Source: Knoellia sp. S7-12 (GTDB lineage: Bacteria; Actinomycetota; Actinomycetes; Actinomycetales; Dermatophilaceae). From it: DNA of 64,000 bases. The DNA is taken from assembly GCF_040518285.1 (NCBI RefSeq), contig NZ_CP155449.1, forward strand, positions 434,001 through 498,000, in the 5' to 3' direction. Below, in pieces: positions 1 through 64,000 of the stretch (position 1 is its first letter; every line of letters starts with the position of its first letter). Both the position numbers and the translations under genes were made by a program. Below the pieces are notes generated by a model. That model ran no database searches, was not told where the DNA came from, and was given only the letters and a program-made list of their open reading frames with translations.

Positions 1-1
1 C

Positions 2-2224
2 ACCGAGGGGGTCTTCTCTGGCTCCGTCGTCGTTGACCACGAGAACCGGTCGGGCTTCGGCACCGCGCAGAATCCGCCGATGGTCGCGATCTACACCAGC
101 GCCTACACCGCGGCGAGTGGGCGCGACGGCATCCAGGCCCAGTCCCTCGCCTACTCCACTGACGACGGGCAGACGTGGACCAAATACTCCGGGAACCCCG
201 TGCTCGACATCGGCTCCCGAGAGTTCCGCGACCCCAAGGTCTTCTGGTACGAGCCCGCGAACGAGTGGCGGATGGTCGCCGTGATCGCCAACGAGCACAA
301 GGTGAACATCTGGCGCTCGGCGAACCTCAAGGACTGGACCCATCTCTCCGACTTCGGCCCGCGCAACGCGACCGGCGGGTTGTGGGAGTGCCCTGACCTC
401 TTCCCCCTCGCCATAGACGGAGACCCTGACAACGTCAAGTGGGTCATGCTCGTGAGCCTCAATCCCGGTGGTATTGCTGGCGGTTCGGGCACCCAGTACT
501 TCGTTGGCGACTTCGACGGCACGACGTTCACACCCGATGGTCCGGCAACCTACGAGCCCCCGAACGGGACCGTGCTGCAGGACTTCGAGGCCGGGTATGC
601 CGGGTGGTCCCCCACTGGGACCGCATTCGGCTCCGCGCCCGTCGCCGGGACGCTTCCGGGTCAGCAGACGGTGACGGGCTTCGAAGGCTCGCACCTCGTC
701 AACAGCTTCGTCGACGCCGACAGCGCGCAGGGCGAGCTCACCTCTCCCTCGTTCACGGTCAATGAGCGCTACCTGAACTTCCTCGTCGGTGGTGGCCGTC
801 ACCCGGCGGTTCCCGGTGCGACACAGGGGGATCCAGGTGGCTCCGTCTTCGCGGACTTCGAGAACCTCGACCCCGCGACGCATCTGCCGACGGGATGGCG
901 GGCGACCGGTGACTTCGTGGGCTACGGAGCGACGCCGTCGGGCCTGCCCAATCATCAGGGCCAGAACGTCCTCGACACGTGCGTGGTGCCCGACAAGTGC
1001 GACCCTGCCGTCGGCACGTTCGAGTCGCCCGAGTTCACCGTGACGCAGAAGTTCGTCAACCTCCTCATCGCCGGTGGGACTCACCCGCTCAGCGCCCCCG
1101 CGCCGACCGTCGTCGAACTCGTCGTCGATGGTCAGGTCGTGGGCTCCGTGACGGGCAACAGCTCGGGTGACATGGACTGGCGCTACATCGACGCCACCGC
1201 AGTGGTCGGCAAGGTGGCCCGCCTCGTCGTCCGGGACGACCGCAGCAGTGGCGACTGGGGCCACCTCATGGTGGACGACATCCGCTTCGGCGACACGGCC
1301 GCCGGACCTCGTGACCGGCAGACGACCGTCAACCTTGTCGTCGACGGCGAGGTCGTGCGCAGTGAGACCGGCAACGACAGCGAGTCCCTCGACTGGGCCT
1401 CCTGGGACCTCGCCGATTTGCAGGGCCAGTCGGCCCAGATCCGCGTCGTCGACCACAACAGCGGTGGTTGGGGACACGTGCTCGCCGACCAGTTCACGCT
1501 CGCTGGCGCGCCGGCGAAGAGTGGCACTGCGCGTGCGTCCTGGGTCGACTACGGCCGGGACAACTACGCGGGAGTGACGTTCAACGGCCTGCCGATGGAC
1601 CAGAGGATCTCCATCAGCTGGATGAACAACTGGCAGTACGCCGGCGACGTCCCCACCGACCCGTGGCGCGGTCAGATGACGATGCCCCGAGAGCTGGCGC
1701 TGGTGTCGACCCCAGACGGTCCGCGTCTGTCGCAGAGCCCGGTCGACGGCATCAATGACATCGCGGTGAGCCGGTCCAAGCAGCAGGTCAAGGCACGTGG
1801 CGTCGTTGCCGGCGAGCGGCCCACGGGTCGCAGCGCCGAGTTGGCGAGAGTCGAGGTCCGCGTGGCCCTGGGCTCGGCCTCCGAGGCTGGCGTCGTCCTG
1901 CGACGCAGTGCTGATGGCGCTGTCGGGACGAAGGTGGGCGTGCGGCGTGACGGCACGCTCGTCGTCGATCGCACGAAGAGTGGGAACGTTGCGTTCAACC
2001 CTCTCTTCCCCAGCGTCGAGGAAGCACCAGTGACGCTCGAGAACGGCGAGGCGACGTTCACGGCATACCTCGATCGCAGTTCGGTCGAGGTGCTCGGTGA
2101 GGCGGGTCAGGTCTCGATCACGGACCTGATCTATCCGCCCGGGTCGGCCACGGGTGTCGGAACCTACGTCGTCGGGGGGCCTGCCAAGGCGATCGACATC
2201 AAGATCACGCCGATGACCCCCTGA
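2..2224 (+). CDS. GH32 levanase/beta-fructosidase, 5' partial
   Basis: The reading frame is open from the left edge, so the signal peptide and the N-terminal WMNDPNG-type nucleophile motif lie outside the window. The GH32 five-bladed propeller shows the RDPKVFW motif (near nt 227) and WECPDLFPL (near nt 382), whose Glu is the general acid/base. The enzyme should release fructose from levan, inulin or sucrose outside the cell. The propeller is interrupted from about nt 570 to 1505 by carbohydrate-binding-like modules, one of which appears nested within another copy. The sequence then returns to GH32 (YGRDNYAGVTFNGLP, then ISWMNNWQYAGDVPT) and a C-terminal beta-sandwich. It is convergent with a LacI gene and sits beside a fructose-type ABC operon, which supports a fructan-use role. 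Exact substrate is not determinable. Confidence 0.93.
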   Translation, partial: TEGVFSGSVVVDHENRSGFGTAQNPPMVAIYTSAYTAASGRDGIQAQSLAYSTDDGQTWTKYSGNPVLDIGSREFRDPKVFWYEPANEWRMVAVIANEHKVNIWRSANLKDWTHLSDFGPRNATGGLWECPDLFPLAIDGDPDNVKWVMLVSLNPGGIAGGSGTQYFVGDFDGTTFTPDGPATYEPPNGTVLQDFEAGYAGWSPTGTAFGSAPVAGTLPGQQTVTGFEGSHLVNSFVDADSAQGELTSPSFTVNERYLNFLVGGGRHPAVPGATQGDPGGSVFADFENLDPATHLPTGWRATGDFVGYGATPSGLPNHQGQNVLDTCVVPDKCDPAVGTFESPEFTVTQKFVNLLIAGGTHPLSAPAPTVVELVVDGQVVGSVTGNSSGDMDWRYIDATAVVGKVARLVVRDDRSSGDWGHLMVDDIRFGDTAAGPRDRQTTVNLVVDGEVVRSETGNDSESLDWASWDLADLQGQSAQIRVVDHNSGGWGHVLADQFTLAGAPAKSGTARASWVDYGRDNYAGVTFNGLPMDQRISISWMNNWQYAGDVPTDPWRGQMTMPRELALVSTPDGPRLSQSPVDGINDIAVSRSKQQVKARGVVAGERPTGRSAELARVEVRVALGSASEAGVVLRRSADGAVGTKVGVRRDGTLVVDRTKSGNVAFNPLFPSVEEAPVTLENGEATFTAYLDRSSVEVLGEAGQVSITDLIYPPGSATGVGTYVVGGPAKAIDIKITPMTP

Positions 2225-2235
2225 CTGGTCCCGAA

Positions 2236-2295
2236 GCATGACCTACCGCACCGTAAGTGGGGTGAGCACCCCACTTACGGTGCGGTGGGTCATGC
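2236..2295. terminator. Long bidirectional hairpin terminator
   Basis: Two 29-nt arms (2236-2264 and 2267-2295) pair with only one G-T mismatch across a 2-nt loop. The hairpin lies between the convergent GH32 and LacI genes and covers the LacI stop codon. There is no long T-tract on either side, which is common for actinobacterial terminators. Confidence 0.8.
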
Positions 2296-3318
2296 GTCAG
2301 GCGGTGGGATCTCGCCGGATCCTCGCACCACCAGCGTCGGTTCCACCACGAGGCGCTTCGGGGCCGCGGTGTCACCGTCGAGGCGTGCCATGAGCAGGTC
2401 CGCGGTGAGCCGGCCGATGCGACCGACGTCCTGGCGGATGACAGTGAGGGCGGGCGCGAGGAGGTCCGCGAGAGGGAAGTCGTCGAACCCCACAAGCGCC
2501 ACCGAGTCACTCAGGCCGCGCTGCCGCAGGGCCCGAACGGCGCCCTGGGTGAGGTCGTTGCGTCCGGCGAAGATGGCCGTCGGCGGCTTGGCGAGCTCCA
2601 TCAGGTGGAGAACCGCTGCCTCGGCGGGCCCGGGTCCGCGCAGCCCCTGGATGCAGAGCTGCTTGTCGGGGCGTATGCCGCGAGCCCGGAACGCCTCGAC
2701 GTAGCCGTCCCGCCGGTCGCGCGCGGTGTAGATCTCGGCGAGGTCGGTGAGGCAGGCGATCCGACGATGCCCCTGTGCGAGGAGGTGTTCGACTCCCATC
2801 TGGGCGCCCTCGAGGTTCTCGACGGTGACCGAGTCGGCGACGACCCCCCGCGGCTCGCGATCGACGAAGACGACGGGCAGACCAGCGCGAACCTCTGACG
2901 CGAGGTAGTCCTGCCGGTCGGTCGAGGGCATGAGCACGAGTCCGTCGACGCGCCGGGTCACAAGGTCGTGGACGAGCGAGCGCTCGCGGTCAGGCTCCTC
3001 GTCGAGGCTCGCGGACAGGATCGCGGTGCCGCGATCCCGGGCGGCGTCCTCGAGAGAACGCAGCAGAGCCGCCGAGAAGCTGTTGCTCACGTCCTGGAGG
3101 AGTGCGCCGATGAGTCCGCTACGGCCACCTCCCCGACGGAGGTTGCTGGCTCCGAGGTGGTGGCGGTAGTCGAGCCGGCTCACCGCGTCCTGCACCCGAC
3201 TGCGGACCGCGTCTGCCACGCCGGCCTCGGCATTGACGACCCGCGAGACGGTCTTGATGCTCACCCCGGCCAGGGCTGCGACATCGCGCATCGTGGCGCG
3301 GCCCGCCTGGTCACTCAT
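2290..3318 (-). CDS. LacI-family transcriptional regulator
   Basis: The protein has about 342 residues. The N-terminal LacI helix-turn-helix reads TMRDVAALAGVSIKTVSRVV and is followed by a periplasmic-binding-protein-like effector domain with the typical VDGLVLMPS and GLPVVFVDREP segments. I chose the ATG at 3318; a GTG two codons upstream is also possible. It is divergent from the frc-like operon and convergent with GH32. Two near-identical 14-bp palindromes lie in the intergenic region, so it probably represses the transport operon and its own gene. The effector is likely fructose or a derivative, by context only. Confidence 0.93.
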   Translation of the reverse strand: MSDQAGRATMRDVAALAGVSIKTVSRVVNAEAGVADAVRSRVQDAVSRLDYRHHLGASNLRRGGGRSGLIGALLQDVSNSFSAALLRSLEDAARDRGTAILSASLDEEPDRERSLVHDLVTRRVDGLVLMPSTDRQDYLASEVRAGLPVVFVDREPRGVVADSVTVENLEGAQMGVEHLLAQGHRRIACLTDLAEIYTARDRRDGYVEAFRARGIRPDKQLCIQGLRGPGPAEAAVLHLMELAKPPTAIFAGRNDLTQGAVRALRQRGLSDSVALVGFDDFPLADLLAPALTVIRQDVGRIGRLTADLLMARLDGDTAAPKRLVVEPTLVVRGSGEIPPPDA

Positions 3319-3343
3319 GGTCACCGGCTCTGCGCGCCGTAGC

Positions 3344-3357
3344 TGACAACGATGTCA
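3344..3357. promoter_or_regulatory. LacI operator-like site, lacI-proximal
   Basis: TGACAACGATGTCA differs by one base from the perfect palindrome at 3422-3435. It lies about 25 nt upstream of the LacI start, consistent with autoregulation. Confidence 0.65.
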
Positions 3358-3386
3358 CGGTCACGTAAAGAGTTGTACGCCATCTC

Positions 3387-3416
3387 TTGACCTGAGCGCA
3401 AGAGGAGCGCTTTAAT
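3387..3416 (+). promoter_or_regulatory. Candidate promoter of the frc-like operon
   Basis: TTGACC (3387-3392), an 18-nt spacer and TTTAAT (3411-3416) resemble a housekeeping -35/-10 pair. The perfect palindrome starts six bases after the -10, where a bound repressor would block initiation. Confidence 0.6.
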
Positions 3417-3421
3417 GGCGT

Positions 3422-3435
3422 TGACAACGTTGTCA
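3422..3435. promoter_or_regulatory. LacI-type operator, perfect palindrome
   Basis: TGACAACGTTGTCA is a perfect 14-bp palindrome with a central CG, typical of LacI-family operators. It lies between the candidate -10 and the ribosome binding site of the first transport gene. Confidence 0.75.
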
Positions 3436-3461
3436 TCGGACACTCAAAGGAGAGTTACCTC

Positions 3462-4559
3462 ATGCGCATTCCCCCTCGTGCATCCCGCCCCCTCGTCTGT
3501 GCGGTGGCTGCCGCGACAGCCCTCGGACTCGGAGCCTGCAACCGCTCGAGCGACACCGACGCGGGCGGCACCGGCGGAGGCGACGCCGCAGTCGGTGTCG
3601 TCCTCATCACCAAGGACTCGACCAACCCGTTCTTCGTCGCCATGCAGGAAGGCGCCAAGGCCGACGCGACCAAGAACAACGTCAAGCTCACCATCGCCTC
3701 CGGCAAGCAGGAGGGCGACGACCAGGGCCAGATCACGGCCATCGAGGACGCCATCGCCCGTGGCGACAAGGGCATCCTCATCACCCCGATGAGCACCGGC
3801 GTCAACGCTGCGATCAAGAAGGCCCGCGAAGCCGGTCTCTTCGTCATCGCCCTCGACACCCCGCCCGACCCGGTCGACACCGTCGACATCACCTTCGCCA
3901 CCGACAACCGCGACGCCGGCAAGCGCATCGGCCAGTGGGCCGCGGGTCAGGTCGCGGGCAAGCCCGCCACCATCGCGCTGATCGATCTCTTCAGCGACAA
4001 GATCGTCTCGGTCGACTACAACCGCGACCAAGGCTTCCTCGAGGGCATGGGCATCGACGTCAAGGACGGCAAGAAGAACGGCGACGAGGCCCCGACCGGC
4101 AAGTACACCGCGGGCGGTGGCGGCGACTACACGATCGTCTGCAACGAGGCCGGCAACGGTGAGGAGGCCGGTGGCCGCACGGCCATGGAGAAGTGCCTCG
4201 CCAAGAACCCCGGCATCAACGTCGTCTACACGATCAACGAGCCGACGGCCGTCGGCGCCAACGCCGCCCTCAAGGCAGCAGGCAAGACCGCGACGATCGT
4301 CTCCGTCGACGGTGGCTGCGACGGAGTCACGTCGGTCAAGAGCGGCGTCATCGGGGCCACGGCCCAGCAGTACCCCCTCAAGATGGCCACCATGGGCATG
4401 GAGGCCATCGCCAAGATCGCCCGCGGTGGCGAGAAGCCGAAGACCACAGAGGGCCTTGACTTCTTTGACACCGGTGTCGCCCTGGTCACCGACAAGCCAG
4501 CCGAGGGCGTTGAGAGCATCACGTCTGACGAGGGCTCCAAGATCTGCTGGGGCAAGTGA
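3462..4559 (+). CDS. frcB: Sugar ABC transporter substrate-binding lipoprotein (FrcB-like)
   Basis: This 365-residue lipoprotein has an n-region, a hydrophobic stretch and lipobox LGAC with lipidated Cys26. The mature part is a type I periplasmic-binding fold: VVLITKDSTNPFFVAMQEGA at the start and IVSVDGGCDGV in the second lobe. The Cys-bearing loop VCNEAGNGEEAGGRTAMEKC resembles FrcB fructose-binding proteins. It captures sugar, probably fructose, outside the membrane for the permease and ATPase encoded next. A strong AAGGAG lies 10 nt before the ATG. Specificity rests on resemblance and on the neighbouring levanase-type gene. Confidence 0.9.
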   Translation: MRIPPRASRPLVCAVAAATALGLGACNRSSDTDAGGTGGGDAAVGVVLITKDSTNPFFVAMQEGAKADATKNNVKLTIASGKQEGDDQGQITAIEDAIARGDKGILITPMSTGVNAAIKKAREAGLFVIALDTPPDPVDTVDITFATDNRDAGKRIGQWAAGQVAGKPATIALIDLFSDKIVSVDYNRDQGFLEGMGIDVKDGKKNGDEAPTGKYTAGGGGDYTIVCNEAGNGEEAGGRTAMEKCLAKNPGINVVYTINEPTAVGANAALKAAGKTATIVSVDGGCDGVTSVKSGVIGATAQQYPLKMATMGMEAIAKIARGGEKPKTTEGLDFFDTGVALVTDKPAEGVESITSDEGSKICWGK

Positions 4560-4561
4560 GC

Positions 4562-5587
4562 ATGAGCACCACCGAGGTCACGTCTGCTTCCGCCGAGTTC
4601 GCTCGGCGGCAGCAGTCGCCCGTCCAACGGCTGCAGCACCAGCTCCACGGCAAGCCGTGGATGAGTCCGCTCTTCCTGCTGCTGGTGTCGTTCCTGGTGT
4701 TCTTCATCCTGACGCCCACCTTCCTCACGGCGAACTCGATGGGCATCCTGCTCCAGCAGACTGCGGTCGTCGCGGCGCTCGCCGTGGGGCAGACCCTGGT
4801 CATCCTCACCGCCGGCATCGACCTCTCGGTCGGCGCGATCATGGTGCTGTCGATGATGGTCATGGCCACCCTGGCCCGTGATGACGGGATGCCCGGCATC
4901 CTCGCGCTGCTCATCGGGGTCGCCCTCGCGACCGGCGCAGGAATGCTCAACGGGCTGCTCGTCACCCGGATCAACCTGCCGCCGTTCATCGTCACCCTCG
5001 GCACGCTGAGCATCTTCACGGCCATCGCCCTGCTCTACTCGGGCGGCTCGAGCATCCAGGCAGACCGAATGCCCGACACCCTCAACTTCCTCGGCGAAGG
5101 GTTCGGCATCGGTCAATTCCGCCTCACCTGGGGCATCGTCGTGGTGATCCTCCTCTATGCAGTCATCGGCTTCGTCCTGTCCCAGACCGCCTGGGGGCGA
5201 TACGTGTATGCCGTCGGCGACGATGCCGAGTCGGCTCGCCTCTCCGGTGTGCCGAGCATGCGAATCCTCCTCGGTGTCTACACCGTGGCCGGACTCATCT
5301 ATGGCATCGCGGCCTGGATCCTCATCGGTCGGGCCGGAGCGGCAACGCCCAACGCCGCTCCTGACGCCAACCTCGCGAGCATCACTGCGGTCGTCATCGG
5401 CGGGACGAGCCTCTTCGGTGGACGTGGCCGGCTGATCGGCACGCTCATCGGTGCGCTCATCGTGCAGACGTTCGCGTTCGGACTGTCCCAGATGGGCGTC
5501 GACCAGCAGTGGCGCGTCCTCGCCACCGGCGTCCTCGTCATCGTGGCGGTCGCCATCGACCAGTGGATCAGGAAGGTGAAGGCATGA
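4562..5587 (+). CDS. frcC: Sugar ABC transporter permease (FrcC-like)
   Basis: An inner-membrane permease of about 341 residues in the ribose/xylose/fructose (BPD_transp_2) family, with around ten hydrophobic segments. Family motifs include VGQTLVILTAGIDLSVGAI and, near the end, VVIGGTSLFGGRGRLIGTLI, the ATPase-contact loop region. A GTG overlapping the frcB stop (4556) is an alternative start; ATG 4562 is preferred. Its stop overlaps the next start as ATGA, indicating translational coupling in one operon. Confidence 0.92.
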   Translation: MSTTEVTSASAEFARRQQSPVQRLQHQLHGKPWMSPLFLLLVSFLVFFILTPTFLTANSMGILLQQTAVVAALAVGQTLVILTAGIDLSVGAIMVLSMMVMATLARDDGMPGILALLIGVALATGAGMLNGLLVTRINLPPFIVTLGTLSIFTAIALLYSGGSSIQADRMPDTLNFLGEGFGIGQFRLTWGIVVVILLYAVIGFVLSQTAWGRYVYAVGDDAESARLSGVPSMRILLGVYTVAGLIYGIAAWILIGRAGAATPNAAPDANLASITAVVIGGTSLFGGRGRLIGTLIGALIVQTFAFGLSQMGVDQQWRVLATGVLVIVAVAIDQWIRKVKA

Positions 5588-6426
5588 GCACCACGACGAG
5601 CGACCTCGAGGTCGCCCACGGCGGTGTCCCCGCCGGCAAGGAGCACATCTACGACAAGCAGCCGGTGCTCTCGGCCCGCAACCTGGTCATCACCTTCGGT
5701 CGCGTGGTCGGGCTCGACGGCGTCAACCTCGACCTCTATCCCGGTGAGGTGCTCGCGGTCATCGGCGACAACGGTGCCGGCAAGTCGACACTCATCAAGT
5801 GCCTGACGGGTGCCTACATCCCGGACTCCGGTGACATAACCTTGAACGGCGAACCGGTCTCGTTCAAGAAGCCCCAGGACGCCCGCGACGCCGGCATGGA
5901 AACGGTCTACCAGCAGCTGGCCGTCATCCCCGCGCTCGACATCGCGAGCAACCTCTATCTCGGTCGCGAGGAACGACGCAAGGGTCCTTTGGGCTCGGTC
6001 CTGCGCATGCTCGACAAAAAGGGCATGGAGAAGCGGGCCGGCGAGTCGGTGCAGGACCTCGGGATCCAGACGATCCAGAACATGAGCCAGGCGGTCGAGA
6101 CCCTCTCGGGTGGGCAGCGCCAAGCCGTGGCCGTCGCCCGTGCCGCGGCGTTCGGCAGCAAGGTCATCGTCCTCGATGAGCCCACCGCTGCTCTGGGCGT
6201 CAAGGAGTCGGGCATGGTGCTCAACATGGTCAAGCAGCTGCGTGACAAGGGGCTGTCGGTCATCCTCATCTCGCACAACATGCCGCAGGTGTGGGAGGTC
6301 GCGGACCGGATCCACATCCAGCGGCTCGGTGGTCGGGCTGGGGTCATCACCCCCCAGTCCCATGACATGGGTGAGGGCGTGGCGATCATGACCGGCGCCA
6401 CCAAGCTCAGCCAGGACGCGCCGTGA
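5584..6426 (+). CDS. frcA: Sugar ABC transporter ATP-binding protein (FrcA-like)
   Basis: A 280-residue single-domain ABC ATPase with Walker A GDNGAGKST, Q-loop VYQQLAV, signature LSGGQRQAV, Walker B VIVLDEPTAALG and H-loop ISHNM. Unlike the duplicated RbsA/MglA type it has only one nucleotide-binding domain, as in FrcA, so it should act as a homodimer. The start is the ATG overlapping the permease stop. Confidence 0.92.
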   Translation: MSTTTSDLEVAHGGVPAGKEHIYDKQPVLSARNLVITFGRVVGLDGVNLDLYPGEVLAVIGDNGAGKSTLIKCLTGAYIPDSGDITLNGEPVSFKKPQDARDAGMETVYQQLAVIPALDIASNLYLGREERRKGPLGSVLRMLDKKGMEKRAGESVQDLGIQTIQNMSQAVETLSGGQRQAVAVARAAAFGSKVIVLDEPTAALGVKESGMVLNMVKQLRDKGLSVILISHNMPQVWEVADRIHIQRLGGRAGVITPQSHDMGEGVAIMTGATKLSQDAP

Positions 6427-6812
6427 CCATCGTCGTCGGCTACATCCCGAGCCCTCCGGGACTCGCGGCGGTCGAGGCCGCCATCGAGGAGGCGGAGCGA
6501 CGTGGCTCACGGCTCGTTGTCGTGAACTCCGGCGTCTTGGGCGACTACTCGGGCCCGAGCTTCGCCGAGCCGCAGGACCTCGACGCCCTCGACGCCCAGC
6601 TCACTGAGCGGGGCATCGAGCACGAGGTCCGGCAGATGACGCGTGGCCTCGCACCGGCAGAAGAGATCCTGTCGGTCGCCGCGGAGGTCAGTGCGGACCT
6701 CATCGTTATTGGCGTGCGAAGGCGGTCGCCGCTCGGCAAGCTCGTCACGGGCAGCACTGCACAGCAGGTCCTCCTCGACGCGACCTGCGCAGTCCTGGCG
6801 GTCAAGGCCTGA
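6423..6812 (+). CDS. Universal stress protein (UspA family), operon-terminal
   Basis: A 129-residue single-domain UspA protein. It starts TIVVGYIPSPPG, and the C-terminal GVRRRSPLGKLVTGSTAQQV matches the ATP-binding G-2x-G-9x-G(S/T) pattern. The GTG start overlaps the frcA stop, so it is translationally coupled to the transporter. Its role is unknown; it may sense nucleotide or energy state during sugar uptake, which is speculation from position. A long hairpin directly follows. Confidence 0.85.
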   Translation: MTIVVGYIPSPPGLAAVEAAIEEAERRGSRLVVVNSGVLGDYSGPSFAEPQDLDALDAQLTERGIEHEVRQMTRGLAPAEEILSVAAEVSADLIVIGVRRRSPLGKLVTGSTAQQVLLDATCAVLAVKA

Positions 6813-6816
6813 CGCT

Positions 6817-6865
6817 CTTGCGTCCGCAACTTTGATGGGTATGCCATCAAAGTTGCGGACGCAAG
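6817..6865 (+). terminator. Hairpin terminator of the frc-like operon
   Basis: Two perfect 22-nt arms (6817-6838 and 6844-6865) flank a 5-nt loop, immediately after the UspA stop. Confidence 0.8.
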
Positions 6866-6921
6866 GGTGACCGCCACTCACGCCTCGTCGCGTGGGCTGG
6901 GGGCTGAAAGTTCACAGGGGT

Positions 6922-6958
6922 GAGGTCTCAGAGACCTCTCAGGGTGGCCATTTACACT
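6922..6958 (+). promoter_or_regulatory. Palindrome and -10 upstream of the LCP gene
   Basis: GAGGTCTC-A-GAGACCTC (6922-6938) is a perfect 17-bp dyad. TACACT (6953-6958) fits an actinobacterial -10. The dyad covers the expected -35 position, so a regulator bound there would act on the LCP promoter. The regulator is unknown. Confidence 0.5.
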
Positions 6959-7026
6959 CGTCCAGTCGCGGCGTCGAACGGGGATTTTGACGTCGCACCC
7001 TGTTGCCCCCGGACGAAGAGGATTCC

Positions 7027-8574
7027 GTGCACGACGAGCACGACGAGCAGACTGGTGTCGAGGACACCGCGGCCCGCCGCGGCGACGCACGCCGGGTCGA
7101 CTCACGTCCCAGCACACGGAGTGAGGTGCGCGCTCAGCAGCGTGCCCGTCACATGTCCCGACGACGCCGGGTCCTCGTCATCGCCGGGGTCGTGGCCTCG
7201 CTGGTCGTGGGTGGCACGGTGGCGGCCTGCATCCGGCTCAACGGCAACATCGACCGTCTCGACGTCTCGAAGATGCTCGGCACGAGCCGTCCGACCCCGG
7301 CCGGCGACATCGCCACCGGTCCACTCAACATCCTGCTCATCGGCTCAGACGTCCGTGAGGGTGACGGCAACGAGGACTACGGCAGTGGCGACTGGGAGCC
7401 CGGCCAACACTCGGACACCAACATCCTCATGCACTTCTCGGGCGACCGGAAGTCCGTGACGATGGTGTCGATTCCGCGCGATTCGATGGTTCCGGCGCCG
7501 GTCGGCTGCAAGGCCGACGCTCCCGTGGATCAGTGGAAGGTCACGCAGTGGAACCAGAACTTCAACACGGGCGGGCCGGGTTGCCTCATCCGCACCATCG
7601 AGGGCAACACCGACGTCTTCGTCAACCACTTCGCGGTCGTCGACTTCGGCGGCTTCAAGGACATGGTTGACGCGCTCGGAGGGGTCCCCGCTTGCACTCC
7701 TGTGGCCATCGACGACCCCAAGGCCAAGTTCACCCTCGCGGCCGGCAAGCACACGCTCGATGGCGAGCAGGCCCTCGGCTACGTGCGCACCCGCTACTCG
7801 GTCGGCGACGGCTCAGACATCGGTCGCATCAAGCGCCAGCAAGCCTTCATGTCTTCAGTGGCGCAGAAGGCGACGCAGTCGTCGTTGCTCCTGCGTCCCG
7901 ACAAGTTGCTGCGCTTCCTCGACGCGGCCACTCAATCGCTGACGACTGACCCCGACTTCGGTGTCGGTGAGATGCGTGAGGTCGCCGAGAGCATCAAGGG
8001 GATCGGTGTCGACAAGATCCAGTTCGTCACCGTTCCCACCCAGGAATACGCCCCGGACAAGAACCGCGTCCAGTGGGCGCCCGAGGCAGACAAGCTCTGG
8101 GAGGCGATCCGCGCCGACCGCGAACTGGGGGCCCCGACGCCCACGCCCAGCCCGACCTCGGCCGTGCCCCTCACGGTGACGCCGGACAAGATCCAGGTCC
8201 AGATCGCGAACGCATCCGGTGTCCCGGGCCTCGCCAAGCAAACCGTCACCGCACTGAATGTCCAGGGCTTCGACAACCCCACGTCGATCGTCGCCGCTGC
8301 CGCCGACGCCAAGGGCGCAACGGTCGAGTTCTCCGGCGACCGTGAGGACGCGGCCCGCACCGTCGCCGCAGCCTTCCCCGGTGCCACGGTCAAGAGATCC
8401 GGGGTCGATCTCGGTCAACAGATCCGGGTCACCCTCGGAGCCGGTGCACCGGACGTCATCGCGGTTCCCAACCGCTTGGGCACCGCACCCATCCCCACCC
8501 CGACGGTGTCGTCCAACCCCTCGTCGGCCGCGACGCTCGAGACGCGCAAGGCCGACGCCGACATCTGCTCCTGA
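7027..8574 (+). CDS. LytR-CpsA-Psr (LCP) family protein
   Basis: About 515 residues. A charged cytoplasmic N-terminus is followed by one membrane helix (VLVIAGVVASLVVGGTVAA). The extracellular LCP domain begins NILLIGSDVREGDG, with conserved arginines in VSIPRDSMV and GYVRTRYSVGDGSDIGRIKR. A C-terminal LytR_C domain (KIQVQIANASGVPGLAKQTV) and a low-complexity tail follow. LCP enzymes transfer undecaprenyl-linked glycopolymers to peptidoglycan. I chose GTG 7027 because GAAGAGGA precedes it; an upstream TTG (7003) has no such site. Confidence 0.92.
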   Translation: MHDEHDEQTGVEDTAARRGDARRVDSRPSTRSEVRAQQRARHMSRRRRVLVIAGVVASLVVGGTVAACIRLNGNIDRLDVSKMLGTSRPTPAGDIATGPLNILLIGSDVREGDGNEDYGSGDWEPGQHSDTNILMHFSGDRKSVTMVSIPRDSMVPAPVGCKADAPVDQWKVTQWNQNFNTGGPGCLIRTIEGNTDVFVNHFAVVDFGGFKDMVDALGGVPACTPVAIDDPKAKFTLAAGKHTLDGEQALGYVRTRYSVGDGSDIGRIKRQQAFMSSVAQKATQSSLLLRPDKLLRFLDAATQSLTTDPDFGVGEMREVAESIKGIGVDKIQFVTVPTQEYAPDKNRVQWAPEADKLWEAIRADRELGAPTPTPSPTSAVPLTVTPDKIQVQIANASGVPGLAKQTVTALNVQGFDNPTSIVAAAADAKGATVEFSGDREDAARTVAAAFPGATVKRSGVDLGQQIRVTLGAGAPDVIAVPNRLGTAPIPTPTVSSNPSSAATLETRKADADICS

Positions 8575-8617
8575 CCCGCGGCCGCAGTATCGGGTGGCTC
8601 GTCAAGGGGGCGGAGGC

Positions 8618-9154
8618 TCAGAACAGGCGCGACTCGGCGGCCTCGGGAGGTTCCTCCAGCGCAAGGAGGCGGGCCTTGCGATCCAGCCCACCGGCATACC
8701 CGGTCAGTGAACCGTCGGAACCGATCACTCGGTGACACGGGATGAGAATGCTGACCGGGTTGTGTCCGACGGCCTGGCCGACCCGCTGCGCCAGCCCCGG
8801 GTTGCCGAGCTCGCGTGCGATCGCGCCGTAGGTCGTCGTGGTGCCATAGGCGATCGTCACGAGGAGGTCCCAGACCCGCTCCGAGAAGGCGTCCCCGTGT
8901 GTCGCCGTCGGGACGGTGAAGGTCGTCCGCTCGCCGCGGAAGTACTCCGCCAGCTCGCGCGTCGTGACCTCGAAGACGGCATCGCCCGTCGGCGAAACCT
9001 GGAGGCCGATCGCGTCGACCGCCGGTGGGTGCCAGTGGACGGGGAAGTAGAGGCCGGCGAGGGCGTCCCCTTCAGCGACGGCAAGGAGGTCGCCCATGTC
9101 CGTTGTGAGGGTGGCGTGGCGTCGGGGGAGTTGGGTCGTCGTCATGATGCCCAT
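8618..9154 (-). CDS. ogt: Methylated-DNA--protein-cysteine methyltransferase
   Basis: A 178-residue suicide DNA-repair protein that moves alkyl groups from O6-alkylguanine to its own Cys. The signature IPCHRVIGSDG is intact, with acceptor Cys near residue 140, and is preceded by TTYGAIARELGNPGLAQRVG, the recognition-helix region. It lacks the Ada regulatory domain, so it is Ogt-like. Starts at 9154 and 9145 are both ATG; neither has a clear ribosome binding site. Confidence 0.93.
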   Translation of the reverse strand: MGIMTTTQLPRRHATLTTDMGDLLAVAEGDALAGLYFPVHWHPPAVDAIGLQVSPTGDAVFEVTTRELAEYFRGERTTFTVPTATHGDAFSERVWDLLVTIAYGTTTTYGAIARELGNPGLAQRVGQAVGHNPVSILIPCHRVIGSDGSLTGYAGGLDRKARLLALEEPPEAAESRLF

Positions 9155-9196
9155 TGAACGACGCAGCACCGACGGTTGTGAGTCACGGCAAGGTCC

Positions 9197-9406
9197 TCAG
9201 CCGCGAAGGGCCAGGAGGAGGAGCTTGACCAGACAGAACAGGGCCACGACCAATCCCACGATCATGGCGACGGCCATGGCCACCTTCAGCGCGGGGTTCA
9301 GCCCGTCGTGCACGATCTGGCTCGTTGACACCGCGACGACCCACGCGAGGAACATCGTTGCGAAGAGGCTGCGCGCAGAGCGGCTGCGGGTGACGAACTC
9401 GAGCAT
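9197..9406 (-). CDS. Small two-helix membrane protein
   Basis: A 69-residue protein starting MLEFVTRSRSARS, with two hydrophobic helices (LFATMFLAWVVAVS and VAMAVAMIVGLVVALFCLV). The frame stays open further upstream but would run through tRNA-Ser, so the internal ATG is preferred. No family is recognised. It could be an inner-membrane accessory protein; function unknown. Confidence 0.6.
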   Translation of the reverse strand: MLEFVTRSRSARSLFATMFLAWVVAVSTSQIVHDGLNPALKVAMAVAMIVGLVVALFCLVKLLLLALRG

Positions 9407-9444
9407 GGGGTCAGTGTGCCGGAGGTAGTCGCGGGATATGGAAA

Positions 9445-9474
9445 TGCCCCGGATCGCTTCGCGATTCCGGGGCA
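9445..9474 (-). terminator. tRNA-Ser terminator
   Basis: A GC-rich hairpin (TGCCCCGG... arms with a one-base bulge) lies just 3' of tRNA-Ser on the minus strand and is followed by TTTCC. Confidence 0.75.
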
Positions 9475-9484
9475 GTCCAGTGTG

Positions 9485-9573
9485 CGGAGGCGGGGGGATT
9501 TGAACCCCCGATGGGTCTAAACCCAAACCGCATTAGCAGTGCGGCGCCATAAACCGGGCTAGGCGACGCCTCC
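9485..9573 (-). tRNA. tRNA-Ser(GCT)
   Basis: The 89-nt minus-strand gene has a GGAGGCG/CGCCTCC acceptor stem and discriminator G. The anticodon stem CCGCA/TGCGG has loop CTGCTAA, giving anticodon GCT. There is a long class II variable arm and a T-loop TTCAAAT. It reads AGC/AGU. No CCA is encoded. Confidence 0.97.
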
Positions 9574-9683
9574 TTGGCCGGATCAGGGTAACCGTCCGGC
9601 ACCGCACCGAGCAAAATGGCCGTCTGCAGCGGACTCGCGCGACACAATGAGCCGCTGTCCGTGCCCGCCTCCAGGAGCCTTCC

Positions 9684-10259
9684 ATGACCTTCACTCCGCC
9701 GACCCCCGGTGAGCCGCAACGCGCGCCTTCGGCACCGATGCCGTATGCCGCCCACTCGCCTGCGGTGGCCGGACCGCCCGGGTCGGGCCAACCAGTGTCT
9801 CCACCGACGCCCCCGCAGGGCTCCCCCGGCCACGCCAGGGCACGCCCATCCTGGGTTGCCTGGACGGCGCTCGGACTCAGCGCCCTGTCGTTCCTCATCG
9901 CGACGAGCATCGGGATCATCTATGCCGCGCACTCGCTCTCCGGGACCGAAGGATCGCAAGGATCGGAAGGAGAGGGTCTCTACTACGACGCAGGGATGCC
10001 GTCGTGGGGATCGGTTGACCTGAGCGCGACCGGCCAAGCGGAGAAGAGGAGCCTGACCGACAGTGTCGAAGAAGCGCTGAAGCAGGGGATCGAGGACTTC
10101 GACGGCAACGCTGACGACATCTCGAATGTCTCCTGCGAGGGGCTGGCTCCCAAGAAGGACTCGGTGGCGACCTGCTCAGTCACGGTTCAGGACTATGACT
10201 CGACGGTCGTGCTGTTCTTCCTCGATGACGACGGCGGGTATCTCGCCACGTTGTACTGA
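9684..10259 (+). CDS. Proline-rich membrane protein with DUF4333-like tail
   Basis: 191 residues: a Pro-rich cytoplasmic N-terminus (residues 1-55), one membrane helix (WTALGLSALSFLIATSIGII) and an extracytoplasmic C-terminal part. The SCEGLAPKKDSVATCSV segment with its Cys pair resembles DUF4333-type domains of actinobacterial envelope proteins. CAGGAG precedes the ATG. The last 84 nt overlap the 3' end of the convergent glycosyltransferase gene. Function unknown. Confidence 0.75.
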   Translation: MTFTPPTPGEPQRAPSAPMPYAAHSPAVAGPPGSGQPVSPPTPPQGSPGHARARPSWVAWTALGLSALSFLIATSIGIIYAAHSLSGTEGSQGSEGEGLYYDAGMPSWGSVDLSATGQAEKRSLTDSVEEALKQGIEDFDGNADDISNVSCEGLAPKKDSVATCSVTVQDYDSTVVLFFLDDDGGYLATLY

Positions 10260-11456
10260 CATCGGCGCCCGCGACTGCGTCGTCGACTGCTCGGGCACTG
10301 CGGGTGGTGCGAAGATCCATGTCCGCATGAGAACGAACTTCACCGCCGTCGACAGGGCCGTTGTCACTCCTACGGCCCCGGTCTCGACCCACGTCGGGGC
10401 GCCGGGGGCGACCGCGTGCAGCAGCCCCAGCCCTGCCGACGTGAACGCCAGCGTGATCAGGAAGACGACGAGTGCCTGCAGTTGCTGTCGCCCGGCACCT
10501 TCGCGCCCGCGCAGCCCGAAGGTCCAGTGCCGGTTCCACGAGGTGTTGGCGATCGTGGCCACGAGCAGGGCGATGGCGTTGGCGAGCGTCGCCGACGCCA
10601 TCCCTTGGCGCAGGAGTGCGAAGAGCCCGAGGTGGAACACGGTCGACACGACGCCGATCACCAGGAAGCTGACGGCCTGACGCGCGACGTGACCACTCGG
10701 CATACGCCGGCCCATGCGTTCCGCGATCGCGAAGACGTGCGGGGACGACGCCGAGAGGGTGCGACGCATCCGCCACACGCCGCGCAGGTCGTCACGTGCG
10801 GTGCTGATGACGTCGACGCGGCTGTCGGGGTCGTCGTACCAGTCGACCGGAACCTCGTGGATGCGCAGCTGGGCGCGCTCGGCGAGGACGAGGAGTTCGG
10901 TGTCGAAGAACCACGTCGTGTCCTGGACGAGGGGGAGGAGCTCGCCTGCCACGTCGCCACGGATTGCCTTGAAGCCGCACTGGGCGTCCGTGAATCGCGC
11001 GCCGAGGGCCCCGCGCAGGACGAGGTTGTAGCAGCGTGAGATGACTTCGCGCTGGGCTCCGCGCACGACTCGGGAACCGCGGGCCAGGCGGGACCCGATG
11101 GCGACGTCCGAGTGCCCCGACATGAGCGGCGCGACGAGCGGCCACAGGGCATCGAGGTCGGTCGACAGGTCGACGTCCATGTAGGCGAGGACCAGCGCGT
11201 CCGAACCCAGCCACACCTGCTTGAGGGCACGGCCCCGACCCTTCTCGGCCAGGTGGACGGCGCGCACTCCGGGCAGCTCACCGGTGAGGGCCTGTGCCGT
11301 CGCCCACGTCGCGTCGGTGCTCGCGTTGTCGGCGACGGTGATCCGGAACGGGTACGGGAACGTCGCCACCAGGTGGGCGTGGAGTCGGCGGACGCACGCC
11401 CCGACGGTGGCCTGCTCGTTGTGGACGGGGACGACGACATCGAGGACGGTGGTCAT
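10176..11456 (-). CDS. GT2 glycosyltransferase fused to GtrA-like membrane domain
   Basis: 426 residues. Residues 1-240 form a GT2 domain of the dolichyl-phosphate-glucose/mannose synthase type: VVPVHNEQATVGACVRRL, the Asp motif YMDVDLSTDLDAL and acceptor region DAQCGFKAIRGD. Residues about 265-395 form a four-helix GtrA-like domain (FLVIGVVSTVFHLGLFALL, IANTSWNRHWTFG). It likely makes polyprenyl-phosphate sugar and helps flip it. The start overlaps the upstream GT39 stop (ATGA), so the two are coupled: this enzyme would supply the donor for GT39. Confidence 0.92.
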   Translation of the reverse strand: MTTVLDVVVPVHNEQATVGACVRRLHAHLVATFPYPFRITVADNASTDATWATAQALTGELPGVRAVHLAEKGRGRALKQVWLGSDALVLAYMDVDLSTDLDALWPLVAPLMSGHSDVAIGSRLARGSRVVRGAQREVISRCYNLVLRGALGARFTDAQCGFKAIRGDVAGELLPLVQDTTWFFDTELLVLAERAQLRIHEVPVDWYDDPDSRVDVISTARDDLRGVWRMRRTLSASSPHVFAIAERMGRRMPSGHVARQAVSFLVIGVVSTVFHLGLFALLRQGMASATLANAIALLVATIANTSWNRHWTFGLRGREGAGRQQLQALVVFLITLAFTSAGLGLLHAVAPGAPTWVETGAVGVTTALSTAVKFVLMRTWIFAPPAVPEQSTTQSRAPMSVQRGEIPAVVIEEEQHDRRVIVLNRD

Positions 11457-13549
11457 ACGGTCGACTCCGTGGTCGAGGACGTGCTGTCCGTCGTCGTGGT
11501 GGCTCCCACGGGCTTCGTGAGGTCATAGAACGTCGAACCATCGATCGTGACGCTCGTGAAGTTGGCCTGGACCCAGGTGGAGATCTCGGAGGCCGTGCCC
11601 GTTCCACCCACGCCCCCGCCACGCATGCCGCCGCCGGTGCCGCTGGACGCGAAGTAGTGGATGAGGCCCTGGTCGACGTAGTCCTGGAACTGAGCCAGCG
11701 TCGGGCTCGGGTCGGACCCGTTGAACCCACCGATCGCCATGACGGGCAGACCGGAGCCGAGCTGGAGTCCCGCAGCGGTCTGCGACCCGACGGCGGCCGC
11801 GACCCAGCGATAGCTGCTCGCGCCCTCGGACAGGGCGGCGACGACCTCGGTGCTCGGGGTGCTGGCGTCCAGGAGTCCGCCCATGCCGCCGCCTCCTTGC
11901 GGTGCGGTCCCGCCACCTTGGGGTGCGGTCCCGCCACCTTGGGGTGCGGCGCCACCGCCGGGCATGGTCGGCATGGTGCCGCCCCGTGGCATTCCGCCGC
12001 CTCCCGGGCCGCCCATCCCGCCGGTGCTGGGTCCCGCGGTGACGATCGAGCCGGTGTAGGTCGTGTTCACGGTCGTGATGCTGTATGCCGTGGGGCCGGC
12101 GAGCGCTGCGATGAGGGCGGCTGCGATGACGGCCGGGACCGCGCGTCGGTGCAGCCGGTCGAGGGCGAGGAAGCCGAGAGCGGCGGTGATTCCCAGGGCA
12201 AGGACGAGCACGCGCAGCCAGTCTCCGTATGCCGTGGTCCGGCTCAGCAGGACGAAGCTCCAGATCGCTGCGGCGAGAGTTGCGGCGGACAGCGTTCCGA
12301 CGCCGAGCCAGGACTCGCGGCGCTCCCACGCCTCGGCCGATCCCATGCCGACCAGTGCGGCGACGGCGGGTGCGAGGGCGACGGTGTAGTACTCGTGGAA
12401 GATGCCGGCCATGAGCGAGAAGATCAGGATCGTAACGGTGAGCCAGCCGCCCCACACGATGTAGCCCGCCCGGCGCACGTCGGTGCGAGGAGCCCGGCCG
12501 CGCAGCCAGAGGCCCACGGCGAGCAGGATGAGTGCGCTGGGGATGAGCCACGAGATCTGGCCGCCGATGCTGCTGCTGAACATGCGTCCGAGTCCCGTTG
12601 AGCCCCAGCCGTTCCCGCCACCGACGGAGCCGGTCTCGTTGCCGTTGATCCGGCCGAGTCCGTTGTAGCCGAAGGTCAGCTCCAGGAACGAGTTGGTCTG
12701 GCTGCCACCGATGTAGGGGCGCATGCTCGCCGGGACGAGCTCGACGATGGCCACCCACCACCCGGCGGAGAGCAGCATTGCGCCGACGCCCGCAGCCGCC
12801 CCGATGATCCGGCGCCGCAACGTGGTGTCGGCTGCGACAAGGTAGGCGATGCCGAAGAACGGCACGACGAGGAGGACCTGCAGGGTCTTGGTGAGGAAGC
12901 CGAGGCCGATGAAGACGCCGGCGAGGGCCATCCAGCGGGCGGAGCCGCGCTCGATGGACCGCATGGTCGCCCAGGCGCCAAGCGCCATGAGGAGGACGAG
13001 CAGTGCGTCGGGGTTGTTGAAGCGGAACATGAGCACGGCGACCGGAGTGAGCGCCATGACCGTGCCGGCGATGAGCCCAGCGGCTGCACCCCACCAGCGG
13101 CGCACGCTCGTGAAGACGACCCCGACGGTCGCGACACCCATGAGCACCTGGGGGAAGAGGATCGCGAACGAGCTCAGCCCGAAGAGCCGGACGCTGAGCG
13201 CCATGACCCACAGTGCCGCAGGCGGCTTGTCGACGGTGATCGAGTTCCCGGCGTCGGATGACCCGTAGAAGAAGGCCTTCCAGGACTCGCTACCGGCCTG
13301 GACGGCGGCCGAGTAGAAGCTGTTGGCCCAGCCGTTGCTCGTGAGCCCGTAGGTGTAGAACGCCGCGGTGACGGCCAACAACACCAGCAGCGCGGGCCGG
13401 GCCCACGTGGGGTCCTCGGCGTTCCCACGGATGAACCGTTGGAGGCGGGAGGTCCGGGCGGCCGACTCGTCCGGTGCGCTCACGCGCTCCTCGGTCGGTG
13501 GACTGGCGGTCGCGGCAGCAGGGCCGGGGGAGAAGGTCATCGCGTTCAT
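11453..13549 (-). CDS. GT39/ArnT-like membrane glycosyltransferase
   Basis: About 698 residues with 10 or more membrane helices. The family signature GNSITVDKPPAALWVMAL contains the first-loop Asp used by polyprenyl-P-sugar transferases, and RFNNPDALLVLLMALGAW matches the family. A Gly-rich, repetitive extracytoplasmic stretch (GGMGGPGGGG then APQGGGT repeats) precedes a C-terminal soluble domain. It should move a sugar from polyprenyl phosphate to an exported acceptor. ATG 13549 is preferred; a GTG at 13603 is possible. It is coupled to the GT2-GtrA gene and near a two-component system. Confidence 0.88.
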   Translation of the reverse strand: MNAMTFSPGPAAATASPPTEERVSAPDESAARTSRLQRFIRGNAEDPTWARPALLVLLAVTAAFYTYGLTSNGWANSFYSAAVQAGSESWKAFFYGSSDAGNSITVDKPPAALWVMALSVRLFGLSSFAILFPQVLMGVATVGVVFTSVRRWWGAAAGLIAGTVMALTPVAVLMFRFNNPDALLVLLMALGAWATMRSIERGSARWMALAGVFIGLGFLTKTLQVLLVVPFFGIAYLVAADTTLRRRIIGAAAGVGAMLLSAGWWVAIVELVPASMRPYIGGSQTNSFLELTFGYNGLGRINGNETGSVGGGNGWGSTGLGRMFSSSIGGQISWLIPSALILLAVGLWLRGRAPRTDVRRAGYIVWGGWLTVTILIFSLMAGIFHEYYTVALAPAVAALVGMGSAEAWERRESWLGVGTLSAATLAAAIWSFVLLSRTTAYGDWLRVLVLALGITAALGFLALDRLHRRAVPAVIAAALIAALAGPTAYSITTVNTTYTGSIVTAGPSTGGMGGPGGGGMPRGGTMPTMPGGGAAPQGGGTAPQGGGTAPQGGGGMGGLLDASTPSTEVVAALSEGASSYRWVAAAVGSQTAAGLQLGSGLPVMAIGGFNGSDPSPTLAQFQDYVDQGLIHYFASSGTGGGMRGGGVGGTGTASEISTWVQANFTSVTIDGSTFYDLTKPVGATTTTDSTSSTTESTV
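11895..11957. repeat. Three tandem 21-bp repeats inside the GT39 gene
   Basis: Units start at 11895, 11916 and 11937, the last diverging at its end. They encode APQGGGT copies in the Gly-rich loop and preserve frame. Copy number could vary between strains. Confidence 0.85.
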
Positions 13550-13700
13550 GTCACTTACGGTCGGGCCGCTGCCTATGCCCTTGCTGTGCTCCTCCTGTCG
13601 CACCCAGATGAACCCTCACCCGCTTGCGTCTGGGGAGGTGGTTGCTCTCACCGCCACATCCGCAGACGCCAGGAGTACCCAGACGCGCAGAGAGACTCAG

Positions 13701-15131
13701 TCAGGCGGGGAGGGCGACGGTGAAGGTCGTCTGGCCCGGGCGGCTGTCGAGCTCGACCCGACCACCGTGCGACTTTGCGACCGCGTCGACGATCGACAGC
13801 CCCAATCCGGTTGACCCACTCGCTCGGGTGCGAGCCTCGTCCCCACGCGTGAACCGTTCAAAGACGCTCTCCTGCAACGTCTCTGGCACACCTGGACCAT
13901 CGTCGGCCACCGTCAGCTTCACCCAGTCGGCGTCCCGTCGAAGCGACGTGACGACCCTCGTCCCGGCGGGGGTGTGCGTGCGGGCGTTGGCCAACAGGTT
14001 GGCCAGGACCTGATGCAGTCGTGCCTGGTCACCGTCCACCTCGACCGGCTCGTCGGGCAGGTCGAGCTCCCACTGATGACCGGGCGCCGCCGCGTGCGCG
14101 TCGGAGACCGCATCCATCGCCAGGAGGGAGAGGTCGACGGTCACGCTGTCGAGAGGCCGACCCGCATCGAGCCGGGCCAGCAGAAGCAGGTCCTCGACAA
14201 GGCCCTGCATCCGAAGCGCCTCTGACTCGACCCGGGTCAACGCGTGGGTGACCGATGCGGGAACCGGCTCGCGCTCGCGACGGGACAGCTCGGCATACCC
14301 GCGAATGGACGCCAACGGCGTCCGCAGCTCGTGGGACGCATCTGCGACGAACTGGCGCACCTGCGTCTCTGACTTGTGCCGCGCCTTGAGGGCGCCCTCG
14401 ACGTTGTCGAGCATGCTGTTGAGCGCGACGCCGACCTGGCCGACCTCGGTGCGCGGGTCCGTGTCCGCCGCAGGCACCCGCTGAGCGAGCGCGACGTCGC
14501 CGGAGTCGAGCTCGAGACGGCTGACCTGGGTTGCGGTGTGCGCCACCCGTTGGAGGGGTGCGAGCCCGCGCCGGATGAGCCACTGGCCGCCGATGGCCAC
14601 GAGGGCCAGACCCACGAGGGTCGTGCCGACGACGAGAGCGATGATGGCGTCGACGATCCGGCTGATGCCGCTCATCGGCAGGCCCGAGATGACTGTGTTG
14701 CCGCCGGCGCCGCGCGCCGAGGCGACGCGGTACTCGCCCAGGCCCTCGACCTCGACCGTCTTGGGGGTCGCGCCGATGCTGGCGTCCTGCAAGGTGTCGA
14801 CCTGTGCCGTGGTGAGCTCGCCGATCGTCCGGCCGTACTCGACCTGGTTGCGCACGACATCGCCGTCGCGCAGCACGAGGAGGAGGGACTCGCCCCCGCC
14901 GCCGGGGATGGGGCCTCCGCCGCCAACGGGGCCGCGTGGGCCGCCTGCCCGAAAGAGGGACGCCGTGACGTCCTGGTCGATCTGGTTGACGAGGTGGTTC
15001 TGCAGGGCGAAGACGGTGAACGCCGACGTGGCCGCCGTGATGACGAGGAACAGACCCACGACCGCGGCGACGAGCTTGGTCGTCAGCGACCAGCCGCTGG
15101 GGTCGAACCAGGAACGCGGGGCCTCGCTCAT
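13701..15131 (-). CDS. Two-component sensor histidine kinase
   Basis: 476 residues. The first membrane helix (LVAAVVGLFLVITAATSAF) is followed by an extracellular sensor region of about 125 residues with a GGGGPIPGGGG loop. A second helix, HAMP, HisKA with ADASHELRTP (phosphorylated His near residue 267), and an HATPase domain with LANLLANARTHT, DDGPGVP and GSTGLGLSIV follow. The ATG overlaps the regulator stop (ATGA). The stimulus is unknown; the Gly-rich loop echoes Gly-rich stretches in neighbouring GT39 and in the small protein at 16046. Confidence 0.94.
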   Translation of the reverse strand: MSEAPRSWFDPSGWSLTTKLVAAVVGLFLVITAATSAFTVFALQNHLVNQIDQDVTASLFRAGGPRGPVGGGGPIPGGGGESLLLVLRDGDVVRNQVEYGRTIGELTTAQVDTLQDASIGATPKTVEVEGLGEYRVASARGAGGNTVISGLPMSGISRIVDAIIALVVGTTLVGLALVAIGGQWLIRRGLAPLQRVAHTATQVSRLELDSGDVALAQRVPAADTDPRTEVGQVGVALNSMLDNVEGALKARHKSETQVRQFVADASHELRTPLASIRGYAELSRREREPVPASVTHALTRVESEALRMQGLVEDLLLLARLDAGRPLDSVTVDLSLLAMDAVSDAHAAAPGHQWELDLPDEPVEVDGDQARLHQVLANLLANARTHTPAGTRVVTSLRRDADWVKLTVADDGPGVPETLQESVFERFTRGDEARTRASGSTGLGLSIVDAVAKSHGGRVELDSRPGQTTFTVALPA

Positions 15132-15862
15132 TCCGCCGGCTTGAGGACGTAGCCGACGCCGCGCATCGTGTGGATCATCGGGGTGCGGCCGGCGTCGATC
15201 TTCTTGCGCAGGTAGGAGATGTAGAGCTCGACGACGTTGGCCTGGCCGCCGAAGTCGTAGTTCCACACGCGGTCGAGGATCTGCGCCTTGGACAGCACCC
15301 GCTTGGGGTTGCGCATGAGATAGCGCAACAGCTCGAATTCGGTTGCGGTGAGGTGGATCTCGTCACCTCCGCGCGTCACCTCGTGGCTGTCCTCGTCCAT
15401 GGTGAGATCGCCGACGGCGATGACCGATGACGACTGGTCGGCAATGACCGTGGTGCGGCGCATGAGGGCGCGCAGCCGGGCCACGACCTCCTCGAGGCTG
15501 AACGGCTTGGTCACGTAGTCGTCGCCACCCGCAGTGAGACCAGCGACTCGGTCCTCGACGGCGTCCTTGGCGGTGAGGAACAGCACGGGGACGGCGTCGT
15601 CGTCGGCGCGCATCCGGCGCAACACCTCGAGGCCGTCGAAGTCGGGGAGCATCATGTCGAGCACGACTGCGTCGGGCTGGAATTCACGCGCCGCCTTGAC
15701 CGCCTTGAGACCGGTGGCCGCGGAGCGGACCTCCCACCCCTCGTAGCGCAGGGCCATCGACAACAGCTCGGTGAGGTTGGACTCGTCGTCGACCACCAGG
15801 ACCCGAACGGGGCTCCCGTCAGGGCGCAGCAGCTTGGCGGACGAGGTCGATGCGGTGCTCAT
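15128..15862 (-). CDS. OmpR-family response regulator
   Basis: 244 residues: a receiver domain (VLVVDDESNL, phosphoacceptor Asp69 in AVVLDMMLPDFDG, Lys in FLTAKDAVEDR) and a winged-helix DNA-binding domain (LTATEFELLRYLMRNPKRVL, VELYISYLRKKID). It is transcribed before and coupled to its kinase. Likely targets are the adjacent glycosyltransferases and the divergent small protein gene, which is inference from position. Confidence 0.95.
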   Translation of the reverse strand: MSTASTSSAKLLRPDGSPVRVLVVDDESNLTELLSMALRYEGWEVRSAATGLKAVKAAREFQPDAVVLDMMLPDFDGLEVLRRMRADDDAVPVLFLTAKDAVEDRVAGLTAGGDDYVTKPFSLEEVVARLRALMRRTTVIADQSSSVIAVGDLTMDEDSHEVTRGGDEIHLTATEFELLRYLMRNPKRVLSKAQILDRVWNYDFGGQANVVELYISYLRKKIDAGRTPMIHTMRGVGYVLKPAE

Positions 15863-16045
15863 GACACCCAGTAGACCGTCATGTCTTCAGTGTTCCCCAT
15901 GCGTTGCCTGTGCGAATCCTGTGAGGTGTCAACGACCCACGAGGGCGTATGCCGTGTGGTCCCGTCCGCGCTCCCTGTCCTTCAGACATCCTGGCCACAT
16001 GCCCACCACAGGCTCTGCACAGGCTTGCCCGCCACGGTCGCTCCC

Positions 16046-16330
16046 ATGACGCCTGACAACAACAGCATCGCCACCACCCCCGATGAGAGCGCCACCGCTC
16101 CTGCAGTGAACCCGGTCCGCTGGTCCGGCAAGAAGACGGCTGTCGCGGCCGCCCTCGCATTCGGGCTCTCGTCGATGGGCGCCGTCGCGACGGCCGCGGC
16201 CCACGAGGCGGGCAGCTCCACGACCCAGGACGGACGAGGAGGCTTCCCGGGTGGACAGGGCCAGCGGGGTCAGCTGCCTCAACAGGGCCAGATGCCACAG
16301 ATGCCGCAGCAGAGCCAGCCGACGAACTGA
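16046..16330 (+). CDS. Small secreted/anchored Gly-Gln-rich protein
   Basis: 94 residues starting MTPDNNS. After about 30 polar residues comes WSGKKTAVAAALAFGLSSMG, then AVATAAAHEAG resembling a signal peptide or membrane anchor. The Gly/Gln/Met/Pro-rich tail includes GGQGQRGQLPQQGQMPQ. It is divergent from the response regulator/kinase pair and so could be its target or ligand. No family recognised and no clear Shine-Dalgarno site. An in-frame upstream extension to 15881 looks non-coding. Confidence 0.55.
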   Translation: MTPDNNSIATTPDESATAPAVNPVRWSGKKTAVAAALAFGLSSMGAVATAAAHEAGSSTTQDGRGGFPGGQGQRGQLPQQGQMPQMPQQSQPTN

Positions 16331-16355
16331 GGGGCGGACAACGCAGCGACTGTCG

Positions 16356-17537
16356 TCAGAGCGTGCGGGAGATGAGTTCCTTCATGATCTCGTTGGTCCC
16401 GCCATAGATCTTCTGCACCCGAGCGCCGGCATACATGCGGGCGATGGGGTACTCCATCATGTAGCCGTAGCCGCCGAAGATCTGGAGGCACCGGTCGATG
16501 ACGTCGCACTGCACGTCGGTCGTCCAGTACTTCGCACGCGACGCGGTGGCGGCGTCCAGCTGCCCGTTGATGTGCAGCCCGATGCAGTAGTCGAGGAAGG
16601 TTCGGGCGGCGAGGACGTCGGTGCTCACCTCGGCGAGGGTGAAGCGCGTGTTCTGGAAGTCACCGATGGGCTTGCCGAACGCCTCGCGCTCCTTCGAGTA
16701 GGCGATGGCCAGCTCAACCGCCTTGTCGGCCGAGCCGACTGCTCCGACGGCGATGGCCAGACGTTCCTGAGGCAGCTGGAGCATGAGCTGATAGAAGCCC
16801 TGGCCCTCCTCCTCGCCGAGGAGGTTGCCGACCGGGACCAACATGTCGCTGAATGAGAGCTCGCGGGTGTCCTGCCCGTGCTGCCCGATCTTCTTCAGGA
16901 CGCGGCCGCGCTCGAAGCCCTCGAGCCCCGGCGTCTCTGAAGTGCCACCGACCTCCGCGAAGATGAGCGAAACCCCTTGTGCCCCTTCGCCGCCGGTGCG
17001 GGCGACGATGACCACGAGCCCGGCGTGCGACGAGTTGGTGATGAAGGTCTTGCTGCCGTTGACGACGTAGCGGTCGCCGTCGCGCTTGGCGGTGGTGCGG
17101 ATCGCCTGCAGGTCCGACCCGGTCGACGGCTCGGTCATGGCGATGGCACCGATGAGTTCGCCGGTGGCCATCCGCGGGAGCCAGCGCTGCTTCTGCTCTT
17201 CGGACCCGTATTGAAGGAGGTAGTGGGCCACGATCGACGAGTGCACCGAGTAGCCGAGCGCGTCGTCACCCGCCCGCCCCTGCTCCCACATCACGGCGGC
17301 CTCGTGGGCGAAGCTGCCGCCACCACCGCCGTACTCCTCGGGGATAGAGATGCACAACAGTCCTGCTGCGCCCGCAGCCAGCCACGTCTCCTTGTCGACC
17401 TGGTGCTGCTCGGCGAAGCGCTCGAGGTTCGGGGTCACCTCACGCTCGAAGAACGTGCGGGCCAAGGTGGCGACATCGGCGACCTCGTCCTGCATCCAGG
17501 GGGACACGTAGGTCGCGGGCGGGAGGATCGTGGGCAT
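16356..17537 (-). CDS. Acyl-CoA dehydrogenase
   Basis: 393 residues, the usual family length. Signatures include AIAMTEPSTGSDLQAIRTTA (FAD/substrate loop), QHGQDTRELSFSDMLVPV, and near the C-terminus QIFGGYGYMMEYPIARMYAG and IYGGTNEIMKELI containing the catalytic-Glu region. It introduces the alpha-beta double bond in acyl-CoA. Last gene of the beta-oxidation operon, downstream of the CoA-transferase family gene. Confidence 0.94.
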   Translation of the reverse strand: MPTILPPATYVSPWMQDEVADVATLARTFFEREVTPNLERFAEQHQVDKETWLAAGAAGLLCISIPEEYGGGGGSFAHEAAVMWEQGRAGDDALGYSVHSSIVAHYLLQYGSEEQKQRWLPRMATGELIGAIAMTEPSTGSDLQAIRTTAKRDGDRYVVNGSKTFITNSSHAGLVVIVARTGGEGAQGVSLIFAEVGGTSETPGLEGFERGRVLKKIGQHGQDTRELSFSDMLVPVGNLLGEEEGQGFYQLMLQLPQERLAIAVGAVGSADKAVELAIAYSKEREAFGKPIGDFQNTRFTLAEVSTDVLAARTFLDYCIGLHINGQLDAATASRAKYWTTDVQCDVIDRCLQIFGGYGYMMEYPIARMYAGARVQKIYGGTNEIMKELISRTL

Positions 17538-17567
17538 CGTGGCTCCTAGTGCTCAGACAGTGAGGGG

Positions 17568-18437
17568 TCAGGTGGAAGGAGAGGACGCGACAGCGGCCAG
17601 CGGGATGTCCCGCTCGTCGGCCCACTGCTGCCACTCGTCGGCGGTGCGGCCGGCAAAGACCTCCGCCAGCCGCTCGCGGCTGAGGTCGTCGGGGTCGATC
17701 TCGAGAGCAGCGAGCAGCCTTGCAGCGAAGTGGGGTTCGAGCGCGGCGAGCGCGACGTGACCCTCTGACGCGGCATACACGTCATAGACCGGGAGGCCGC
17801 CGCCGAGCAAGCCGCCGGGCACGGTCAGGCCGTGCGCGACCGGGCGTGCCATCGCGTGGGCGAGGTCGGACAACGCGACTTCACGGCGGCATCCACGCCC
17901 AGTGCGGGCGCGTGAGACGAGAGCCGCCGCAGCCTCGGCCGCCGCGCGCTCGGCGCCGGCCAGGTCGACAACTGTGGTGGCCGGCATACGCCCGTCTCTC
18001 ACGAGACCGGACCCCGCCTGGTAGGTGAGGTCGTGGCCCGCCACCTCGGCACCGCCGCCGGGGTGGCCGACGATGTCGACCTGACAGACCTGCGTATGCC
18101 GTCCGCTCACCGAGGCGTGGTCAAGTCCCAACCGTGCCAGGGCCGAGGGCCGGGAGCTGGTGAGGAAGACATCGGTCTCGGCGAGCAACGCGTCCAATCG
18201 GGCGCGGCCCTCGTCGCTCTTGAGGTCGACGCGCTCGATGGTCTGGCCCTCGTGCAGCTCGTCGAAGTAGGCCGCGGCGTAGTGCTCCAGCGGGTCACCC
18301 GAGGGGGGCAGGACGGTGGTGACCGTCGCCCCCTGCGAGGCCAGCCGCGCAACGGCGGCCGGCCCCGGCAGGTTGATGGCGATCGAGAGGACGCGCACGC
18401 CGCTGAGTGGTCCAGCGACTCCGACCGAGTCGCTCAT
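17568..18437 (-). CDS. CaiB/BaiF family CoA-transferase or racemase
   Basis: 289 residues, shorter than typical class III members. The N-terminal half is clear: LSGVRVLSIAINLPGPAAVARL, and AGHDLTYQAGSG carries the Asp typical of the alpha-methylacyl-CoA racemase branch. It may racemise 2-methylacyl-CoA or transfer CoA for branched substrates. Its start shares a base with the upstream FadB-like stop (TGATG). The C-terminal region is compressed relative to the family, so activity is less certain. Confidence 0.85.
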   Translation of the reverse strand: MSDSVGVAGPLSGVRVLSIAINLPGPAAVARLASQGATVTTVLPPSGDPLEHYAAAYFDELHEGQTIERVDLKSDEGRARLDALLAETDVFLTSSRPSALARLGLDHASVSGRHTQVCQVDIVGHPGGGAEVAGHDLTYQAGSGLVRDGRMPATTVVDLAGAERAAAEAAAALVSRARTGRGCRREVALSDLAHAMARPVAHGLTVPGGLLGGGLPVYDVYAASEGHVALAALEPHFAARLLAALEIDPDDLSRERLAEVFAGRTADEWQQWADERDIPLAAVASSPST

Positions 18438-20641
18438 CAGTTCGCAGGCACCAGGGCGGCTGTGTCGTCTGAATTGTCCACGAGCGAACCGGACGCGGCG
18501 CGCTCGGTGAGCCACGGCGACGGGCGGAACCGGTCACCGTAGGTGTCGGCGAGCTCGTTGGCGCGAGCGACGAATCCGGCGAGGTCGCCTTCGTAGTTCG
18601 TCATGAAGGTCGCCGGACCACCCGTGTGCGGCGGGAAGCCGATGCCGAAGATGCCGCCGATGTTGGCCGACGGCGCGTCCGTGAGGACTCCGCTCTCGAA
18701 GCAGGCGGCGGTCTCGAGCGCCATCCGGAAGAGGTAGCGGTCCTGCAGGTCGCGCATCGGGATCTCGGTGTTCTTGGACCAGCGTTCGCGCAGCTCGGGC
18801 CAGAGCACCTTGGGCGCACCCTCGGGGTAGTCGTAGAGACCAGAACCGGCGGCCCGACCCTTGCGGCCGAGCGCGACGAGGGTGTCGATGACCTCTTCGC
18901 CGGGGTTGGTCGCGATGTCGACGCCCTCCGCCGTGGCAGCCTTGCGGGCCTCGCCGCGGATGTGCTGGGTCAAGGTGAGCGAGACCTCGTCGAGCATTGC
19001 GAGCGGCGGTGCGGGGAAGCCGGCAGCCGTCGCGGCGCGCTCGATGGTCTGCGGGTCCACGCCCTCGGCGACGAGCTGGGCGCCCTCGTCGATGAGCGTG
19101 CCGAAGACCCGGCTCGTATAGAAACCGCGGCCGTCGCCGACGACGATCGGGATCTTGCGAATCTGCTGGACCAGGTCGATGGCGCGCGCGGTCGCTTCGT
19201 CGGAGGTGTGCTCACCGCGGATGATCTCGACGAGCTTCATCTTGTCGACCGGGCTGAAGAAGTGCAGGCCGATGAAGTCCGCGGGGCGCGTGGCGAAGCC
19301 CTGCAGGCCGGTGATGGGCAGCGTCGAGGTGTTGGAGCACAGGAGGGTGTGGGGTCCGACAACGGCCTCCACCTCGGCGAACACCTTCTCCTTGAGGTCG
19401 TGGTCCTCGAAGACCGCCTCGATGACGGCGTCGACATCGGCCAGGTCGGCGGCGTCGGCGGTCGGCGTGATCCGGGCGAGTGCAGCGTCGCGGTCCTCTT
19501 GCGACAGCCGACCCTTGGCGACCTTGGCGTCGAGCAGCTTGGCGTTGTAGGCCTTGCCCTTCTCGGCGCCCTCGATGCTCACGTCCTTGAGGACGACCTC
19601 GATGCCGGAGGTGGCGCAGGCGTGGGCGATGCCCGCGCCCATCATGCCGGCGCCGAGGATGCCGACCTTGCCGACCCTGGAGCGCTCGATGCCTGCGGGG
19701 CGCAAGGCACCCGAGTTGATGGACTGGAGGTCGAAGAAGAACGCCTGGATCATCGCGGTGGACTCGCGCCCGGCCGTGAGCTCGGTGAAGTAGCGCGACT
19801 CGATGCGGCTGGCGGTGTCGAAGTCGACCTGGGCGCCCTCGACGGCCGCCGACATGATCGAGCGCGGCGACGCGATCGGGCTGCCCTTGAGCTGCTTGCG
19901 CAGGTTGGCCGGGAACGCCGGGAGGTTGGCGGCGAACGACGGGTTGCTCGGGGTGCCGCCGGGGATCTTGAACCCCTTGACGTCCCATGGCTTCGTGGCC
20001 GCGGACCCGTCGCTGGCGTGGTCGCGGATCCAGGTCTTGGCGGCCGGGACGAGCTCCTCGCGGGTGGCGACGAGGTCGTCGATGACGCCCTTGGCGCGCG
20101 CGTCGGAGGGGGTGCGCTGCTGGCCCTGGAGCAGCCAGCCCATGAGGGCCTCACTGATGCCGAGCATGCGCACGAGGCGGGTGACGCCACCGCCGCCGGG
20201 CAGCAGGCCGAGGGTGACCTCGGGCAGGCCAAGCTTGACCTTGTCGTCGTCGACGGCGATGCGGTGGTGGCAGGCCAACGCGATCTCGAGGCCGCCACCG
20301 AGGGCAGCGCCATTGATCGCGGCGACGACCGGCTTGCCGAGCTGCTCGAGGCGACGCAGCTGGCCCTTGATCTCCTCGACCTCGGCGAAGACGTCGCCCG
20401 CGGTCTCGGGGGTGGCCTTCTGCAGGTCGGCGAGGTTGCCGCCAGCAAAGAAGGTCTTCTTGGCCGACGTCAGGACGACACCAGTGATGTCGTCGCGCTC
20501 GGCTTCGAGCCGGTCGATCGTTGCGCTCATCGCGGTCTTGTATGCCGCGTTCATCGTGTTGGCGCCCGCGTTCGGGTCGTCCATCGTCAGGGTGACGATG
20601 CCTTCGTCGTCGCGCTCATAACGGATCATGTTCTCGCTCAT
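18437..20641 (-). CDS. fadB: Bifunctional enoyl-CoA hydratase/3-hydroxyacyl-CoA dehydrogenase
   Basis: 734 residues in FadB/FadJ order. The N-terminal crotonase domain has FFAGGNLADL, INGAALGGGLEIALACH (oxyanion hole) and LGLPEVTLGLLPGGGGVTRL. The NAD-binding domain has VGILGAGMMGAGIAHACA, and the catalytic His-bearing segment is FIGLHFFSPVDKMKLVEII. The C-terminal 3HCDH repeats follow. It carries out the middle two steps of beta-oxidation. The thiolase gene lies 47 nt upstream in the same operon. Confidence 0.96.
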   Translation of the reverse strand: MSENMIRYERDDEGIVTLTMDDPNAGANTMNAAYKTAMSATIDRLEAERDDITGVVLTSAKKTFFAGGNLADLQKATPETAGDVFAEVEEIKGQLRRLEQLGKPVVAAINGAALGGGLEIALACHHRIAVDDDKVKLGLPEVTLGLLPGGGGVTRLVRMLGISEALMGWLLQGQQRTPSDARAKGVIDDLVATREELVPAAKTWIRDHASDGSAATKPWDVKGFKIPGGTPSNPSFAANLPAFPANLRKQLKGSPIASPRSIMSAAVEGAQVDFDTASRIESRYFTELTAGRESTAMIQAFFFDLQSINSGALRPAGIERSRVGKVGILGAGMMGAGIAHACATSGIEVVLKDVSIEGAEKGKAYNAKLLDAKVAKGRLSQEDRDAALARITPTADAADLADVDAVIEAVFEDHDLKEKVFAEVEAVVGPHTLLCSNTSTLPITGLQGFATRPADFIGLHFFSPVDKMKLVEIIRGEHTSDEATARAIDLVQQIRKIPIVVGDGRGFYTSRVFGTLIDEGAQLVAEGVDPQTIERAATAAGFPAPPLAMLDEVSLTLTQHIRGEARKAATAEGVDIATNPGEEVIDTLVALGRKGRAAGSGLYDYPEGAPKVLWPELRERWSKNTEIPMRDLQDRYLFRMALETAACFESGVLTDAPSANIGGIFGIGFPPHTGGPATFMTNYEGDLAGFVARANELADTYGDRFRPSPWLTERAASGSLVDNSDDTAALVPAN

Positions 20642-20688
20642 GGCTTTTCGGGTTCCTTGTCGTGAGTCAGATGCAGTGCGGGACGCGA

Positions 20689-21909
<1,221 letters not shown>

Positions 21910-21979
21910 GGACCGGCTCCTTCTGAGGTGTTCACAGCTGCGGGCTGTCAGTTTCTCCTCGAACGATACGCAGCGATTG

Positions 21980-22009
21980 AACACTTGTGCAATGGCCGGT
22001 GCGAGTGTT
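21980..22009. promoter_or_regulatory. Possible TetR operator in the thiolase/TetR gap
   Basis: AACACT (21980-21985) and AGTGTT (22004-22009) form a short inverted repeat in the 152-bp divergent region. The arms are short and far apart, so this is only a candidate. Confidence 0.25.
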
Positions 22010-22061
22010 GACTGTCACCCACGTTCGAGCGACCAGATCAGCGGCCAAGGGAGGAGGAGTG

Positions 22062-22649
22062 ATGAGGGAGAGCCCTTCGCGGACCACGACGGATTCGCGC
22101 GACCGCATCCGTGCGACGGCCTTGCGCCTCTTCGCCGCCCAGGGTGCCGCGGCCACGAGCCTGCGTGAGGTGGCGCGCGAGGTGGGCGTTGCTCCGGGGC
22201 TTGTCGTCCACCACTTCGGGGGCAAGGACGGTCTGCGCGCGGCGGTCGACGAGTGCGTTGTCGACCTGTTCCGTGAGGCGGTGGACTCGGTGCCGCTCGA
22301 GGGGCCGGCTGATGAAGTCATTGCTGCGCGTGACCGGGCGGCGGCGCAGATGTTCGAGGACAACCCTGAAGCAGTCGACTACCTGCGGCGAGCCGTCGTC
22401 ACGCCCGATCCGGGCGCGGAGGGGTTGGCCCGGATGCTCATGGAAGAGACCATCCGACGGACCCAGACGTTGCGCGATCACGGCATCGCCCGCAGTCGCA
22501 TCCCCCTCGAGGAGCAGGCCGTCGCTGTGCTCGTGCGCCAGCTGGGCACCCTGCTGCTCCAGCCGGCGCTCGAGCGGCTGTGGGCCATGGCCCAGGCACC
22601 GACGCCGGTACCCACCGTCAAGGTCAGCCTCCGGCGCGCCGAAGACTGA
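22062..22649 (+). CDS. TetR-family regulator, probably of beta-oxidation
   Basis: 195 residues. The N-terminal HTH includes DRIRATALRLFAAQGAAATS and VAPGLVVHHFGGKDGLRAAV. A GGGAGGAGGAG site precedes ATG 22062. Divergent from the thiolase-fadB operon, so it likely represses it and responds to an acyl-CoA, as known for FadR-like TetR proteins. That assignment is from context. Confidence 0.88.
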   Translation: MRESPSRTTTDSRDRIRATALRLFAAQGAAATSLREVAREVGVAPGLVVHHFGGKDGLRAAVDECVVDLFREAVDSVPLEGPADEVIAARDRAAAQMFEDNPEAVDYLRRAVVTPDPGAEGLARMLMEETIRRTQTLRDHGIARSRIPLEEQAVAVLVRQLGTLLLQPALERLWAMAQAPTPVPTVKVSLRRAED

Positions 22650-22899
22650 CCTGACCACCAGGGACGCGCCGGCCGCGCTCCCGGCTGGCTCCTTCGGCCG
22701 AAAACCATAAATGCCCTCGCGCCAAGTGATACAAATGTTAACTACAGATACGTGGCGCAGCTGAGGTTCGCCCGTGGGCAGGATCCCACGCAAGCACCCG
22801 GCCACGCGAGCACGTTGGAGCTCTCAGTGCCCGGCCCACGGTCACCAGGTGCTCGGTGCGTGATGCCCGTCGCTGCAACTGAACGGAAGGCTGTGCACA

Positions 22900-23592
22900 A
22901 TGACGCCCCTGAAGGCAACGGACTTGGGCGAGCGCGTCCGCATCGTCATCGCCGATGACCACGACCTCTATCGGCGTGGGCTGCAGGACGCTCTCCAGCG
23001 CGAGCCCGGCCTCGAGATCGTCGCCGAGGCTGCGTCCTGCGACGAGGCCGTGGAGGAGTGCATCGAGTTCGGACCCGAGGTCGTGCTCCTTGGCCACCGC
23101 ACGCCCGGCAACTCGGCAATCGAGGCGTGCGCAGCGATCACGCAGGCGTCGCCGCGCACCAAGATCCTCATTCTCACGGCCTCTGACGATGAGGCCGTCC
23201 TCTTCGCGGCCTACCAAGCAGGCGCGACCGGCTACCTGCTCAAGGACATGCCGACCGAGCAGATCATCGAGTCGATCCGTCTTGCCCACGGCGGTCAGTC
23301 GATGATCCCCCCGCGCATGACCAGCCTGCTCCTCGCAGAGTTCACGCGCCTGGGCCACAGCCGCCGACCCAGGAACGAGGCAGCGGGATCGCGTCTCACG
23401 CACCGTGAGCGCCAGGTGCTCCAGCAGGTGTCGCGCGGCAAGGTCAACAGGGAGATCGCGGCGCACATGTTCATCAGCGAGAACACGGTCAAAATCCACG
23501 TGCGCGCCATGATGACCAAGCTCCAGGTCAACTCCAGGGTGGAGGCGGCTCTCTTCGCCGTACGACACGGCCTCGTTGAGGCCGACACCTGA
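22900..23592 (+). CDS. NarL/LuxR-type regulator with atypical receiver (copy 1)
   Basis: 230 residues with a receiver plus LuxR HTH. The acidic pair is present (VIADDHDLYRRG, Asp19/20) and so are the Thr and Lys (ILTAS; YLLKDMP), but the phosphoacceptor position in EVVLLGHRTPG is Gly65 instead of Asp. The HTH is intact: LTHRERQVLQQVSRGKVNRE and FISENTVKIHVRAMMTKLQV. No kinase gene is adjacent. It is probably an orphan regulator controlled by expression, a ligand or dimerisation. A paralogue follows at 23933. Confidence 0.9.
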   Translation: MTPLKATDLGERVRIVIADDHDLYRRGLQDALQREPGLEIVAEAASCDEAVEECIEFGPEVVLLGHRTPGNSAIEACAAITQASPRTKILILTASDDEAVLFAAYQAGATGYLLKDMPTEQIIESIRLAHGGQSMIPPRMTSLLLAEFTRLGHSRRPRNEAAGSRLTHRERQVLQQVSRGKVNREIAAHMFISENTVKIHVRAMMTKLQVNSRVEAALFAVRHGLVEADT

Positions 23593-23932
23593 TCGAGCCA
23601 AGGTCGGCGGCGGCAGGCCAGCGCCGTCCGCTCGAGGTGCCTGAGTCCGTGGTGGAGTTGAAACTTCTTGCCCTGCGCCCCAATCCGCGGTGAGAAGGTC
23701 TCCGAACTAGAAGTGTGAATTGCCCAACGTCGGGAATCGCCCCCGCCATCGCCGCCGCGCTTGCAGCCCCGCCCCGTCGTCAGGCGCCCGCCGCGTGGGG
23801 CTCGCTCTGATGGCCGACGCGGTCGTCACGTCAGACTCCCTGCGTCGAGCCGCCGCGGGCGTCGAGCCTGTTTCCTGGGCCGGGGCCCCAGGCCCGCGGC
23901 GGGTGACGCATCTGGGCGAGAAGAGAGCGCAG
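23593..23932 (+). other. 340-bp gap between the two receiver paralogues
   Basis: The copy 2 frame stays open across part of this gap, but the encoded Arg/Pro/Ala-rich stretch has no counterpart in copy 1 and is probably untranslated. I see no hairpin terminator, so co-transcription with copy 1 is possible. Confidence 0.4.
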
Positions 23933-24622
23933 ATGGCGCAGCTGCCACCGAGGGAGACGGACCCTCGCGAGCGGATCCGCATCGTGGTCGCTGACGCCAA
24001 CGATCTCTATCGGCAGGGCATGAAGGTCGTCATCGACCTCGAACCTGACTTCGAGATCGTCGCCGAGGCTGCATCCGCCCACGAAGCGGTGGAGACGTGC
24101 CTCAGGCTCAGGCCTGACGTCGTGCTCCTCGGCCAACGCATGCCCGGCACCGTCGGTATGGGAGCCTGCGAGACGATCTCGAAGGGGGCGCCGGACACCA
24201 AGGTCCTGGTCCTCGCCGCCGACGATGACGACGACCTGTATGCGGCACTGCAGGCCGGCGCCACCGGCTTCCTGTTCAAGGGCGCCCCCGCCCAGCAGAT
24301 CGTCGAGTCCGTCCATCTGGCGCACGGCGGTCAGTCGGTGATCCCGGCCCACATGGCCAGCCTGCTCCATGCCGAGCTTGCGGGCCTGAGAGAGAGGGCA
24401 CGCGTCGAGACACCGTCCGGACTGCTCACCGAACGTGAGCTCGAAGTCCTGCGGCTCATGGCAGTTGGCAGGGCCAACAAGGCCATTGCCTCCCGGCTCT
24501 TCATCAGTGAGAACACGGTCAAGCGCCATGTGCGCACCCTGACGAACAAGCTGCAGGTCAACTCCCGGGTCGAGGTCGCGCTGTTCGCCCTGCAGCACGG
24601 GCTCGTCGAGGAGGAGGACTGA
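23933..24622 (+). CDS. NarL/LuxR-type regulator with degenerate receiver (copy 2)
   Basis: 229 residues from ATG 23933, matching copy 1 in length and preceded by GAAGAGAG; longer in-frame starts exist (23720, 23810). The receiver has lost more than copy 1: the acidic pair is VADAND (Asp-Ala), the phosphoacceptor is Gly67 (DVVLLGQRMPG), and the switch Thr is Ala (VLVLAADD). Lys116 remains. The HTH is intact (LTERELEVLRLMAVGRANKA, FISENTVKRHVRTLTNKLQV). It is a tandem duplicate of copy 1, probably phosphorylation-independent. Confidence 0.88.
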   Translation: MAQLPPRETDPRERIRIVVADANDLYRQGMKVVIDLEPDFEIVAEAASAHEAVETCLRLRPDVVLLGQRMPGTVGMGACETISKGAPDTKVLVLAADDDDDLYAALQAGATGFLFKGAPAQQIVESVHLAHGGQSVIPAHMASLLHAELAGLRERARVETPSGLLTERELEVLRLMAVGRANKAIASRLFISENTVKRHVRTLTNKLQVNSRVEVALFALQHGLVEEED

Positions 24623-24632
24623 CCCTTCGTGG

Positions 24633-25865
24633 TCAGCGGCGGCACTCCAGGGTCTTGAGGTCGACGGCGTTCGCCATCGCCTCGTAGCCCGCGTCACCCG
24701 GATGCAGGTGGTCGCCGCTGTCATAGGCCGCCAACATCCGGGTCGGCTGCTTCGGGTCACGAACCACAGCGTCGAAGTCCACGACGGCGTCGAACTCCCC
24801 ACTCGTGCGAATCCACTCGTTGACGTCCTCGCGGATCGCCTCCTTCGGGGCTGACCAGCGGCTGCCTCCCTCCCACGGAGTGATCGTGCCACCGACGATG
24901 CAGACCCCGCGCGCGTGGGCCCGACCGATGAGCTGCTTGTAGGCCTGGATGAGGTCAGCGGGCTTTGTCGCGAGGTCCCAGCGCAGGTCATTGACGCCTT
25001 CCATGACAACGACGGTGCTCACGTCCGGCTGGGCGAGAACGTCGCGGTCAAAGCGCGCCTGTGCACTGACACCCGGCCCATCGGCAAGGACACGGTTGCC
25101 AGAAATCCCCGCGTTCATCACGCCGAACTGCTGCGGCTTCGGCCCGGACAGGGCGCGGCGGGCGAGGACGTTGGGCCACCGTCGGTTCGCGCTGGTGCTC
25201 GACTTGTCACCGTCGGTGATCGAGTCGCCGAACGCGACGACCGTGTCGACCTGCTGCGGTGCCTCGACGACGGCGGACTCGACCCACGCATAGCTCGTTG
25301 TCGGCGTCGTGAAGGCGCTGCCGGCCTCGTCCGAGCCGTGATCGCCCGCGCCCGAGATGTAGTTGGTCTGGTGGGCGAGCTTGTGACCGCTGACCGTTCC
25401 GGCGTCACCGACGACGTGGACGCTCACGGCGAGCGTCGTCTGTGCGGGGACGTCTCCGGGGACCGGGTCGCTGAGCACCTCGGCCCCCACCGGGATCGTC
25501 ACCGACGTGCTGTCACCGAAGGTCAACCGGCGGTTGCTCCCCGCGACCACTGCAGCGCCCTCGCCGGCACGACCGACCCACACCGAGTCAAACGTCACCG
25601 GCACGGAACCGAACGCGTTCGAGAGCGAGATCCGCAGGTTCGCACCACCGACGCTCGTGTGGACGAGGTTGCGCACGGTCTGGTCGGTCAGGGCCAGCGT
25701 CGTCGTGTCGACCGCCGTTCCCCACGTCCCGACCTGGTCCGTGCGAACGTCTGGGGCCGCGGTGGCCGAGGGTGCTGACGCCGGGACGAACGCCAGGGCG
25801 GCCGTGGCCGCGATGGCGGCAGCAGCAACGGCGAGGGGCGTGCGACGAGTTCGGGAGGCAGTCAT
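24633..25865 (-). CDS. Secreted SGNH/GDSL-type hydrolase
   Basis: 410 residues with a signal peptide (RTPLAVAAAAIAATAALAF, cleavage near ATA-AP). A roughly 140-residue beta-rich N-terminal domain precedes the SGNH domain: block I FGDSITDGDKSS (nucleophile Ser), block III EGVNDLRWDL and block V DHLHPGDAGYEAMA (Asp/His). It probably hydrolyses esters of polysaccharides or lipids outside the cell. Convergent with copy 2, only 10 nt apart. Confidence 0.9.
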   Translation of the reverse strand: MTASRTRRTPLAVAAAAIAATAALAFVPASAPSATAAPDVRTDQVGTWGTAVDTTTLALTDQTVRNLVHTSVGGANLRISLSNAFGSVPVTFDSVWVGRAGEGAAVVAGSNRRLTFGDSTSVTIPVGAEVLSDPVPGDVPAQTTLAVSVHVVGDAGTVSGHKLAHQTNYISGAGDHGSDEAGSAFTTPTTSYAWVESAVVEAPQQVDTVVAFGDSITDGDKSSTSANRRWPNVLARRALSGPKPQQFGVMNAGISGNRVLADGPGVSAQARFDRDVLAQPDVSTVVVMEGVNDLRWDLATKPADLIQAYKQLIGRAHARGVCIVGGTITPWEGGSRWSAPKEAIREDVNEWIRTSGEFDAVVDFDAVVRDPKQPTRMLAAYDSGDHLHPGDAGYEAMANAVDLKTLECRR

Positions 25866-25994
25866 GCCCTTCAGTCAATCCTTTGCGTATGCCGTCGCGC
25901 CACCGCAGCGGCCGTCTCACCCAAACGTGTCCGCACCGTTCATCGCGACGTCACCACCCGGCATACCCGCTGCTTGGAAAGGCTCGGACGCGAG

Positions 25995-26028
25995 GAGGCG
26001 CCGCTCCCCGCAAGGGAAGCGGCGCCTC
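25995..26028 (-). terminator. Hairpin terminator of the M36 protease gene
   Basis: GAGGCGCCGCT and AGCGGCGCCTC arms with an extended CCC/GGG base lie just 3' of the protease stop. Nearly the same hairpin occurs after pckG at 29244-29277. Confidence 0.75.
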
Positions 26029-26045
26029 GTCAGCGATGCAGCACC

Positions 26046-29033
26046 TCAGCGCTGGAGGACCTGCACCTCCGTCACTGCGACCATCTGCGCGCCGGAGTAG
26101 GCCGTCGTGCAGTCGGTGGCATTGCCCGGGTCGTTGTCCTGCTCACCCTGGAACGCCGGTCCGCCCTGACACTGGTTGGTGGCCAAGCCGATCCGCAGGT
26201 GGGTCGCCGAGGTCTGCGGGATGTCGAACGAGCGCATCTTCAGCTCCGGGGCGACGGGGCGAGGAGCAGCCCCGGGGAAGGCATCCGGCGCCGAGGTGAA
26301 CACGGGACGGAAGTCCGCGTCCTGGTTGCACAGGACCCGACCCTTGGCGTCGCAGGCGAACACGGTGAACTGGCGGACGTTCTGGAACCGTCCGGCGGCA
26401 CCGGGCTCGGGCAGAGCGCTCACCTGGACCTTGCGCACGACCTGACGGCCGCCCGCGAGGTCGATGGTGAACTGCTTCTGCGCCGCCGTGGGTGCTGCGA
26501 CCGTGGTGGTGGTCGAACCCTCGTCGCCGTCGATCATCGCCGGGACGTCGGTGCCGACTCCGGTGATGGTCGCACCTGCCTGGCTGCTCGCCAGGTTGGT
26601 GAGGAGCTTGACCGGCAGGTCGCGGGTCTGGCTCGGGTTGGCCGTGAACGACACCCTCGTCTGGGCGCGACCCGGAGCCACCACCGTGTAGGTGCGGGCA
26701 CCGGGCATCATCTGGAACGAGTCGCCGAGGGCGCTCGCGCCGTCCGTGTCTGCGATCGGCGTGGACCGTGCGACGTACTCACCAACGAAGAGCTGGGCCC
26801 CCGTCACCGGTCGTCCGTCCTCGTCGGTCGGGGAGAACCGCAGGGTCGCGGGGTATCCGTAGGCCGAGGTGAAGGACGGCGTCGGGTTGGAGTCGGAGCT
26901 GTTCACCGAAGCCGCGTTCTGACCGAGGCCGCGAGCGGCGAAGCCGTTCCAGAGGAGGTCCTGGTTGGCGCCACCGAAGCGGAGCAGGTCAGCAGCCAGC
27001 ATGGCGTTGCGGGCGTCGACCATGCTCACGGAACCCGACGGCATGAGCAGCCAGGCGTCGAAGACCAGCTGGATCCACCGGCGGTTGCCGGGGCAGGCGG
27101 TCACGGGCGTCGCACCCGTGGCACAGCTGCGCTGGACCGTCGCGTCACCGGCGCCGTAGCGGTTGATGAACGCGGAGCGGATGTCGCCCTGCGTCGCCGA
27201 CCAGATCTCGCCGTCGGCGTGGACCTGCGGACCGGTGAGGTCGTAGCCCACGTTGCTGTAGTTCAGCGGGCTCTTGCTGAAGTTGTAGTTGCGGATGCCG
27301 CGGTCGGGGTTGCCCGTGACGTAGGCGCCCATCGGCGTCGCCGTCGCACTCACCGGGACGTAGCCGTACTCCTGCAGGTACTCCGTGGCCATGAGGTCCG
27401 ACCAGCTCTCGCCCATGCCGCCAGCCTGGAGACCGGAGAGGCCACTGTTCGGGCCCCCGGCCATGCGGTTGCTGATGGCGTGGCCGTACTCGTGCCCGAT
27501 GACCGACATGTCGTAGTCGCCGTCGACGCACGGTGCATAGAACGAGCCGGCGAGCGGCTGCCAGAGATACATGTTGCTGTAGCCGCTGACCCCGTCCGGA
27601 GGCGTGCCCTGGTTGGCGTTGTTGCGCGCCCCGGACAGTGCTCCGGACTGCGCGTAGCCGAGCTCCGGGTCGTTGCCGAGACCGCCCTTGGGGCCGTTGT
27701 CGCGCTGCATGTTCCACGCCGACTCCGTGAAGCCGAGCTGGTAGGACCAGTCATGCATCCGGTTGTGCATCGCGAACAGGTTGGCCGTGGCGGCGTCGAT
27801 GTCGTTGCGCGCGGCGCTGGTGTAGTTGCCCGGGTCGCACTTGTTGGCCGACCACTGGTTGGTCCACGGGTAGACGTAGTTGCGATCGCTCTTCAGTGGC
27901 GCAGGAGTCACCGTCCCGAAGCCGAGCCAGCGCTCTCCGCTGAAGGCGTTGTTGCCGCTCGTCGTCGTCGTGCTGAGGTTCGTGACCGGGTCGACGTCCC
28001 AGGCCTTCGGCGAGGCCGGGTTCGCCACGGTCTCGGCGCAACCTGCTGCCGTCGTCCAACACCACTCGACGCGGGTGTCGGTCGAGCTGTGGTCGGTGGC
28101 CGGGGTGCCGGTGAAGACCTTCCAGCGCGGGTTGTCGCTGTCGAAGTCGACGAGGGACTCGCGGGCGATGACGGCGCCGGAGGCGGCGTCGACATAGACG
28201 GTGTATCCGCTGTCCTCACCATCGCGGACGACGACCTGGTATGCCGTGCGCGCGTCACTTCCCGGGACGGGGACGGCGACCTGTTTGACGTGCTGCTCAC
28301 CGGTCAGACCCTTGGCGGTGAGCGTGGTCCAGCCCGCCGACGCGCTGCGCTGCGTGCCCGCGGACTTGGCGATGCCCGAGGCCTTGGCACCGACGTTGGC
28401 GGCGGCCTTGGACAGGGCCTGCTCGGCGGAGAGCGACGGCGCCGCCCGGCGGGCCGCGCTCTTTCCTTGAACGGGAGCCAGAGTCGAGCTGACATAGCGG
28501 GCGCTGCCCTTGTCGATGGCCACCACGACGAGTCCGTCGATGCCGGCCTCGACACCGCCGTAGGTCTGGCGGAGCATGACGACCGAGGTGTCGCCGATCT
28601 TGTTGGTGCTGATGTGCTGCATGGCAGCGATGTCGGCGGCGGTGACCCCGAACGCTGCCGCGTTCTTGTTGAGGTAGGCGCGGGCTGCGGCCAGGGGGTT
28701 GGCTCCCAGTCCGGTGGCCAGAGGAGTGGTCCCTGACGGGGTCACGGCACCCACCGAGCCAAACCGGTTCCACGTGATGGCTCCACCACTGCTGCCGCGC
28801 TTGTTGCTTCCGGGAGCGGCAGCGGCCTTCTGTGCCGCGGTGGGTGCGACCTTGGCCTTGCGGCTGTCGAGGTCCGGCAGATGGTCGTGCGCATCCCCGG
28901 CCGCGGGCACACCTTGCGGTCGGTTGTCCGGCGCCGCGAAGGCAGTCCCGGGGCTGGCTGTGCCGACCGCGACGGCTGCTGCGAGCGCCGCTGCGGAGAG
29001 GGTGATCCCCTGGCGTCGTCCTCTTTGGGTCAT
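26046..29033 (-). CDS. Secreted M36 (fungalysin-type) metallopeptidase
   Basis: 995 residues. Signal peptide (ITLSAAALAAAVAVGTASPG) and FTP-type propeptide come first. The catalytic domain has zinc motif GHEYGHAISNRM (first His near residue 514) and the downstream Glu ligand in GGMGESWSDLMATEYLQ. After the catalytic domain, a C-terminal beta-sandwich resembles discoidin/F5-8 domains (MIDGDEGSTTTTV, KQFTIDLAGGRQVVRKVQV). Extracellular protein degradation is the likely role. It is monocistronic, flanked by matching terminators. Confidence 0.92.
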   Translation of the reverse strand: MTQRGRRQGITLSAAALAAAVAVGTASPGTAFAAPDNRPQGVPAAGDAHDHLPDLDSRKAKVAPTAAQKAAAAPGSNKRGSSGGAITWNRFGSVGAVTPSGTTPLATGLGANPLAAARAYLNKNAAAFGVTAADIAAMQHISTNKIGDTSVVMLRQTYGGVEAGIDGLVVVAIDKGSARYVSSTLAPVQGKSAARRAAPSLSAEQALSKAAANVGAKASGIAKSAGTQRSASAGWTTLTAKGLTGEQHVKQVAVPVPGSDARTAYQVVVRDGEDSGYTVYVDAASGAVIARESLVDFDSDNPRWKVFTGTPATDHSSTDTRVEWCWTTAAGCAETVANPASPKAWDVDPVTNLSTTTTSGNNAFSGERWLGFGTVTPAPLKSDRNYVYPWTNQWSANKCDPGNYTSAARNDIDAATANLFAMHNRMHDWSYQLGFTESAWNMQRDNGPKGGLGNDPELGYAQSGALSGARNNANQGTPPDGVSGYSNMYLWQPLAGSFYAPCVDGDYDMSVIGHEYGHAISNRMAGGPNSGLSGLQAGGMGESWSDLMATEYLQEYGYVPVSATATPMGAYVTGNPDRGIRNYNFSKSPLNYSNVGYDLTGPQVHADGEIWSATQGDIRSAFINRYGAGDATVQRSCATGATPVTACPGNRRWIQLVFDAWLLMPSGSVSMVDARNAMLAADLLRFGGANQDLLWNGFAARGLGQNAASVNSSDSNPTPSFTSAYGYPATLRFSPTDEDGRPVTGAQLFVGEYVARSTPIADTDGASALGDSFQMMPGARTYTVVAPGRAQTRVSFTANPSQTRDLPVKLLTNLASSQAGATITGVGTDVPAMIDGDEGSTTTTVAAPTAAQKQFTIDLAGGRQVVRKVQVSALPEPGAAGRFQNVRQFTVFACDAKGRVLCNQDADFRPVFTSAPDAFPGAAPRPVAPELKMRSFDIPQTSATHLRIGLATNQCQGGPAFQGEQDNDPGNATDCTTAYSGAQMVAVTEVQVLQR

Positions 29034-29243
29034 GACATGACTCCCTTGTCACAAGACACCCCGACGGCCACGGGTCGGCCGTTCCTCCTGATGCCCGCCC
29101 TCAGCAAAGTGCCCGGCAGGTCAACATTGGGTGTGCTACGAGTCAGTAGTTGGCAAAGTCGCAAGGGAGACCGGGCAAAAGTGACACCCGCAGGACAGGG
29201 GTGAGCGGACGGCATACCCAGGGCATCGGTGCGGACAACGCGA

Positions 29244-29277
29244 GAGGCGCCGCTCCCCGCGAAGGGAGCGGCGCCTC
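29244..29277 (-). terminator. Hairpin terminator of pckG
   Basis: Perfect 14-bp arms (29244-29257 and 29264-29277) with a 6-nt loop. It is nearly the same sequence as the hairpin at 25995-26028. Confidence 0.8.
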
Positions 29278-29295
29278 GTCGGCGTTTCTTCAGGA

Positions 29296-31125
29296 TCAGA
29301 CCCCGAGGCGAGCCTTCAGGCCGTCGAGCTCCACCTGGAGCTGGGTCGGGAGGTTGTCGCCGAACTTGGCGAACCACTCCTCGATCTGGGGGATCTCGGC
29401 CTTCCACTCCTCGTTGTCGACCGTGAGTGCCTTGACGAGCTCCTCCGGGTCCATGTCGAGACCCTCGGTGTCGATCGACTCCGGGGTGGGGACGTGGCCG
29501 ATGGCCGTCTCGACCGCGGCAGCCTTGCCCTCGATGCGCTCGATGGCCCACTTGAGGACGCGGCTGTTCTCGCCGAAGCCGGGCCACACGAAGTTGCCCT
29601 CCTCGTCCCGACGGAACCAGTTGACATAGAAGATCTTCGGCAGCTTGCTCGCGTCGGCGTTCTTGCCGATGTCGATCCAGTGCTGGAAGTAGTCGCCGGC
29701 GTTGTAGCCGATGAACGGGAGCATCGCCATCGGGTCGCGGCGCACGATGCCGACCTCACCGGTGGCGGCAGCGGTCGTCTCGGACGAGAGCGTCGCACCC
29801 ATGAACGTGCCGTGGGTCCAGTCGCGCGACTCGGTCACGAGCGGCACCGTCGTCTTGCGGCGTCCACCGAAGAAGATCGCCGAGATCGGCACACCGTTGG
29901 GGTCGTCGTACTCCGGCGCGAGGATGTCGCTCTGCTTGATCGGGGTGCAGTAGCGGCTGTTGGCGTGCGACGACAACTCGCCGGCTTCACCCTTGGCAGG
30001 CGTCCAGTCCTCGCCCTTCCACGACGTCGCGTGCTCGGGCATGTTCTCGAGGCCTTCCCACCACACGTCGCCGTCGTCGGTGAGGGCGACGTTGGTGAAG
30101 ACCGAGTTGCCCTTGTTGATCGTCGACATGGCGTGGGGGTTGGTGTGCTCGTTGGTCCCGGGCGCGACACCGAAGAAACCGAACTCCGGGTTCACGGCAT
30201 ACAGACGGCCGTCCTTGCCGAAGCGCATCCAGGCGATGTCGTCACCGAGGGTCTCGACCTTCCAGCCCGGGATCGTCGGCTTGAGCATGGCGAGGTTGGT
30301 CTTGCCACAGGCGCTCGGGAAGCCGGCCGCGATGTAGTACACCTGCTGCTCCGGCGAGGTGAGCTTGAGGATGAGCATGTGCTCGGCCATCCAGCCCTCG
30401 TCGCGCGCCATGACCGAGGCGATGCGCAGCGAGTAGCACTTCTTGCCGAGCAGGGCGTTGCCGCCGTAGCCGGAACCGTAGGACCAGATCGTGCGCTCCT
30501 CGGGGAACTGCACGATGTACTTCTCGGGGTTGCAGGGCCACTTGACGTCGGCCTGGCCCTCCTCGAGGGGGGCGCCGAGCGAGTGGAGCGCGGGGACATA
30601 CTTCGCGGCCTCGCCGAGCTCCTCGATGCGGTCGAGCACCGCGGTGCCACAGCGCGCCATGACGCGCATCGACGCGACGACGTACTCGGAGTCGGTGATC
30701 TCGACACCGAACATCGGGCTCTCGGACTCGATGTGACCCATGACGAACGGGATGACATAGAGAGTGCGGCCCTTCATGCAGCCGGCATAGAGCCCGCGCA
30801 TGATGTCCTTCATCTCCTCGGGCTCCATCCAGTTGTTGGTGGGCCCCGAGTCCTTCTCGTCGAGGGAGCAGATGTAGGTGCGGCCTTCGACGCGGGCGAC
30901 GTCGCTGGGGTCGGAAGCGGCATAGAAGCTGTTGGGCTTCTTGGCCTCGTCGAGCTTGATGAACGTGCCGGCAGCGACGAGCTTGTCGGTGAGCCGGGTC
31001 CATTCCTCGTCGGACCCGGTCACCCACACGACCTCGTCGGGGGTGGTCATCGCGGCGACCTCGTCAACCCAGGCCTGAAGGCCTGCGTGCGTGGTGCCCT
31101 GAACGGGTGCGGCGGGTGCGGTCAT
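29296..31125 (-). CDS. pckG: Phosphoenolpyruvate carboxykinase (GTP)
   Basis: 609 residues, the normal length. The P-loop with the active-site Cys is [16 protein letters not shown]. Substrate and metal residues include [19 protein letters not shown], and the GTP-binding end includes [20 protein letters not shown]. It converts oxaloacetate and GTP to PEP, CO2 and GDP for gluconeogenesis. I chose ATG 31125 because similarity begins there; the frame extends upstream without support. Two inverted repeats lie upstream. Confidence 0.97.
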
Positions 31126-31523
31126 CTGGGTCCGTTGTCCTTCCGGTTCCGAGCATGCGCTCGGCTGTGGGCCCGGCCAATGCCGGAGCCACCTCGGAAG
31201 TGGTTCCGACGACTGACCTGCTGGATGTCTCACGGTACTCGCATCGTGAGACGCGTCTTGCGTCTTGATCCGAGACTGTGAATGAGGTCCTTGAGGAACC
31301 TTCTGTCCACCGTAGGAGGTCTGGTGGACAGGCATGGCGGCGGAAACCTTTCCGCATCTATGAGGTCTCTCACACGCTTCTGCCGAGCGTCGTGCAAAAG
31401 CCATATACGACGGCGTATGCCGCCCGCTCACCGCCTTCGCTGAGCATCAGTCACGCGACCGGCAGGAAGGTCACGTTGGCACCGGGCCAGCGCACTACTC
31501 GGCGAGCGGCACGTGAGATCCTC
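31126..31523. promoter_or_regulatory. pckG upstream region with two inverted repeats
   Basis: GTCTCACG (31227-31234) pairs with CGTGAGAC (31245-31252), and CTGTCCACC (31303-31311) pairs with GGTGGACAG (31323-31331). Both have about 10-12 nt between arms and could be operators for gluconeogenic control. No convincing gene is present in this stretch. Confidence 0.45.
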
Positions 31524-31563
31524 GGGTCGGGTCGAGATGCCCCTGCGCACCTCGACCCGACCC
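31524..31563 (-). terminator. Hairpin terminator of the sigma-factor operon
   Basis: GGGTCGGGTCGAG (31524-31536) pairs perfectly with 31551-31563 across a 14-nt loop, 4 nt past the stop codon of the preceding minus-strand gene. Confidence 0.8.
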
Positions 31564-31566
31564 GCC

Positions 31567-32079
31567 TCACGGCCCCTCGGCCAGTGAAGTCAGCCCCAAG
31601 CTCGAACACAGCCCTTCTCGGCCCGGGAACACCGCCGCGAACCCATCAGGATCGACGCACCCGACCAGTTCTGGGACTGCAGCATCCGAACCGCGGGGCC
31701 CGGACGGCTGGGCAGCGCCGAGCGTCAGGACGCCCTGGCGCCACAGGTCGGCACAGGATTCGAGTGCGCGGTCAATGGGAATGAGGCCCTGCGCGTTCCC
31801 GACGGAGGTCGAGGTCCCGGCGAAGTCCTTCCCGCGCCCGAGATCGGTCGTGGTGTGGCAGCGCACCAGGCTCTTGTCTTCTGCCTTGGAGAAGGTCCCG
31901 GTCACCACAGCAGCGCCGGCCAGGGCGACTCCGGCCGCGGCGACGCCGCCGACCACCATCCATCGGCGCGCGGGCCGCTTCCGGGTCCCGCGGTCGGCAA
32001 GACCTTCGAGCATCGAGACTTCAGCTTCGAAGCGACCGGACGAGTACTCGCGAGGCGGAGGCAACATGGTGTTGTTCAT
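31567..32079 (-). CDS. Membrane-anchored partner of the ECF sigma factor
   Basis: 170 residues: a 40-residue cytoplasmic N-terminus, one membrane helix (WMVVGGVAAAGVALAGAAVV) and an extracytoplasmic domain with four or so Cys residues. ATGA overlap with the sigma gene suggests an anti-sigma or co-regulator role. The usual HxxxCxxC zinc motif of anti-sigma factors is not visible, so this is context-based. Confidence 0.65.
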   Translation of the reverse strand: MNNTMLPPPREYSSGRFEAEVSMLEGLADRGTRKRPARRWMVVGGVAAAGVALAGAAVVTGTFSKAEDKSLVRCHTTTDLGRGKDFAGTSTSVGNAQGLIPIDRALESCADLWRQGVLTLGAAQPSGPRGSDAAVPELVGCVDPDGFAAVFPGREGLCSSLGLTSLAEGP

Positions 32080-32684
32080 GACTCACCCCTGTCGTCAGGA
32101 CTGCCCTGTTCGAGGGCGGTCCACGCTGGTGACTGGCGAAGCTTGCTGCGTGCCCTGGACAGGCGAGATCGCACGGTTCCCACGGGGACTCCCATCGCGA
32201 CCGCGGCCTGCTCGTAGGTCAATTCGGCCCACACGCACAACGAGATGACTTCCTTCTCCGTTGGCGTCAGATGCGACATCGCGGCGAGGACGGCCTTCAT
32301 CTGCTGCTGATCGGCGTCCTGTTGTTCCACGAACGGGCCATGATCCGGAGCGTCGGTCGGGCGGGGCAGTCGAGCCAACAGGTTCGCGTGACGAAGTCGG
32401 GTGCGGCTCTGGCGCCGGATGACGTTGTTCGCTACCCCCAACAGCCAGGGCAGGATCAATCCATCGGGGTCGGGAACGACACGATCCCGCTGCCGCCACG
32501 CCTCGAGGAAGACCAGCGAGACGGCATCCTCAGCGCGTTCCCACGAGCCTGTCCTGCGGAACACGTGGTTGTAGACCGCGCTGGAGTGCCTGTGAAAGAG
32601 GAGCCCGAAGGCAGGGCCGTCCCCGCGGCCGACGCGCTCCCACAGGGACGCGTCCGCGACATGGTTCGTCGTCATCTCCTCCAC
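32076..32684 (-). CDS. ECF-type RNA polymerase sigma factor
   Basis: 202 residues. Region 2 includes AFGLLFHRHSSAVYNHVFRR and SLVFLEAWRQRDRV; region 4 includes LTPTEKEVISLCVWAELTYE and MGVPVGTVRSRLSRARSKL. The start is GTG 32684 or ATG 32675; GGAGG sits too close to the latter. It directs polymerase to a small regulon, probably including its own operon. A possible -35 (GGGAACT) lies upstream, around 32715. Confidence 0.92.
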   Translation of the reverse strand: MEEMTTNHVADASLWERVGRGDGPAFGLLFHRHSSAVYNHVFRRTGSWERAEDAVSLVFLEAWRQRDRVVPDPDGLILPWLLGVANNVIRRQSRTRLRHANLLARLPRPTDAPDHGPFVEQQDADQQQMKAVLAAMSHLTPTEKEVISLCVWAELTYEQAAVAMGVPVGTVRSRLSRARSKLRQSPAWTALEQGSPDDRGES

Positions 32685-33055
32685 ACCTATCTATGCCCAC
32701 CACGGACAGGTAGTTCCCAAAAGGCGAACCTCGTTTGCGTCTCCCCACGGCCCAGCTCGCCCTCCGCGCCAGCACCCAGATCCATGAGTGTCCAACACAA
32801 CAGGTGCATCAACCCGAAACCGGCACCCACGAGCAGCCGATCAGGTCAATACCGTCGAGCTAGGGCCGCTCCGACATGGCCCGGAACTCGTCGCTGTGGA
32901 TGCGCATCAGGTGCTCACTCGGCATGCCGAGATCCAGTCAGCCACGTCTGACAGCGCACTGAAAGCGGCGGGGGAGCGGGCGGCATACGCCGGATTTCTC
33001 GTGCGGGCCAGTGCTCGCGTATGCTTGCCGATCGTTGCGCCGACAGGTTCAACAT
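32685..33055. promoter_or_regulatory. Divergent spacer between sigma gene and tRNA-Arg
   Basis: TATGCT at 33020-33025 is a plausible -10 for tRNA-Arg, and the host 8-mer occurs at 32981. On the minus strand GGGAACT lies about 35 nt upstream of the sigma gene start. No protein gene is supported. Confidence 0.4.
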
Positions 33056-33128
33056 GCGCCCGTAGCTCAACGGATAGAGCATCTGACTACGGATCAGAAG
33101 GTTAGGGGTTCGAATCCCTTCGGGCGCA
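33056..33128 (+). tRNA. tRNA-Arg(ACG)
   Basis: 73 nt with acceptor GCGCCCG/CGGGCGC, discriminator A, anticodon stem TCTGA/TCAGA and loop CTACGGA giving ACG. T-loop TTCGAAT. No encoded CCA. Its 3' end is the integration site of the adjacent island. Confidence 0.97.
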
Positions 33129-33146
33129 CTCTGTGTTGAGACAGAC
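33116..33146 (+). repeat. attL-like repeat at the tRNA-Arg 3' end
   Basis: The tRNA 3' end plus downstream bases (TTCGGGCGCACTCTGTGTTG then AGACAGAC) recur imperfectly in the same orientation at 40750-40779. This is the expected geometry for integrase-mediated insertion. Confidence 0.65.
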
Positions 33147-33147
33147 A

Positions 33148-33188
33148 AGAAGGCTCCTGACCTGCGGAAACGCGGTCGGGGGCCTTCT
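33148..33188 (+). terminator. Hairpin downstream of tRNA-Arg
   Basis: 15-nt arms (33148-33162 and 33174-33188) pair with two G-T mismatches. It could end tRNA-Arg transcription and also face the integrase gene from the opposite side. Confidence 0.6.
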
Positions 33189-33244
33189 GGGTTCAGAGCC
33201 GACCGAGGATGGTTACGGAGTCATGATCCATCGCTTACCCATCG

Positions 33245-34399
33245 TTAACCCTCTGGATCCGCGGCGAACGAGGCGAGTGTCTCGCGGGCGTCGGGGCCCT
33301 GGTGCGCGCGCTGGATGTAGTACTTCTCGGTGATGGTTGAGGAAGAGTGACCGAGTTGGGCTGACGCGGTCAGTGCGTCGAACTCGCGGGACAAGACGGT
33401 TGCCACTGTCTTCCGGAACGTGTGCGATGTGACGCCGGCCCAACGCCCGCTACGCGCCTGGAACTGCCTCCACTGGCGACTGACGTTGTGGGAGTCACGA
33501 AGAGTCCCGGTGGAGGACGGGAAGACCACGTCGTGCTGGTTGGCCAACTGCTCGACCTTCCTGCGGAGGAGCATCTCGACGGCGAACGCAGGCAGCTGAA
33601 GCATGCGCTTGCTCGCCTTGGTCTTGGGGTGGTCTTGGAGGACGAGTCCTTGCTCTCGTCGCCGAGCCACCGTCGCGGTCAACGTCACTGTGGCAACAGC
33701 GCTCTTGAGGTCCACGTTCTTCCACTGCAAGGCCAAGGCCTCATTGATGCGGCACCCTGTGGCCAGCATCAGGTCGACGAGGTCCGGCAGGTCTGCGCGA
33801 ACCGCGGCTGTATCTGCAGCGACGGAGCGACGGAGGGCCGCGGCCTCATCGACGCTGAGCGCGATCACCTGCTTCCCCTTGACGGGAACGGCGCTGGTCT
33901 GGCTGGCGACGTTGAACTGCAAGGCGTCGTGACGGACTGCAACCCCGACAACTCCGGTGAGCACCGTACGCAGCTGCTTCGCCGTTGACGCTCCAGCGTG
34001 TGCCCTTACGGACTTCAGGTGCTGATCCAGCAGTCCCACTGTGAGCTCCTGCACGCGGACGTTGCCCAGTGCCTTCCGCAGGTGTCGCTCGACGAGATTC
34101 TCGTACGTCTCCTTCGTGCTTGTAGACCTGTCGGAATCGCGTACCTCGGCGAGCCACACGTCGGCCACGACGCGGACCTTGGTGGTGCCGGTGATGTCTG
34201 CAGCGCTTGGGCGCGCTCGGCTTCGAAGCCGTTGCAGCAGTTCACTCTCGGCCTTGCCCTTGCTGAGGCCTGACGCCTCTACCAAGCGCGTAACCCCGTC
34301 AAAGTCGCGGAAGCGGGCGCGCGCTCGATAGTGGGTGGCGCTGACTCGAGTGGAGCTGATGCGGCCCCAAGAGCCAAGGGGGAGTGGCGGTCTAGGCAT
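33245..34399 (-). CDS. int: Tyrosine recombinase/integrase
   Basis: 384 residues. An N-terminal arm-binding region and SAM-like core-binding domain (about residues 60-160) precede the catalytic domain. Catalytic residues are visible: Arg in LATGCRINEALAL, HTFRKTV (His, Arg), LGHSSSTITEKYY (His and nucleophile Tyr). Its 3' end faces tRNA-Arg, the normal position for a site-specific integrase. It probably mediated insertion of the island; whether it is still active is unknown. Confidence 0.94.
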   Translation of the reverse strand: MPRPPLPLGSWGRISSTRVSATHYRARARFRDFDGVTRLVEASGLSKGKAESELLQRLRSRARPSAADITGTTKVRVVADVWLAEVRDSDRSTSTKETYENLVERHLRKALGNVRVQELTVGLLDQHLKSVRAHAGASTAKQLRTVLTGVVGVAVRHDALQFNVASQTSAVPVKGKQVIALSVDEAAALRRSVAADTAAVRADLPDLVDLMLATGCRINEALALQWKNVDLKSAVATVTLTATVARRREQGLVLQDHPKTKASKRMLQLPAFAVEMLLRRKVEQLANQHDVVFPSSTGTLRDSHNVSRQWRQFQARSGRWAGVTSHTFRKTVATVLSREFDALTASAQLGHSSSTITEKYYIQRAHQGPDARETLASFAADPEG

Positions 34400-34901
34400 C
34401 GTAAAGCTCCGCCTGGTCAGGTTCTGCAGGATCGAATGGCTCGCTCGCCCAAGCTTCGTCGTCCGCTGGGTCCAAGGAGCGGAGCCTGTTCATCTCAGAC
34501 TCCAGGAAGTCCGTGACTTCTCCCCGCGCCTGCTCGCCGTGATCGAAGAGGTGGTCCGACACCCGGTCCTCGAGCTTGGTGATCTCGAAGGCCACGTAGC
34601 GCAACCTGAGCTGGGTTCGCGCCTCTCGACTCGTGCCTCTCCGCGGCTGCGTCCGCAAGCGGAAGGCGGCTACGTGTTGCCGGATGTACTCCTGGCCTCC
34701 TTCAGCGGCGCCCTGTCGAACCTCTGGAGCTGTGAGGAAGGGTCGGTCACCTTCAGCCCATAACCACACGTCGGCGGTCCCCACCGGCTCGAAGTCCTGC
34801 CCCGTCACCTGGCATCGGAAGTCTGCACTGCGGATGGGAGGCAGGAGCAGCGCGTGCGGGTTCACGCCGAGCGCCAACGCCATCGCCGCTAGGTCATCCA
34901 C
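34392..34901 (-). pseudogene. C-terminal part of an XRE-type regulator, detached
   Basis: Begins abruptly with VDDLAAMALALGVNPHALLL, the start of the post-HTH segment in a common actinobacterial XRE family. ADVWLWAEGDRPF and a long helical C-terminal part follow. The upstream codons run into a stop within four residues, so the HTH is missing. A matching N-terminal HTH segment starts 26 nt away on the opposite strand. The GTG at its first codon is an internal Val codon rather than a convincing start. Confidence 0.7.
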
Positions 34902-34927
34902 GGCTGCGGTCTATGGCAGGTAGATCA

Positions 34928-35362
34928 ATGCACTCCGGGCCGACCGGCGAAACCGTCCAACACAACGTTGCTCGTCTGCGGAAAGAGGCCGAGATGAGCT
35001 ACGCCGACCTCTCCAGGGAGCTCGTACTGCGTGCCGCTGTGCATGTTCGATGCCAACCATGGTTCAACCACTGGGCCTGGTGCATCCCTGCAAGCTCACT
35101 TCTGACCTACGTGGGTACCGCTAGCGGCTCGCCGCGCCTGGACCTACGAGACAAGCATCTCGAGCGGATACCAGGCGCAGAGCGCCTGTGCCACGTGCTG
35201 GCAGCCGCTGCCCCGCCAGTGGGTGCAGAAGGCGAGGAAGAGCCGTCGGACGCGTTCTTGGTGTCTCCTGGGGTCGCGCTAGAGACGTTCACTGAGCTTG
35301 ACTTCACTACGGTCAGTGATCCGAACTGGGAGGGGACCCCGCCGATCGCAGTCTCGTTCTAG
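34928..35362 (+). pseudogene. N-terminal HTH part of an XRE-type regulator, detached
   Basis: The first 32 or so residues (MHSGPTGETVQHNVARLRKE followed by AEMSYADLSREL) match the N-terminus of the same XRE family. Similarity ends at that point, and the frame continues for about 110 unrecognised residues to 35362. The remainder of the regulator lies on the opposite strand at 34392-34901. An ATG at 34913 is an alternative start. Confidence 0.6.
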
Positions 35363-35574
35363 GCAGGGTGAAATACTGTCCGGTCTCGGGCTGTGCGTTT
35401 GACCAGAAGGGTCAATCAACGTCGGGCCCTTGGCGTTGCCACGCTGAGAGTTGTGCGCACCGCGGGGACGTGCTGCGGGGATGGTTAGGGTTGCCGGCGT
35501 GTCAGCCTCCAGCATCGAAGGTTCTTCCAATGAATGAATCCGTCCTTGACGCAGCCTTGGCAAGGGTTTCGGAC

Positions 35575-35757
35575 TCAGCGCTCCGCGCTCAGTCCAAGGG
35601 TCGTCCAATCATCGCCTGCCGGTTCCAGCAACTCCTCGGCGAATGTTTGCCACAACCGAATCGATAGCGAGTCAGCAGCGGAGAGCAAATCCTCAGAGAT
35701 GACCGCAGCGCCCCCGGGTTCAACGCCGGCCAGCAGCAATGCCGCCACATCCTTCTG
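35575..35757 (-). pseudogene. Unidentified 3' gene remnant
   Basis: A protein-like frame of about 60 codons ends in GDDWTTLGLSAER-stop and includes DVAALLLAGVEPGGAAVISE. It has no start codon and stops being coherent exactly where the neighbouring plus-strand fragment begins, near 35,757-35,763. I do not recognise the family; it may be a chance frame. Confidence 0.3.
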
Positions 35758-36167
35758 TGCCCCGCTCCCGGGTCACCAACGGGCGCGACGACGACTACGG
35801 GCTGCTCCACGTGCGGGGCAGCCGCAACTCGATCATCGGCAACCACGTCTCGGTGGTCGTCGACCCGGAGAGCCTCCGTCCGGCCGGCGCGCCACCGGTC
35901 GTCGTACGGCTGGCGGCGGGGGAGGGCAACTACCTGGCCAGCAACCACGTCGTCGCCACGGGCGCGGACCGGCGGTCCGGCGACTCGGCCTACGAGGCCC
36001 AGGTGGATGCGTTGCTGTCCGGGGCGGACCGGGCCGACCTCGCCGTCACGGCAGTCCTCGTCGAGGACGGGTCGGTGCGCAACACGGTCCTCGACTCGGG
36101 GCGGGCGGACGAGGTGGTCGTCGACGAGACGGTCAACGCCTTCCGGGCGACGCCCTCGGTGGCCTGA
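35758..36167 (+). pseudogene. C-terminal remnant, inulin-fructotransferase-like beta-helix
   Basis: About 135 residues resembling the last part of a right-handed beta-helix enzyme of the inulin fructotransferase type: SRVTNGRDDDYGLLHVRGS, IIGNHV, SNHVVATGADR, ending DETVNAFRATPS. Those enzymes make difructose anhydride from inulin. The catalytic N-terminal two thirds are absent and the ATG at 35739 lies before the similarity begins. Base composition changes sharply at about 35,760. Family call is from memory of the motif pattern. Confidence 0.5.
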
Positions 36168-36262
36168 GCAGGAACTTCCCCATCGTTGGGTAGGTGCGGT
36201 CTGGTCCAGCCACCCGGTGAGGCCGTGCGTGGGTAAAGTCCAGAGCCGGAAAGGGCTCGGTC

Positions 36263-36424
36263 ATGGCGTGGTTGTGGTTCCTCATCGCGGCGGTCATCGT
36301 GTTCATCCTGTGGGCCGGTCGTCGCGCGGAGCGTCAGGGCGCCGCGCGCCCGGCGGACAGGTCCGGCCGGCCCGGGTCCGCCTTCGCGGAGAAGCCGGTG
36401 GGCGGCAAGCGACGGGCGCACTGA
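36263..36424 (+). CDS. 53-residue single-helix membrane protein
   Basis: Reads MAWLWFLIAAVIVFILWAG and then a basic, Gly/Ala/Arg-rich tail ending KRRAH. GGAAAGG lies 10 nt before the ATG. Such one-helix basic small proteins are common in actinobacteria, of unknown function. Confidence 0.6.
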   Translation: MAWLWFLIAAVIVFILWAGRRAERQGAARPADRSGRPGSAFAEKPVGGKRRAH

Positions 36425-36440
36425 CTGCGTCGCCGCTGAG

Positions 36441-36839
36441 TCAGACCGCGATGACCGCTAGTGCGATCGCCGGAAGCACGGACGACGCAAGGGTCCCTCG
36501 GACGCTGCCGCCGCGCGGGCGCCAGTAGCCGAGCAGGTCGGCGACGCCCATCGCGAGCGACGACAGCAGTATGTAGAGCAGGGACACGACCACGACGGTG
36601 ACCCCGGTCGACTCGTCGCCGTTGTGGAGGATCCAGAGCCCGGCCAGCCCGCCGATGCCGGCCAGGGCGTTGCGGACGCCGATGCAGAACGACCACAGGT
36701 GGACGTTGGCGATGCCGTGCGGCTCGATCCCGAGGAACTGTTGCACCCAGGGCCGGTCGATGAGGAACGCCTCGAACGGGAAGACGGCGATCAGGATGAC
36801 GGCCGTGATGCCGGTGCAGACCTGCGCGACGGTGTCCAT
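36441..36839 (-). CDS. DUF1304-like four-helix membrane protein
   Basis: 132 residues with four hydrophobic segments; it contains FPFEAFLIDRPWVQQFLGI, CIGVRNALAGIGGLAGL and YILLSSLAMGVADLLG, resembling DUF1304. It starts 1 nt after the methyltransferase stop, so the two are cotranscribed. Function unknown. Confidence 0.75.
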   Translation of the reverse strand: MDTVAQVCTGITAVILIAVFPFEAFLIDRPWVQQFLGIEPHGIANVHLWSFCIGVRNALAGIGGLAGLWILHNGDESTGVTVVVVSLLYILLSSLAMGVADLLGYWRPRGGSVRGTLASSVLPAIALAVIAV

Positions 36840-36840
36840 G

Positions 36841-37923
36841 TCAGTCCGCCGGCCGGGCTTCGACGAGCGAGATCGTCGAGATGGTCGGCACGACGCGGGT
36901 CATCCGGAAGCCGCTGCGCTCGAGCAGCGACGCGAACTCCGCCTCGGTGCGCTCGCGACCGCCGACCCAAAGCAGCATGTCGAGGTCGAGCGACTTCGTG
37001 AAGTGCGGCGCGTCGCCCGGCGGCACCACGCTCTCGACCAGCAGGAGGGTCGCGCCGGACGGCATGTGGCGACGCAGGATGGTCAGCAGCGCGACCGCCT
37101 GGTCGTCGTCGAAGTCGTGCACGACGCGTCGGAGGACGTAGAGGTCGCCGTCGTCGGGCGCGGTCTCGAAGAACGACCCACCCACGAGCCGGCACCGGTC
37201 GAGCACGCCCGCCTCGCCCAGGTGCTTCTCGGCCGGACCGATGAGGCTCGGCTGCTCCAGCAGCACGCCGTCCGCGGCCGGCGCCGCGCCGAGCATCAGC
37301 GCGAGCAGCTGCCCGTGGCCGCCGCCGACGTCGACAATCGTCCCGAACGGCGTGAAGTCGTAGACCGCCGCCACCGTCGGCCAGTCGAGCTCGGTCAGCC
37401 GGCCCATCGCGTCGTTGAAGGTCGAGGCGTAGTCGGCGTCGCGGTCGAGCAGATCCCACATCGGGACACCGTGGACCGCCTCCGCCTGCGGGTCACCGGT
37501 GGTGAAGCCCTCGGGGAGCCGGCCCCACACCGACTGGTAGCGCGGGTCGCCGATCATCAGCACCACCGACCGCATCGAGTCCGGCGAGTCGGACACGAGC
37601 GTGCGACCGACGGCCGTCAGGTCGAAGCGGTCGCCGACGTGCCGGACGATGCCGTACGCCGCGCTGGCCCGCAGGAGGCGGAAGGTCGCGTCGGGGTCGG
37701 TCCCGAGGTCGGCGGCGACCTCCTCCGCGGTCCGCGCCCCGGCGGCGAGGACATCGGCGATGCCGAGCCGGGCGACGGCGTACACCGCCTGCGAGGCCAT
37801 GAAGGCCGACGAGACCTCGAGGATGCCGACCTCGGGCGGCACCATCCGCCGGGCCAGGCCCTGGATCGCGGTGCGCACGCCGGTGGCGGCGCGCACCACG
37901 CCGACGGGTGGAAGTCGGGTCAT
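36841..37923 (-). CDS. SAM-dependent O-methyltransferase (plant-OMT/type 2 fold)
   Basis: 360 residues. An N-terminal dimerisation/winged-helix domain (ADVLAAGARTAEEVAADLGT) precedes the SAM domain: motif I FGTIVDVGGGHGQLLALML, RRVVHDFDDDQAVALL with the usual catalytic His, then SLDLDMLLWVGGRERTEAEF. It probably methylates a hydroxylated aromatic or polyketide. Divergent from a MarR gene with a dyad between them. Strong G/C-ending codon use distinguishes it from the integrase region. Confidence 0.9.
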   Translation of the reverse strand: MTRLPPVGVVRAATGVRTAIQGLARRMVPPEVGILEVSSAFMASQAVYAVARLGIADVLAAGARTAEEVAADLGTDPDATFRLLRASAAYGIVRHVGDRFDLTAVGRTLVSDSPDSMRSVVLMIGDPRYQSVWGRLPEGFTTGDPQAEAVHGVPMWDLLDRDADYASTFNDAMGRLTELDWPTVAAVYDFTPFGTIVDVGGGHGQLLALMLGAAPAADGVLLEQPSLIGPAEKHLGEAGVLDRCRLVGGSFFETAPDDGDLYVLRRVVHDFDDDQAVALLTILRRHMPSGATLLLVESVVPPGDAPHFTKSLDLDMLLWVGGRERTEAEFASLLERSGFRMTRVVPTISTISLVEARPAD

Positions 37924-37953
37924 GGGATGCCCCCTCTATGATCGTCAGGGATG

Positions 37954-37970
37954 CTGACCATCATGGTCAG
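37954..37970. promoter_or_regulatory. MarR operator-like palindrome
   Basis: CTGACCAT-C-ATGGTCAG is a perfect 17-bp dyad centred in the gap between the methyltransferase and MarR genes. GATGCTGAC half-sites recur nearby. Confidence 0.7.
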
Positions 37971-37996
37971 TGATGCTGACTCCGTCAAGGGATGCG

Positions 37997-38416
37997 ATGG
38001 ACCTCGCGACGCTCATGTTCGTCTCCTACCGCGCGATGGACGAGCGTGTGCAGCGCGCGATGCGCGAGGCGGGGTACGACGTCACGGTGGCGCAGTCGCG
38101 GCTCGCCCAGCGGATCGCCGACGAGGGCTCGCGGCTGACCGAGCTGGCCGACCGGGCGCAGGTGACCAAGCAGACCGCGAGCCTCCTGGTGGCGGCGCTG
38201 GAGCGCGAGGGCCTGGTCGATCGGGTGCCCGACCCGAGCGACGGTCGGGCGCGGCTGATCCGGATGTCCGCACGCGGGCGCGAGGCCGCGACCCAGGCCA
38301 TGCATGTCGTGATCGCTGTCGAGCAGGAGTGGACCGAGCACCTCGGCCCCGAGCTCGCGGGGCAGCTGCGCGAGGGGCTGATGAAGCTGCGCGAGATCAC
38401 CGACCCCTACGCCTAG
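37997..38416 (+). CDS. MarR-family regulator
   Basis: 139 residues from ATG 37997. The winged HTH shows LTELADRAQVTKQTASLLVA and the wing RVPDPSDGRARLIRMSARGR. It likely represses the divergent methyltransferase/DUF1304-like operon and itself, released by a small aromatic ligand as is usual in the family. An upstream in-frame start (37970) overlaps the dyad and is less likely. Confidence 0.9.
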   Translation: MDLATLMFVSYRAMDERVQRAMREAGYDVTVAQSRLAQRIADEGSRLTELADRAQVTKQTASLLVAALEREGLVDRVPDPSDGRARLIRMSARGREAATQAMHVVIAVEQEWTEHLGPELAGQLREGLMKLREITDPYA

Positions 38417-38424
38417 AGGTCCAC

Positions 38425-38990
38425 CTAGAAGTCGGAGGTGCCGCGCAGCCGCCTCGGCCGTCCGTCGGGGTCGATGGCGCGGCGGTAGAGCGGTGCCGCC
38501 CACCGTGCCGTCCGGGACGAGACCTCCGGCGGCTCGTGCGGGTGGAGCGACTGCCCGGAGCGCCGACCCGCTCGTTCCAGAGCGCGGTCGGGTCGTCGAT
38601 GTCGTTCAGCCGGGGGTCGTCCTCGGGCAGGCCGAGGTGCTCCGCCCACAACGGCGTACGCAGCCGACGGTGCAGCTCGCCGTCGGGGTCGAGGACCGCG
38701 CAGGTGAGCTCGGAGTCGTGGCTCCACGAGCGGAGGTTGAGGTTGTCGGAGCCGATGGTCATCCACTCGTCGTCGACGATGCCGACCTTGGCGTGGACGT
38801 AGATCGGCGTACCCGCGTCATTCTCGAGGTCGAACATGCTGAACCGGTCACCGCCCGCCTCCCGCAGCAGGTCGTACGCGAGCCGTTGGCCGTAGTGCAT
38901 CGGGGACCGCCGAACCGGCCCTCGTCCTCGGCGTAGCGCGGCACGACCGCGATCACCTGCAGGTCGGGCTCGCGGCGCGGTAAGCGCAGC
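38425..38990 (-). pseudogene. Phospholipase-D-like protein, truncated and frameshifted
   Basis: The C-terminal half of a PLD-superfamily protein is readable across three frames: VIAVVPRYAEDEGRFGG, then (after a frameshift near 38905) the second HKD motif HAKVGIVDDEWMTIGSDNLN, then (after another shift near 38570) a tail ending RRLRGTSDF. The first HKD motif and N-terminus are missing. Family members make cardiolipin or cleave phospholipids; this one cannot form a complete active site. Confidence 0.75.
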
Positions 38991-39150
38991 CTGCGAGAAC
39001 GGTTCCGGGCCGCGCTTGGCGTATGTGGTCACGGACTCGGTGGCCGAGTTCCAAGAGGTCACCGTCCTGCTCCCGCGCACCGTCCGCACGGCGCGGCTCT
39101 ACGAGTCGTACCTCACCAACTTCGCTTTGAACGTGGAGAGCACCGCATGA
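38986..39150 (+). pseudogene. 3' remnant, possibly a DNA methyltransferase (Mod)
   Basis: About 52 codons, AYVVTDSVAEFQEVTVLLP then TARLYESYLTNFALN, ending in a stop that overlaps the next ATG (ATGA). The pattern and the coupling to a Res-type helicase resemble the end of a type III-like Mod subunit. All catalytic motifs are missing, so the call is tentative. Confidence 0.4.
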
Positions 39151-39530
39151 AGTTCACCCTCGTCGACTATCAGGAGGACGCAGCGCGCTCGGTCGTTCGC
39201 CGGCTCAGCTCCGCCCGCTCCGGGTATACCGAGCACGGTGACCTAACGGCTATCGGCCTGACGGCTCCCACAGGCGCGGGGAAGACAGTCATCGCGACCG
39301 CCGTCCTCGAGGCGCTGATGTTCGGCGGGTTCAACGTTGAGCCGGATCCCGCCCTAACCGTGCTCTGGCTGACGGACGACCCGTCGCTGAACGTGCAGAC
39401 CATGGGCAAGATGCTGTTGTCCTCCGACCTTGTCGAGCCGCATCACCTGCGCCTGCTGACGGAGGCTCCAGGGCCGCAACTGGATGCGGGGTTCGTCTAC
39501 TTTGCCCATATTCAGGCACTAGGTTCAACG
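39147..39530 (+). pseudogene. 5' remnant of a DEAD/DEAH helicase (Res-like)
   Basis: The first 125 or so residues read as a superfamily 2 helicase: FTLVDYQEDAARSVVRRL (Q-like motif), GLTAPTGAGKTVIATAVLEA (Walker A) and TVLWLTDDPSLNVQTM (motif Ia), ending VYFAHIQALG. The DEAH motif and everything after are lost; the frame then runs into an unrelated sigma-factor fragment. It was probably the restriction/translocase subunit of a Mod-Res pair. Confidence 0.75.
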
Positions 39531-39535
39531 GGCGA

Positions 39536-40011
39536 GGAAGTCGGTCGCGAAGCGAGGGCCAGCACGCTCCCAGCAAGTCGAGCTGTCGGCTCTGGGCGAC
39601 GAACAGCGCCATCTCATCGCCGAGTTCGTCGCGGCCTGGGAGCGAATGGACGTCGACGCGCTCGTTCGCCTGCTCACCAAGGACGTCACGTTCACCATGC
39701 CACCCCTGCCCGCCTGGTTCGACGGCGTGGACATGGTCAGGCGCTTCCTTCAGGAGCGGGTCGCCGAGACACCGTGGCGGCTGGTTCCTGTGCAGGCCAA
39801 TGGCCAGCCCGGACTCGCCTGTTATCAGGGACCACACTTCGGGGGTCCCGGCGACCTCACTGACTCAGACCCAACGACGTTCACGCTCAGTGCGGTCTGT
39901 CTGCTCTCCCTGCGCGACAGGAAAGTGTCCCGCATACTGGCCTTCCTCGAGCCGGGTGCCCTCAGCACCTTCGACCTGCCGCTGACCTTTGGCGAGTTTC
40001 CCGCGCGGTAG
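39536..40011 (+). pseudogene. C-terminal remnant of SigJ/ECF41-type sigma factor
   Basis: The SnoaL-like C-terminal domain is intact: FVAAWERMDVDALVRLLTKD, MPPLPAWFDGVDMVRRFL, SAVCLLSLRDRKVSRILAFL. Only the very end of region 4 precedes it (REARASTLP in another frame, about 39550), so regions 2 and 4 are gone. ATG 39646 could start the SnoaL-like part alone, but that is unlikely to be a designed gene. Confidence 0.65.
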
Positions 40012-40091
40012 CGATGAGTTCACGCTGTGACATGACTCAGTACGGCGTAGAGCGGAGGCATCGGCCCCGGCCAGAGACGAAGGAGCCAACC

Positions 40092-40700
40092 ATGCGCAAG
40101 GTAGTCGTCACGAACATCATCTCGCTTGACGGGGCATTCAGCGGGGCGGGAGGTGACGTCATGGCCATGCCGTTCGACGAGGGCTTCGACGTCTACATCG
40201 CTGAGCGTCTCGCAGCGGCCGAGACGGTGTTGCTCGGAGCGGTCAGCTACCGAGAGTTCCTGACCTTCTGGCCATCGGTCGTCGATGACGAGAACAGCCC
40301 TCAGATCGAGCGTGACTTCTCCCGCGCCTACAACGAGGTCGACAAGCTCGTCGTCTCGGACACCCTTCGCCCCGAGGAAACGGGGGCGTGGGCCTCGACG
40401 ACCACGATCATCCCCCGTTCACAGGCTCACGATGAAGTGGCGGAACTGCGGCGCGGCAACGGAGGCGAGATCGTCATTTACGGAAGCCACGTCCTGTGGA
40501 ACGACTTGCTCGCCCACGGGCTCGTCGACGAACTGCACCTCATGGTTGGCCCAGCGGTCATCGGCGGCACTGGGCGACCTGCCGGAGGCGTGCCAGCATT
40601 CCAGGACTGTGAACCTGCACGGTTCGAGCTCCTCGAAGTGCGTGAGTTCGAGGCCTCCGGAATCGTCCTTCTTCGCTATGCCACACAGCTCACGGCCTGA
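40092..40700 (+). CDS. RibD C-terminal/dihydrofolate-reductase-like protein
   Basis: 202 residues starting MRKVVVTNIISLDGAFSGAG, with ETVLLGAVSYREF, EIVIYGSHVLWNDLLAHGLV and LMVGPAVIGGTGRP, as in stand-alone DHFR-fold reductases. GAAGGAG lies before ATG 40092. Likely an NADPH-dependent reductase of unknown substrate. It is the last gene before the island's outer att repeat and appears intact. Confidence 0.9.
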   Translation: MRKVVVTNIISLDGAFSGAGGDVMAMPFDEGFDVYIAERLAAAETVLLGAVSYREFLTFWPSVVDDENSPQIERDFSRAYNEVDKLVVSDTLRPEETGAWASTTTIIPRSQAHDEVAELRRGNGGEIVIYGSHVLWNDLLAHGLVDELHLMVGPAVIGGTGRPAGGVPAFQDCEPARFELLEVREFEASGIVLLRYATQLTA

Positions 40701-40749
40701 GCTCACGCCACGTCAGTGACGAAGACGAGCGGGTGGCGCACCGGAGTCG

Positions 40750-40779
40750 CCCGTTCGGGTGCACTCTGTTGAGATAGAC
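40750..40779 (+). repeat. attR-like repeat
   Basis: TTCGGGTGCACTCTGTTGAG then ATAGAC matches the tRNA-Arg 3' end and following bases at 33116-33146 with a few substitutions and a 2-nt gap, in direct orientation. The host 8-mer reappears 10 nt later (40789). Confidence 0.65.
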
Positions 40780-40927
40780 GAATGCTGAGTATGCCGTCGG
40801 GCTGCCATCGCATTACCAAAAGCACTGTGGCAGTTGCCTTTTCGAACCGGTCGAGGCGCCCTGACGTGGTGCTGGGCACCGTTAGGGCATGGCCGCGCGG
40901 ATGAGGTGCGTGCGGCTTCGGTGTCGG

Positions 40928-41190
40928 CTATCGCACCAGGCAGGGACGTTTCGGGTCGAAGGTCCACCCGGGCTGGAGGTACTGCATGGCGACGCTGTCG
41001 TCGCGCGCCCCCAAGCCGTGTTCGAGATAGAGCTCGTGCGCCTGGGCCAGTCGCTCGGCATCGAGCTCCAGCCCAAGTCCCGGAGCGCTTGGCAGGTCCA
41101 CATGGCCGTCGCGGATGAGGGGTGGCTGCGTCGTGAGACCTTGACCGTCCTGCCAGATCCAGTGGGTGTCGAGCGCAGTGATCTCGCCGG
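40928..41190 (-). pseudogene. C-terminal remnant of glucarate dehydratase
   Basis: About 85 residues match the end of GudD-type enolase-superfamily enzymes: [38 protein letters not shown], and the highly conserved [20 protein letters not shown] followed by PKRP. The rest of the enzyme is missing; upstream codons are antisense to a transporter fragment. Nonfunctional. Confidence 0.8.
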
Positions 41191-41329
41191 GAGCGGCGGC
41201 ACGGCGCAGAACATGTTCCTGCACGCCACGCGCTACCGCGTTGGCGAGGCAGTCTCTCGCGAGACGATTCTCGTGACGACCCTGTGCTCCCTTCCCGTCG
41301 CAGTGCTCATCGCTCTGCTGCTCGCCTGA
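41190..41329 (+). pseudogene. C-terminal remnant of an AEC-family transporter
   Basis: About 45 residues, [20 protein letters not shown] followed by [24 protein letters not shown], look like the final membrane helix of an auxin-efflux-carrier-type permease. The frame upstream (to 40889) is antisense to the glucarate dehydratase remnant and is not transporter-like. Confidence 0.6.
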
Positions 41330-41346
41330 GCCATCTAGGAGAACCC

Positions 41347-42807
41347 ATGCCCACCTCTTCAGGCCACGAAGCCGACCTCCGCAACGCGCTGCCGGGCGGC
41401 GTGCTCGCGCTGCTGCTGGAGGCGCTCGGCCCGACGGGTGTGCTCACGGACCCCGCGGACATCGCACCGTACGTCAGCGACTGGACGGGCACCCTGCACG
41501 GGCGCTCGCCAGCCGTGCTGCGTCCGTCGAGCACTGTCGAGGTCGCAGCCGCGGTGCGGATCTGCGCCGAGGCCGGGGTCGCGATCGTGCCGCAGGGGGG
41601 CAACACCGGCCTGTGCGGCGGCGCGGTACCGGGCGGCCCCGGGGTGCAGGTGGTTCTCTCGCTGGGGCGCATGCGTCGTGTCCGCGCAGTCGACCCCGTT
41701 GGCGACACCATGACCGTGGAGGCCGGTGTCGTTCTTGCGACAGCCCAAGAGGTGGCAGCCTCGGCCGGACGTCTTCTCCCCCTGTCGTTGGGGTCGGAGG
41801 GCAGCTGCACGGTCGGCGGCACGATCGCGACGAACGCCGGAGGCACTGCGGTGCTGCGCTACGGGATGATGCGCGAGCTCGTCCTGGGCCTCGAGGTCGT
41901 GCTCGCCGACGGTCGGGTGTGGGACGGCCTTCGGGTCGTCCGCAAGGACAACACCGGCTATGACCTCAAACAACTCTTCATCGGCGCTGAGGGCACCCTC
42001 GGCATCGTCACTGCGGCGGTGCTCCGCCTGTTCCCGGCAACCCCGCAGCGGGCGACTGCCTGGGTGGCCCTTCCGGACGTCTCTGCTGCTGTCGCCCTGC
42101 TCGGCGTCGTGCGTGAGCGGGCAGCGGGAAGTCTCACGACCTACGAGCTCGTGTCCCGCGAGGCGCTCGACATGGTGCTCAGCCACCTTCCGGGCACCAG
42201 AGATCCCATGCCCGGGTCGCACCCCTGGTACGGCTTGGTGGAGCTCGCTGGGCCAGCGTCTGCGGTCGACCTCGACGAGACCCTCGAGATGGCTCTCGGC
42301 GAAGCGGTCGACCGCGGGCTCGTCCTCGACGCCGTGGTCGCCAGCAGCCCGGCCCAGCGGGAGGGGCTCTGGCGGCTGCGCGAGGGCGTCTCCGAGGCCC
42401 AACGCATCGAGGGTCCGAGCCTCAAGCACGACGTGACCCTGCCGATCGGCGACCTCGCGGACTTCGTCGCGGATGCCGGCGCGCTCGTTGAAGCACGACT
42501 GCCCGGTGTCCGTCTTGTCACCTACGGCCACGTCGGCGACGGCAATCTTCACTACAACCTCAGCGGACCAGTCTCCGGAGACCCAGAAGCGTTCCTTGCC
42601 CTGCATCACAGGCTGACCGAGGTGGTCTATGACGCTGTGGCACGACGGGGCGGCAGCATCAGCGCCGAGCACGGTGTGGGCACCACCAAGCGCGACGCAA
42701 TCGCCGCAGTCAAGAGCGAGGTCGAGCTCGACCTCGCTCGAGCCGTGAAGCACGCACTGGACCCTGGCGGCGTCATGAACCCCACCAAAGTGCTCCCCAA
42801 CAAGTGA
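41347..42807 (+). CDS. FAD-linked 2-hydroxyacid dehydrogenase (GlcD/D2HGDH-like)
   Basis: 486 residues in the vanillyl-alcohol-oxidase fold. The FAD-binding part has [39 protein letters not shown] and [19 protein letters not shown]; the C-terminal substrate domain has [18 protein letters not shown] and [14 protein letters not shown]. It oxidises a D-2-hydroxyacid such as glycolate, D-lactate or 2-hydroxyglutarate. TAGGAG precedes ATG 41347. It may belong to the sugar-acid locus whose other genes survive only as the remnants upstream. Confidence 0.93.
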
Positions 42808-42892
42808 CCGATGCCCACGAGCCCGTGCGACGTCGAGGAGATCGAGCGGAAGTCTGCTCACTCCTCCCCAGCACGAGTTCTAGGCTGACCCG

Positions 42893-44032
42893 GTGAACAC
42901 GGAATCCGGGAGTCGATGGGTCGCGATCGCCTCGGCGCCACCGAGCCAGACGTTCGGCACCGTGACGCTGCACCCTTGGGACGGTGCCCATGACATCGGT
43001 GCGGCGGTCGCCACCCTAGAGCTCGAGCGACCTTCCTGGCTCACCTGGGCACCCGATGGTCGGCACCTGCATGTCGCCTGCGAGGCAGCGCAGGGCCACG
43101 TCGTCACGCTTCTTGCCGACCTCACCTCCGGCGGCACGCCGACGTTGGCCGAGGCGGGGCGCGCCGGAACCGGTGGCATCAGCCCCTGTCACCTCGCGCT
43201 CCTGCCCGACGGGGACACGCTGGTCGTCGCCAACTACTCCGACGGCACCGTCTCGACCCTCGAGGTCCGCGACGGAGTCGTCACCGAGCTCGCCGACGTC
43301 GATCGGCTCACGGGCTCGGGGCCTCACCCATCCCGTCAGGAGAGCAGCCACGCCCACCAGGTTGTGCCCCTGTCGGGTGAGCGTGTCTGCGTCGTCGACC
43401 TCGGTGCCGACAAAATCGTGACGTATGCCGTCCGCAACCGTGAGCTGCATCGCATCACCTCGAGCGCGATGCCGGCCGGGGCAGGGCCACGTCACGTCGT
43501 GCGCGACCCACGGACCAGACGCGCTTGGCTGGGTGGCGAGCTCTCAGGATCGCTGATCGCGTTGCGGGAGAGGGACATTGGGGAATTCGAAGTCGTTGGC
43601 GAGACTGTCGCGAGTGCCAACGAGGCCGAGAACTCCGTTGCCCACATCTGGCTCGACGCCAGCGGCCAACGTCTCCTGATCTCGAATCGGGGCCCGGACA
43701 CGGTGAGCCTGTTCGATGTGAGCGCTGAGATCCCTCAGCTCCTCGGCGAAGTCTCCGTCCCAGCCCACCCGAGGCACTTCCACGTGGAGGGGGCAACGGT
43801 GCTCGTGGCCGGACGCGACGCCGATGCGGTCACGACCCACACCTTGGAGCACGACGGAGTCAGCGCCGCGATCACCACGCTGACCGTTCCTGCCCCGATG
43901 TGCATCGTGCCAACGCCCACTCGCCCCTGGGCCAGCGGATCAGCTGAAGCAGGCGGGGAGAGCCAACCGGTGCAGCCGACTGGCAAAGCCGACAGGCGAA
44001 TCGGAGATGAAGGTCGCCCGCAACGTCGGTGA
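42893..44032 (+). CDS. Lactonase-family beta-propeller protein
   Basis: 379 residues of seven-bladed propeller type, as in 6-phosphogluconolactonase (Pgl/YbhE): PSWLTWAPDGRHLHVACEAA, SPCHLALLPDGDTLVVANYS, SSHAHQVVPLSGERVCVVDL and AGPRHVV. The propeller ends near residue 345; the last 30 or so residues are charged and unlike the family. TAGGCT lies 6 nt before the GTG with no Shine-Dalgarno site, suggesting a leaderless mRNA. Substrate unknown. Confidence 0.88.
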   Translation: MNTESGSRWVAIASAPPSQTFGTVTLHPWDGAHDIGAAVATLELERPSWLTWAPDGRHLHVACEAAQGHVVTLLADLTSGGTPTLAEAGRAGTGGISPCHLALLPDGDTLVVANYSDGTVSTLEVRDGVVTELADVDRLTGSGPHPSRQESSHAHQVVPLSGERVCVVDLGADKIVTYAVRNRELHRITSSAMPAGAGPRHVVRDPRTRRAWLGGELSGSLIALRERDIGEFEVVGETVASANEAENSVAHIWLDASGQRLLISNRGPDTVSLFDVSAEIPQLLGEVSVPAHPRHFHVEGATVLVAGRDADAVTTHTLEHDGVSAAITTLTVPAPMCIVPTPTRPWASGSAEAGGESQPVQPTGKADRRIGDEGRPQRR

Positions 44033-44099
44033 GCTCGAGGTCGCGCACGAGTGAATCGGCAACGATCGACGCGCTTGTGGCGGAGTAGTGTTTCGCCGC

Positions 44100-45035
44100 A
44101 TGCGCGTAGTGGTCATTGGCGGAACGGGCCACATCGGCACCTATCTGGTGCCGAGCCTGGTCAAGGCAGGGCATGCTGTCGCGGTTGTCAGTCGCGGATC
44201 ACGTCGGCCTTACCGCGACGATCCCGCGTGGCGGGACGTGGAGATGGTGACCTGCGATCGCGAGGCTGCCGAGCAGGATGGCCAGTTCGGGACGGTGATC
44301 GGTCAACTGCGGCCCGACGCGGTCGTGGACCTGACCTGCTTCACGACGGCGCAGGCAAGGCAACTGGTCGACGCGCTGGACGGTCAGCACGTAGTCCACA
44401 CTGGCAGCGCGTGGTCGTACGGGCCTAGCGCCATCGTCCCCACCACCGAGGATGCACCCAAGCACCCTCACGGGGAGTACGGCATCAACAAACTGGCCGT
44501 CGAGCAGTACTTGATGGGGGAGCAGGGTCGGGTGCGCGCCAGCGTCGTGCATCCCGGACACATCAGTGGGCCCGGTTGGCTACCCATCGGCCCCGCCGGC
44601 AACCTCGACCCCGGGGTGATCGACTCGTTGCGCGCTGACGGCTCCTGCCTGTTGCCCGATCGTGGCGGTGAGACCATCCACCACGTGCATGCGGAGGACG
44701 TTGCCGGGCTGCACCAGGCCTGTCTCGGCCAGCCGGATGCTGCTGCCGGGCAGAGCTTCAACAGCGTCTGCACGCAGGCGTTCACGCTGCGTGGCTACGC
44801 CGAAGTCGTGGCTCGGCACTTTGGCCATGAGCCGAGGTTGCAGTTCGTGCCGTGGGACGAGTTCGTGTCCCGCGTGGACCCTGAACACGTTGAGGTGACC
44901 CTCGACCACATCGGGCGCGCTCCGCTGCACTCGATGGAGAAAGCCCGCACCATCCTGGGCTTCCTGCCGAAGCACGACGTGACCGACACTGTCCTGGAGG
45001 CCATCGACGCTTGGGTCGGAGCGAACAGAAGTTGA
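44100..45035 (+). CDS. NAD-dependent epimerase/reductase (extended SDR)
   Basis: 311 residues starting MRVVVIGGTGHIGTYLVPSL, the Rossmann glycine motif. Tyr-Lys is YGINKLAVEQYL, with HTGSAWSYGP upstream. The C-terminal half is substrate-binding (SVVHPGHISGPGW, ETIHHVHAEDVAGLHQ). It probably acts on a sugar nucleotide or related metabolite. TAGTGT lies 8 nt before the ATG and no ribosome site is visible. Confidence 0.9.
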   Translation: MRVVVIGGTGHIGTYLVPSLVKAGHAVAVVSRGSRRPYRDDPAWRDVEMVTCDREAAEQDGQFGTVIGQLRPDAVVDLTCFTTAQARQLVDALDGQHVVHTGSAWSYGPSAIVPTTEDAPKHPHGEYGINKLAVEQYLMGEQGRVRASVVHPGHISGPGWLPIGPAGNLDPGVIDSLRADGSCLLPDRGGETIHHVHAEDVAGLHQACLGQPDAAAGQSFNSVCTQAFTLRGYAEVVARHFGHEPRLQFVPWDEFVSRVDPEHVEVTLDHIGRAPLHSMEKARTILGFLPKHDVTDTVLEAIDAWVGANRS

Positions 45036-45103
45036 GGCGCCGTCCTCTCGGCCGGGGACGGGCAGTTGCGCCCTCCGCTCACGGCAATGCAAAGGACGTC
45101 ACC

Positions 45104-45847
45104 ATGTCGCAACCCAGCCAGGACACAGCGCCGCTCGCACACCAGGCGGACCCGATGTCAGGCCCACGGCCACGGCTCCTCGTCTTCGACGTCAATGAGA
45201 CCTTGTCCGACATGTGCAGCATGGCTGACCGGTTCGCCGACATCGGCGCCCCGCCCTTCTTGGCAGCCGCCTGGTTCGCAGCCGTGTTGCGAGACGGCTT
45301 CGCCCTGACCGTCAACGGCGCAAACCCCGACTTCGCAGACCTCGCGCGAGCCGGGCTCGCGGCGGCATTGGCTACCCAGCCGGTCGAACACCTCGACGAC
45401 GCCGTCGACCAGCTCATGACGGCGTTCGCGTCCCTGCCCGCCCACAGCGACGTTGTCGAAGGAATCGCCGACCTCGCCGCTACCGGCGTCCGTCTGGTCA
45501 CGTTCAGCAACGGTTCGGCCGCCATCGCCGAAGGACTCCTGCAACGAAACGGAATCGACCACCACTTCGAGCGTCTGCTGTCCGTGCAGGACGCCCCGGC
45601 CTGGAAACCTGCCGAGTCGGCATACCAATATGCGCTCAACGTGTGCGACGTGGACGCTACGGACGCGCTGCTGGTCGCGGTCCACCCCTGGGACCTGCAC
45701 GGCGCCAAGGCGGCGGGGCTCACGACGGCATACCTGAATCGCAAGGGCGCCACCTATCCCAACTACTTCAGCCGCCCGGACATTGAGGTTGGTTCCCTGG
45801 CGCAACTTGCTGAACTGCTCACCGCCGCTGAGAGGTCGCCGGACTGA
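45104..45847 (+). CDS. HAD-superfamily hydrolase, haloacid dehalogenase type II-like
   Basis: 247 residues. Nucleophile motif LLVFDVNETLSDM, motif II LVTFSNGSAAIAEGLL, Lys in APAWKPAESAYQYA and motif III LLVAVHPWDLHGAKAAGL. Type II L-2-haloacid dehalogenases have this arrangement, but phosphatase activity is equally possible. AAAGGAC precedes ATG 45104. Confidence 0.88.
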   Translation: MSQPSQDTAPLAHQADPMSGPRPRLLVFDVNETLSDMCSMADRFADIGAPPFLAAAWFAAVLRDGFALTVNGANPDFADLARAGLAAALATQPVEHLDDAVDQLMTAFASLPAHSDVVEGIADLAATGVRLVTFSNGSAAIAEGLLQRNGIDHHFERLLSVQDAPAWKPAESAYQYALNVCDVDATDALLVAVHPWDLHGAKAAGLTTAYLNRKGATYPNYFSRPDIEVGSLAQLAELLTAAERSPD

Positions 45848-45899
45848 CGCGTACGGCATGAACATGCTTGGGCGACAGGTAGAGGGGAGGAGCCGGGCG

Positions 45900-46574
45900 T
45901 CAGTTGCCGCTCTCCTGGTCGAGGTCGCGCTTGCCGGGGCTCATGCTGGAGGCCTCGGCGCGGCTGCTGATCAGGTGGTGGCGGCATGCCTCGATCGCTC
46001 GATCTGCGTCGCGGTCCCGCAGGGCGGCCAGAATGACCTGATGCTCGGCATTCATGGTGCCGACGTCGCTGTGCTGGCTGAGCAGCCACCTGATCTGCCC
46101 GGCCACCGGCTCGATGACCGAGGCCAGCACCCGGCTGTCGGCCTCCTCCACGAGCACCTCGTGGAAGGACGCGTTCGCGGCCACCGCGCCTTCGGAGTCG
46201 CCGGAGTCGATGGCGGCCGCGGTCCGATCAACCACTGCCTGAAGGCGATCCAGGCCCTGTTCGTCCAGAGTGCGCACGAGACGCCGGCACAGGATCTCCT
46301 CAAGGGCTGAGCGCACCTGGTAGAGCGTCTCGAGGTCGTCGTCGCTGAGTCGGCGCACGACCATGCCGCGGGTGGGGCGCTCCTCGACGAACCCCTCCCG
46401 CTCCAACGCCCGGAGCGCCTCGCGGACGGGGACCCGGGAGACGTCAAGCTCTTGCGCCAGCTGACGCTCGACGAGCCGACTCCCGGGAGGCAATTGTCCT
46501 GAGATGACCCGGTCACGGAGCGCGTCCTGCACCGAATCCCGAAGCACTGCGACATGTTTCTTGCCAGTAGGCAT
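45900..46574 (-). CDS. GntR-family regulator (FCD/FadR subfamily)
   Basis: 224 residues: winged HTH (LPPGSRLVERQLAQELDVSR, VPVREALRALEREGFV) and the helical FCD effector domain, with Asp/His metal-site residues in FHEVLVEEAD and EHQVILAALRDRD. GGGAGGGAG precedes ATG 46574. Two TGGTATACCA palindromes lie directly upstream, so it probably controls itself and the divergent amidohydrolase. Effector unknown. Confidence 0.93.
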   Translation of the reverse strand: MPTGKKHVAVLRDSVQDALRDRVISGQLPPGSRLVERQLAQELDVSRVPVREALRALEREGFVEERPTRGMVVRRLSDDDLETLYQVRSALEEILCRRLVRTLDEQGLDRLQAVVDRTAAAIDSGDSEGAVAANASFHEVLVEEADSRVLASVIEPVAGQIRWLLSQHSDVGTMNAEHQVILAALRDRDADRAIEACRHHLISSRAEASSMSPGKRDLDQESGN

Positions 46575-46590
46575 TGCGCTCCCTCCCTTC

Positions 46591-46614
46591 TTGGTATACC
46601 AAAGTGGTATACCA
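46591..46614. promoter_or_regulatory. Tandem GntR operators
   Basis: TTGGTATACCAA (46591-46602) and TGGTATACCA (46605-46614) are perfect palindromes of the FCD-type TGGTNNACCA pattern, with centres 13 bp apart. They sit in the divergent promoter region. Confidence 0.85.
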
Positions 46615-46756
46615 AATTGACGTACCTCGTCACCATAGCCATGGCACGCCCCGTAGGCCCAGTTTTGAGTGTCTTCGGGACGCACAACAGGCCGCAACAC
46701 CCGCAGCGACCCCGGCCGTACGCGCACCCACACCCCCTCACACTTTGGAGATCCTC

Positions 46757-48091
46757 ATGTGCCTGCATGACCACCACGCCAACGCTGTCCAGCCGCCGGC
46801 AGCCGTAGCCCGCCGCAATGTCCTGGCGGGGGCAGCCGTCCTCGCTGGCGTCTCTGCCGCGGGTGTCGTGGGCGCTCCGATGGCGCAGGCAGCCCCGGGT
46901 GAGGCTCCGTCGGCCCCGCGCTACCCCGGCCGCAGTCCCCGGCCCGGTGCACTGGTCATCACCGGCGGAGCACTGGTCGACCCACGGTCTGGCCACGTCA
47001 CGCAGGACGCCGTGGTGGTGCTCGACGGAGGTGTGGTGCTGGCCGCAGGTTCGCGTGACGCCACCCGCGCCGCAGTGGCCAAGGTGTCGGGCCGAGCGAG
47101 GACCATCGAGGTTTTCGGCAAGTGGATCGTGCCCGGACTGGTCGACGTCCACGTCCACATCAATGCCCTCGCGGACGCCAAGGCAGTCCTGAGGGCCGGG
47201 GCGACCACGGTGCGCAGCGGGTCCTCGACCTTCTACCAGGACGTCGCCCTGCGGCCGCTCGCCGAGTGGGCGCCCGGCCTGGCGCCGCGGATGCGTGCTG
47301 CGGGCGTGTTCGTGTCTCCGGAGCTGGGGGACACCGTGCTCGCCGATCCCGCCCTCGCGCCCCTGGCAGCCCTCGCCGGCGGCGTGCGGTCGACCTCTGA
47401 CCTGGCCTACCTGACCCGGGTGAACCTCTCCCGAGGCGTCGACGTCATCAAGACCCGCACGAACCCGCGAGCCGGGCTCGCCGAGCAGGACCCGACCGAG
47501 CTCGTCTATGACCAGGAGCAGATCTCGGCGATCGTCTCCGCAGCAGGACGATCAGGGGTCCTGTGCCACGCGTACAGCCAAGCCGGGATTGAGGGCGCCG
47601 TGCGTGCGGGGGTCCGCAGCATCGAGCACGGAGTGTTCGTCGGCGAGTCCACCATGGACCTGATGGCCCGTCGCGGCACATATTTCACCCCCACCACCGC
47701 TGCGATCGCGGGGCTGAGCCGGTCGACCAACCCTGTCCTGGCCGCGCGGGGCCGCGAATACATGCCGGTCCTGCAGGCAGCAATCCGCGAGGCCCACGCG
47801 CGTGGCGTCACCGTCGTCGCTGGCACGGACTCCTTCGGCACCGCCGTCGACCCGATCGGCACAGAGGTGAGGCTCCTGGTCGAGGCCGGGCTCACGCCGC
47901 TGGACGCCCTTCGCGGTGCGACCGTGAACGCGGCGGGACTTCTCGGGTGGTCCAAGAAGGTTGGCCGCCTGGCTCCGGGCTACCACGCCGATCTTGTGGT
48001 CGTCGACGGGAACCCGCTGCAGGACGGCGGCGCCCTCGAACGCGTCAAGCTCGTGGTTGCCCAGGGCGCTGTGGTCCGCAACGAGCTCTGA
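46757..48091 (+). CDS. Tat-exported amidohydrolase (imidazolonepropionase-like)
   Basis: 444 residues. Twin-arginine signal AVARRNVLAGAAVLAG with cleavage near MAQA. The metallo-amidohydrolase core has VDVHVHINA (HxH), GVDVIKTRT (bridging Lys), VLCHAYSQAG, IEHGVFVG and VVAGTDSFGTA (metal Asp). It hydrolyses a cyclic amide or peptide-like substrate outside the membrane. ATG 46757 has GGAG 6 nt upstream. Divergent from and likely regulated by the GntR protein. Confidence 0.92.
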   Translation: MCLHDHHANAVQPPAAVARRNVLAGAAVLAGVSAAGVVGAPMAQAAPGEAPSAPRYPGRSPRPGALVITGGALVDPRSGHVTQDAVVVLDGGVVLAAGSRDATRAAVAKVSGRARTIEVFGKWIVPGLVDVHVHINALADAKAVLRAGATTVRSGSSTFYQDVALRPLAEWAPGLAPRMRAAGVFVSPELGDTVLADPALAPLAALAGGVRSTSDLAYLTRVNLSRGVDVIKTRTNPRAGLAEQDPTELVYDQEQISAIVSAAGRSGVLCHAYSQAGIEGAVRAGVRSIEHGVFVGESTMDLMARRGTYFTPTTAAIAGLSRSTNPVLAARGREYMPVLQAAIREAHARGVTVVAGTDSFGTAVDPIGTEVRLLVEAGLTPLDALRGATVNAAGLLGWSKKVGRLAPGYHADLVVVDGNPLQDGGALERVKLVVAQGAVVRNEL

Positions 48092-48171
48092 CGTCACTGC
48101 AAAAGTCTTCTGACAACGAGCGCTGCAGCAACGGGAAGTCGCGGACAAGCTGTCCTGATCGTTGCTCCAAC

Positions 48172-48217
48172 CAAGAGTGGCTGGTTCCGCCCGTATGGGC
48201 GGGACCAGCCACTCTTG
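48172..48217. terminator. Bidirectional hairpin terminator
   Basis: 21-nt arms (48172-48192 and 48197-48217) with one mismatch and a GTAT loop, between the convergent amidohydrolase and DUF2383-like genes. It is followed by TTGTT. Confidence 0.85.
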
Positions 48218-48237
48218 TTCGTCGTGTGACGGGAGGT

Positions 48238-48681
48238 TCAGTCGGCGGCTTGGAGTGCCTTGACCTCGTCACGCGCAGCGACGACGGTTTGGTGCTGGCG
48301 TGAGACGACCTCACGGAACCCGGCGCTGAGGTCCTTGTCGAGAGCCTTCTCGTACTCGGACACCGCGTGGTCCTCGCCGGTCACGGCGGCGCCGAGGACG
48401 CCACCCGCGTCGTCGCCGGTCAGGGCGTCCTTGAGAGAGATCCACCCGCGGTGCAGAGCCGCTGCGGCGGTGCCGCTCTCGTCGACGTCGTCGCCGTAGT
48501 CGTGACCGAGGGCCACAATCTCCTGGCGGAAGCTCGCGCGCTGCTCCGACAGGCGCTGCATCAGCGTCGCCCACTCGGGGTGGTCGCCGTCGCGCAGCTT
48601 GTCGGCGGCGGCGCTGAAGCCCTTCTCTCCGTCACGCAGGGTCTCGACCAGTTCTTCGGCAGCCTTCGCGTCGTCCGACAT
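48238..48681 (-). CDS. PA2169/DUF2383-like four-helix-bundle protein
   Basis: 147 residues, all helical, with a ferritin-like pattern: KAAEELVETLRDGEKGFSAA, REQ-like segment SEQRASFRQEIVALG, and GEDHAVSEYEKAL. GAAGGAG lies before ATG 48681. Such proteins are often stress-linked; function unknown. Confidence 0.85.
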   Translation of the reverse strand: MSDDAKAAEELVETLRDGEKGFSAAADKLRDGDHPEWATLMQRLSEQRASFRQEIVALGHDYGDDVDESGTAAAALHRGWISLKDALTGDDAGGVLGAAVTGEDHAVSEYEKALDKDLSAGFREVVSRQHQTVVAARDEVKALQAAD

Positions 48682-48813
48682 GGTGCTCCTTCGCATTGGG
48701 GTCATGACCCGGTGGGGCCGGTTGTCGACGTTACGCGAGCTGACGGCCGTGTAGGGCCCAAGAGGGCACCTGACCTGCAGAGATGCGCAGATACGTCCGG
48801 TGACGACACGGCA

Positions 48814-48819
48814 TACGCT
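48814..48819 (+). promoter_or_regulatory. -10 element of a leaderless aldo/keto reductase mRNA
   Basis: TACGCT lies 6 nt before the ATG and no Shine-Dalgarno site is present. The element is part of CGGCATACGCT, which recurs at the same distance before the gene at 57792. Confidence 0.55.
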
Positions 48820-48825
48820 GGGGCT

Positions 48826-49836
48826 ATGGACTATCGATACCTGGGCAACAGCGGACTCAAGATCTCCGAGATCACCTACGGCAACTGGCTCACGCACGGC
48901 TCGCAGGTCGAGAACGACATGGCGACGCAATGCGTGCGCGCAGCGCTGGAAGCCGGCATCAGCACCTTCGACACGGCCGATGTCTATGCCAACACCAAAG
49001 CGGAGACGGTGCTGGGCGAAGCCCTCAAGGGGGAGCGGCGCGAGGGCCTCGAGATCTTCACCAAGGTCTACTTCCCCACCGGCCCCAGCGGCAAGAACGA
49101 CACGGGCCTGTCCCGCAAGCACGTCATGGAGTCGATCAACGGATCGTTGCAGCGACTGCAGACCGACTACGTCGACCTCTACCAGGCACACCGCTACGAC
49201 ACCGAGACCCCGCTCGAGGAGACGATGCAGGCCTTCGCCGACATCGTCCGTCAGGGCAAGGCGCTCTACATCGGCGTCAGCGAGTGGACCGCCGACCAGA
49301 TCCGTGCGGGCGTGATCCTGAGCAAGGAACTCGGCTTCCAGCTCATCTCGAGCCAGCCGCAGTACTCCATGCTCTGGCGCGTCATCGAGGACGAGGTCGT
49401 GCCCACGTCCGAGGCGCTCGGGGTGAGCCAGATCGTCTGGAGCCCGATTGCGCAGGGCGTGCTCACCGGCAAGTACCAGCCCGGTCAGGCCCCGCCCGAG
49501 GGCTCGCGTGCCACGGACGAGAAGGGTGGCGCCGACATGATCAAGCGGTTCATGAACGACGACGTCCTCACCCGCGTGCAGAACCTCAAGCCGATCGCCG
49601 ACGAGGCGGGGCTGACCATGGCCCAGCTCGCCGTCGCCTGGGTGCTCCAGAACGACAACGTCGCGGCCGCGCTCGTCGGTGCCTCGCGCCCGGAGCAGGT
49701 CCACGAGAACGTCAAGGCCGCAGGCGTGCGGCTCGAGCCGACGGTCATGTCGCAGATCGATGACGTTCTCGGCGACGTCGTCGAGCGAGACCCGGGCAAG
49801 ACCGAGGAGACAGCACCACAGAAGCGGGTCGTCTGA
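48826..49836 (+). CDS. Aldo/keto reductase
   Basis: 336 residues, (beta/alpha)8 barrel, most like the K+-channel beta-subunit/YghZ group. The catalytic tetrad is visible: Asp and Tyr in FDTADVYANTKAETVLGEAL, Lys in FTKVYFPTG, His in LYQAHRYD. NADPH site: SQIVWSPIAQGVLTGKY. It reduces aldehydes or ketones. Confidence 0.94.
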   Translation: MDYRYLGNSGLKISEITYGNWLTHGSQVENDMATQCVRAALEAGISTFDTADVYANTKAETVLGEALKGERREGLEIFTKVYFPTGPSGKNDTGLSRKHVMESINGSLQRLQTDYVDLYQAHRYDTETPLEETMQAFADIVRQGKALYIGVSEWTADQIRAGVILSKELGFQLISSQPQYSMLWRVIEDEVVPTSEALGVSQIVWSPIAQGVLTGKYQPGQAPPEGSRATDEKGGADMIKRFMNDDVLTRVQNLKPIADEAGLTMAQLAVAWVLQNDNVAAALVGASRPEQVHENVKAAGVRLEPTVMSQIDDVLGDVVERDPGKTEETAPQKRVV

Positions 49837-49925
49837 GCTCGGTGCCGTCGTCCTCCGGCGAGCGGGGTCTCGTCGGAGGGCATGCGCTGGCGTGGAGCGC
49901 GCCACGGGTGGGCAACACTGTGCAG

Positions 49926-50765
49926 ATGCGGCTCTCGGACGCGCACGTCCTCCTCACCGGCGCGACCGGGACGATCGGCACGGCCCTCGCGCGTCGGTTG
50001 ACCGAGCGGGGTGCCCGGCTGACCCTGCTCGCCCGCGCCCCTGACCCGCTGCACGCTCTTGCCCGTTCGACTGGTGGTGTTGCCTTCCCGGCAGACCTCT
50101 GCGATCCGGATGCCCTGCGAGGGCTCGTGGACCGGGTCGAGGAGGGGCAGGGCCCTGTCGACGTCCTCGTCAACAACGCGGCGGCTGACACTGCCGGGTT
50201 TCTCACCGACCTGACGGCCGAAGACCTCCGTCGCACCATCGACCTCAACCTCACCGCGCCCATGGAGCTGTGCCGTCAGGTGCTCCCGGGCATGCTCTCG
50301 CGCGGCAGCGGTCACCTCGTCAACATCTCCTCCCTGGCCGGGGTGGCGACCTTCCCGGGACTCGCCCTGTATGGCGGGACCAAGGCTGGCCTGACCCACG
50401 CGACCTCGGGTCTGCGTGCGGACCTGCGGGGCACACCGGTCGGCACCCTGACTGCCGAGATCGGGCCGGTCGCCTCCGAGATGATGAATCGCATCGGTCG
50501 CCACGGGCCCAGCGAGGCCTCCTTCGACCGGGTGCTGCGCGCCCGCCTCCTCAGCCTGCTCGAACCGGACGACGTCGCCGTCGGGATCGTCGCTGCCATT
50601 GAGCAGGGCCGCCCCCACCTGCGCCTCCCCAGGCGCGCAGCGCCGATCGCGGCGGTGACGGGAATCCCTCGCGCGCTCGCCCGGATCGCGCTCTCCGGCA
50701 TACCGACTCGTCCCGCCCCGCAGCGACCCGAGACGCAGCGACCCGAGACGCGGTCGGCCCGATGA
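49926..50765 (+). CDS. Short-chain dehydrogenase/reductase
   Basis: 279 residues. Cofactor motif VLLTGATGTIGTALA, VLVNNAAAD, catalytic Ser in LVNISSLAG and Tyr-Lys in YGGTKAGLTH. The C-terminus adds an Ala/Arg-rich tail with a short 15-bp DNA repeat (PQRPETQRPET). The start is probably leaderless or weakly led. It overlaps the next ORF by ATGA, so they form one unit. Confidence 0.9.
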   Translation: MRLSDAHVLLTGATGTIGTALARRLTERGARLTLLARAPDPLHALARSTGGVAFPADLCDPDALRGLVDRVEEGQGPVDVLVNNAAADTAGFLTDLTAEDLRRTIDLNLTAPMELCRQVLPGMLSRGSGHLVNISSLAGVATFPGLALYGGTKAGLTHATSGLRADLRGTPVGTLTAEIGPVASEMMNRIGRHGPSEASFDRVLRARLLSLLEPDDVAVGIVAAIEQGRPHLRLPRRAAPIAAVTGIPRALARIALSGIPTRPAPQRPETQRPETRSAR

Positions 50766-51559
50766 GCAAACGTCGGACCCCGACCCGCCGCAAGATTGCG
50801 GTGGCCAGCTGGCGACCCTCGCGCGACGGGCGGATCTATACCCGGATGGAGGTCGACGCCACCGCTGCCCTTGCCTACCTGGACCGGGTGCGGTCCGAGT
50901 CGGGGGAGCGGGTCACCATCACCCACGTCGTCGGTGCGGCGTTGGGCCGAGCGCTCCGCCAGGTCCCCGAGATCCGCGCGCGCATCGTGATGGGTCAGCT
51001 CCTTGACCTCGACACCTGCGACATCGGTTTTGCGGTCGACATCGAGGGCGGGTCCGATCTGGCTCCGGTCAAGGTGCTCGGCGCGGACCGGCTGAGTCCG
51101 CTGGAGGTGGCCCGAGCCGTGAGTTCGGGTGCCGAGCAGCTTCGTGCCCACCAGGACGTGGCCTATCGCCGCAGCTCCGGGATCGTGCGGCTGGCGCCGA
51201 GCTGGGCGGTGCGGCCAGCGTTGGCGCTTGCCAGCGTCGTCGCCGGAGGGCTGGGGCGTCCCTTCCTGGGCCAGCCAGGCTTCCCCCTCGGCACGGCCTT
51301 CGTGTCCAATGTCGGTTCACTCGGGCTCGACGAGGCGTTCCTCGCTCCGCTGCCCTTCGCCCGCACCCCGCTTTACCTGGCGGTCGGAGCGATCCGGGAG
51401 AGGGCGGTCGTCGTGGACGGCGAGGTCGTGGTGCGCCCGATCGTCGTGCTCGTGGCGACCGCCGACCACCGCATCGTCGATGGTGCGCACGCCGGGCAGA
51501 TGGCCGGCATCGTGCGCGACCTCCTGCTGCACCCTGAACAACTGGACACCATCAGCTGA
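50762..51559 (+). CDS. Stand-alone 2-oxoacid dehydrogenase E2-type acyltransferase domain
   Basis: 265 residues matching only the catalytic domain of lipoyl acyltransferases: ERVTITHVVGAALGRAL, a region with GTAFVSNVGSLGLDEAF and active-site ATADHRIVDGAHAGQM (His, Asp-Gly). There is no lipoyl or E1/E3-binding domain, so it cannot serve a normal oxoacid dehydrogenase complex by itself. Coupled to the upstream SDR, it may be a CoA-dependent acyltransferase of a different pathway. Confidence 0.82.
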   Translation: MSKRRTPTRRKIAVASWRPSRDGRIYTRMEVDATAALAYLDRVRSESGERVTITHVVGAALGRALRQVPEIRARIVMGQLLDLDTCDIGFAVDIEGGSDLAPVKVLGADRLSPLEVARAVSSGAEQLRAHQDVAYRRSSGIVRLAPSWAVRPALALASVVAGGLGRPFLGQPGFPLGTAFVSNVGSLGLDEAFLAPLPFARTPLYLAVGAIRERAVVVDGEVVVRPIVVLVATADHRIVDGAHAGQMAGIVRDLLLHPEQLDTIS

Positions 51560-51595
51560 CTCGCCCGGTTTCCGCCCCGGCGTCGCTGCCGGTCT

Positions 51596-52309
51596 TCACA
51601 CCCGGTGGGCAGGTTCTGGAGGACGTCCATTTTCATGAACGGTGAAGATCCCGTTGTCCGCTGGGTTGCTGAGCGGCAGGATGCGGTCCAGCGACATGGT
51701 GACCCGTACCTGTTCGCGGATGTCGCGGAGGACGGTCTCGTCGCTGCGGTGCAGGTAGACAGTGGCCGTGGTGCTGATGTGGATGATCGCGGTGATCACG
51801 CGCGCCAGCGTCGCCGCATCCCGCCCGTCGATGCGCTCGTCGCGTGTCAGCAGCTGCGCGATACCGTCCTCGAGTCGGGCTGAGAGAACGAGTCCTTCGC
51901 GTCGGTATGGCTCGGAGGGATCCCCGAAGACAAGCTCGTGCAGATAGGTACGTCCGTTCTCGACCTGCTCACGGACACACGCCACCACCGGGCGGATGAG
52001 CGCGATGACGCCGTCCAGCGGGCCCTGTCCTGCGGCGGCTGCGGCGGCCTGGCCGGCATCGATGGCGACGGCGAACTTCTGGTTCTGCACCATGATCAGC
52101 AACTCCGCCTTCGTGGCCGCATACAGGTACAGGGTGCCGATCGCGACGTCGGCACGTTCGGCGACCTGCTGCGTCGTGACCCCGCCAACGCCACGTTCCG
52201 CGAACAACTCGCGCGCCGCCGCCATGATGCGCTCGCGCTTGTCCTGCTTTGCCCTCTCCCGACGGCCGATCGGCTTCCGAGCGTCTCGCACGGTGACCTC
52301 CCTTGACAT
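51596..52309 (-). CDS. TetR-family regulator (paralogue A)
   Basis: 237 residues from ATG 52309. HTH: IMAAARELFAERGVGGVTTQ, VAERADVAIGTLYLYAATKA. The effector domain carries ENGRTYLHELVFGDPSEPYR, shared almost word for word with paralogue B at 55871. Divergent from a hydrolase operon, with two dyads between. Likely its repressor. Confidence 0.92.
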   Translation of the reverse strand: MSREVTVRDARKPIGRRERAKQDKRERIMAAARELFAERGVGGVTTQQVAERADVAIGTLYLYAATKAELLIMVQNQKFAVAIDAGQAAAAAAGQGPLDGVIALIRPVVACVREQVENGRTYLHELVFGDPSEPYRREGLVLSARLEDGIAQLLTRDERIDGRDAATLARVITAIIHISTTATVYLHRSDETVLRDIREQVRVTMSLDRILPLSNPADNGIFTVHENGRPPEPAHRV

Positions 52310-52315
52310 ATGCAC

Positions 52316-52343
52316 TGAGTGGACTCATTATTGAGTATACTCG
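52316..52343. promoter_or_regulatory. Two TetR-type dyads
   Basis: TGAGT-GG-ACTCA (52316-52327) and TGAGT-AT-ACTCG (52332-52343) are matching dyads 16 bp apart in the TetR A/hydrolase gap. Confidence 0.7.
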
Positions 52344-52405
52344 GGTATCCGAGCAGGGCCACCACTGCCAGTGGCTCCATCCGAATCGCACACGAGGAGA
52401 TCGTC

Positions 52406-53266
52406 ATGAGCATCACGAGCAACAGCCCCACCGTCACGTCCTACGCGAAGGCACCGGCCCTCGCCGTCTCTGCCGGCGGTGTCACCTTCGCCTACCGCGA
52501 GCTGGGACCGAAGGGCGGCATTCCCGTCGTCTTCTTCGTGCACCTCGCCGCGAACCTCGACAACTGGGACCCCCGCATCGTCGACCCGATCGCGAAGAAC
52601 CATCACGTCATCACCTTCGACAACCGCGGCGTCGGCGCCTCGACCGGCAAGGTGCCCGACAGCATCGACGCGATGGCCGACGACGCCTACACGTTCATCA
52701 AGGCGCTCGGGTTCGACAAGATCGACATCTTCTCCTTCTCCCTTGGCGGGTTCATCGCCCAAGCCCTCGTGGTCAAGCACCCCGAGCTCGTGCGCAAGCT
52801 TGTCCTCACCGGTACCGGCCCCGCCGGTGGCAAGGACATCGACAAGGTCGCCGGCGTCACCTACTTCGACATCCTGCGCGCCACCCTGACGCGGTCCGAC
52901 GCGAAGGAGTTCCTGTTCTTCAACCGGAATGCCACCGGCAAGCCCGCCGCGAAGGCCTTCGTCAGGCGCCTCCAGGAGCGCAGCGTCGACCGCGACACCC
53001 CAGTCAAGGTGAAGGCGTTCCAGACGCAGCTGAGGGCGATCAAGAAGTGGGGTCGCTCAGCGCCCGCGGACCTGTCGAAGTTCACCCAGGCCACCCTCAT
53101 CGCCAATGGCGACAACGACCGCATGGTGCCGTCGGTTCTCTCGACCGACATGCACCGCCGGATCCCGGGATCCGAACTGGTCATCTACCCCGACTCCGGG
53201 CACGGCGGCATCTTCCAGTTCCACGAGAAGTTCGCCCCCGTCGCCGTGGAGTTCCTCGCCCGCTGA
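52406..53266 (+). CDS. Alpha/beta hydrolase
   Basis: 286 residues. The nucleophile elbow is FSFSLGGFIAQ (Ser in place of the usual first Gly), acid in ANGDNDRMV, His in DSGHGGIFQF; FFVHLAANLDNWDPRI provides the oxyanion region. GAGGAG precedes ATG 52406. It probably cleaves an ester or lactone. First gene of the operon under TetR A. Confidence 0.92.
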   Translation: MSITSNSPTVTSYAKAPALAVSAGGVTFAYRELGPKGGIPVVFFVHLAANLDNWDPRIVDPIAKNHHVITFDNRGVGASTGKVPDSIDAMADDAYTFIKALGFDKIDIFSFSLGGFIAQALVVKHPELVRKLVLTGTGPAGGKDIDKVAGVTYFDILRATLTRSDAKEFLFFNRNATGKPAAKAFVRRLQERSVDRDTPVKVKAFQTQLRAIKKWGRSAPADLSKFTQATLIANGDNDRMVPSVLSTDMHRRIPGSELVIYPDSGHGGIFQFHEKFAPVAVEFLAR

Positions 53267-53297
53267 CCGGCATCCGACATCGTCCGAAGGAAGACCC

Positions 53298-54092
53298 ATG
53301 ACCAGCACGATTCCGTTCAGGAAGAACCCATTCGCATCATCGATCCTGCTCTGGGTCCGCACCGACCAGCCGAGGCAGCAAGGGATGGATCATTGGCAGG
53401 GCCCTCACTCCCAGATCATCTCGGCGACCCCGGGGTTCGAGGAGTACCGGCAGATCCACCTCGCTGAGACCAATCCCGGGCTGTGGCCCGCCACCCAGGG
53501 CGTCGAGACGGCCATACCCGTGGATCGCAGGATCGACGGGGTCGCTGAGGTCACGTTCCAGTCGGTTCTGTCGCCGCTTCTGGGCCGGAAGCAGACCCGC
53601 CTCGCGTACCAGGACGAGATCAACGTGTTCCGGCGCACCCTGCTCTATTCCGGACTGCCGAACACCTCCCGTTGGTACGAGGTCGCAGGCGACGGCGAGA
53701 AGGTCGGAGCCCGCGCCCTCATCTACCTCCGGAGACGACAAGGTGTGCGCACCGGCCTCTTCCGCAAGCACCTCACCCAAGAGCTCGTGCCTGCGCTCGC
53801 GAATACCGGTGTGCTGACAGAGCTCCGGACCCAGGTCTTCATGCCCTGGAACAAGAAGCTCTGGGACACGCCCGACGTCGCGCACGACAACCCCACTGAC
53901 CAGCGGTTCCACGCCTCGCTGATCCTCGGCTTCACAGACGCAGCCGCACGAGCAGCCTTCTTCGCAGGTGAGGAGATCACCACGTTGTCGGACCGGCTTT
54001 CCGAGTTCGCCTCGGCCGTCCACGCCTACAAGGTGTCCGTCGCCCTCACCTACGTCAAGGACGGAGTCATCCTCCCGACCTACAAGGCCTAG
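53298..54092 (+). CDS. Uncharacterised protein, possible EthD-like fold
   Basis: 264 residues without signal peptide or membrane helix. It reads as two similar halves: SSILLWVRTDQPRQQGMDHW with GPHSQIISATPGFEEYRQIH, then a second part with TRTG-like and HASLILGFTDAAARAAFFAG. The pattern suggests a dimeric alpha/beta-barrel, as in EthD proteins that act beside hydrolases and oxygenases. GAAGGAAG precedes the ATG. Second gene of the TetR A operon. Confidence 0.7.
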   Translation: MTSTIPFRKNPFASSILLWVRTDQPRQQGMDHWQGPHSQIISATPGFEEYRQIHLAETNPGLWPATQGVETAIPVDRRIDGVAEVTFQSVLSPLLGRKQTRLAYQDEINVFRRTLLYSGLPNTSRWYEVAGDGEKVGARALIYLRRRQGVRTGLFRKHLTQELVPALANTGVLTELRTQVFMPWNKKLWDTPDVAHDNPTDQRFHASLILGFTDAAARAAFFAGEEITTLSDRLSEFASAVHAYKVSVALTYVKDGVILPTYKA

Positions 54093-54130
54093 GTCGTCGT
54101 GTCTCGATCTCTACGCCAGCCACGACGACG

Positions 54131-54156
54131 AGGGCCGCAGCATCTGCTGCGGCCCT
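54131..54156. terminator. Bidirectional hairpin terminator
   Basis: AGGGCCGCAGCA and TGCTGCGGCCCT are perfect 12-bp arms with a 2-nt loop, between the convergent TetR A operon and SDR operon. Confidence 0.85.
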
Positions 54157-54186
54157 CCTGCGTGTCCGACTGCTCGAAGGTGAACG

Positions 54187-55002
54187 TCAGTTCGGCATCC
54201 GGTTGAATTTGCGGACGATGCGGTCGAAGATCCGGGCCGGAAGGACGCGGTGCAGCACGCTGATGCTGGCGGCCGTCGAGCCGGCGGTGCGCCGCAGTTT
54301 CGGGTTCCGGTCGGTGGCCGCCGCGACGATCGCCTTGGCCACGACGGCGGGGTCATCGCCGCCGCTCGTGTTCTTTGCCAGCACCTCGTCGAAGGTGCGG
54401 CGTCCCGACGCGTAGAGCGGCAGCGGGGTGTCGGCCTGAACGCTGTGGGCACCGAATGGCGTGTTGATGGGGCCGGGCTCCACGAGCAGGATCCGCACGC
54501 CGTGCTCACGAACCTCGTGGTCCAGTGACCCGGAGTAGCCCTCGACCGCGTGCTTGGTCGAGACGTAGACGGCCATGAACGGGCTGGGCACGAACCCGCT
54601 GAGGGAGGAGACGTTGATGATGCGTCCGTGCCGTTGAGCGCGCATGAACGGCAGGACCGCCTTGGTCATCCGCATGACGCCGTAGACGTTGATGTCGAAG
54701 ACGTCCTGCATCTGCTCGATGGAGAACTCCTCTGCGGCGCCGGTGGCGCCGACGCCGGCATTGTTGACCAGGACGTCGATCTGCCCGAACTGGCCGATCA
54801 CCTGCTCGACCACAGAGGCGACCGAGTCGTCGCTGGTCACGTCGAGGTCGAGGTAGGTCACCCCGGCGGGTGCGGTGACCCGCGAGGTGTTGCGGCCGGT
54901 GCCGATCACCTCGAAACCTGCGGCGGCGAGCGCGTGAGCAGTCGCTTTGCCGATGCCTGAGGAAGCGCCTGTCACGAGGGCGACCTTCCGACGTGCACTC
55001 AT
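54187..55002 (-). CDS. Classical short-chain dehydrogenase/reductase
   Basis: 271 residues. Cofactor site VALVTGASSGIGKATAHAL, VLVNNAGVGATG, catalytic Ser INVSSLSG and Tyr-Lys YVSTKHAVEGYS, PGPINTPFG after. A C-terminal extension of about 80 residues is basic and membrane-associated in style. Its ATG shares a base with the upstream stop (TGATG), so the two SDR genes are coupled under TetR B. Confidence 0.93.
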   Translation of the reverse strand: MSARRKVALVTGASSGIGKATAHALAAAGFEVIGTGRNTSRVTAPAGVTYLDLDVTSDDSVASVVEQVIGQFGQIDVLVNNAGVGATGAAEEFSIEQMQDVFDINVYGVMRMTKAVLPFMRAQRHGRIINVSSLSGFVPSPFMAVYVSTKHAVEGYSGSLDHEVREHGVRILLVEPGPINTPFGAHSVQADTPLPLYASGRRTFDEVLAKNTSGGDDPAVVAKAIVAAATDRNPKLRRTAGSTAASISVLHRVLPARIFDRIVRKFNRMPN

Positions 55003-55724
55003 CACTGGCCCATGAGGTGCGTGGCCGACAACTCCGCATACAGCGCCTCGACCGGGCCGCTCAGCGCGGCCTTGACCTGAACCGACAAATCGTCGGCGAG
55101 GACCTCGTACTCCCCGGCCTCGAAGGCGTCATACACCTTCGTCACGAGCTCTGCGGGCAGCAGCTTGGGCCCTTCAGCGTGGGCGGCCATGGGGGTGTCG
55201 ACGTAGCCCATGTGCACACCGGTCACGTGAACCCCCTCTGAGGCCAGCTCGAGACGCAGTGAGTTGGTGGCCGACCACAGCGCGGCCTTGGACGCGCTGT
55301 AGATGCCGCCGAAGGCGTACCAGCTGGCGACGGAGTGGACGTCAACCAGGCCGGACTCGTGCTTGGTGGCGAGGATGGGTGCGAAGGCGCGGGCGATGAA
55401 GACCGGCCCGAAGAAGTTCGTCTCCATGTTTGCGCGGATGTCCGCCTCGGTCGCCGTCAGCAGGCTGGCGGTCGGCGGGGTCGCGCCTGCGTTGTTGATC
55501 AGCACCGTCACGTCCCCTGCAGTGACAACGGCTGCCTGGATGGAGGCGCTGTCGGTGACGTCGAGTGGGATGGGCACGATGCGGTCGTCGTCCCAGGTGC
55601 GGGGGATGCGGGCTGTGGCATAGACCTTGCTCGCGCCACGAGCCAGGGCTTCGTGCACGAAGTGGGTGCCGATGCCACCGTTGGAACCCGTGACGAGCAC
55701 GGTGGCTCCGTTGAGTGTGGGCAT
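55002..55724 (-). CDS. Short-chain dehydrogenase/reductase
   Basis: 240 residues. TVLVTGSNGGIGTHFVHEAL, VLINNAGATPP, HSVASWYAFGG (Ser) and YSASKAALWSATN (Tyr-Lys) give a complete active site. First gene of the operon divergent from TetR B. Likely NAD(P)-linked alcohol/ketone oxidoreductase. Confidence 0.93.
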   Translation of the reverse strand: MPTLNGATVLVTGSNGGIGTHFVHEALARGASKVYATARIPRTWDDDRIVPIPLDVTDSASIQAAVVTAGDVTVLINNAGATPPTASLLTATEADIRANMETNFFGPVFIARAFAPILATKHESGLVDVHSVASWYAFGGIYSASKAALWSATNSLRLELASEGVHVTGVHMGYVDTPMAAHAEGPKLLPAELVTKVYDAFEAGEYEVLADDLSVQVKAALSGPVEALYAELSATHLMGQ

Positions 55725-55812
55725 GTTCGTGGTCCTCCTTGGTGGGGTGTGATCCGAACCGCAGGTGCGGCTCGTCGTGGGAGAATGAACCGAGGCACAT
55801 ACGAGCCCACAC

Positions 55813-55847
55813 AGTTCTGACTTTGATCAGAACTGATCCCAGTCAGA
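55813..55847. promoter_or_regulatory. Nested TetR-type dyads
   Basis: AGTTCTGA (55813-55820) pairs with TCAGAACT (55827-55834); GATCAG-AA-CTGATC (55825-55838) is a second perfect dyad; TCTGAC (55816) pairs with GTCAGA (55842). They sit 25 nt upstream of TetR B. Confidence 0.7.
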
Positions 55848-55870
55848 TCCTATTCCGGAGGACACACGTC

Positions 55871-56473
55871 ATGGCCCTCGCCGCACAGCCGGTCGGACGA
55901 CGCGAGCGGAACAAGCAGGACAAACTGGACCGCATCACCGCCGCGGCCCGCGCCCTCTTCGCGAAGCACGGAGTCGACGAGGTCACGACCCAGCAGATCG
56001 CCGACAGGGCCGACATCGGCGCGGGCACCTTGTTCCTGTATGCCAAGAGCAAGGGCGAGCTGCTCCTGCTCGTGCAGAACTCAAGCTATGCCGACGCACT
56101 CGTGAAAGGCAGGGCGGCCGCCCAGAGCATTCCCGACGCCCTCGACGCGGTGATGGCGATCATCCGTCCGGTCGTTGAATGCAACCGTGTCCAGATCGAC
56201 AACGGGCGCACATATCTGCGGGAGATCGTCTTCGGCGACCCCGAAGAGCCGTACCGCCGCGACGCTCTTGCCCTCACTGTGCAGACCGAGGAGGCGATCG
56301 CGACGGTGTTGCAGCGCGACCAGCACGCCAGCCCCCGTGATGCGGCAATGCTGGCGCACATCGTCTCCGCCATCATGTTCCTCAGCATGGCGGCCACGAT
56401 CAACATCGCCCGCTCCGTCGATGAAATCCTCGAGGACATCAAAAGCCAGGTGCGCGTTCTCCTGCCGCACTGA
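55871..56473 (+). CDS. TetR-family regulator (paralogue B)
   Basis: 200 residues from ATG 55871, preceded by GGAGG. HTH: ITAAARALFAKHGVDEVTTQ, IADRADIGAGTLFLYAKSKG. Shares DNGRTYLREIVFGDPEEPYR and VGRRERNKQDK-type ends with paralogue A. It likely represses the divergent two-SDR operon. Confidence 0.93.
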   Translation: MALAAQPVGRRERNKQDKLDRITAAARALFAKHGVDEVTTQQIADRADIGAGTLFLYAKSKGELLLLVQNSSYADALVKGRAAAQSIPDALDAVMAIIRPVVECNRVQIDNGRTYLREIVFGDPEEPYRRDALALTVQTEEAIATVLQRDQHASPRDAAMLAHIVSAIMFLSMAATINIARSVDEILEDIKSQVRVLLPH

Positions 56474-56591
56474 CCGCCGCGCCCGCAAGATTGCAGCACT
56501 GTGGGTGGGGGGCAGGCCGGCAGGCGGTAGCCTTCCGTGGCGAGACTCGACTTCCCGAGGGCTCGAACACGATCGTGATGGAGACCTGACG

Positions 56592-57461
56592 TTGCTGAAC
56601 TCGACGCTGCTCATGTCGTCGGCGCACTATTTCGGCAACGACCACAAGCTCAACCCCTATTACCAGGACGGCGCGACCGTCGACACGGCCAAGGCCGAGG
56701 TCGAGCACAACGGCATCAAGGATGCGTTGCACCGCGCAGGCGCCGAGATCGTCACCGTCGAAGCGCCCCCGACGAGCCAGGACGGCGTCTACACCGCCAA
56801 CTGGGCGCTCGTTCGCGGTGGCCGCGCGCTCATGGCGACGCTCCCACCCTCACGCCAGAGCGAGGAGGCGTGGGCGCGCACTCAGCTCACCGAGCTCGGC
56901 TACCAGATCGACGACCTGCCGCAGCCGTGGCGCTTCAGCGGACAGGGCGACGCCCTGATCTGTGGTGACCTCGTGTTCTGCGGAGCCGGCTATCGCTCCG
57001 ACGAAGAAGCCTTGGCGTATGCCGCCCAGCACTTCGGTCTCGAACGTATCCAGTTGCAGACCCTCCCGCAGCTCGACGACGCCGGCCAGCCGGTCGTCAA
57101 CGTCGTGAGCGGCTGGCCCGACAGTTACTGGTACGACATCGACCTCACGCTTTCCGTTCTGCGCGAACCCGATTCGGCCGGTCGCGGCCTCATCGCCTAC
57201 TGCCCGGAGGCGTTCACGCCCGAGAGTCGTGAGCTGCTCGCGAAGCTCGACGTCGTCGACAAGATCGAGATCTCCGAGGCCGAGGCGCGGACGTCGTTCG
57301 CGTGCAACCTCGTGTCCACGGGTTCAACGGTCGTCATGAGCGACAACGCACCGCAGTTGCGGGCAGACGTTGAGAGTGCCGGCCTGTCGGTCATCACCCC
57401 GCACGTCGACGAGCTCGCCAAGGGCGGCGGCTACATCCGCTGCACGTCTCTCTGGATCTGA
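56592..57461 (+). CDS. ADI/DDAH-superfamily (amidinotransferase-fold) protein
   Basis: 289 residues. I chose TTG 56592 because GGAG lies 8 nt upstream and family members begin before SSAHYFGNDHKLNPYY; the first ATG (56613) would clip the first strand. Superfamily features: DGVYTANWALV, GQGDALICGDLVFCG and the C-terminal Cys in GGGYIRCTSLW, the position of the nucleophile in DDAH/arginine deiminase. The usual catalytic His before the central Asp is not evident (SYWYDIDLTLSVL). Substrate unknown. Confidence 0.82.
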   Translation: MLNSTLLMSSAHYFGNDHKLNPYYQDGATVDTAKAEVEHNGIKDALHRAGAEIVTVEAPPTSQDGVYTANWALVRGGRALMATLPPSRQSEEAWARTQLTELGYQIDDLPQPWRFSGQGDALICGDLVFCGAGYRSDEEALAYAAQHFGLERIQLQTLPQLDDAGQPVVNVVSGWPDSYWYDIDLTLSVLREPDSAGRGLIAYCPEAFTPESRELLAKLDVVDKIEISEAEARTSFACNLVSTGSTVVMSDNAPQLRADVESAGLSVITPHVDELAKGGGYIRCTSLWI

Positions 57462-57468
57462 CCAACCG

Positions 57469-57533
57469 CGACTTATTGCGACTTCGCAGAGTTGCTCGCT
57501 GCGCTCGCGACTATGCGAAGTCGCAATAAGTCG
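57469..57533. terminator. Long-stem hairpin with 25-nt loop
   Basis: Perfect 20-nt arms (57469-57488 and 57514-57533) lie between the convergent ADI-like gene and the 55-codon gene. The loop contains a further short self-complementary stretch. Confidence 0.8.
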
Positions 57534-57536
57534 AGA

Positions 57537-57704
57537 TCAGGGACGGGACTGCTGGGCGCGGGCGTGGCGCTCATGGAGGCGCTCGCGGATCTCGTCGGGT
57601 GAGTAGGCCCGCCGCTGCCGCTCGTTGCGCGCGATCACGGCGCCGGTCGCGACGACAGAGGCGACGCTGGCCAGCCCGAGAACCTTCCACCAGTTCGACT
57701 GCAT
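57537..57704 (-). CDS. 55-residue single-helix membrane protein
   Basis: MQSNWWKVLGLASVASVVAT begins the protein, followed by an Arg-rich cytoplasmic helix (YSPDEIRERLHERHARAQ). The 20-nt stem ends 4 nt past its stop. Divergent from the permuted NlpC/P60-like gene. Function unknown, though the layout is typical of conserved actinobacterial small proteins. Confidence 0.65.
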   Translation of the reverse strand: MQSNWWKVLGLASVASVVATGAVIARNERQRRAYSPDEIRERLHERHARAQQSRP

Positions 57705-57779
57705 GACGGCAAGCGTATGCGGGGCGTCTTCGACGTGGGAGGAGCGTGAGGTGCCCCATGGCGAAGCCAAAGAACGGCA

Positions 57780-57785
57780 TACGCT
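57780..57785 (+). promoter_or_regulatory. -10 element of a leaderless mRNA
   Basis: TACGCT, 6 nt before ATG 57792, inside CGGCATACGCT. Same arrangement as at 48814. Confidence 0.55.
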
Positions 57786-57791
57786 GCCGTC

Positions 57792-58472
57792 ATGGGTTCT
57801 GCTGCCGAAACCTCCGCCGGAATCTCGCTCGACGAGGCCATCGAACTCACCCGCACCGGCGACGTGTGGATCTTCCGAGGACGGTCCATGGCCGACCGGG
57901 CCATCCAGGCCGCAACGAACGCGCCGGTCAACCACGTCGGCATGGCCGTCGTGCTCGAGGACCTGCCGCCACTGATGTGGCACGCCGAACTCGGGAAGTC
58001 GTTGCAGGACATGTGGACCGGGGACTTCCACCGTGGCGTCCAGCTGCACGACCTGCGTGCGTCGGTGACGCGTTGGCAGGAGACCTATGAGCAACGGGCC
58101 TGGCTGCGTCAGCTGACTCCGGAGGTGGGGGAGGAGCACGAGGACGCCGTCCTGCGGTGCGTGGCCCGCCTCGACGGAGTCTCGTTCCCGTCGACGGGCC
58201 GGCTCGCATGGCGCTGGCTCTCGGGGCGCGACGGCCATGTGTCGCGGCGTGACCTCGACCTCAAGGCGGTGCGACCGGAGGTGGCCTACTGCGCCGAGGT
58301 GGTGGCTCTGACCTATGAGGAGATGGGGCTGCTCACGCCGGACGCGCCGATGAACTGGTACGACCCCGGGAGGTTCTGGAGCGGCGACAAGCTGCCGCTC
58401 GTGCCCGGCTGGGAGCTCGGAACAGAGATCGAGGTCGCCGCAGAGCCGCAGGCAAAGGGCGATGCAACCTGA
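57792..58472 (+). CDS. Permuted NlpC/P60-like (YiiX-type) papain-fold protein
   Basis: 226 residues. GDVWIFRGRSMADRAIQ and APVNHVGMAV supply the His motif first, and VAYCAEVVALTYEEMGLL the Cys near the C-terminus, the circularly permuted order of the YiiX/LRAT-like branch. Members cleave amide or ester bonds of lipids or peptides. No signal peptide, so it is cytoplasmic. Confidence 0.75.
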   Translation: MGSAAETSAGISLDEAIELTRTGDVWIFRGRSMADRAIQAATNAPVNHVGMAVVLEDLPPLMWHAELGKSLQDMWTGDFHRGVQLHDLRASVTRWQETYEQRAWLRQLTPEVGEEHEDAVLRCVARLDGVSFPSTGRLAWRWLSGRDGHVSRRDLDLKAVRPEVAYCAEVVALTYEEMGLLTPDAPMNWYDPGRFWSGDKLPLVPGWELGTEIEVAAEPQAKGDAT

Positions 58473-58591
58473 GTCACACCTGGTTACCGGTCGACAAGTG
58501 TGCGGTACGCTCGGTATCAGGCACTAGCGGTACCGGATAGTTTGCTGCGCACGTGCATGACCGACGACGTTTCCTCGAAGGGAAGCCCACC

Positions 58592-59917
58592 ATGGCGACC
58601 ACGCCGACCTCCCTCGCAGACCGGGGCCAGCGCCTCGGTCTGCGCCTCATCTCCAAGGCCGGCGGACTCCCCGTCATGGCCGACCCCAAGGTGCGTGGCC
58701 GAGTGGAGAAGCTCCTCAATCGCGGCGCCCACTCCGGGTTCAAGGCCCAGGTCGCTGTCGGCCGCGCGTTCAAGAGGTCCAAGGGCTCCGGTTCCGCCAC
58801 CCGCCCGGCGACGGCGAAGCGCAGCGGTGTCTTCGACCTCACGCCGACCGAAGACCAGCAGATGCTCCAGCAGGCCGCCAGCGAGCTCGCCGACGACGTG
58901 ATCCGGCCCGCCGGGTCCCGCGCCGACTCCGAGCGAGCCGTGCCCGACGAGGTCCGCGCCGCCATGCAGGAGATGGGGCTCGCGCTCGTGGGCGTGCCCG
59001 AGGAGCTCGGTGGCATCGCCGAGGAGCGTTCGGCCGTCGCCGGCGTCCTCGTCCTCGAGCAGCTCGCCCGCGGCGACATGGGCATCGCCGTCTCGCAGAT
59101 GGCCACCGCTGCCGTCGCGACGGCGCTCGCTCTCTATGGCGACGCAGACCAGCAGGCGACCTACCTGCCGCACTTCACCGGTAATGTGCCGGTGGTCGCC
59201 GCGGCGTTCGCGCTCCAGGAGCCGCAGCCGCTCTTCGACCCGTTCGCGCTGACGACCACCGCTGTCGCACAGGGCGATTCGCTCGTCGTCAACGGCACCA
59301 AGGCCATCGTGGCCAACGCCGACAAGGCCGAGATCTTCATCATCTCGGCGATGGTCGACGGCGAGGCCCGCCTCATCGTCATCGAGTCCGCGACCGACGG
59401 CATCACCATCGAGGACGACCCGGCGATGGGGGTGCGTGCAGCCCACACCGGCCGCGCCATCTTCACCGACGTCACCGTCCCCAGGACCAACCTGCTCGGG
59501 ACCGCCGACGACCACCGCGACGCGGTCCGCCGTGCGCGCATCGCCTGGGCCGCCGCCGCCTGTGGCACCGCCAGGGCCGTTCTCGACCAGGTCATCACCT
59601 ACGCCCAGGAGCGCAAGGCGTTCGGCGAGCCGATCGGCCAGCGCCAGGCCGTCGCCTTCATGATCTCCGACATCGCCGTCGAGCTCGACGGACTCCGCCT
59701 CGTGACGCTCAAGGCGGCCGCCCGCCTCGACGCCGACACCGACGTCGCCCAGATCGCCGCCGAGGCACGCTCGCTCACCGCGACGTATGCCGCGCAGATC
59801 GGCTCGCACGCCGTGCAGCTGCTCGGCGGGCACGGCTTCGTCAAGGATTTCGACAACGAACGTTGGTACCGCGACCTCCGTGGAGCGGGTGTCCTCGAGG
59901 GCACCCTGCTCGTCTGA
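58592..59917 (+). CDS. Acyl-CoA dehydrogenase family protein
   Basis: 441 residues; an 80-residue basic N-terminal extension (RGQRLGLRLISKAGGLPVMA) precedes the fold. ACAD features include RKAFGEPIGQRQAVAFMISD, QLLGGHGFVKDFDNERWYRD and VEGTLL-type end. The FAD-loop SGSD/GSD motif is weak (FALQEPQPLFDPFALTTTA). GAAGGGA precedes ATG 58592. Forms a pair with the next gene, perhaps a heteromeric enzyme. Confidence 0.88.
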   Translation: MATTPTSLADRGQRLGLRLISKAGGLPVMADPKVRGRVEKLLNRGAHSGFKAQVAVGRAFKRSKGSGSATRPATAKRSGVFDLTPTEDQQMLQQAASELADDVIRPAGSRADSERAVPDEVRAAMQEMGLALVGVPEELGGIAEERSAVAGVLVLEQLARGDMGIAVSQMATAAVATALALYGDADQQATYLPHFTGNVPVVAAAFALQEPQPLFDPFALTTTAVAQGDSLVVNGTKAIVANADKAEIFIISAMVDGEARLIVIESATDGITIEDDPAMGVRAAHTGRAIFTDVTVPRTNLLGTADDHRDAVRRARIAWAAAACGTARAVLDQVITYAQERKAFGEPIGQRQAVAFMISDIAVELDGLRLVTLKAAARLDADTDVAQIAAEARSLTATYAAQIGSHAVQLLGGHGFVKDFDNERWYRDLRGAGVLEGTLLV

Positions 59918-59960
59918 CCCGGCATACCCCCATTCCCAGGCTCACCTGAAGGGCATCGTT

Positions 59961-61217
59961 GTGATTGACCTTGAAGTTCCCCGGAAGTTCCGCCCGCTCG
60001 TCGAGCAGGCCCGCGGCATGGCCGAAGAGGTCTTTCGGCCCATCTCCCGCAAGTACGACCTCGCCGAGCACGAGTACCCCCGCGAGCTCGACCTCATCTC
60101 CGCCGTCATCGACGGCATGGGCTCCTCGGGCGCCGGCCAGGGTGCAGGGGCGTCGAACACCACCCGCGCCACCGACGACCAGGAAGGGGTCGTCGCGGCT
60201 GTCGGCTCGGGTCGCAACACCCGTGAGGACAAGCGGGTCAAGAACGGCTCCAACCTCTCCTCCGTGCTCTCGATCCTCGAGACCTGCCGCGGTGACGTCG
60301 GGCTCACCCTCTCCATCCCGCGCCAAGGACTGGGCAACGCGGCCATCGCGGCCGTCGCCAACGAAGAACAAAAGGCGAGGTATGCCGGTCAGTGGGCCGC
60401 CATGGCCATCACCGAGCCCGAGACCGGCTCGGACTCCGGCGCCATCCGGACGACCGCCGTCAAGGACGGTGACGAGTACGTCCTCAATGGCGAGAAGATC
60501 TATGTCACCTCCGGTGAGCGCGCCGAGCTCGTCGTCGTCTGGGCGACACTCGACCGGAGCCTGGGCAAGCAGGCCATCAAGTCGTTCGTCGTGCGCCGCG
60601 ACAATCCGGGGATGAAGCTCGTCCGGCTCGAGCACAAGCTGGGCATCCGCGCCTCCGACACGGCCGCCTTCCACCTCGACGACTGCCGCGTCCCGGCCGA
60701 GGACCTGCTCGGCGACCCGGAGATCAAGACCGCGGGCGGCTTCGGCGGCGCGATGCAGACCTTCGACAACACCCGCCCGCTCGTCGCGGCCATGGCCCTG
60801 GGTCTGACCCGCGCCTGCCTCGACACGACCACCGAGCTGCTCGAGAAGGCGGGCGTCACGGTCGACTGGGACAAGCCGGCATACACACAGTGCGCCGCGG
60901 CAGCGAAGCTGCTGCAGATGGAGGCCGACTACGAAGCCGCGCACGCGCTCACTCTGCGTGCCGCCTGGATGGCCGACAACGGCAAGCCGAACTCGATGGA
61001 AGCCTCTATGGCCAAGGCGAAGGCGGGGCGCACGTGCGTCAATGTCGCTCTCGCCTGCGTCGAGCTCGCGGGCGCGACTGGCTACAGCGAGCGCGATCTC
61101 CTCGAGAAGTGGGCGCGCGACTCCAAGATCCTCGACATCTTTGAGGGCACCCAGCAGATTCAGCTGCTCGTCATCGCCCGTCGCCTGCTCGGGATGAGCT
61201 CGAGCCAGCTCAAGTAG
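59961..61217 (+). CDS. Acyl-CoA dehydrogenase
   Basis: 418 residues from GTG 59961 (GAAGGG 7 nt before). Canonical motifs: MAITEPETGSDSGAIRTTA, KLGIRASDTAAFHLDDCRVP, ATGYSERDLLEKWARDSKIL and FEGTQQIQLLVIARRLLG. It follows its partner by 43 nt, so the two are probably cotranscribed. Acts on a longer or modified acyl-CoA; specificity unknown. Confidence 0.93.
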   Translation: MIDLEVPRKFRPLVEQARGMAEEVFRPISRKYDLAEHEYPRELDLISAVIDGMGSSGAGQGAGASNTTRATDDQEGVVAAVGSGRNTREDKRVKNGSNLSSVLSILETCRGDVGLTLSIPRQGLGNAAIAAVANEEQKARYAGQWAAMAITEPETGSDSGAIRTTAVKDGDEYVLNGEKIYVTSGERAELVVVWATLDRSLGKQAIKSFVVRRDNPGMKLVRLEHKLGIRASDTAAFHLDDCRVPAEDLLGDPEIKTAGGFGGAMQTFDNTRPLVAAMALGLTRACLDTTTELLEKAGVTVDWDKPAYTQCAAAAKLLQMEADYEAAHALTLRAAWMADNGKPNSMEASMAKAKAGRTCVNVALACVELAGATGYSERDLLEKWARDSKILDIFEGTQQIQLLVIARRLLGMSSSQLK

Positions 61218-61234
61218 TCAGCCGCTCCTCGCGG

Positions 61235-61582
61235 TCAGCGGCGGCGATTGCGCTGTCGCTGAACCCAGGGCAGGCCGATTGCCAACGTTGCCAGGGCGAG
61301 CACCACGGCAGCCGCGAGCAGTCCGCACAACACGGCGAACCCGATCTTGATGATCCCCTCCCAGATGAGGTGGTCATAGGCAAGGTCGGGTTCGTTCTGC
61401 GTGCCCGTCCAGAAGCCGAGGACGAAGCCCAGCGTCGTGAGGATCATCAGCCCGAGCGAGAGACCGGCGCCCTTGGCGACTTGGGTGGCGTCGATGGGAG
61501 TGCCCGACTCGTCCTCATCGACCCGGTGAGCGAACGTCTCGAAGACGTCCGGCAACGGCTCTGAGCTGCGGCGCTTGGGCAT
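61235..61582 (-). CDS. Two-helix membrane protein
   Basis: 115 residues from ATG 61582. A polar N-terminus (PKRRSSEPLPDVFETFAHRV) is followed by helices LSLGLMILTTLGFVLGFWTG and AVLCGLLAAAVVLALATLAI. No family recognised; ATG 61594 is an alternative start. Convergent with the acyl-CoA dehydrogenase. Confidence 0.65.
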   Translation of the reverse strand: MPKRRSSEPLPDVFETFAHRVDEDESGTPIDATQVAKGAGLSLGLMILTTLGFVLGFWTGTQNEPDLAYDHLIWEGIIKIGFAVLCGLLAAAVVLALATLAIGLPWVQRQRNRRR

Positions 61583-61685
61583 GCCGGGAAGCATATGCCC
61601 CGGCACGCGGACGCCTCTGGCGCTCACAGGGCGTGGCGGTCCAAACTGGTGAACCGAACACCCGCGCGACAGTCAGGTGCTGATC

Positions 61686-62189
61686 ATGGAAATCAACGGT
61701 CTCCCAGCGCACGTGCTCGTTCTGCATGGCGCGGTGGTCTTCACCCCTCTCGCGGCCATCACGGCGATCGTCTTCGCCGCGATGCCCCGGTGGCGCTTTT
61801 TGACCCGATGGCCCGCCGTCGTGCTGGCCGTCGTGGCGACGGTGACTGTGTGGGTGTCTCGGGTGTCGGGCAACGACTTCTTTGAGTCGCGGTTCGAGTC
61901 CCTCCCGGCCGACAACCCTGTGCGTGACGCGATTCTGGAGCACCGGGAGCTCGGCGAGATGCTGTCGCTGGTTGCCATCGGCTTCCTGCTGGTGGTTGCT
62001 GCCGGTGCCGTCCTGCTCGGCGGCGCCTCGGGCTTCGCGAGTGGGCGTGGCGCCAAGGAGCGGGCTCAGTCCTGGGTGGAGGTGGCTCTTCCCTTCGTGA
62101 TCGTGGTCGCCTCGCTCGTGACACTCGTCTATGTGTTCCTGACAGGCGACGCCGGTGCGCGAGCGACCTGGGAGCAGCCGTCGGGCTGA
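61686..62189 (+). CDS. DUF2231-like membrane protein
   Basis: 167 residues with four hydrophobic helices. EINGLPAHVLVLHGAVVFTP at the start and EHRELGEMLSLVAIGF in the middle match DUF2231, which has conserved His in HVLVLHG and EHRE and may bind haem. Function unknown. Confidence 0.85.
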   Translation: MEINGLPAHVLVLHGAVVFTPLAAITAIVFAAMPRWRFLTRWPAVVLAVVATVTVWVSRVSGNDFFESRFESLPADNPVRDAILEHRELGEMLSLVAIGFLLVVAAGAVLLGGASGFASGRGAKERAQSWVEVALPFVIVVASLVTLVYVFLTGDAGARATWEQPSG

Positions 62190-62292
62190 GGAACCTGCGA
62201 TCTGGTCACGCCTAAGGGTGTCGCTCGGGGGAGTCGCACCCCTACGTTGGGGGGCGTGCGCACTGAGGCGCACCCCCACGGAGGAGGAACAC

Positions 62293-64000
62293 ATGCGACG
62301 AACTCGCATGCTGGCACTGACCGGGACCGCGGCACTGATCGCCGCCATCGCCGGCTCTGCCAACGCCACGGCTGTCCCCAGCGCCCCGGCTGCTGCGGTC
62401 ACGGGCAGCGGAAGCTATGTCGTCCTGGCGGACGCCGGAGCGGACGCGTCGGCCATCGCCGCCAAGCTGCGCGCGGCCGGAGGCACGGTGACGTCCGTCA
62501 ACACGGACATCGGCCTCATCACGGTCAAAGGGTCGTCGGCCCTTCTCACCAAGGCCCGCGCCATCAAGGGTGTCGAGGGTGCAGCCGGCGACCGCTCCAT
62601 CGGTCGTAGTCCCAAGACCGACAAGAAGGACGCCGTGCTCAAGGAGCACGCGGCGGCCGCTGCTGCGGGCAAGGGCAAGGGCAAGAGCTCGTCCTCGGCC
62701 GGCACCAAGGGCTCCAAGCACACTGCCGACCCCTTGGACGACAAGCTCTGGGGCATGGACATGATCGATGCCCCCGAGGCCCACGAGATTGAGATGGGTG
62801 ACAAACGCGTTCGGGTCGGGATCCTCGACACCGGAGTCCAGGGCGACCACCCCGACATCGCACCGAACTTCGACAAGAAGCTCTCGCGCAACTTCACCAC
62901 CGACATGACCGACGTCGACGGCCCGTGTGAAGTTGCGTCCTGCGTCGACGGCCCCGGAGTCGACGACAACGGCCACGGCACGCACGTCGCTGGCACGATC
63001 GCAGCCGCGATGAACGGCATCGGTGTCAGCGGTGTCGCCCCTGAGGTCGGCATCGTCAACATCCGCGGCGGGCAGGACAGCGGCTACTTCTTCCTCGGAC
63101 CGGTCACCAGCGCGTTGACCTACGCCGGTGACACCGGCATCGACGTCGTCAACATGTCGTTCTATGTCGACCCGTGGCTCTACAACTGTGAAGGTGGCGC
63201 TCCGGAGGACAGCCCGGAGGAGGCCGCAGAACAGGACGTCATCATCGCGGCGATGAACCGAGCCCTTGAGTACGCCCACTCCAAGGACGTCACTCTGGTC
63301 GGTGCTCTCGGCAACAACCACGAGGACCTGAGCAACCCGCGGACCGACTTCTCCAGCCCGGACTACCCCGGTGGCACCGAGCACCCGCGCACCATCGACA
63401 ACGCGACCTGCTGGGACCTCCCCACCGAAGGCCCGCACGTCATCGGTGTCTCGGCCCTCGGCCCGTCGGGTGAGAAGGCGGACTACTCGAACTACGCCAC
63501 GGACCTCACCTCGGGTGAGATCGAGGTGTCGGCTCCTGGCGGATGGTTCCGCGACGGCATCGGCACCGCCACCTACCGCACCAACGAGAACCTCATCCTC
63601 TCGGCGGCACCGCTTCACGTCCTCCAGGCCGAGGGTCAGGTCGACGAGGCGGGCAACATCACGCCCGACGGTCAGGCGCTCGGCACGATCAAGGACTGCG
63701 GATTCGTTCGCGGCAAGCAGGTCTGCGGGTACTACCAGTACCTCCAGGGCACCTCGATGGCTGCTCCGCACGCGTCTGGTGTCGCAGCCCTCGCGGTGAG
63801 TGCGCACGGCAAGGTCCGTGGCAAGGCCGGCTTCACCCTCACGGCAGACAAGGTGCGTGACCTGCTCATGGGCACGGCCACCGACCACGCCTGCCCGGCA
63901 GGTGGCGTCCGGTCCTATGAGCCCGAGGGCCGCAGCCCCGAGTTCACGGCGACGTGCAACGGCACCGTGGACTTCAACTCCTTCTACGGCGACGGCATCG
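62293..64000 (+). CDS. Secreted subtilisin-like S8 serine protease, 3' partial
   Basis: At least 569 residues, running off the right edge. Signal peptide (RMLALTGTAALIAAIAGSAN), I9-type inhibitor propeptide, then a Lys/Gly/Ser-rich linker (AGKGKGKSSSSAGTKGSK). The catalytic triad is Asp179 (VGILDTGV), His228 (NGHGTHVAGT) and Ser488 (GTSMAAPHASG), with oxyanion Asn in GALGNNHED. GGAGGAGG precedes ATG 62293. Extracellular protein degradation or processing. Confidence 0.95.
   Translation, partial: MRRTRMLALTGTAALIAAIAGSANATAVPSAPAAAVTGSGSYVVLADAGADASAIAAKLRAAGGTVTSVNTDIGLITVKGSSALLTKARAIKGVEGAAGDRSIGRSPKTDKKDAVLKEHAAAAAAGKGKGKSSSSAGTKGSKHTADPLDDKLWGMDMIDAPEAHEIEMGDKRVRVGILDTGVQGDHPDIAPNFDKKLSRNFTTDMTDVDGPCEVASCVDGPGVDDNGHGTHVAGTIAAAMNGIGVSGVAPEVGIVNIRGGQDSGYFFLGPVTSALTYAGDTGIDVVNMSFYVDPWLYNCEGGAPEDSPEEAAEQDVIIAAMNRALEYAHSKDVTLVGALGNNHEDLSNPRTDFSSPDYPGGTEHPRTIDNATCWDLPTEGPHVIGVSALGPSGEKADYSNYATDLTSGEIEVSAPGGWFRDGIGTATYRTNENLILSAAPLHVLQAEGQVDEAGNITPDGQALGTIKDCGFVRGKQVCGYYQYLQGTSMAAPHASGVAALAVSAHGKVRGKAGFTLTADKVRDLLMGTATDHACPAGGVRSYEPEGRSPEFTATCNGTVDFNSFYGDGI

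Follow-up and report, generated by a model that had tools for sequence, protein, structure and literature searches.

A non-palindromic octamer spaced strand by strand in Knoellia and its relatives: a possible directional self-DNA signal

One octamer recurs so often in a 64-kb stretch of Knoellia sp. S7-12 DNA (the whole of this stretch is called the window below) that the question arises of what might read it. The word GTATGCCG and its reverse complement CGGCATAC occur there 36 times, 17 and 19 times respectively, against an order-2 Markov expectation of 1.6 in total, and the 8-mer ranks first by z. The preliminary description of this DNA had spoken of at least 35 copies; 35 lie within the range that it covered, and one more, at 595–602 on the plus strand, lies outside it. 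Further plus-strand copies were located by sequence match at 2673–2680, 5206–5213, 12083–12090, 12227–12234, 18094–18101, 20540–20547, 28239–28246, 43423–43430, 57017–57024, 59785–59792 and 60380–60387, and minus-strand copies at 2061–2068, 8692–8699, 10698–10705, 14291–14298, 16427–16434, 17771–17778, 17982–17989, 21669–21676, 30195–30202, 45618–45625, 45726–45733, 50696–50703 and 60877–60884. Intergenic copies stand on the plus strand at 9743–9750, 15947–15954, 25887–25894 and 40789–40796, the last of these being the first past a motif-free gap, and on the minus strand at 25959–25966 (facing the copy at 25887), 29210–29217, 32981–32988 (the final copy ahead of the gap), 48809–48816 and 57775–57782. 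Nine positions had been named as intergenic, and the motif is present at all nine of them; eight are intergenic or nearly so with a simple gene caller, while the status of 31415–31422 (plus) and 59920–59927 (minus), intergenic or barely intragenic, hinges on the start choice of the adjoining genes, for which longer frames exist. The proposal that two copies supply the -10 element of leaderless genes agrees with their placement: with the following bases, the copies at 48809 and 57775 read TACGCT, a possible -10, at -17 from the start codons at 48826 and 57792, and CGGCATAC is found at -18 to -16 in 11 of 750 called genes, which is a local peak.

The balance of orientations reported for the window extends to the whole genome, which holds 2,805 copies (1406 + 1399) against 79 (33 + 46) for the reversed word. 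Twenty-one sampled stretches, together 462 kb long, contain 307 copies versus an order-3 expectation of 13.8, the highest rank among the 8-mers with at least 20 copies, so that the genome frequency lies about 22 times above the third-order Markov expectation rather than close to it. One site is met on average every 1–1.4 kb, with a higher density between the genes than within them (1.38 versus 0.58 per kb in genome G000; 2.23 versus 0.83 in G033). The sites are identical at orthologous positions between species in 63 of 80 comparisons, versus a share of 0.21–0.35 for control 8-mers, and the core is surrounded by a weak consensus of about 30 bp.

The word or a one-letter variant of it was found in 32 of the 53 genera sampled, and it stands at background level in 22 genomes from other families. 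The variant GGATGCCG forms a dialect in the genera g17, g26 and g65 (7 genomes, 2,099 to 4,480 copies), and two dialects have part of their flanks in common, namely A at -7, G at +12, G or C at +13, and T at +19; further dialects, GTATG[AC]CG and GAATGCCG, are suggested by small samples. One genus mixes both dialects, and within g65 a dialect change is under way. Copy number also differs within genera: the genomes of g25 contain 1062, 19 and 3681 copies and those of g56 contain 1251–1660 but 37 in one, which are apparent losses of the motif, and in g53 the numbers are up to six-fold apart, 625 to 3986. Some words behaved like dialects at first and were discounted. Thus, GTACGCCG in G030 and G031 looked dialect-like in 40–60 kb and is not counted as a dialect because the words there lack clear alternation of orientation (11/27 in G030, and 11/18 for TACGCCGA; 20/37 in G031 for CGTACGCC); CGTAGCCGA in G009 disappeared from the top lists once more sequence was added, and CATTGCCG, with more sequence from G026, came down to 21 versus 5.7, its alternation being 6/14. 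A 3.5-fold excess of GGATGCCG persists in G009 without alternation (37/76).

The feature described here for the first time is the orientation-specific spacing of the sites. Sites of the same orientation exclude one another to about 1.2 kb, with 128 pairs below 1,250 bp versus 265.2 expected, and those of opposite orientation are independent (277 pairs at 60–1,250 bp versus 260.8); adjacent sites therefore alternate, as is the case for 405 of 591 neighbours. Over the family, same-orientation pairs number 793 versus 1,624 expected and convergent pairs 1,131 versus 812, with 29 of the 30 genera in agreement in the pair test. In nine further genera, for which the samples were small, alternation amounts to just 107/190, and in G024, which has the GGATGCCG dialect, to 27/50. 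Sites of opposite orientation display no regularity past 60 bp, and below this distance their close pairs, which are hairpin-capable, are in excess (36 versus 13.0), 28 of the 36 being intergenic. With dnaA at chromosome position 1 as reference, no replication polarity was seen in the sampled 858 kb, the two orientations being split 81/83 over the chromosome's first half and 214/232 over its second. The preliminary description had offered a methylation, nucleoid-protein or chromosome-organisation site. The word is indeed genome-wide, not explained by codon preference and held in place as expected of a protein-read site, so that this part of the proposal stands; the lack of polarity argues against an organisation of the KOPS type, and the exclusion, the dialects and the losses within genera point instead to a directional signal for uptake or recombination, an option absent from that list.

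The explanation preferred here, tentatively, is a directional self-DNA signal that resembles the uptake sequences, with the difference that each strand is read separately. According to it, GTATGCCG would be the core of a non-palindromic signal of about 30 bp that labels the lineage's own DNA; a putative protein would read the site in one direction, and site-bearing DNA would be favoured in uptake or recombination during natural transformation, so that the sites would accumulate by molecular drive and then be retained. A second site of the same orientation on one piece of about 1 kb would bring no gain, while a site of the opposite orientation would serve the other strand. The uptake sequences DUS of Neisseriaceae and USS of Pasteurellaceae are similar in having thousands of copies over the two strands, a non-palindromic structure, intergenic enrichment, hairpin-forming inverted pairs, extended flanks, lineage dialects and losses; close inverted pairs able to form hairpins are described for both in excerpts of PMC7811141 and PMC3630211. 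The equal use of the strands, the missing polarity, the density, the differences within genera and the conservation at orthologous positions speak for the same reading, as do the strand-wise exclusion and the genes of the ComEC, ComEA and TadE type. A gene of the ComEA type (HHH/SLBB) adjoins ComEC in G000, and in the actinobacterium Micrococcus luteus transformation is carried by Flp/Tad pili together with ComEA/ComEC, as stated in the part of PMC6370729 consulted.

Several observations stand against an uptake-like signal. ComEC and a TadE-domain protein are each present in 57 of 58 genomes, genera without the motif included, and therefore neither tracks the motif. Unlike the hosts of DUS and USS, the actinobacterial hosts mostly lack PilM, a marker of type IVa pili, which is missing from the nine Knoellia genomes searched and from 26 of the 28 family genera in the panel; this would make a ComP-like receptor unlikely. 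Words with a single mismatch show no excess (331 versus 317 over 24 words), although drive predicts one. The strong exclusion of same-orientation sites has at most a weaker trace in the Neisseria-type uptake sequences, where the control, taken from phage-rich contigs, gave a milder deficit without close pairs (53 versus 73.6); the USS control retained 10 of 15 stretches with 54 sites, a sample too small. The poor alternation in the nine small genus samples and in G024 also counts against this reading, as does the independence of uptake from orientation in H. influenzae that is given in the text available from PMC1939737.

A close rival, also possible and held with somewhat less confidence, is a Chi-like recombination signal, at which AdnAB or another end-resecting helicase-nuclease, having entered at a double-strand break, would switch on meeting one orientation of the site. 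Since two-ended breaks need both orientations, separate spacing on each strand would follow, and a one-directional reader of high probability yields strand-wise exclusion without extra assumptions. Chi sites are over-represented and have a direction-dependent reader, which for the present motif is putative. Non-palindromic octamers that differ by one letter between lineages are set out for Chi in a portion of PMC8022716. In G000, PDDEXK_1 nuclease domains are carried by two adjoining long frames (1,051 and 1,133 aa), which are taken for AdnAB. However, PDDEXK_1 nucleases occur in 57 of 58 genomes whether the motif is present or not, and since ComEC, PDDEXK_1/AdnAB and TadE are nearly universal, their presence does not discriminate. 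RecC was considered as the reader and rejected, being found in 18 of the 58 genomes, sporadically and in none of the nine from Knoellia, without a match between its presence and the motif. The motif, about 22-fold over the order-3 model, also differs from Chi in its lack of replication polarity, whereas E. coli Chi in a 500-kb control is divided 17/75 by orientation and its same-orientation pairs (14 versus 14.2) show no exclusion. A consensus of about 30 bp is long for a Chi read, and in a repair signal such large differences within genera would be unexpected.

The relation of the exclusion to RecBCD bears on the choice between the two readings. The three RecC-bearing motif genera of the panel have no exclusion (57 versus 54.0), and the ten without RecC have it as a group (213 versus 469.6); a one-sided, post hoc rank test on the 3 versus 10 genera gives P 0.024. 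In this comparison, which is post hoc and covers few genera, exclusion that is absent with RecC and present without it is a hint that break resection, not uptake, is involved. Against this, g13 and g18 lack RecC and also exclusion, on few pairs (6 versus 4.4 and 8 versus 7.3). The RecC-bearing G032 itself is without exclusion (5 versus 3.6), and another genome gives exclusion to its genus.

It is conceivable, and we would put it between these two readings in confidence, that the motif represents a third class of signal, neither DUS nor Chi, which would be actinobacterial, dialect-forming and read on a single strand, with one copy per strand per piece of about 1 kb selected or driven. It would then be the first sequence-based DNA self-recognition known to us in Gram-positive bacteria, for which we know of no uptake sequence; to our knowledge, uptake sequences have been described in two Gram-negative families only, and no Chi in Actinobacteria. 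The strand-wise exclusion provides a quantitative clue to the mechanism, comprising a reading direction and a length scale of about 1.2 kb, and neither of the textbook signals tested, DUS and Chi, matches its strength; its apparent dependence on RecBCD offers a first handle on the reader. The family-wide signal, the dialect change in g65 and the apparent losses in g25 and g56 make the question of why genomes collect words testable in cultivable soil bacteria. In the open-access literature, covered by titles and the starts of abstracts, GTATGCCG is contained in 13 papers and CGGCATAC in 58, and none of the matches listed (20 of the 58 for CGGCATAC) treats the word as a genomic motif. Listings on Chi, on uptake sequences and on words in excess in Dermatophilaceae or Actinobacteria likewise show no report of the motif, nor was an uptake sequence or a Chi met there for Actinobacteria.

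A strand mark, that is, an asymmetric site modified (for example methylated) on one strand in order to distinguish the strands or to recognise self DNA and set once per strand every 2–3 kb, would account for the independent spacing on each strand and for the strict letters of the core, and changes in the modifying enzyme could drive the dialects of lineages. It is nonetheless improbable, as we know of no methylation site with more than 20-fold genome-wide enrichment. A directionally bound site for a nucleoid protein or for chromosome organisation, such as a loop or SMC boundary element, is more improbable still: it would suit a genome-wide word that is regular per strand and has a footprint-like consensus of about 30 bp, but no origin-relative polarity was seen in the sampled 858 kb, the opposite-orientation sites are irregular beyond 60 bp, and the up to six-fold range of numbers in g53 fits an architectural role poorly. 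KOPS and other architecture-imparting sequences (AIMS) are likewise genome-wide non-palindromic octamers, yet they are polarised from origin to terminus, a strand bias that the motif lacks. HIP1 of cyanobacteria is comparable as a single octamer in great excess across coding and intergenic DNA; it is palindromic and therefore without orientation, unlike GTATGCCG, which differs from its own reverse complement. That codon usage, composition or repeats make the word without any reader has practically no probability left, since, although Tyr-Ala is the most frequent coding frame (199 of 420 coding copies), those 420 copies compare with 30.9 after synonymous codon shuffling with all six frames enriched, the motif accounts for 48 of the 99 ATA codons, 185 intergenic copies were seen versus 3.0 expected, the exclusion depends on orientation, and the copies have weak flank preferences in common rather than the long shared flanks of an interspersed repeat (REP or transposon).

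The level reached in G000 and G033 at a 40-kb sample size, 31–55 copies at about 20-fold or more, was not attained by any word in ten genomes of ten other families with 40 kb each. Short words of high ratio do occur, such as AAGAAGGC in G039 (17 versus 0.3) and GTAGTTGA in G046 (9 versus 0.1).

The non-palindromic 8-mer GTATGCCG, with its reverse complement CGGCATAC, occurs in the window in 36 copies, where the preliminary description had put at least 35, and in the whole genome of Knoellia sp. S7-12 (G000; a single contig of 4.16 Mb with dnaA at base 1, the window spanning bases 434001-498000) in 2,805 copies, which are distributed as 1406 and 1399 by strand, as near-equal as had been claimed; the reversed word, taken as control, was counted 79 times. 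The excess was confirmed against an order-3 Markov model in a 462-kb sample, composed of 21 stretches spread round the chromosome, with 307 copies versus 13.8 expected, and the motif was the top over-represented 8-mer among those having at least 20 copies. Its core is strict, since its 24 single-letter variants total 331 versus 317 expected, the expectation itself being raised by the motif.

Successive sites were of opposite orientation in 203 of the 287 pairs of this sample, while the alternation of 22 other frequent 8-mers did not exceed 0.55. The same was found for 405 of 591 pairs (z 9.0) when 858 kb of G000 were examined, and for 294 of 456 pairs (z 6.2) in a 460-kb sample of G033, a genome of the family that uses the one-letter variant core GGATGCCG; with pairs less than 60 bp apart removed, the numbers were 355/519 and 254/403, respectively. 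The alternation arises because sites of one orientation exclude each other: same-orientation pairs closer than 1,250 bp were 128 versus 265.2 expected in G000 and 171 versus 285.2 in G033, and opposite pairs at 60-1,250 bp were about as expected (277 versus 260.8; 258 versus 273.7). Opposite pairs below 60 bp were in excess (36 versus 13.0 in G000, 28 of the 36 being intergenic and hairpin-capable; 23 versus 13.7 in G033).

Alternation was weak in small samples of nine other genera (14-60 kb each, pooled 107/190) and amounted to 27/50 in another GGATGCCG genome, G024; therefore, pairs 250-280 bp apart were counted across the family, in those 78 genomes that carry 900 copies or more, the other 71, with few pairs each, being left out. 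Same-orientation pairs came to 793 where 1,624 were expected, and convergent ones to 1,131 where 812 were, with the expectations taken from rounded genome sizes and with genomes within a genus sharing sites; the same-orientation ratio was below the convergent one in 29 of 30 genera. Same-orientation exclusion at this distance was absent in genus g12 (153 versus 142.6) and slight in g27 (66 versus 79.1), and the numbers in g18 (8 versus 7.3) and g13 (6 versus 4.4) are too small to judge. The whole-genome strand counts back the spacing result only in part: over the 78 genomes, the mean (F-R)^2/(F+R) was 0.56 (P 5.5e-4), as compared with 1.14 for the reversed word; it was 0.69 when each genus contributed a single genome (P 0.10) and 0.73 in genomes with few motif copies, and it exceeded 1 in three of the seven GGATGCCG genomes (G096 1.75, G024 3.53, G110 8.43).

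The family survey covered 149 genomes of 53 genera, a subset of a larger group and including some incomplete genomes. At least 900 copies were found in 78 genomes (30 genera), fewer than 400 in 67, and four were intermediate; in the rich genomes, the ratio of the motif to the reversed word had a median of 10.3 and ranged from 2.5 to 50.5, so that the motif is weak in some of them. In two further genera, g17 and g26, the word in use is GGATGCCG; one or other is the genome-wide word in 32 of the 53 genera. Both words are enriched in g65 (G076, G110, G133, G147) in differing proportions, such as 1217 and 2195 in G076 and 361 and 4480 in G133, as though one dialect were in the course of giving way to another. 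Small samples suggest further dialects, GTATG[AC]CG in G011 and G034 and GAATGCCG in G020. Motif numbers shift quickly inside genera (1062, 19 and 3681 copies in g25; 1251-1660 in g56, but 37 in one genome; 625 to 3986 in g53). Outside the family, 22 genomes representing 19 families of the same order had only 2 to 167 copies, at most 3.6-fold over the reversed control.

The ComEC gene of G000 is 75-88% identical to its closest named relatives, from Knoellia species and Janibacter sp. HTCC2649, which places the organism near Knoellia in the Dermatophilaceae (Intrasporangiaceae). At this locus, the G000 sites were identical in 63 of 80 comparisons with eight relatives, not mutually independent, at 78-85% identity, versus 21-35% for control 8-mers of equal A+T number. 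Across genera, some motif positions are common and the majority are not. The flanks of the 185 intergenic G000 copies favour A at -10, -8 and -7, G at -1, T at +9 (0.53), G at +12 (0.62), C at +15 and T at +19 (0.42); A at -7, G at +12, T at +19 and, at +13, G or C are also common to 120 intergenic copies of G033, which differ by a preference for G instead of T at +9 and a stronger one for C at 0. In coding DNA, T at +19 follows 0.36 of motif copies versus 0.10 of other Tyr-Ala pairs. Judged by these flanks, the motif looks like a putative protein site of about 30 bp, not a bare octamer. In three stretches of G023 (L047, L048, L073), 17 of 19 copies lie within the longer context AGCGGCATAC. 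The 12-letter Neisseria uptake sequence begins with ATGCCGT, which is also contained in the GTATGCCG core with T at +9; the overlap is probably chance, because the host and pilus system differ.

A strand-wise uptake or self-recognition signal is tentatively placed first among the readings. The motif shares with uptake sequences, as these have been described, the equal strands, lack of polarity, intergenic excess and hairpin pairs, as well as the long consensus, dialects and losses (PMC7811141, PMC3630211, PMC1939737); however, the orientation-independent spacing of the Neisseria-type sequences (DUS) is absent from it. In a DUS control of 74 out of 120 stretches, kept after near-duplicate removal (718 kb, 539 sites, contigs probably phage-rich), pairs at 60-1,000 bp were 143 versus 171 in the same and 176 versus 202 in opposite orientation, without an orientation-specific effect as large as that of the motif. 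Without close pairs, the effect is milder and of the same direction (53 versus 73.6 same, 85 versus 83.5 opposite; alternation 147/260), and therefore the contrast with DUS is a matter of strength; the Pasteurellaceae sites (USS) were too few for comparison. A Chi-like recombination signal comes a close second, likewise tentatively: strand-wise exclusion, with its possible RecBCD link, would be explained more directly by a directional enzyme of the Chi type, but the Chi sites of E. coli K-12 (92 in 500 kb, 17 and 75 by strand) are polar, whereas the motif is not, and show no same-orientation exclusion below 1,250 bp in this small sample (14 versus 14.2). The motif should be filed in neither family: its spacing depends on orientation, which does not fit DUS, and it lacks the polarity of Chi.

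A reader saturating locally in one orientation and blind to the other would have to act directionally or on single strands. Among the 58 genomes searched for genes, PDDEXK_1 nucleases were found in 57, including long adjacent frames taken for AdnAB, as were ComEC (57) and TadE (57); RecC was not found in the Knoellia genomes, nor PilM in these or most of the family. The presence of none of these candidates tracks the motif. Exclusion at 250-280 bp was absent in the RecC-bearing motif genera of the panel (jointly 57 versus 54.0; G019 of g12 40 versus 39.5, G032 of g25 5 versus 3.6, G034 of g27 12 versus 10.9), whereas the ten RecC-less ones exclude as a group (213 versus 469.6), two of them, with few pairs each, likewise lacking it (P 0.024 by genus over 13 genera, one-sided, post hoc). 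If the RecC link holds, exclusion would be tied to the resection of broken ends.

A promoter role is apparently a secondary use of CGGCATAC, which peaks at -18 to -16 from the start codons in 11 of 750 G000 genes (three, seven and one at -18, -17 and -16). At 48809-48816 and 57775-57782 it continues as TACGCT, which might serve leaderless genes as their -10, as had been proposed for two cases. Codon usage as the source is ruled out, as was argued from the outset, by 420 coding copies versus 30.9 after synonymous-codon shuffling and 185 intergenic copies versus 3.0 expected (858 kb, 750 called genes; the splits are approximate because the gene caller was home-made), with enrichment in all six frames, the rare-codon-forcing ones among them; 48 of 99 ATA codons lie inside the motif. 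The fewest copies among the 21 sampled stretches, three per 20 kb, were found in L013 (832001-852000 of the genome), and the longest motif-free gap of the window, 7.8 kb at 33056-40788, opens with genes for tRNA-Arg and then a tyrosine integrase and is possibly an acquired element.
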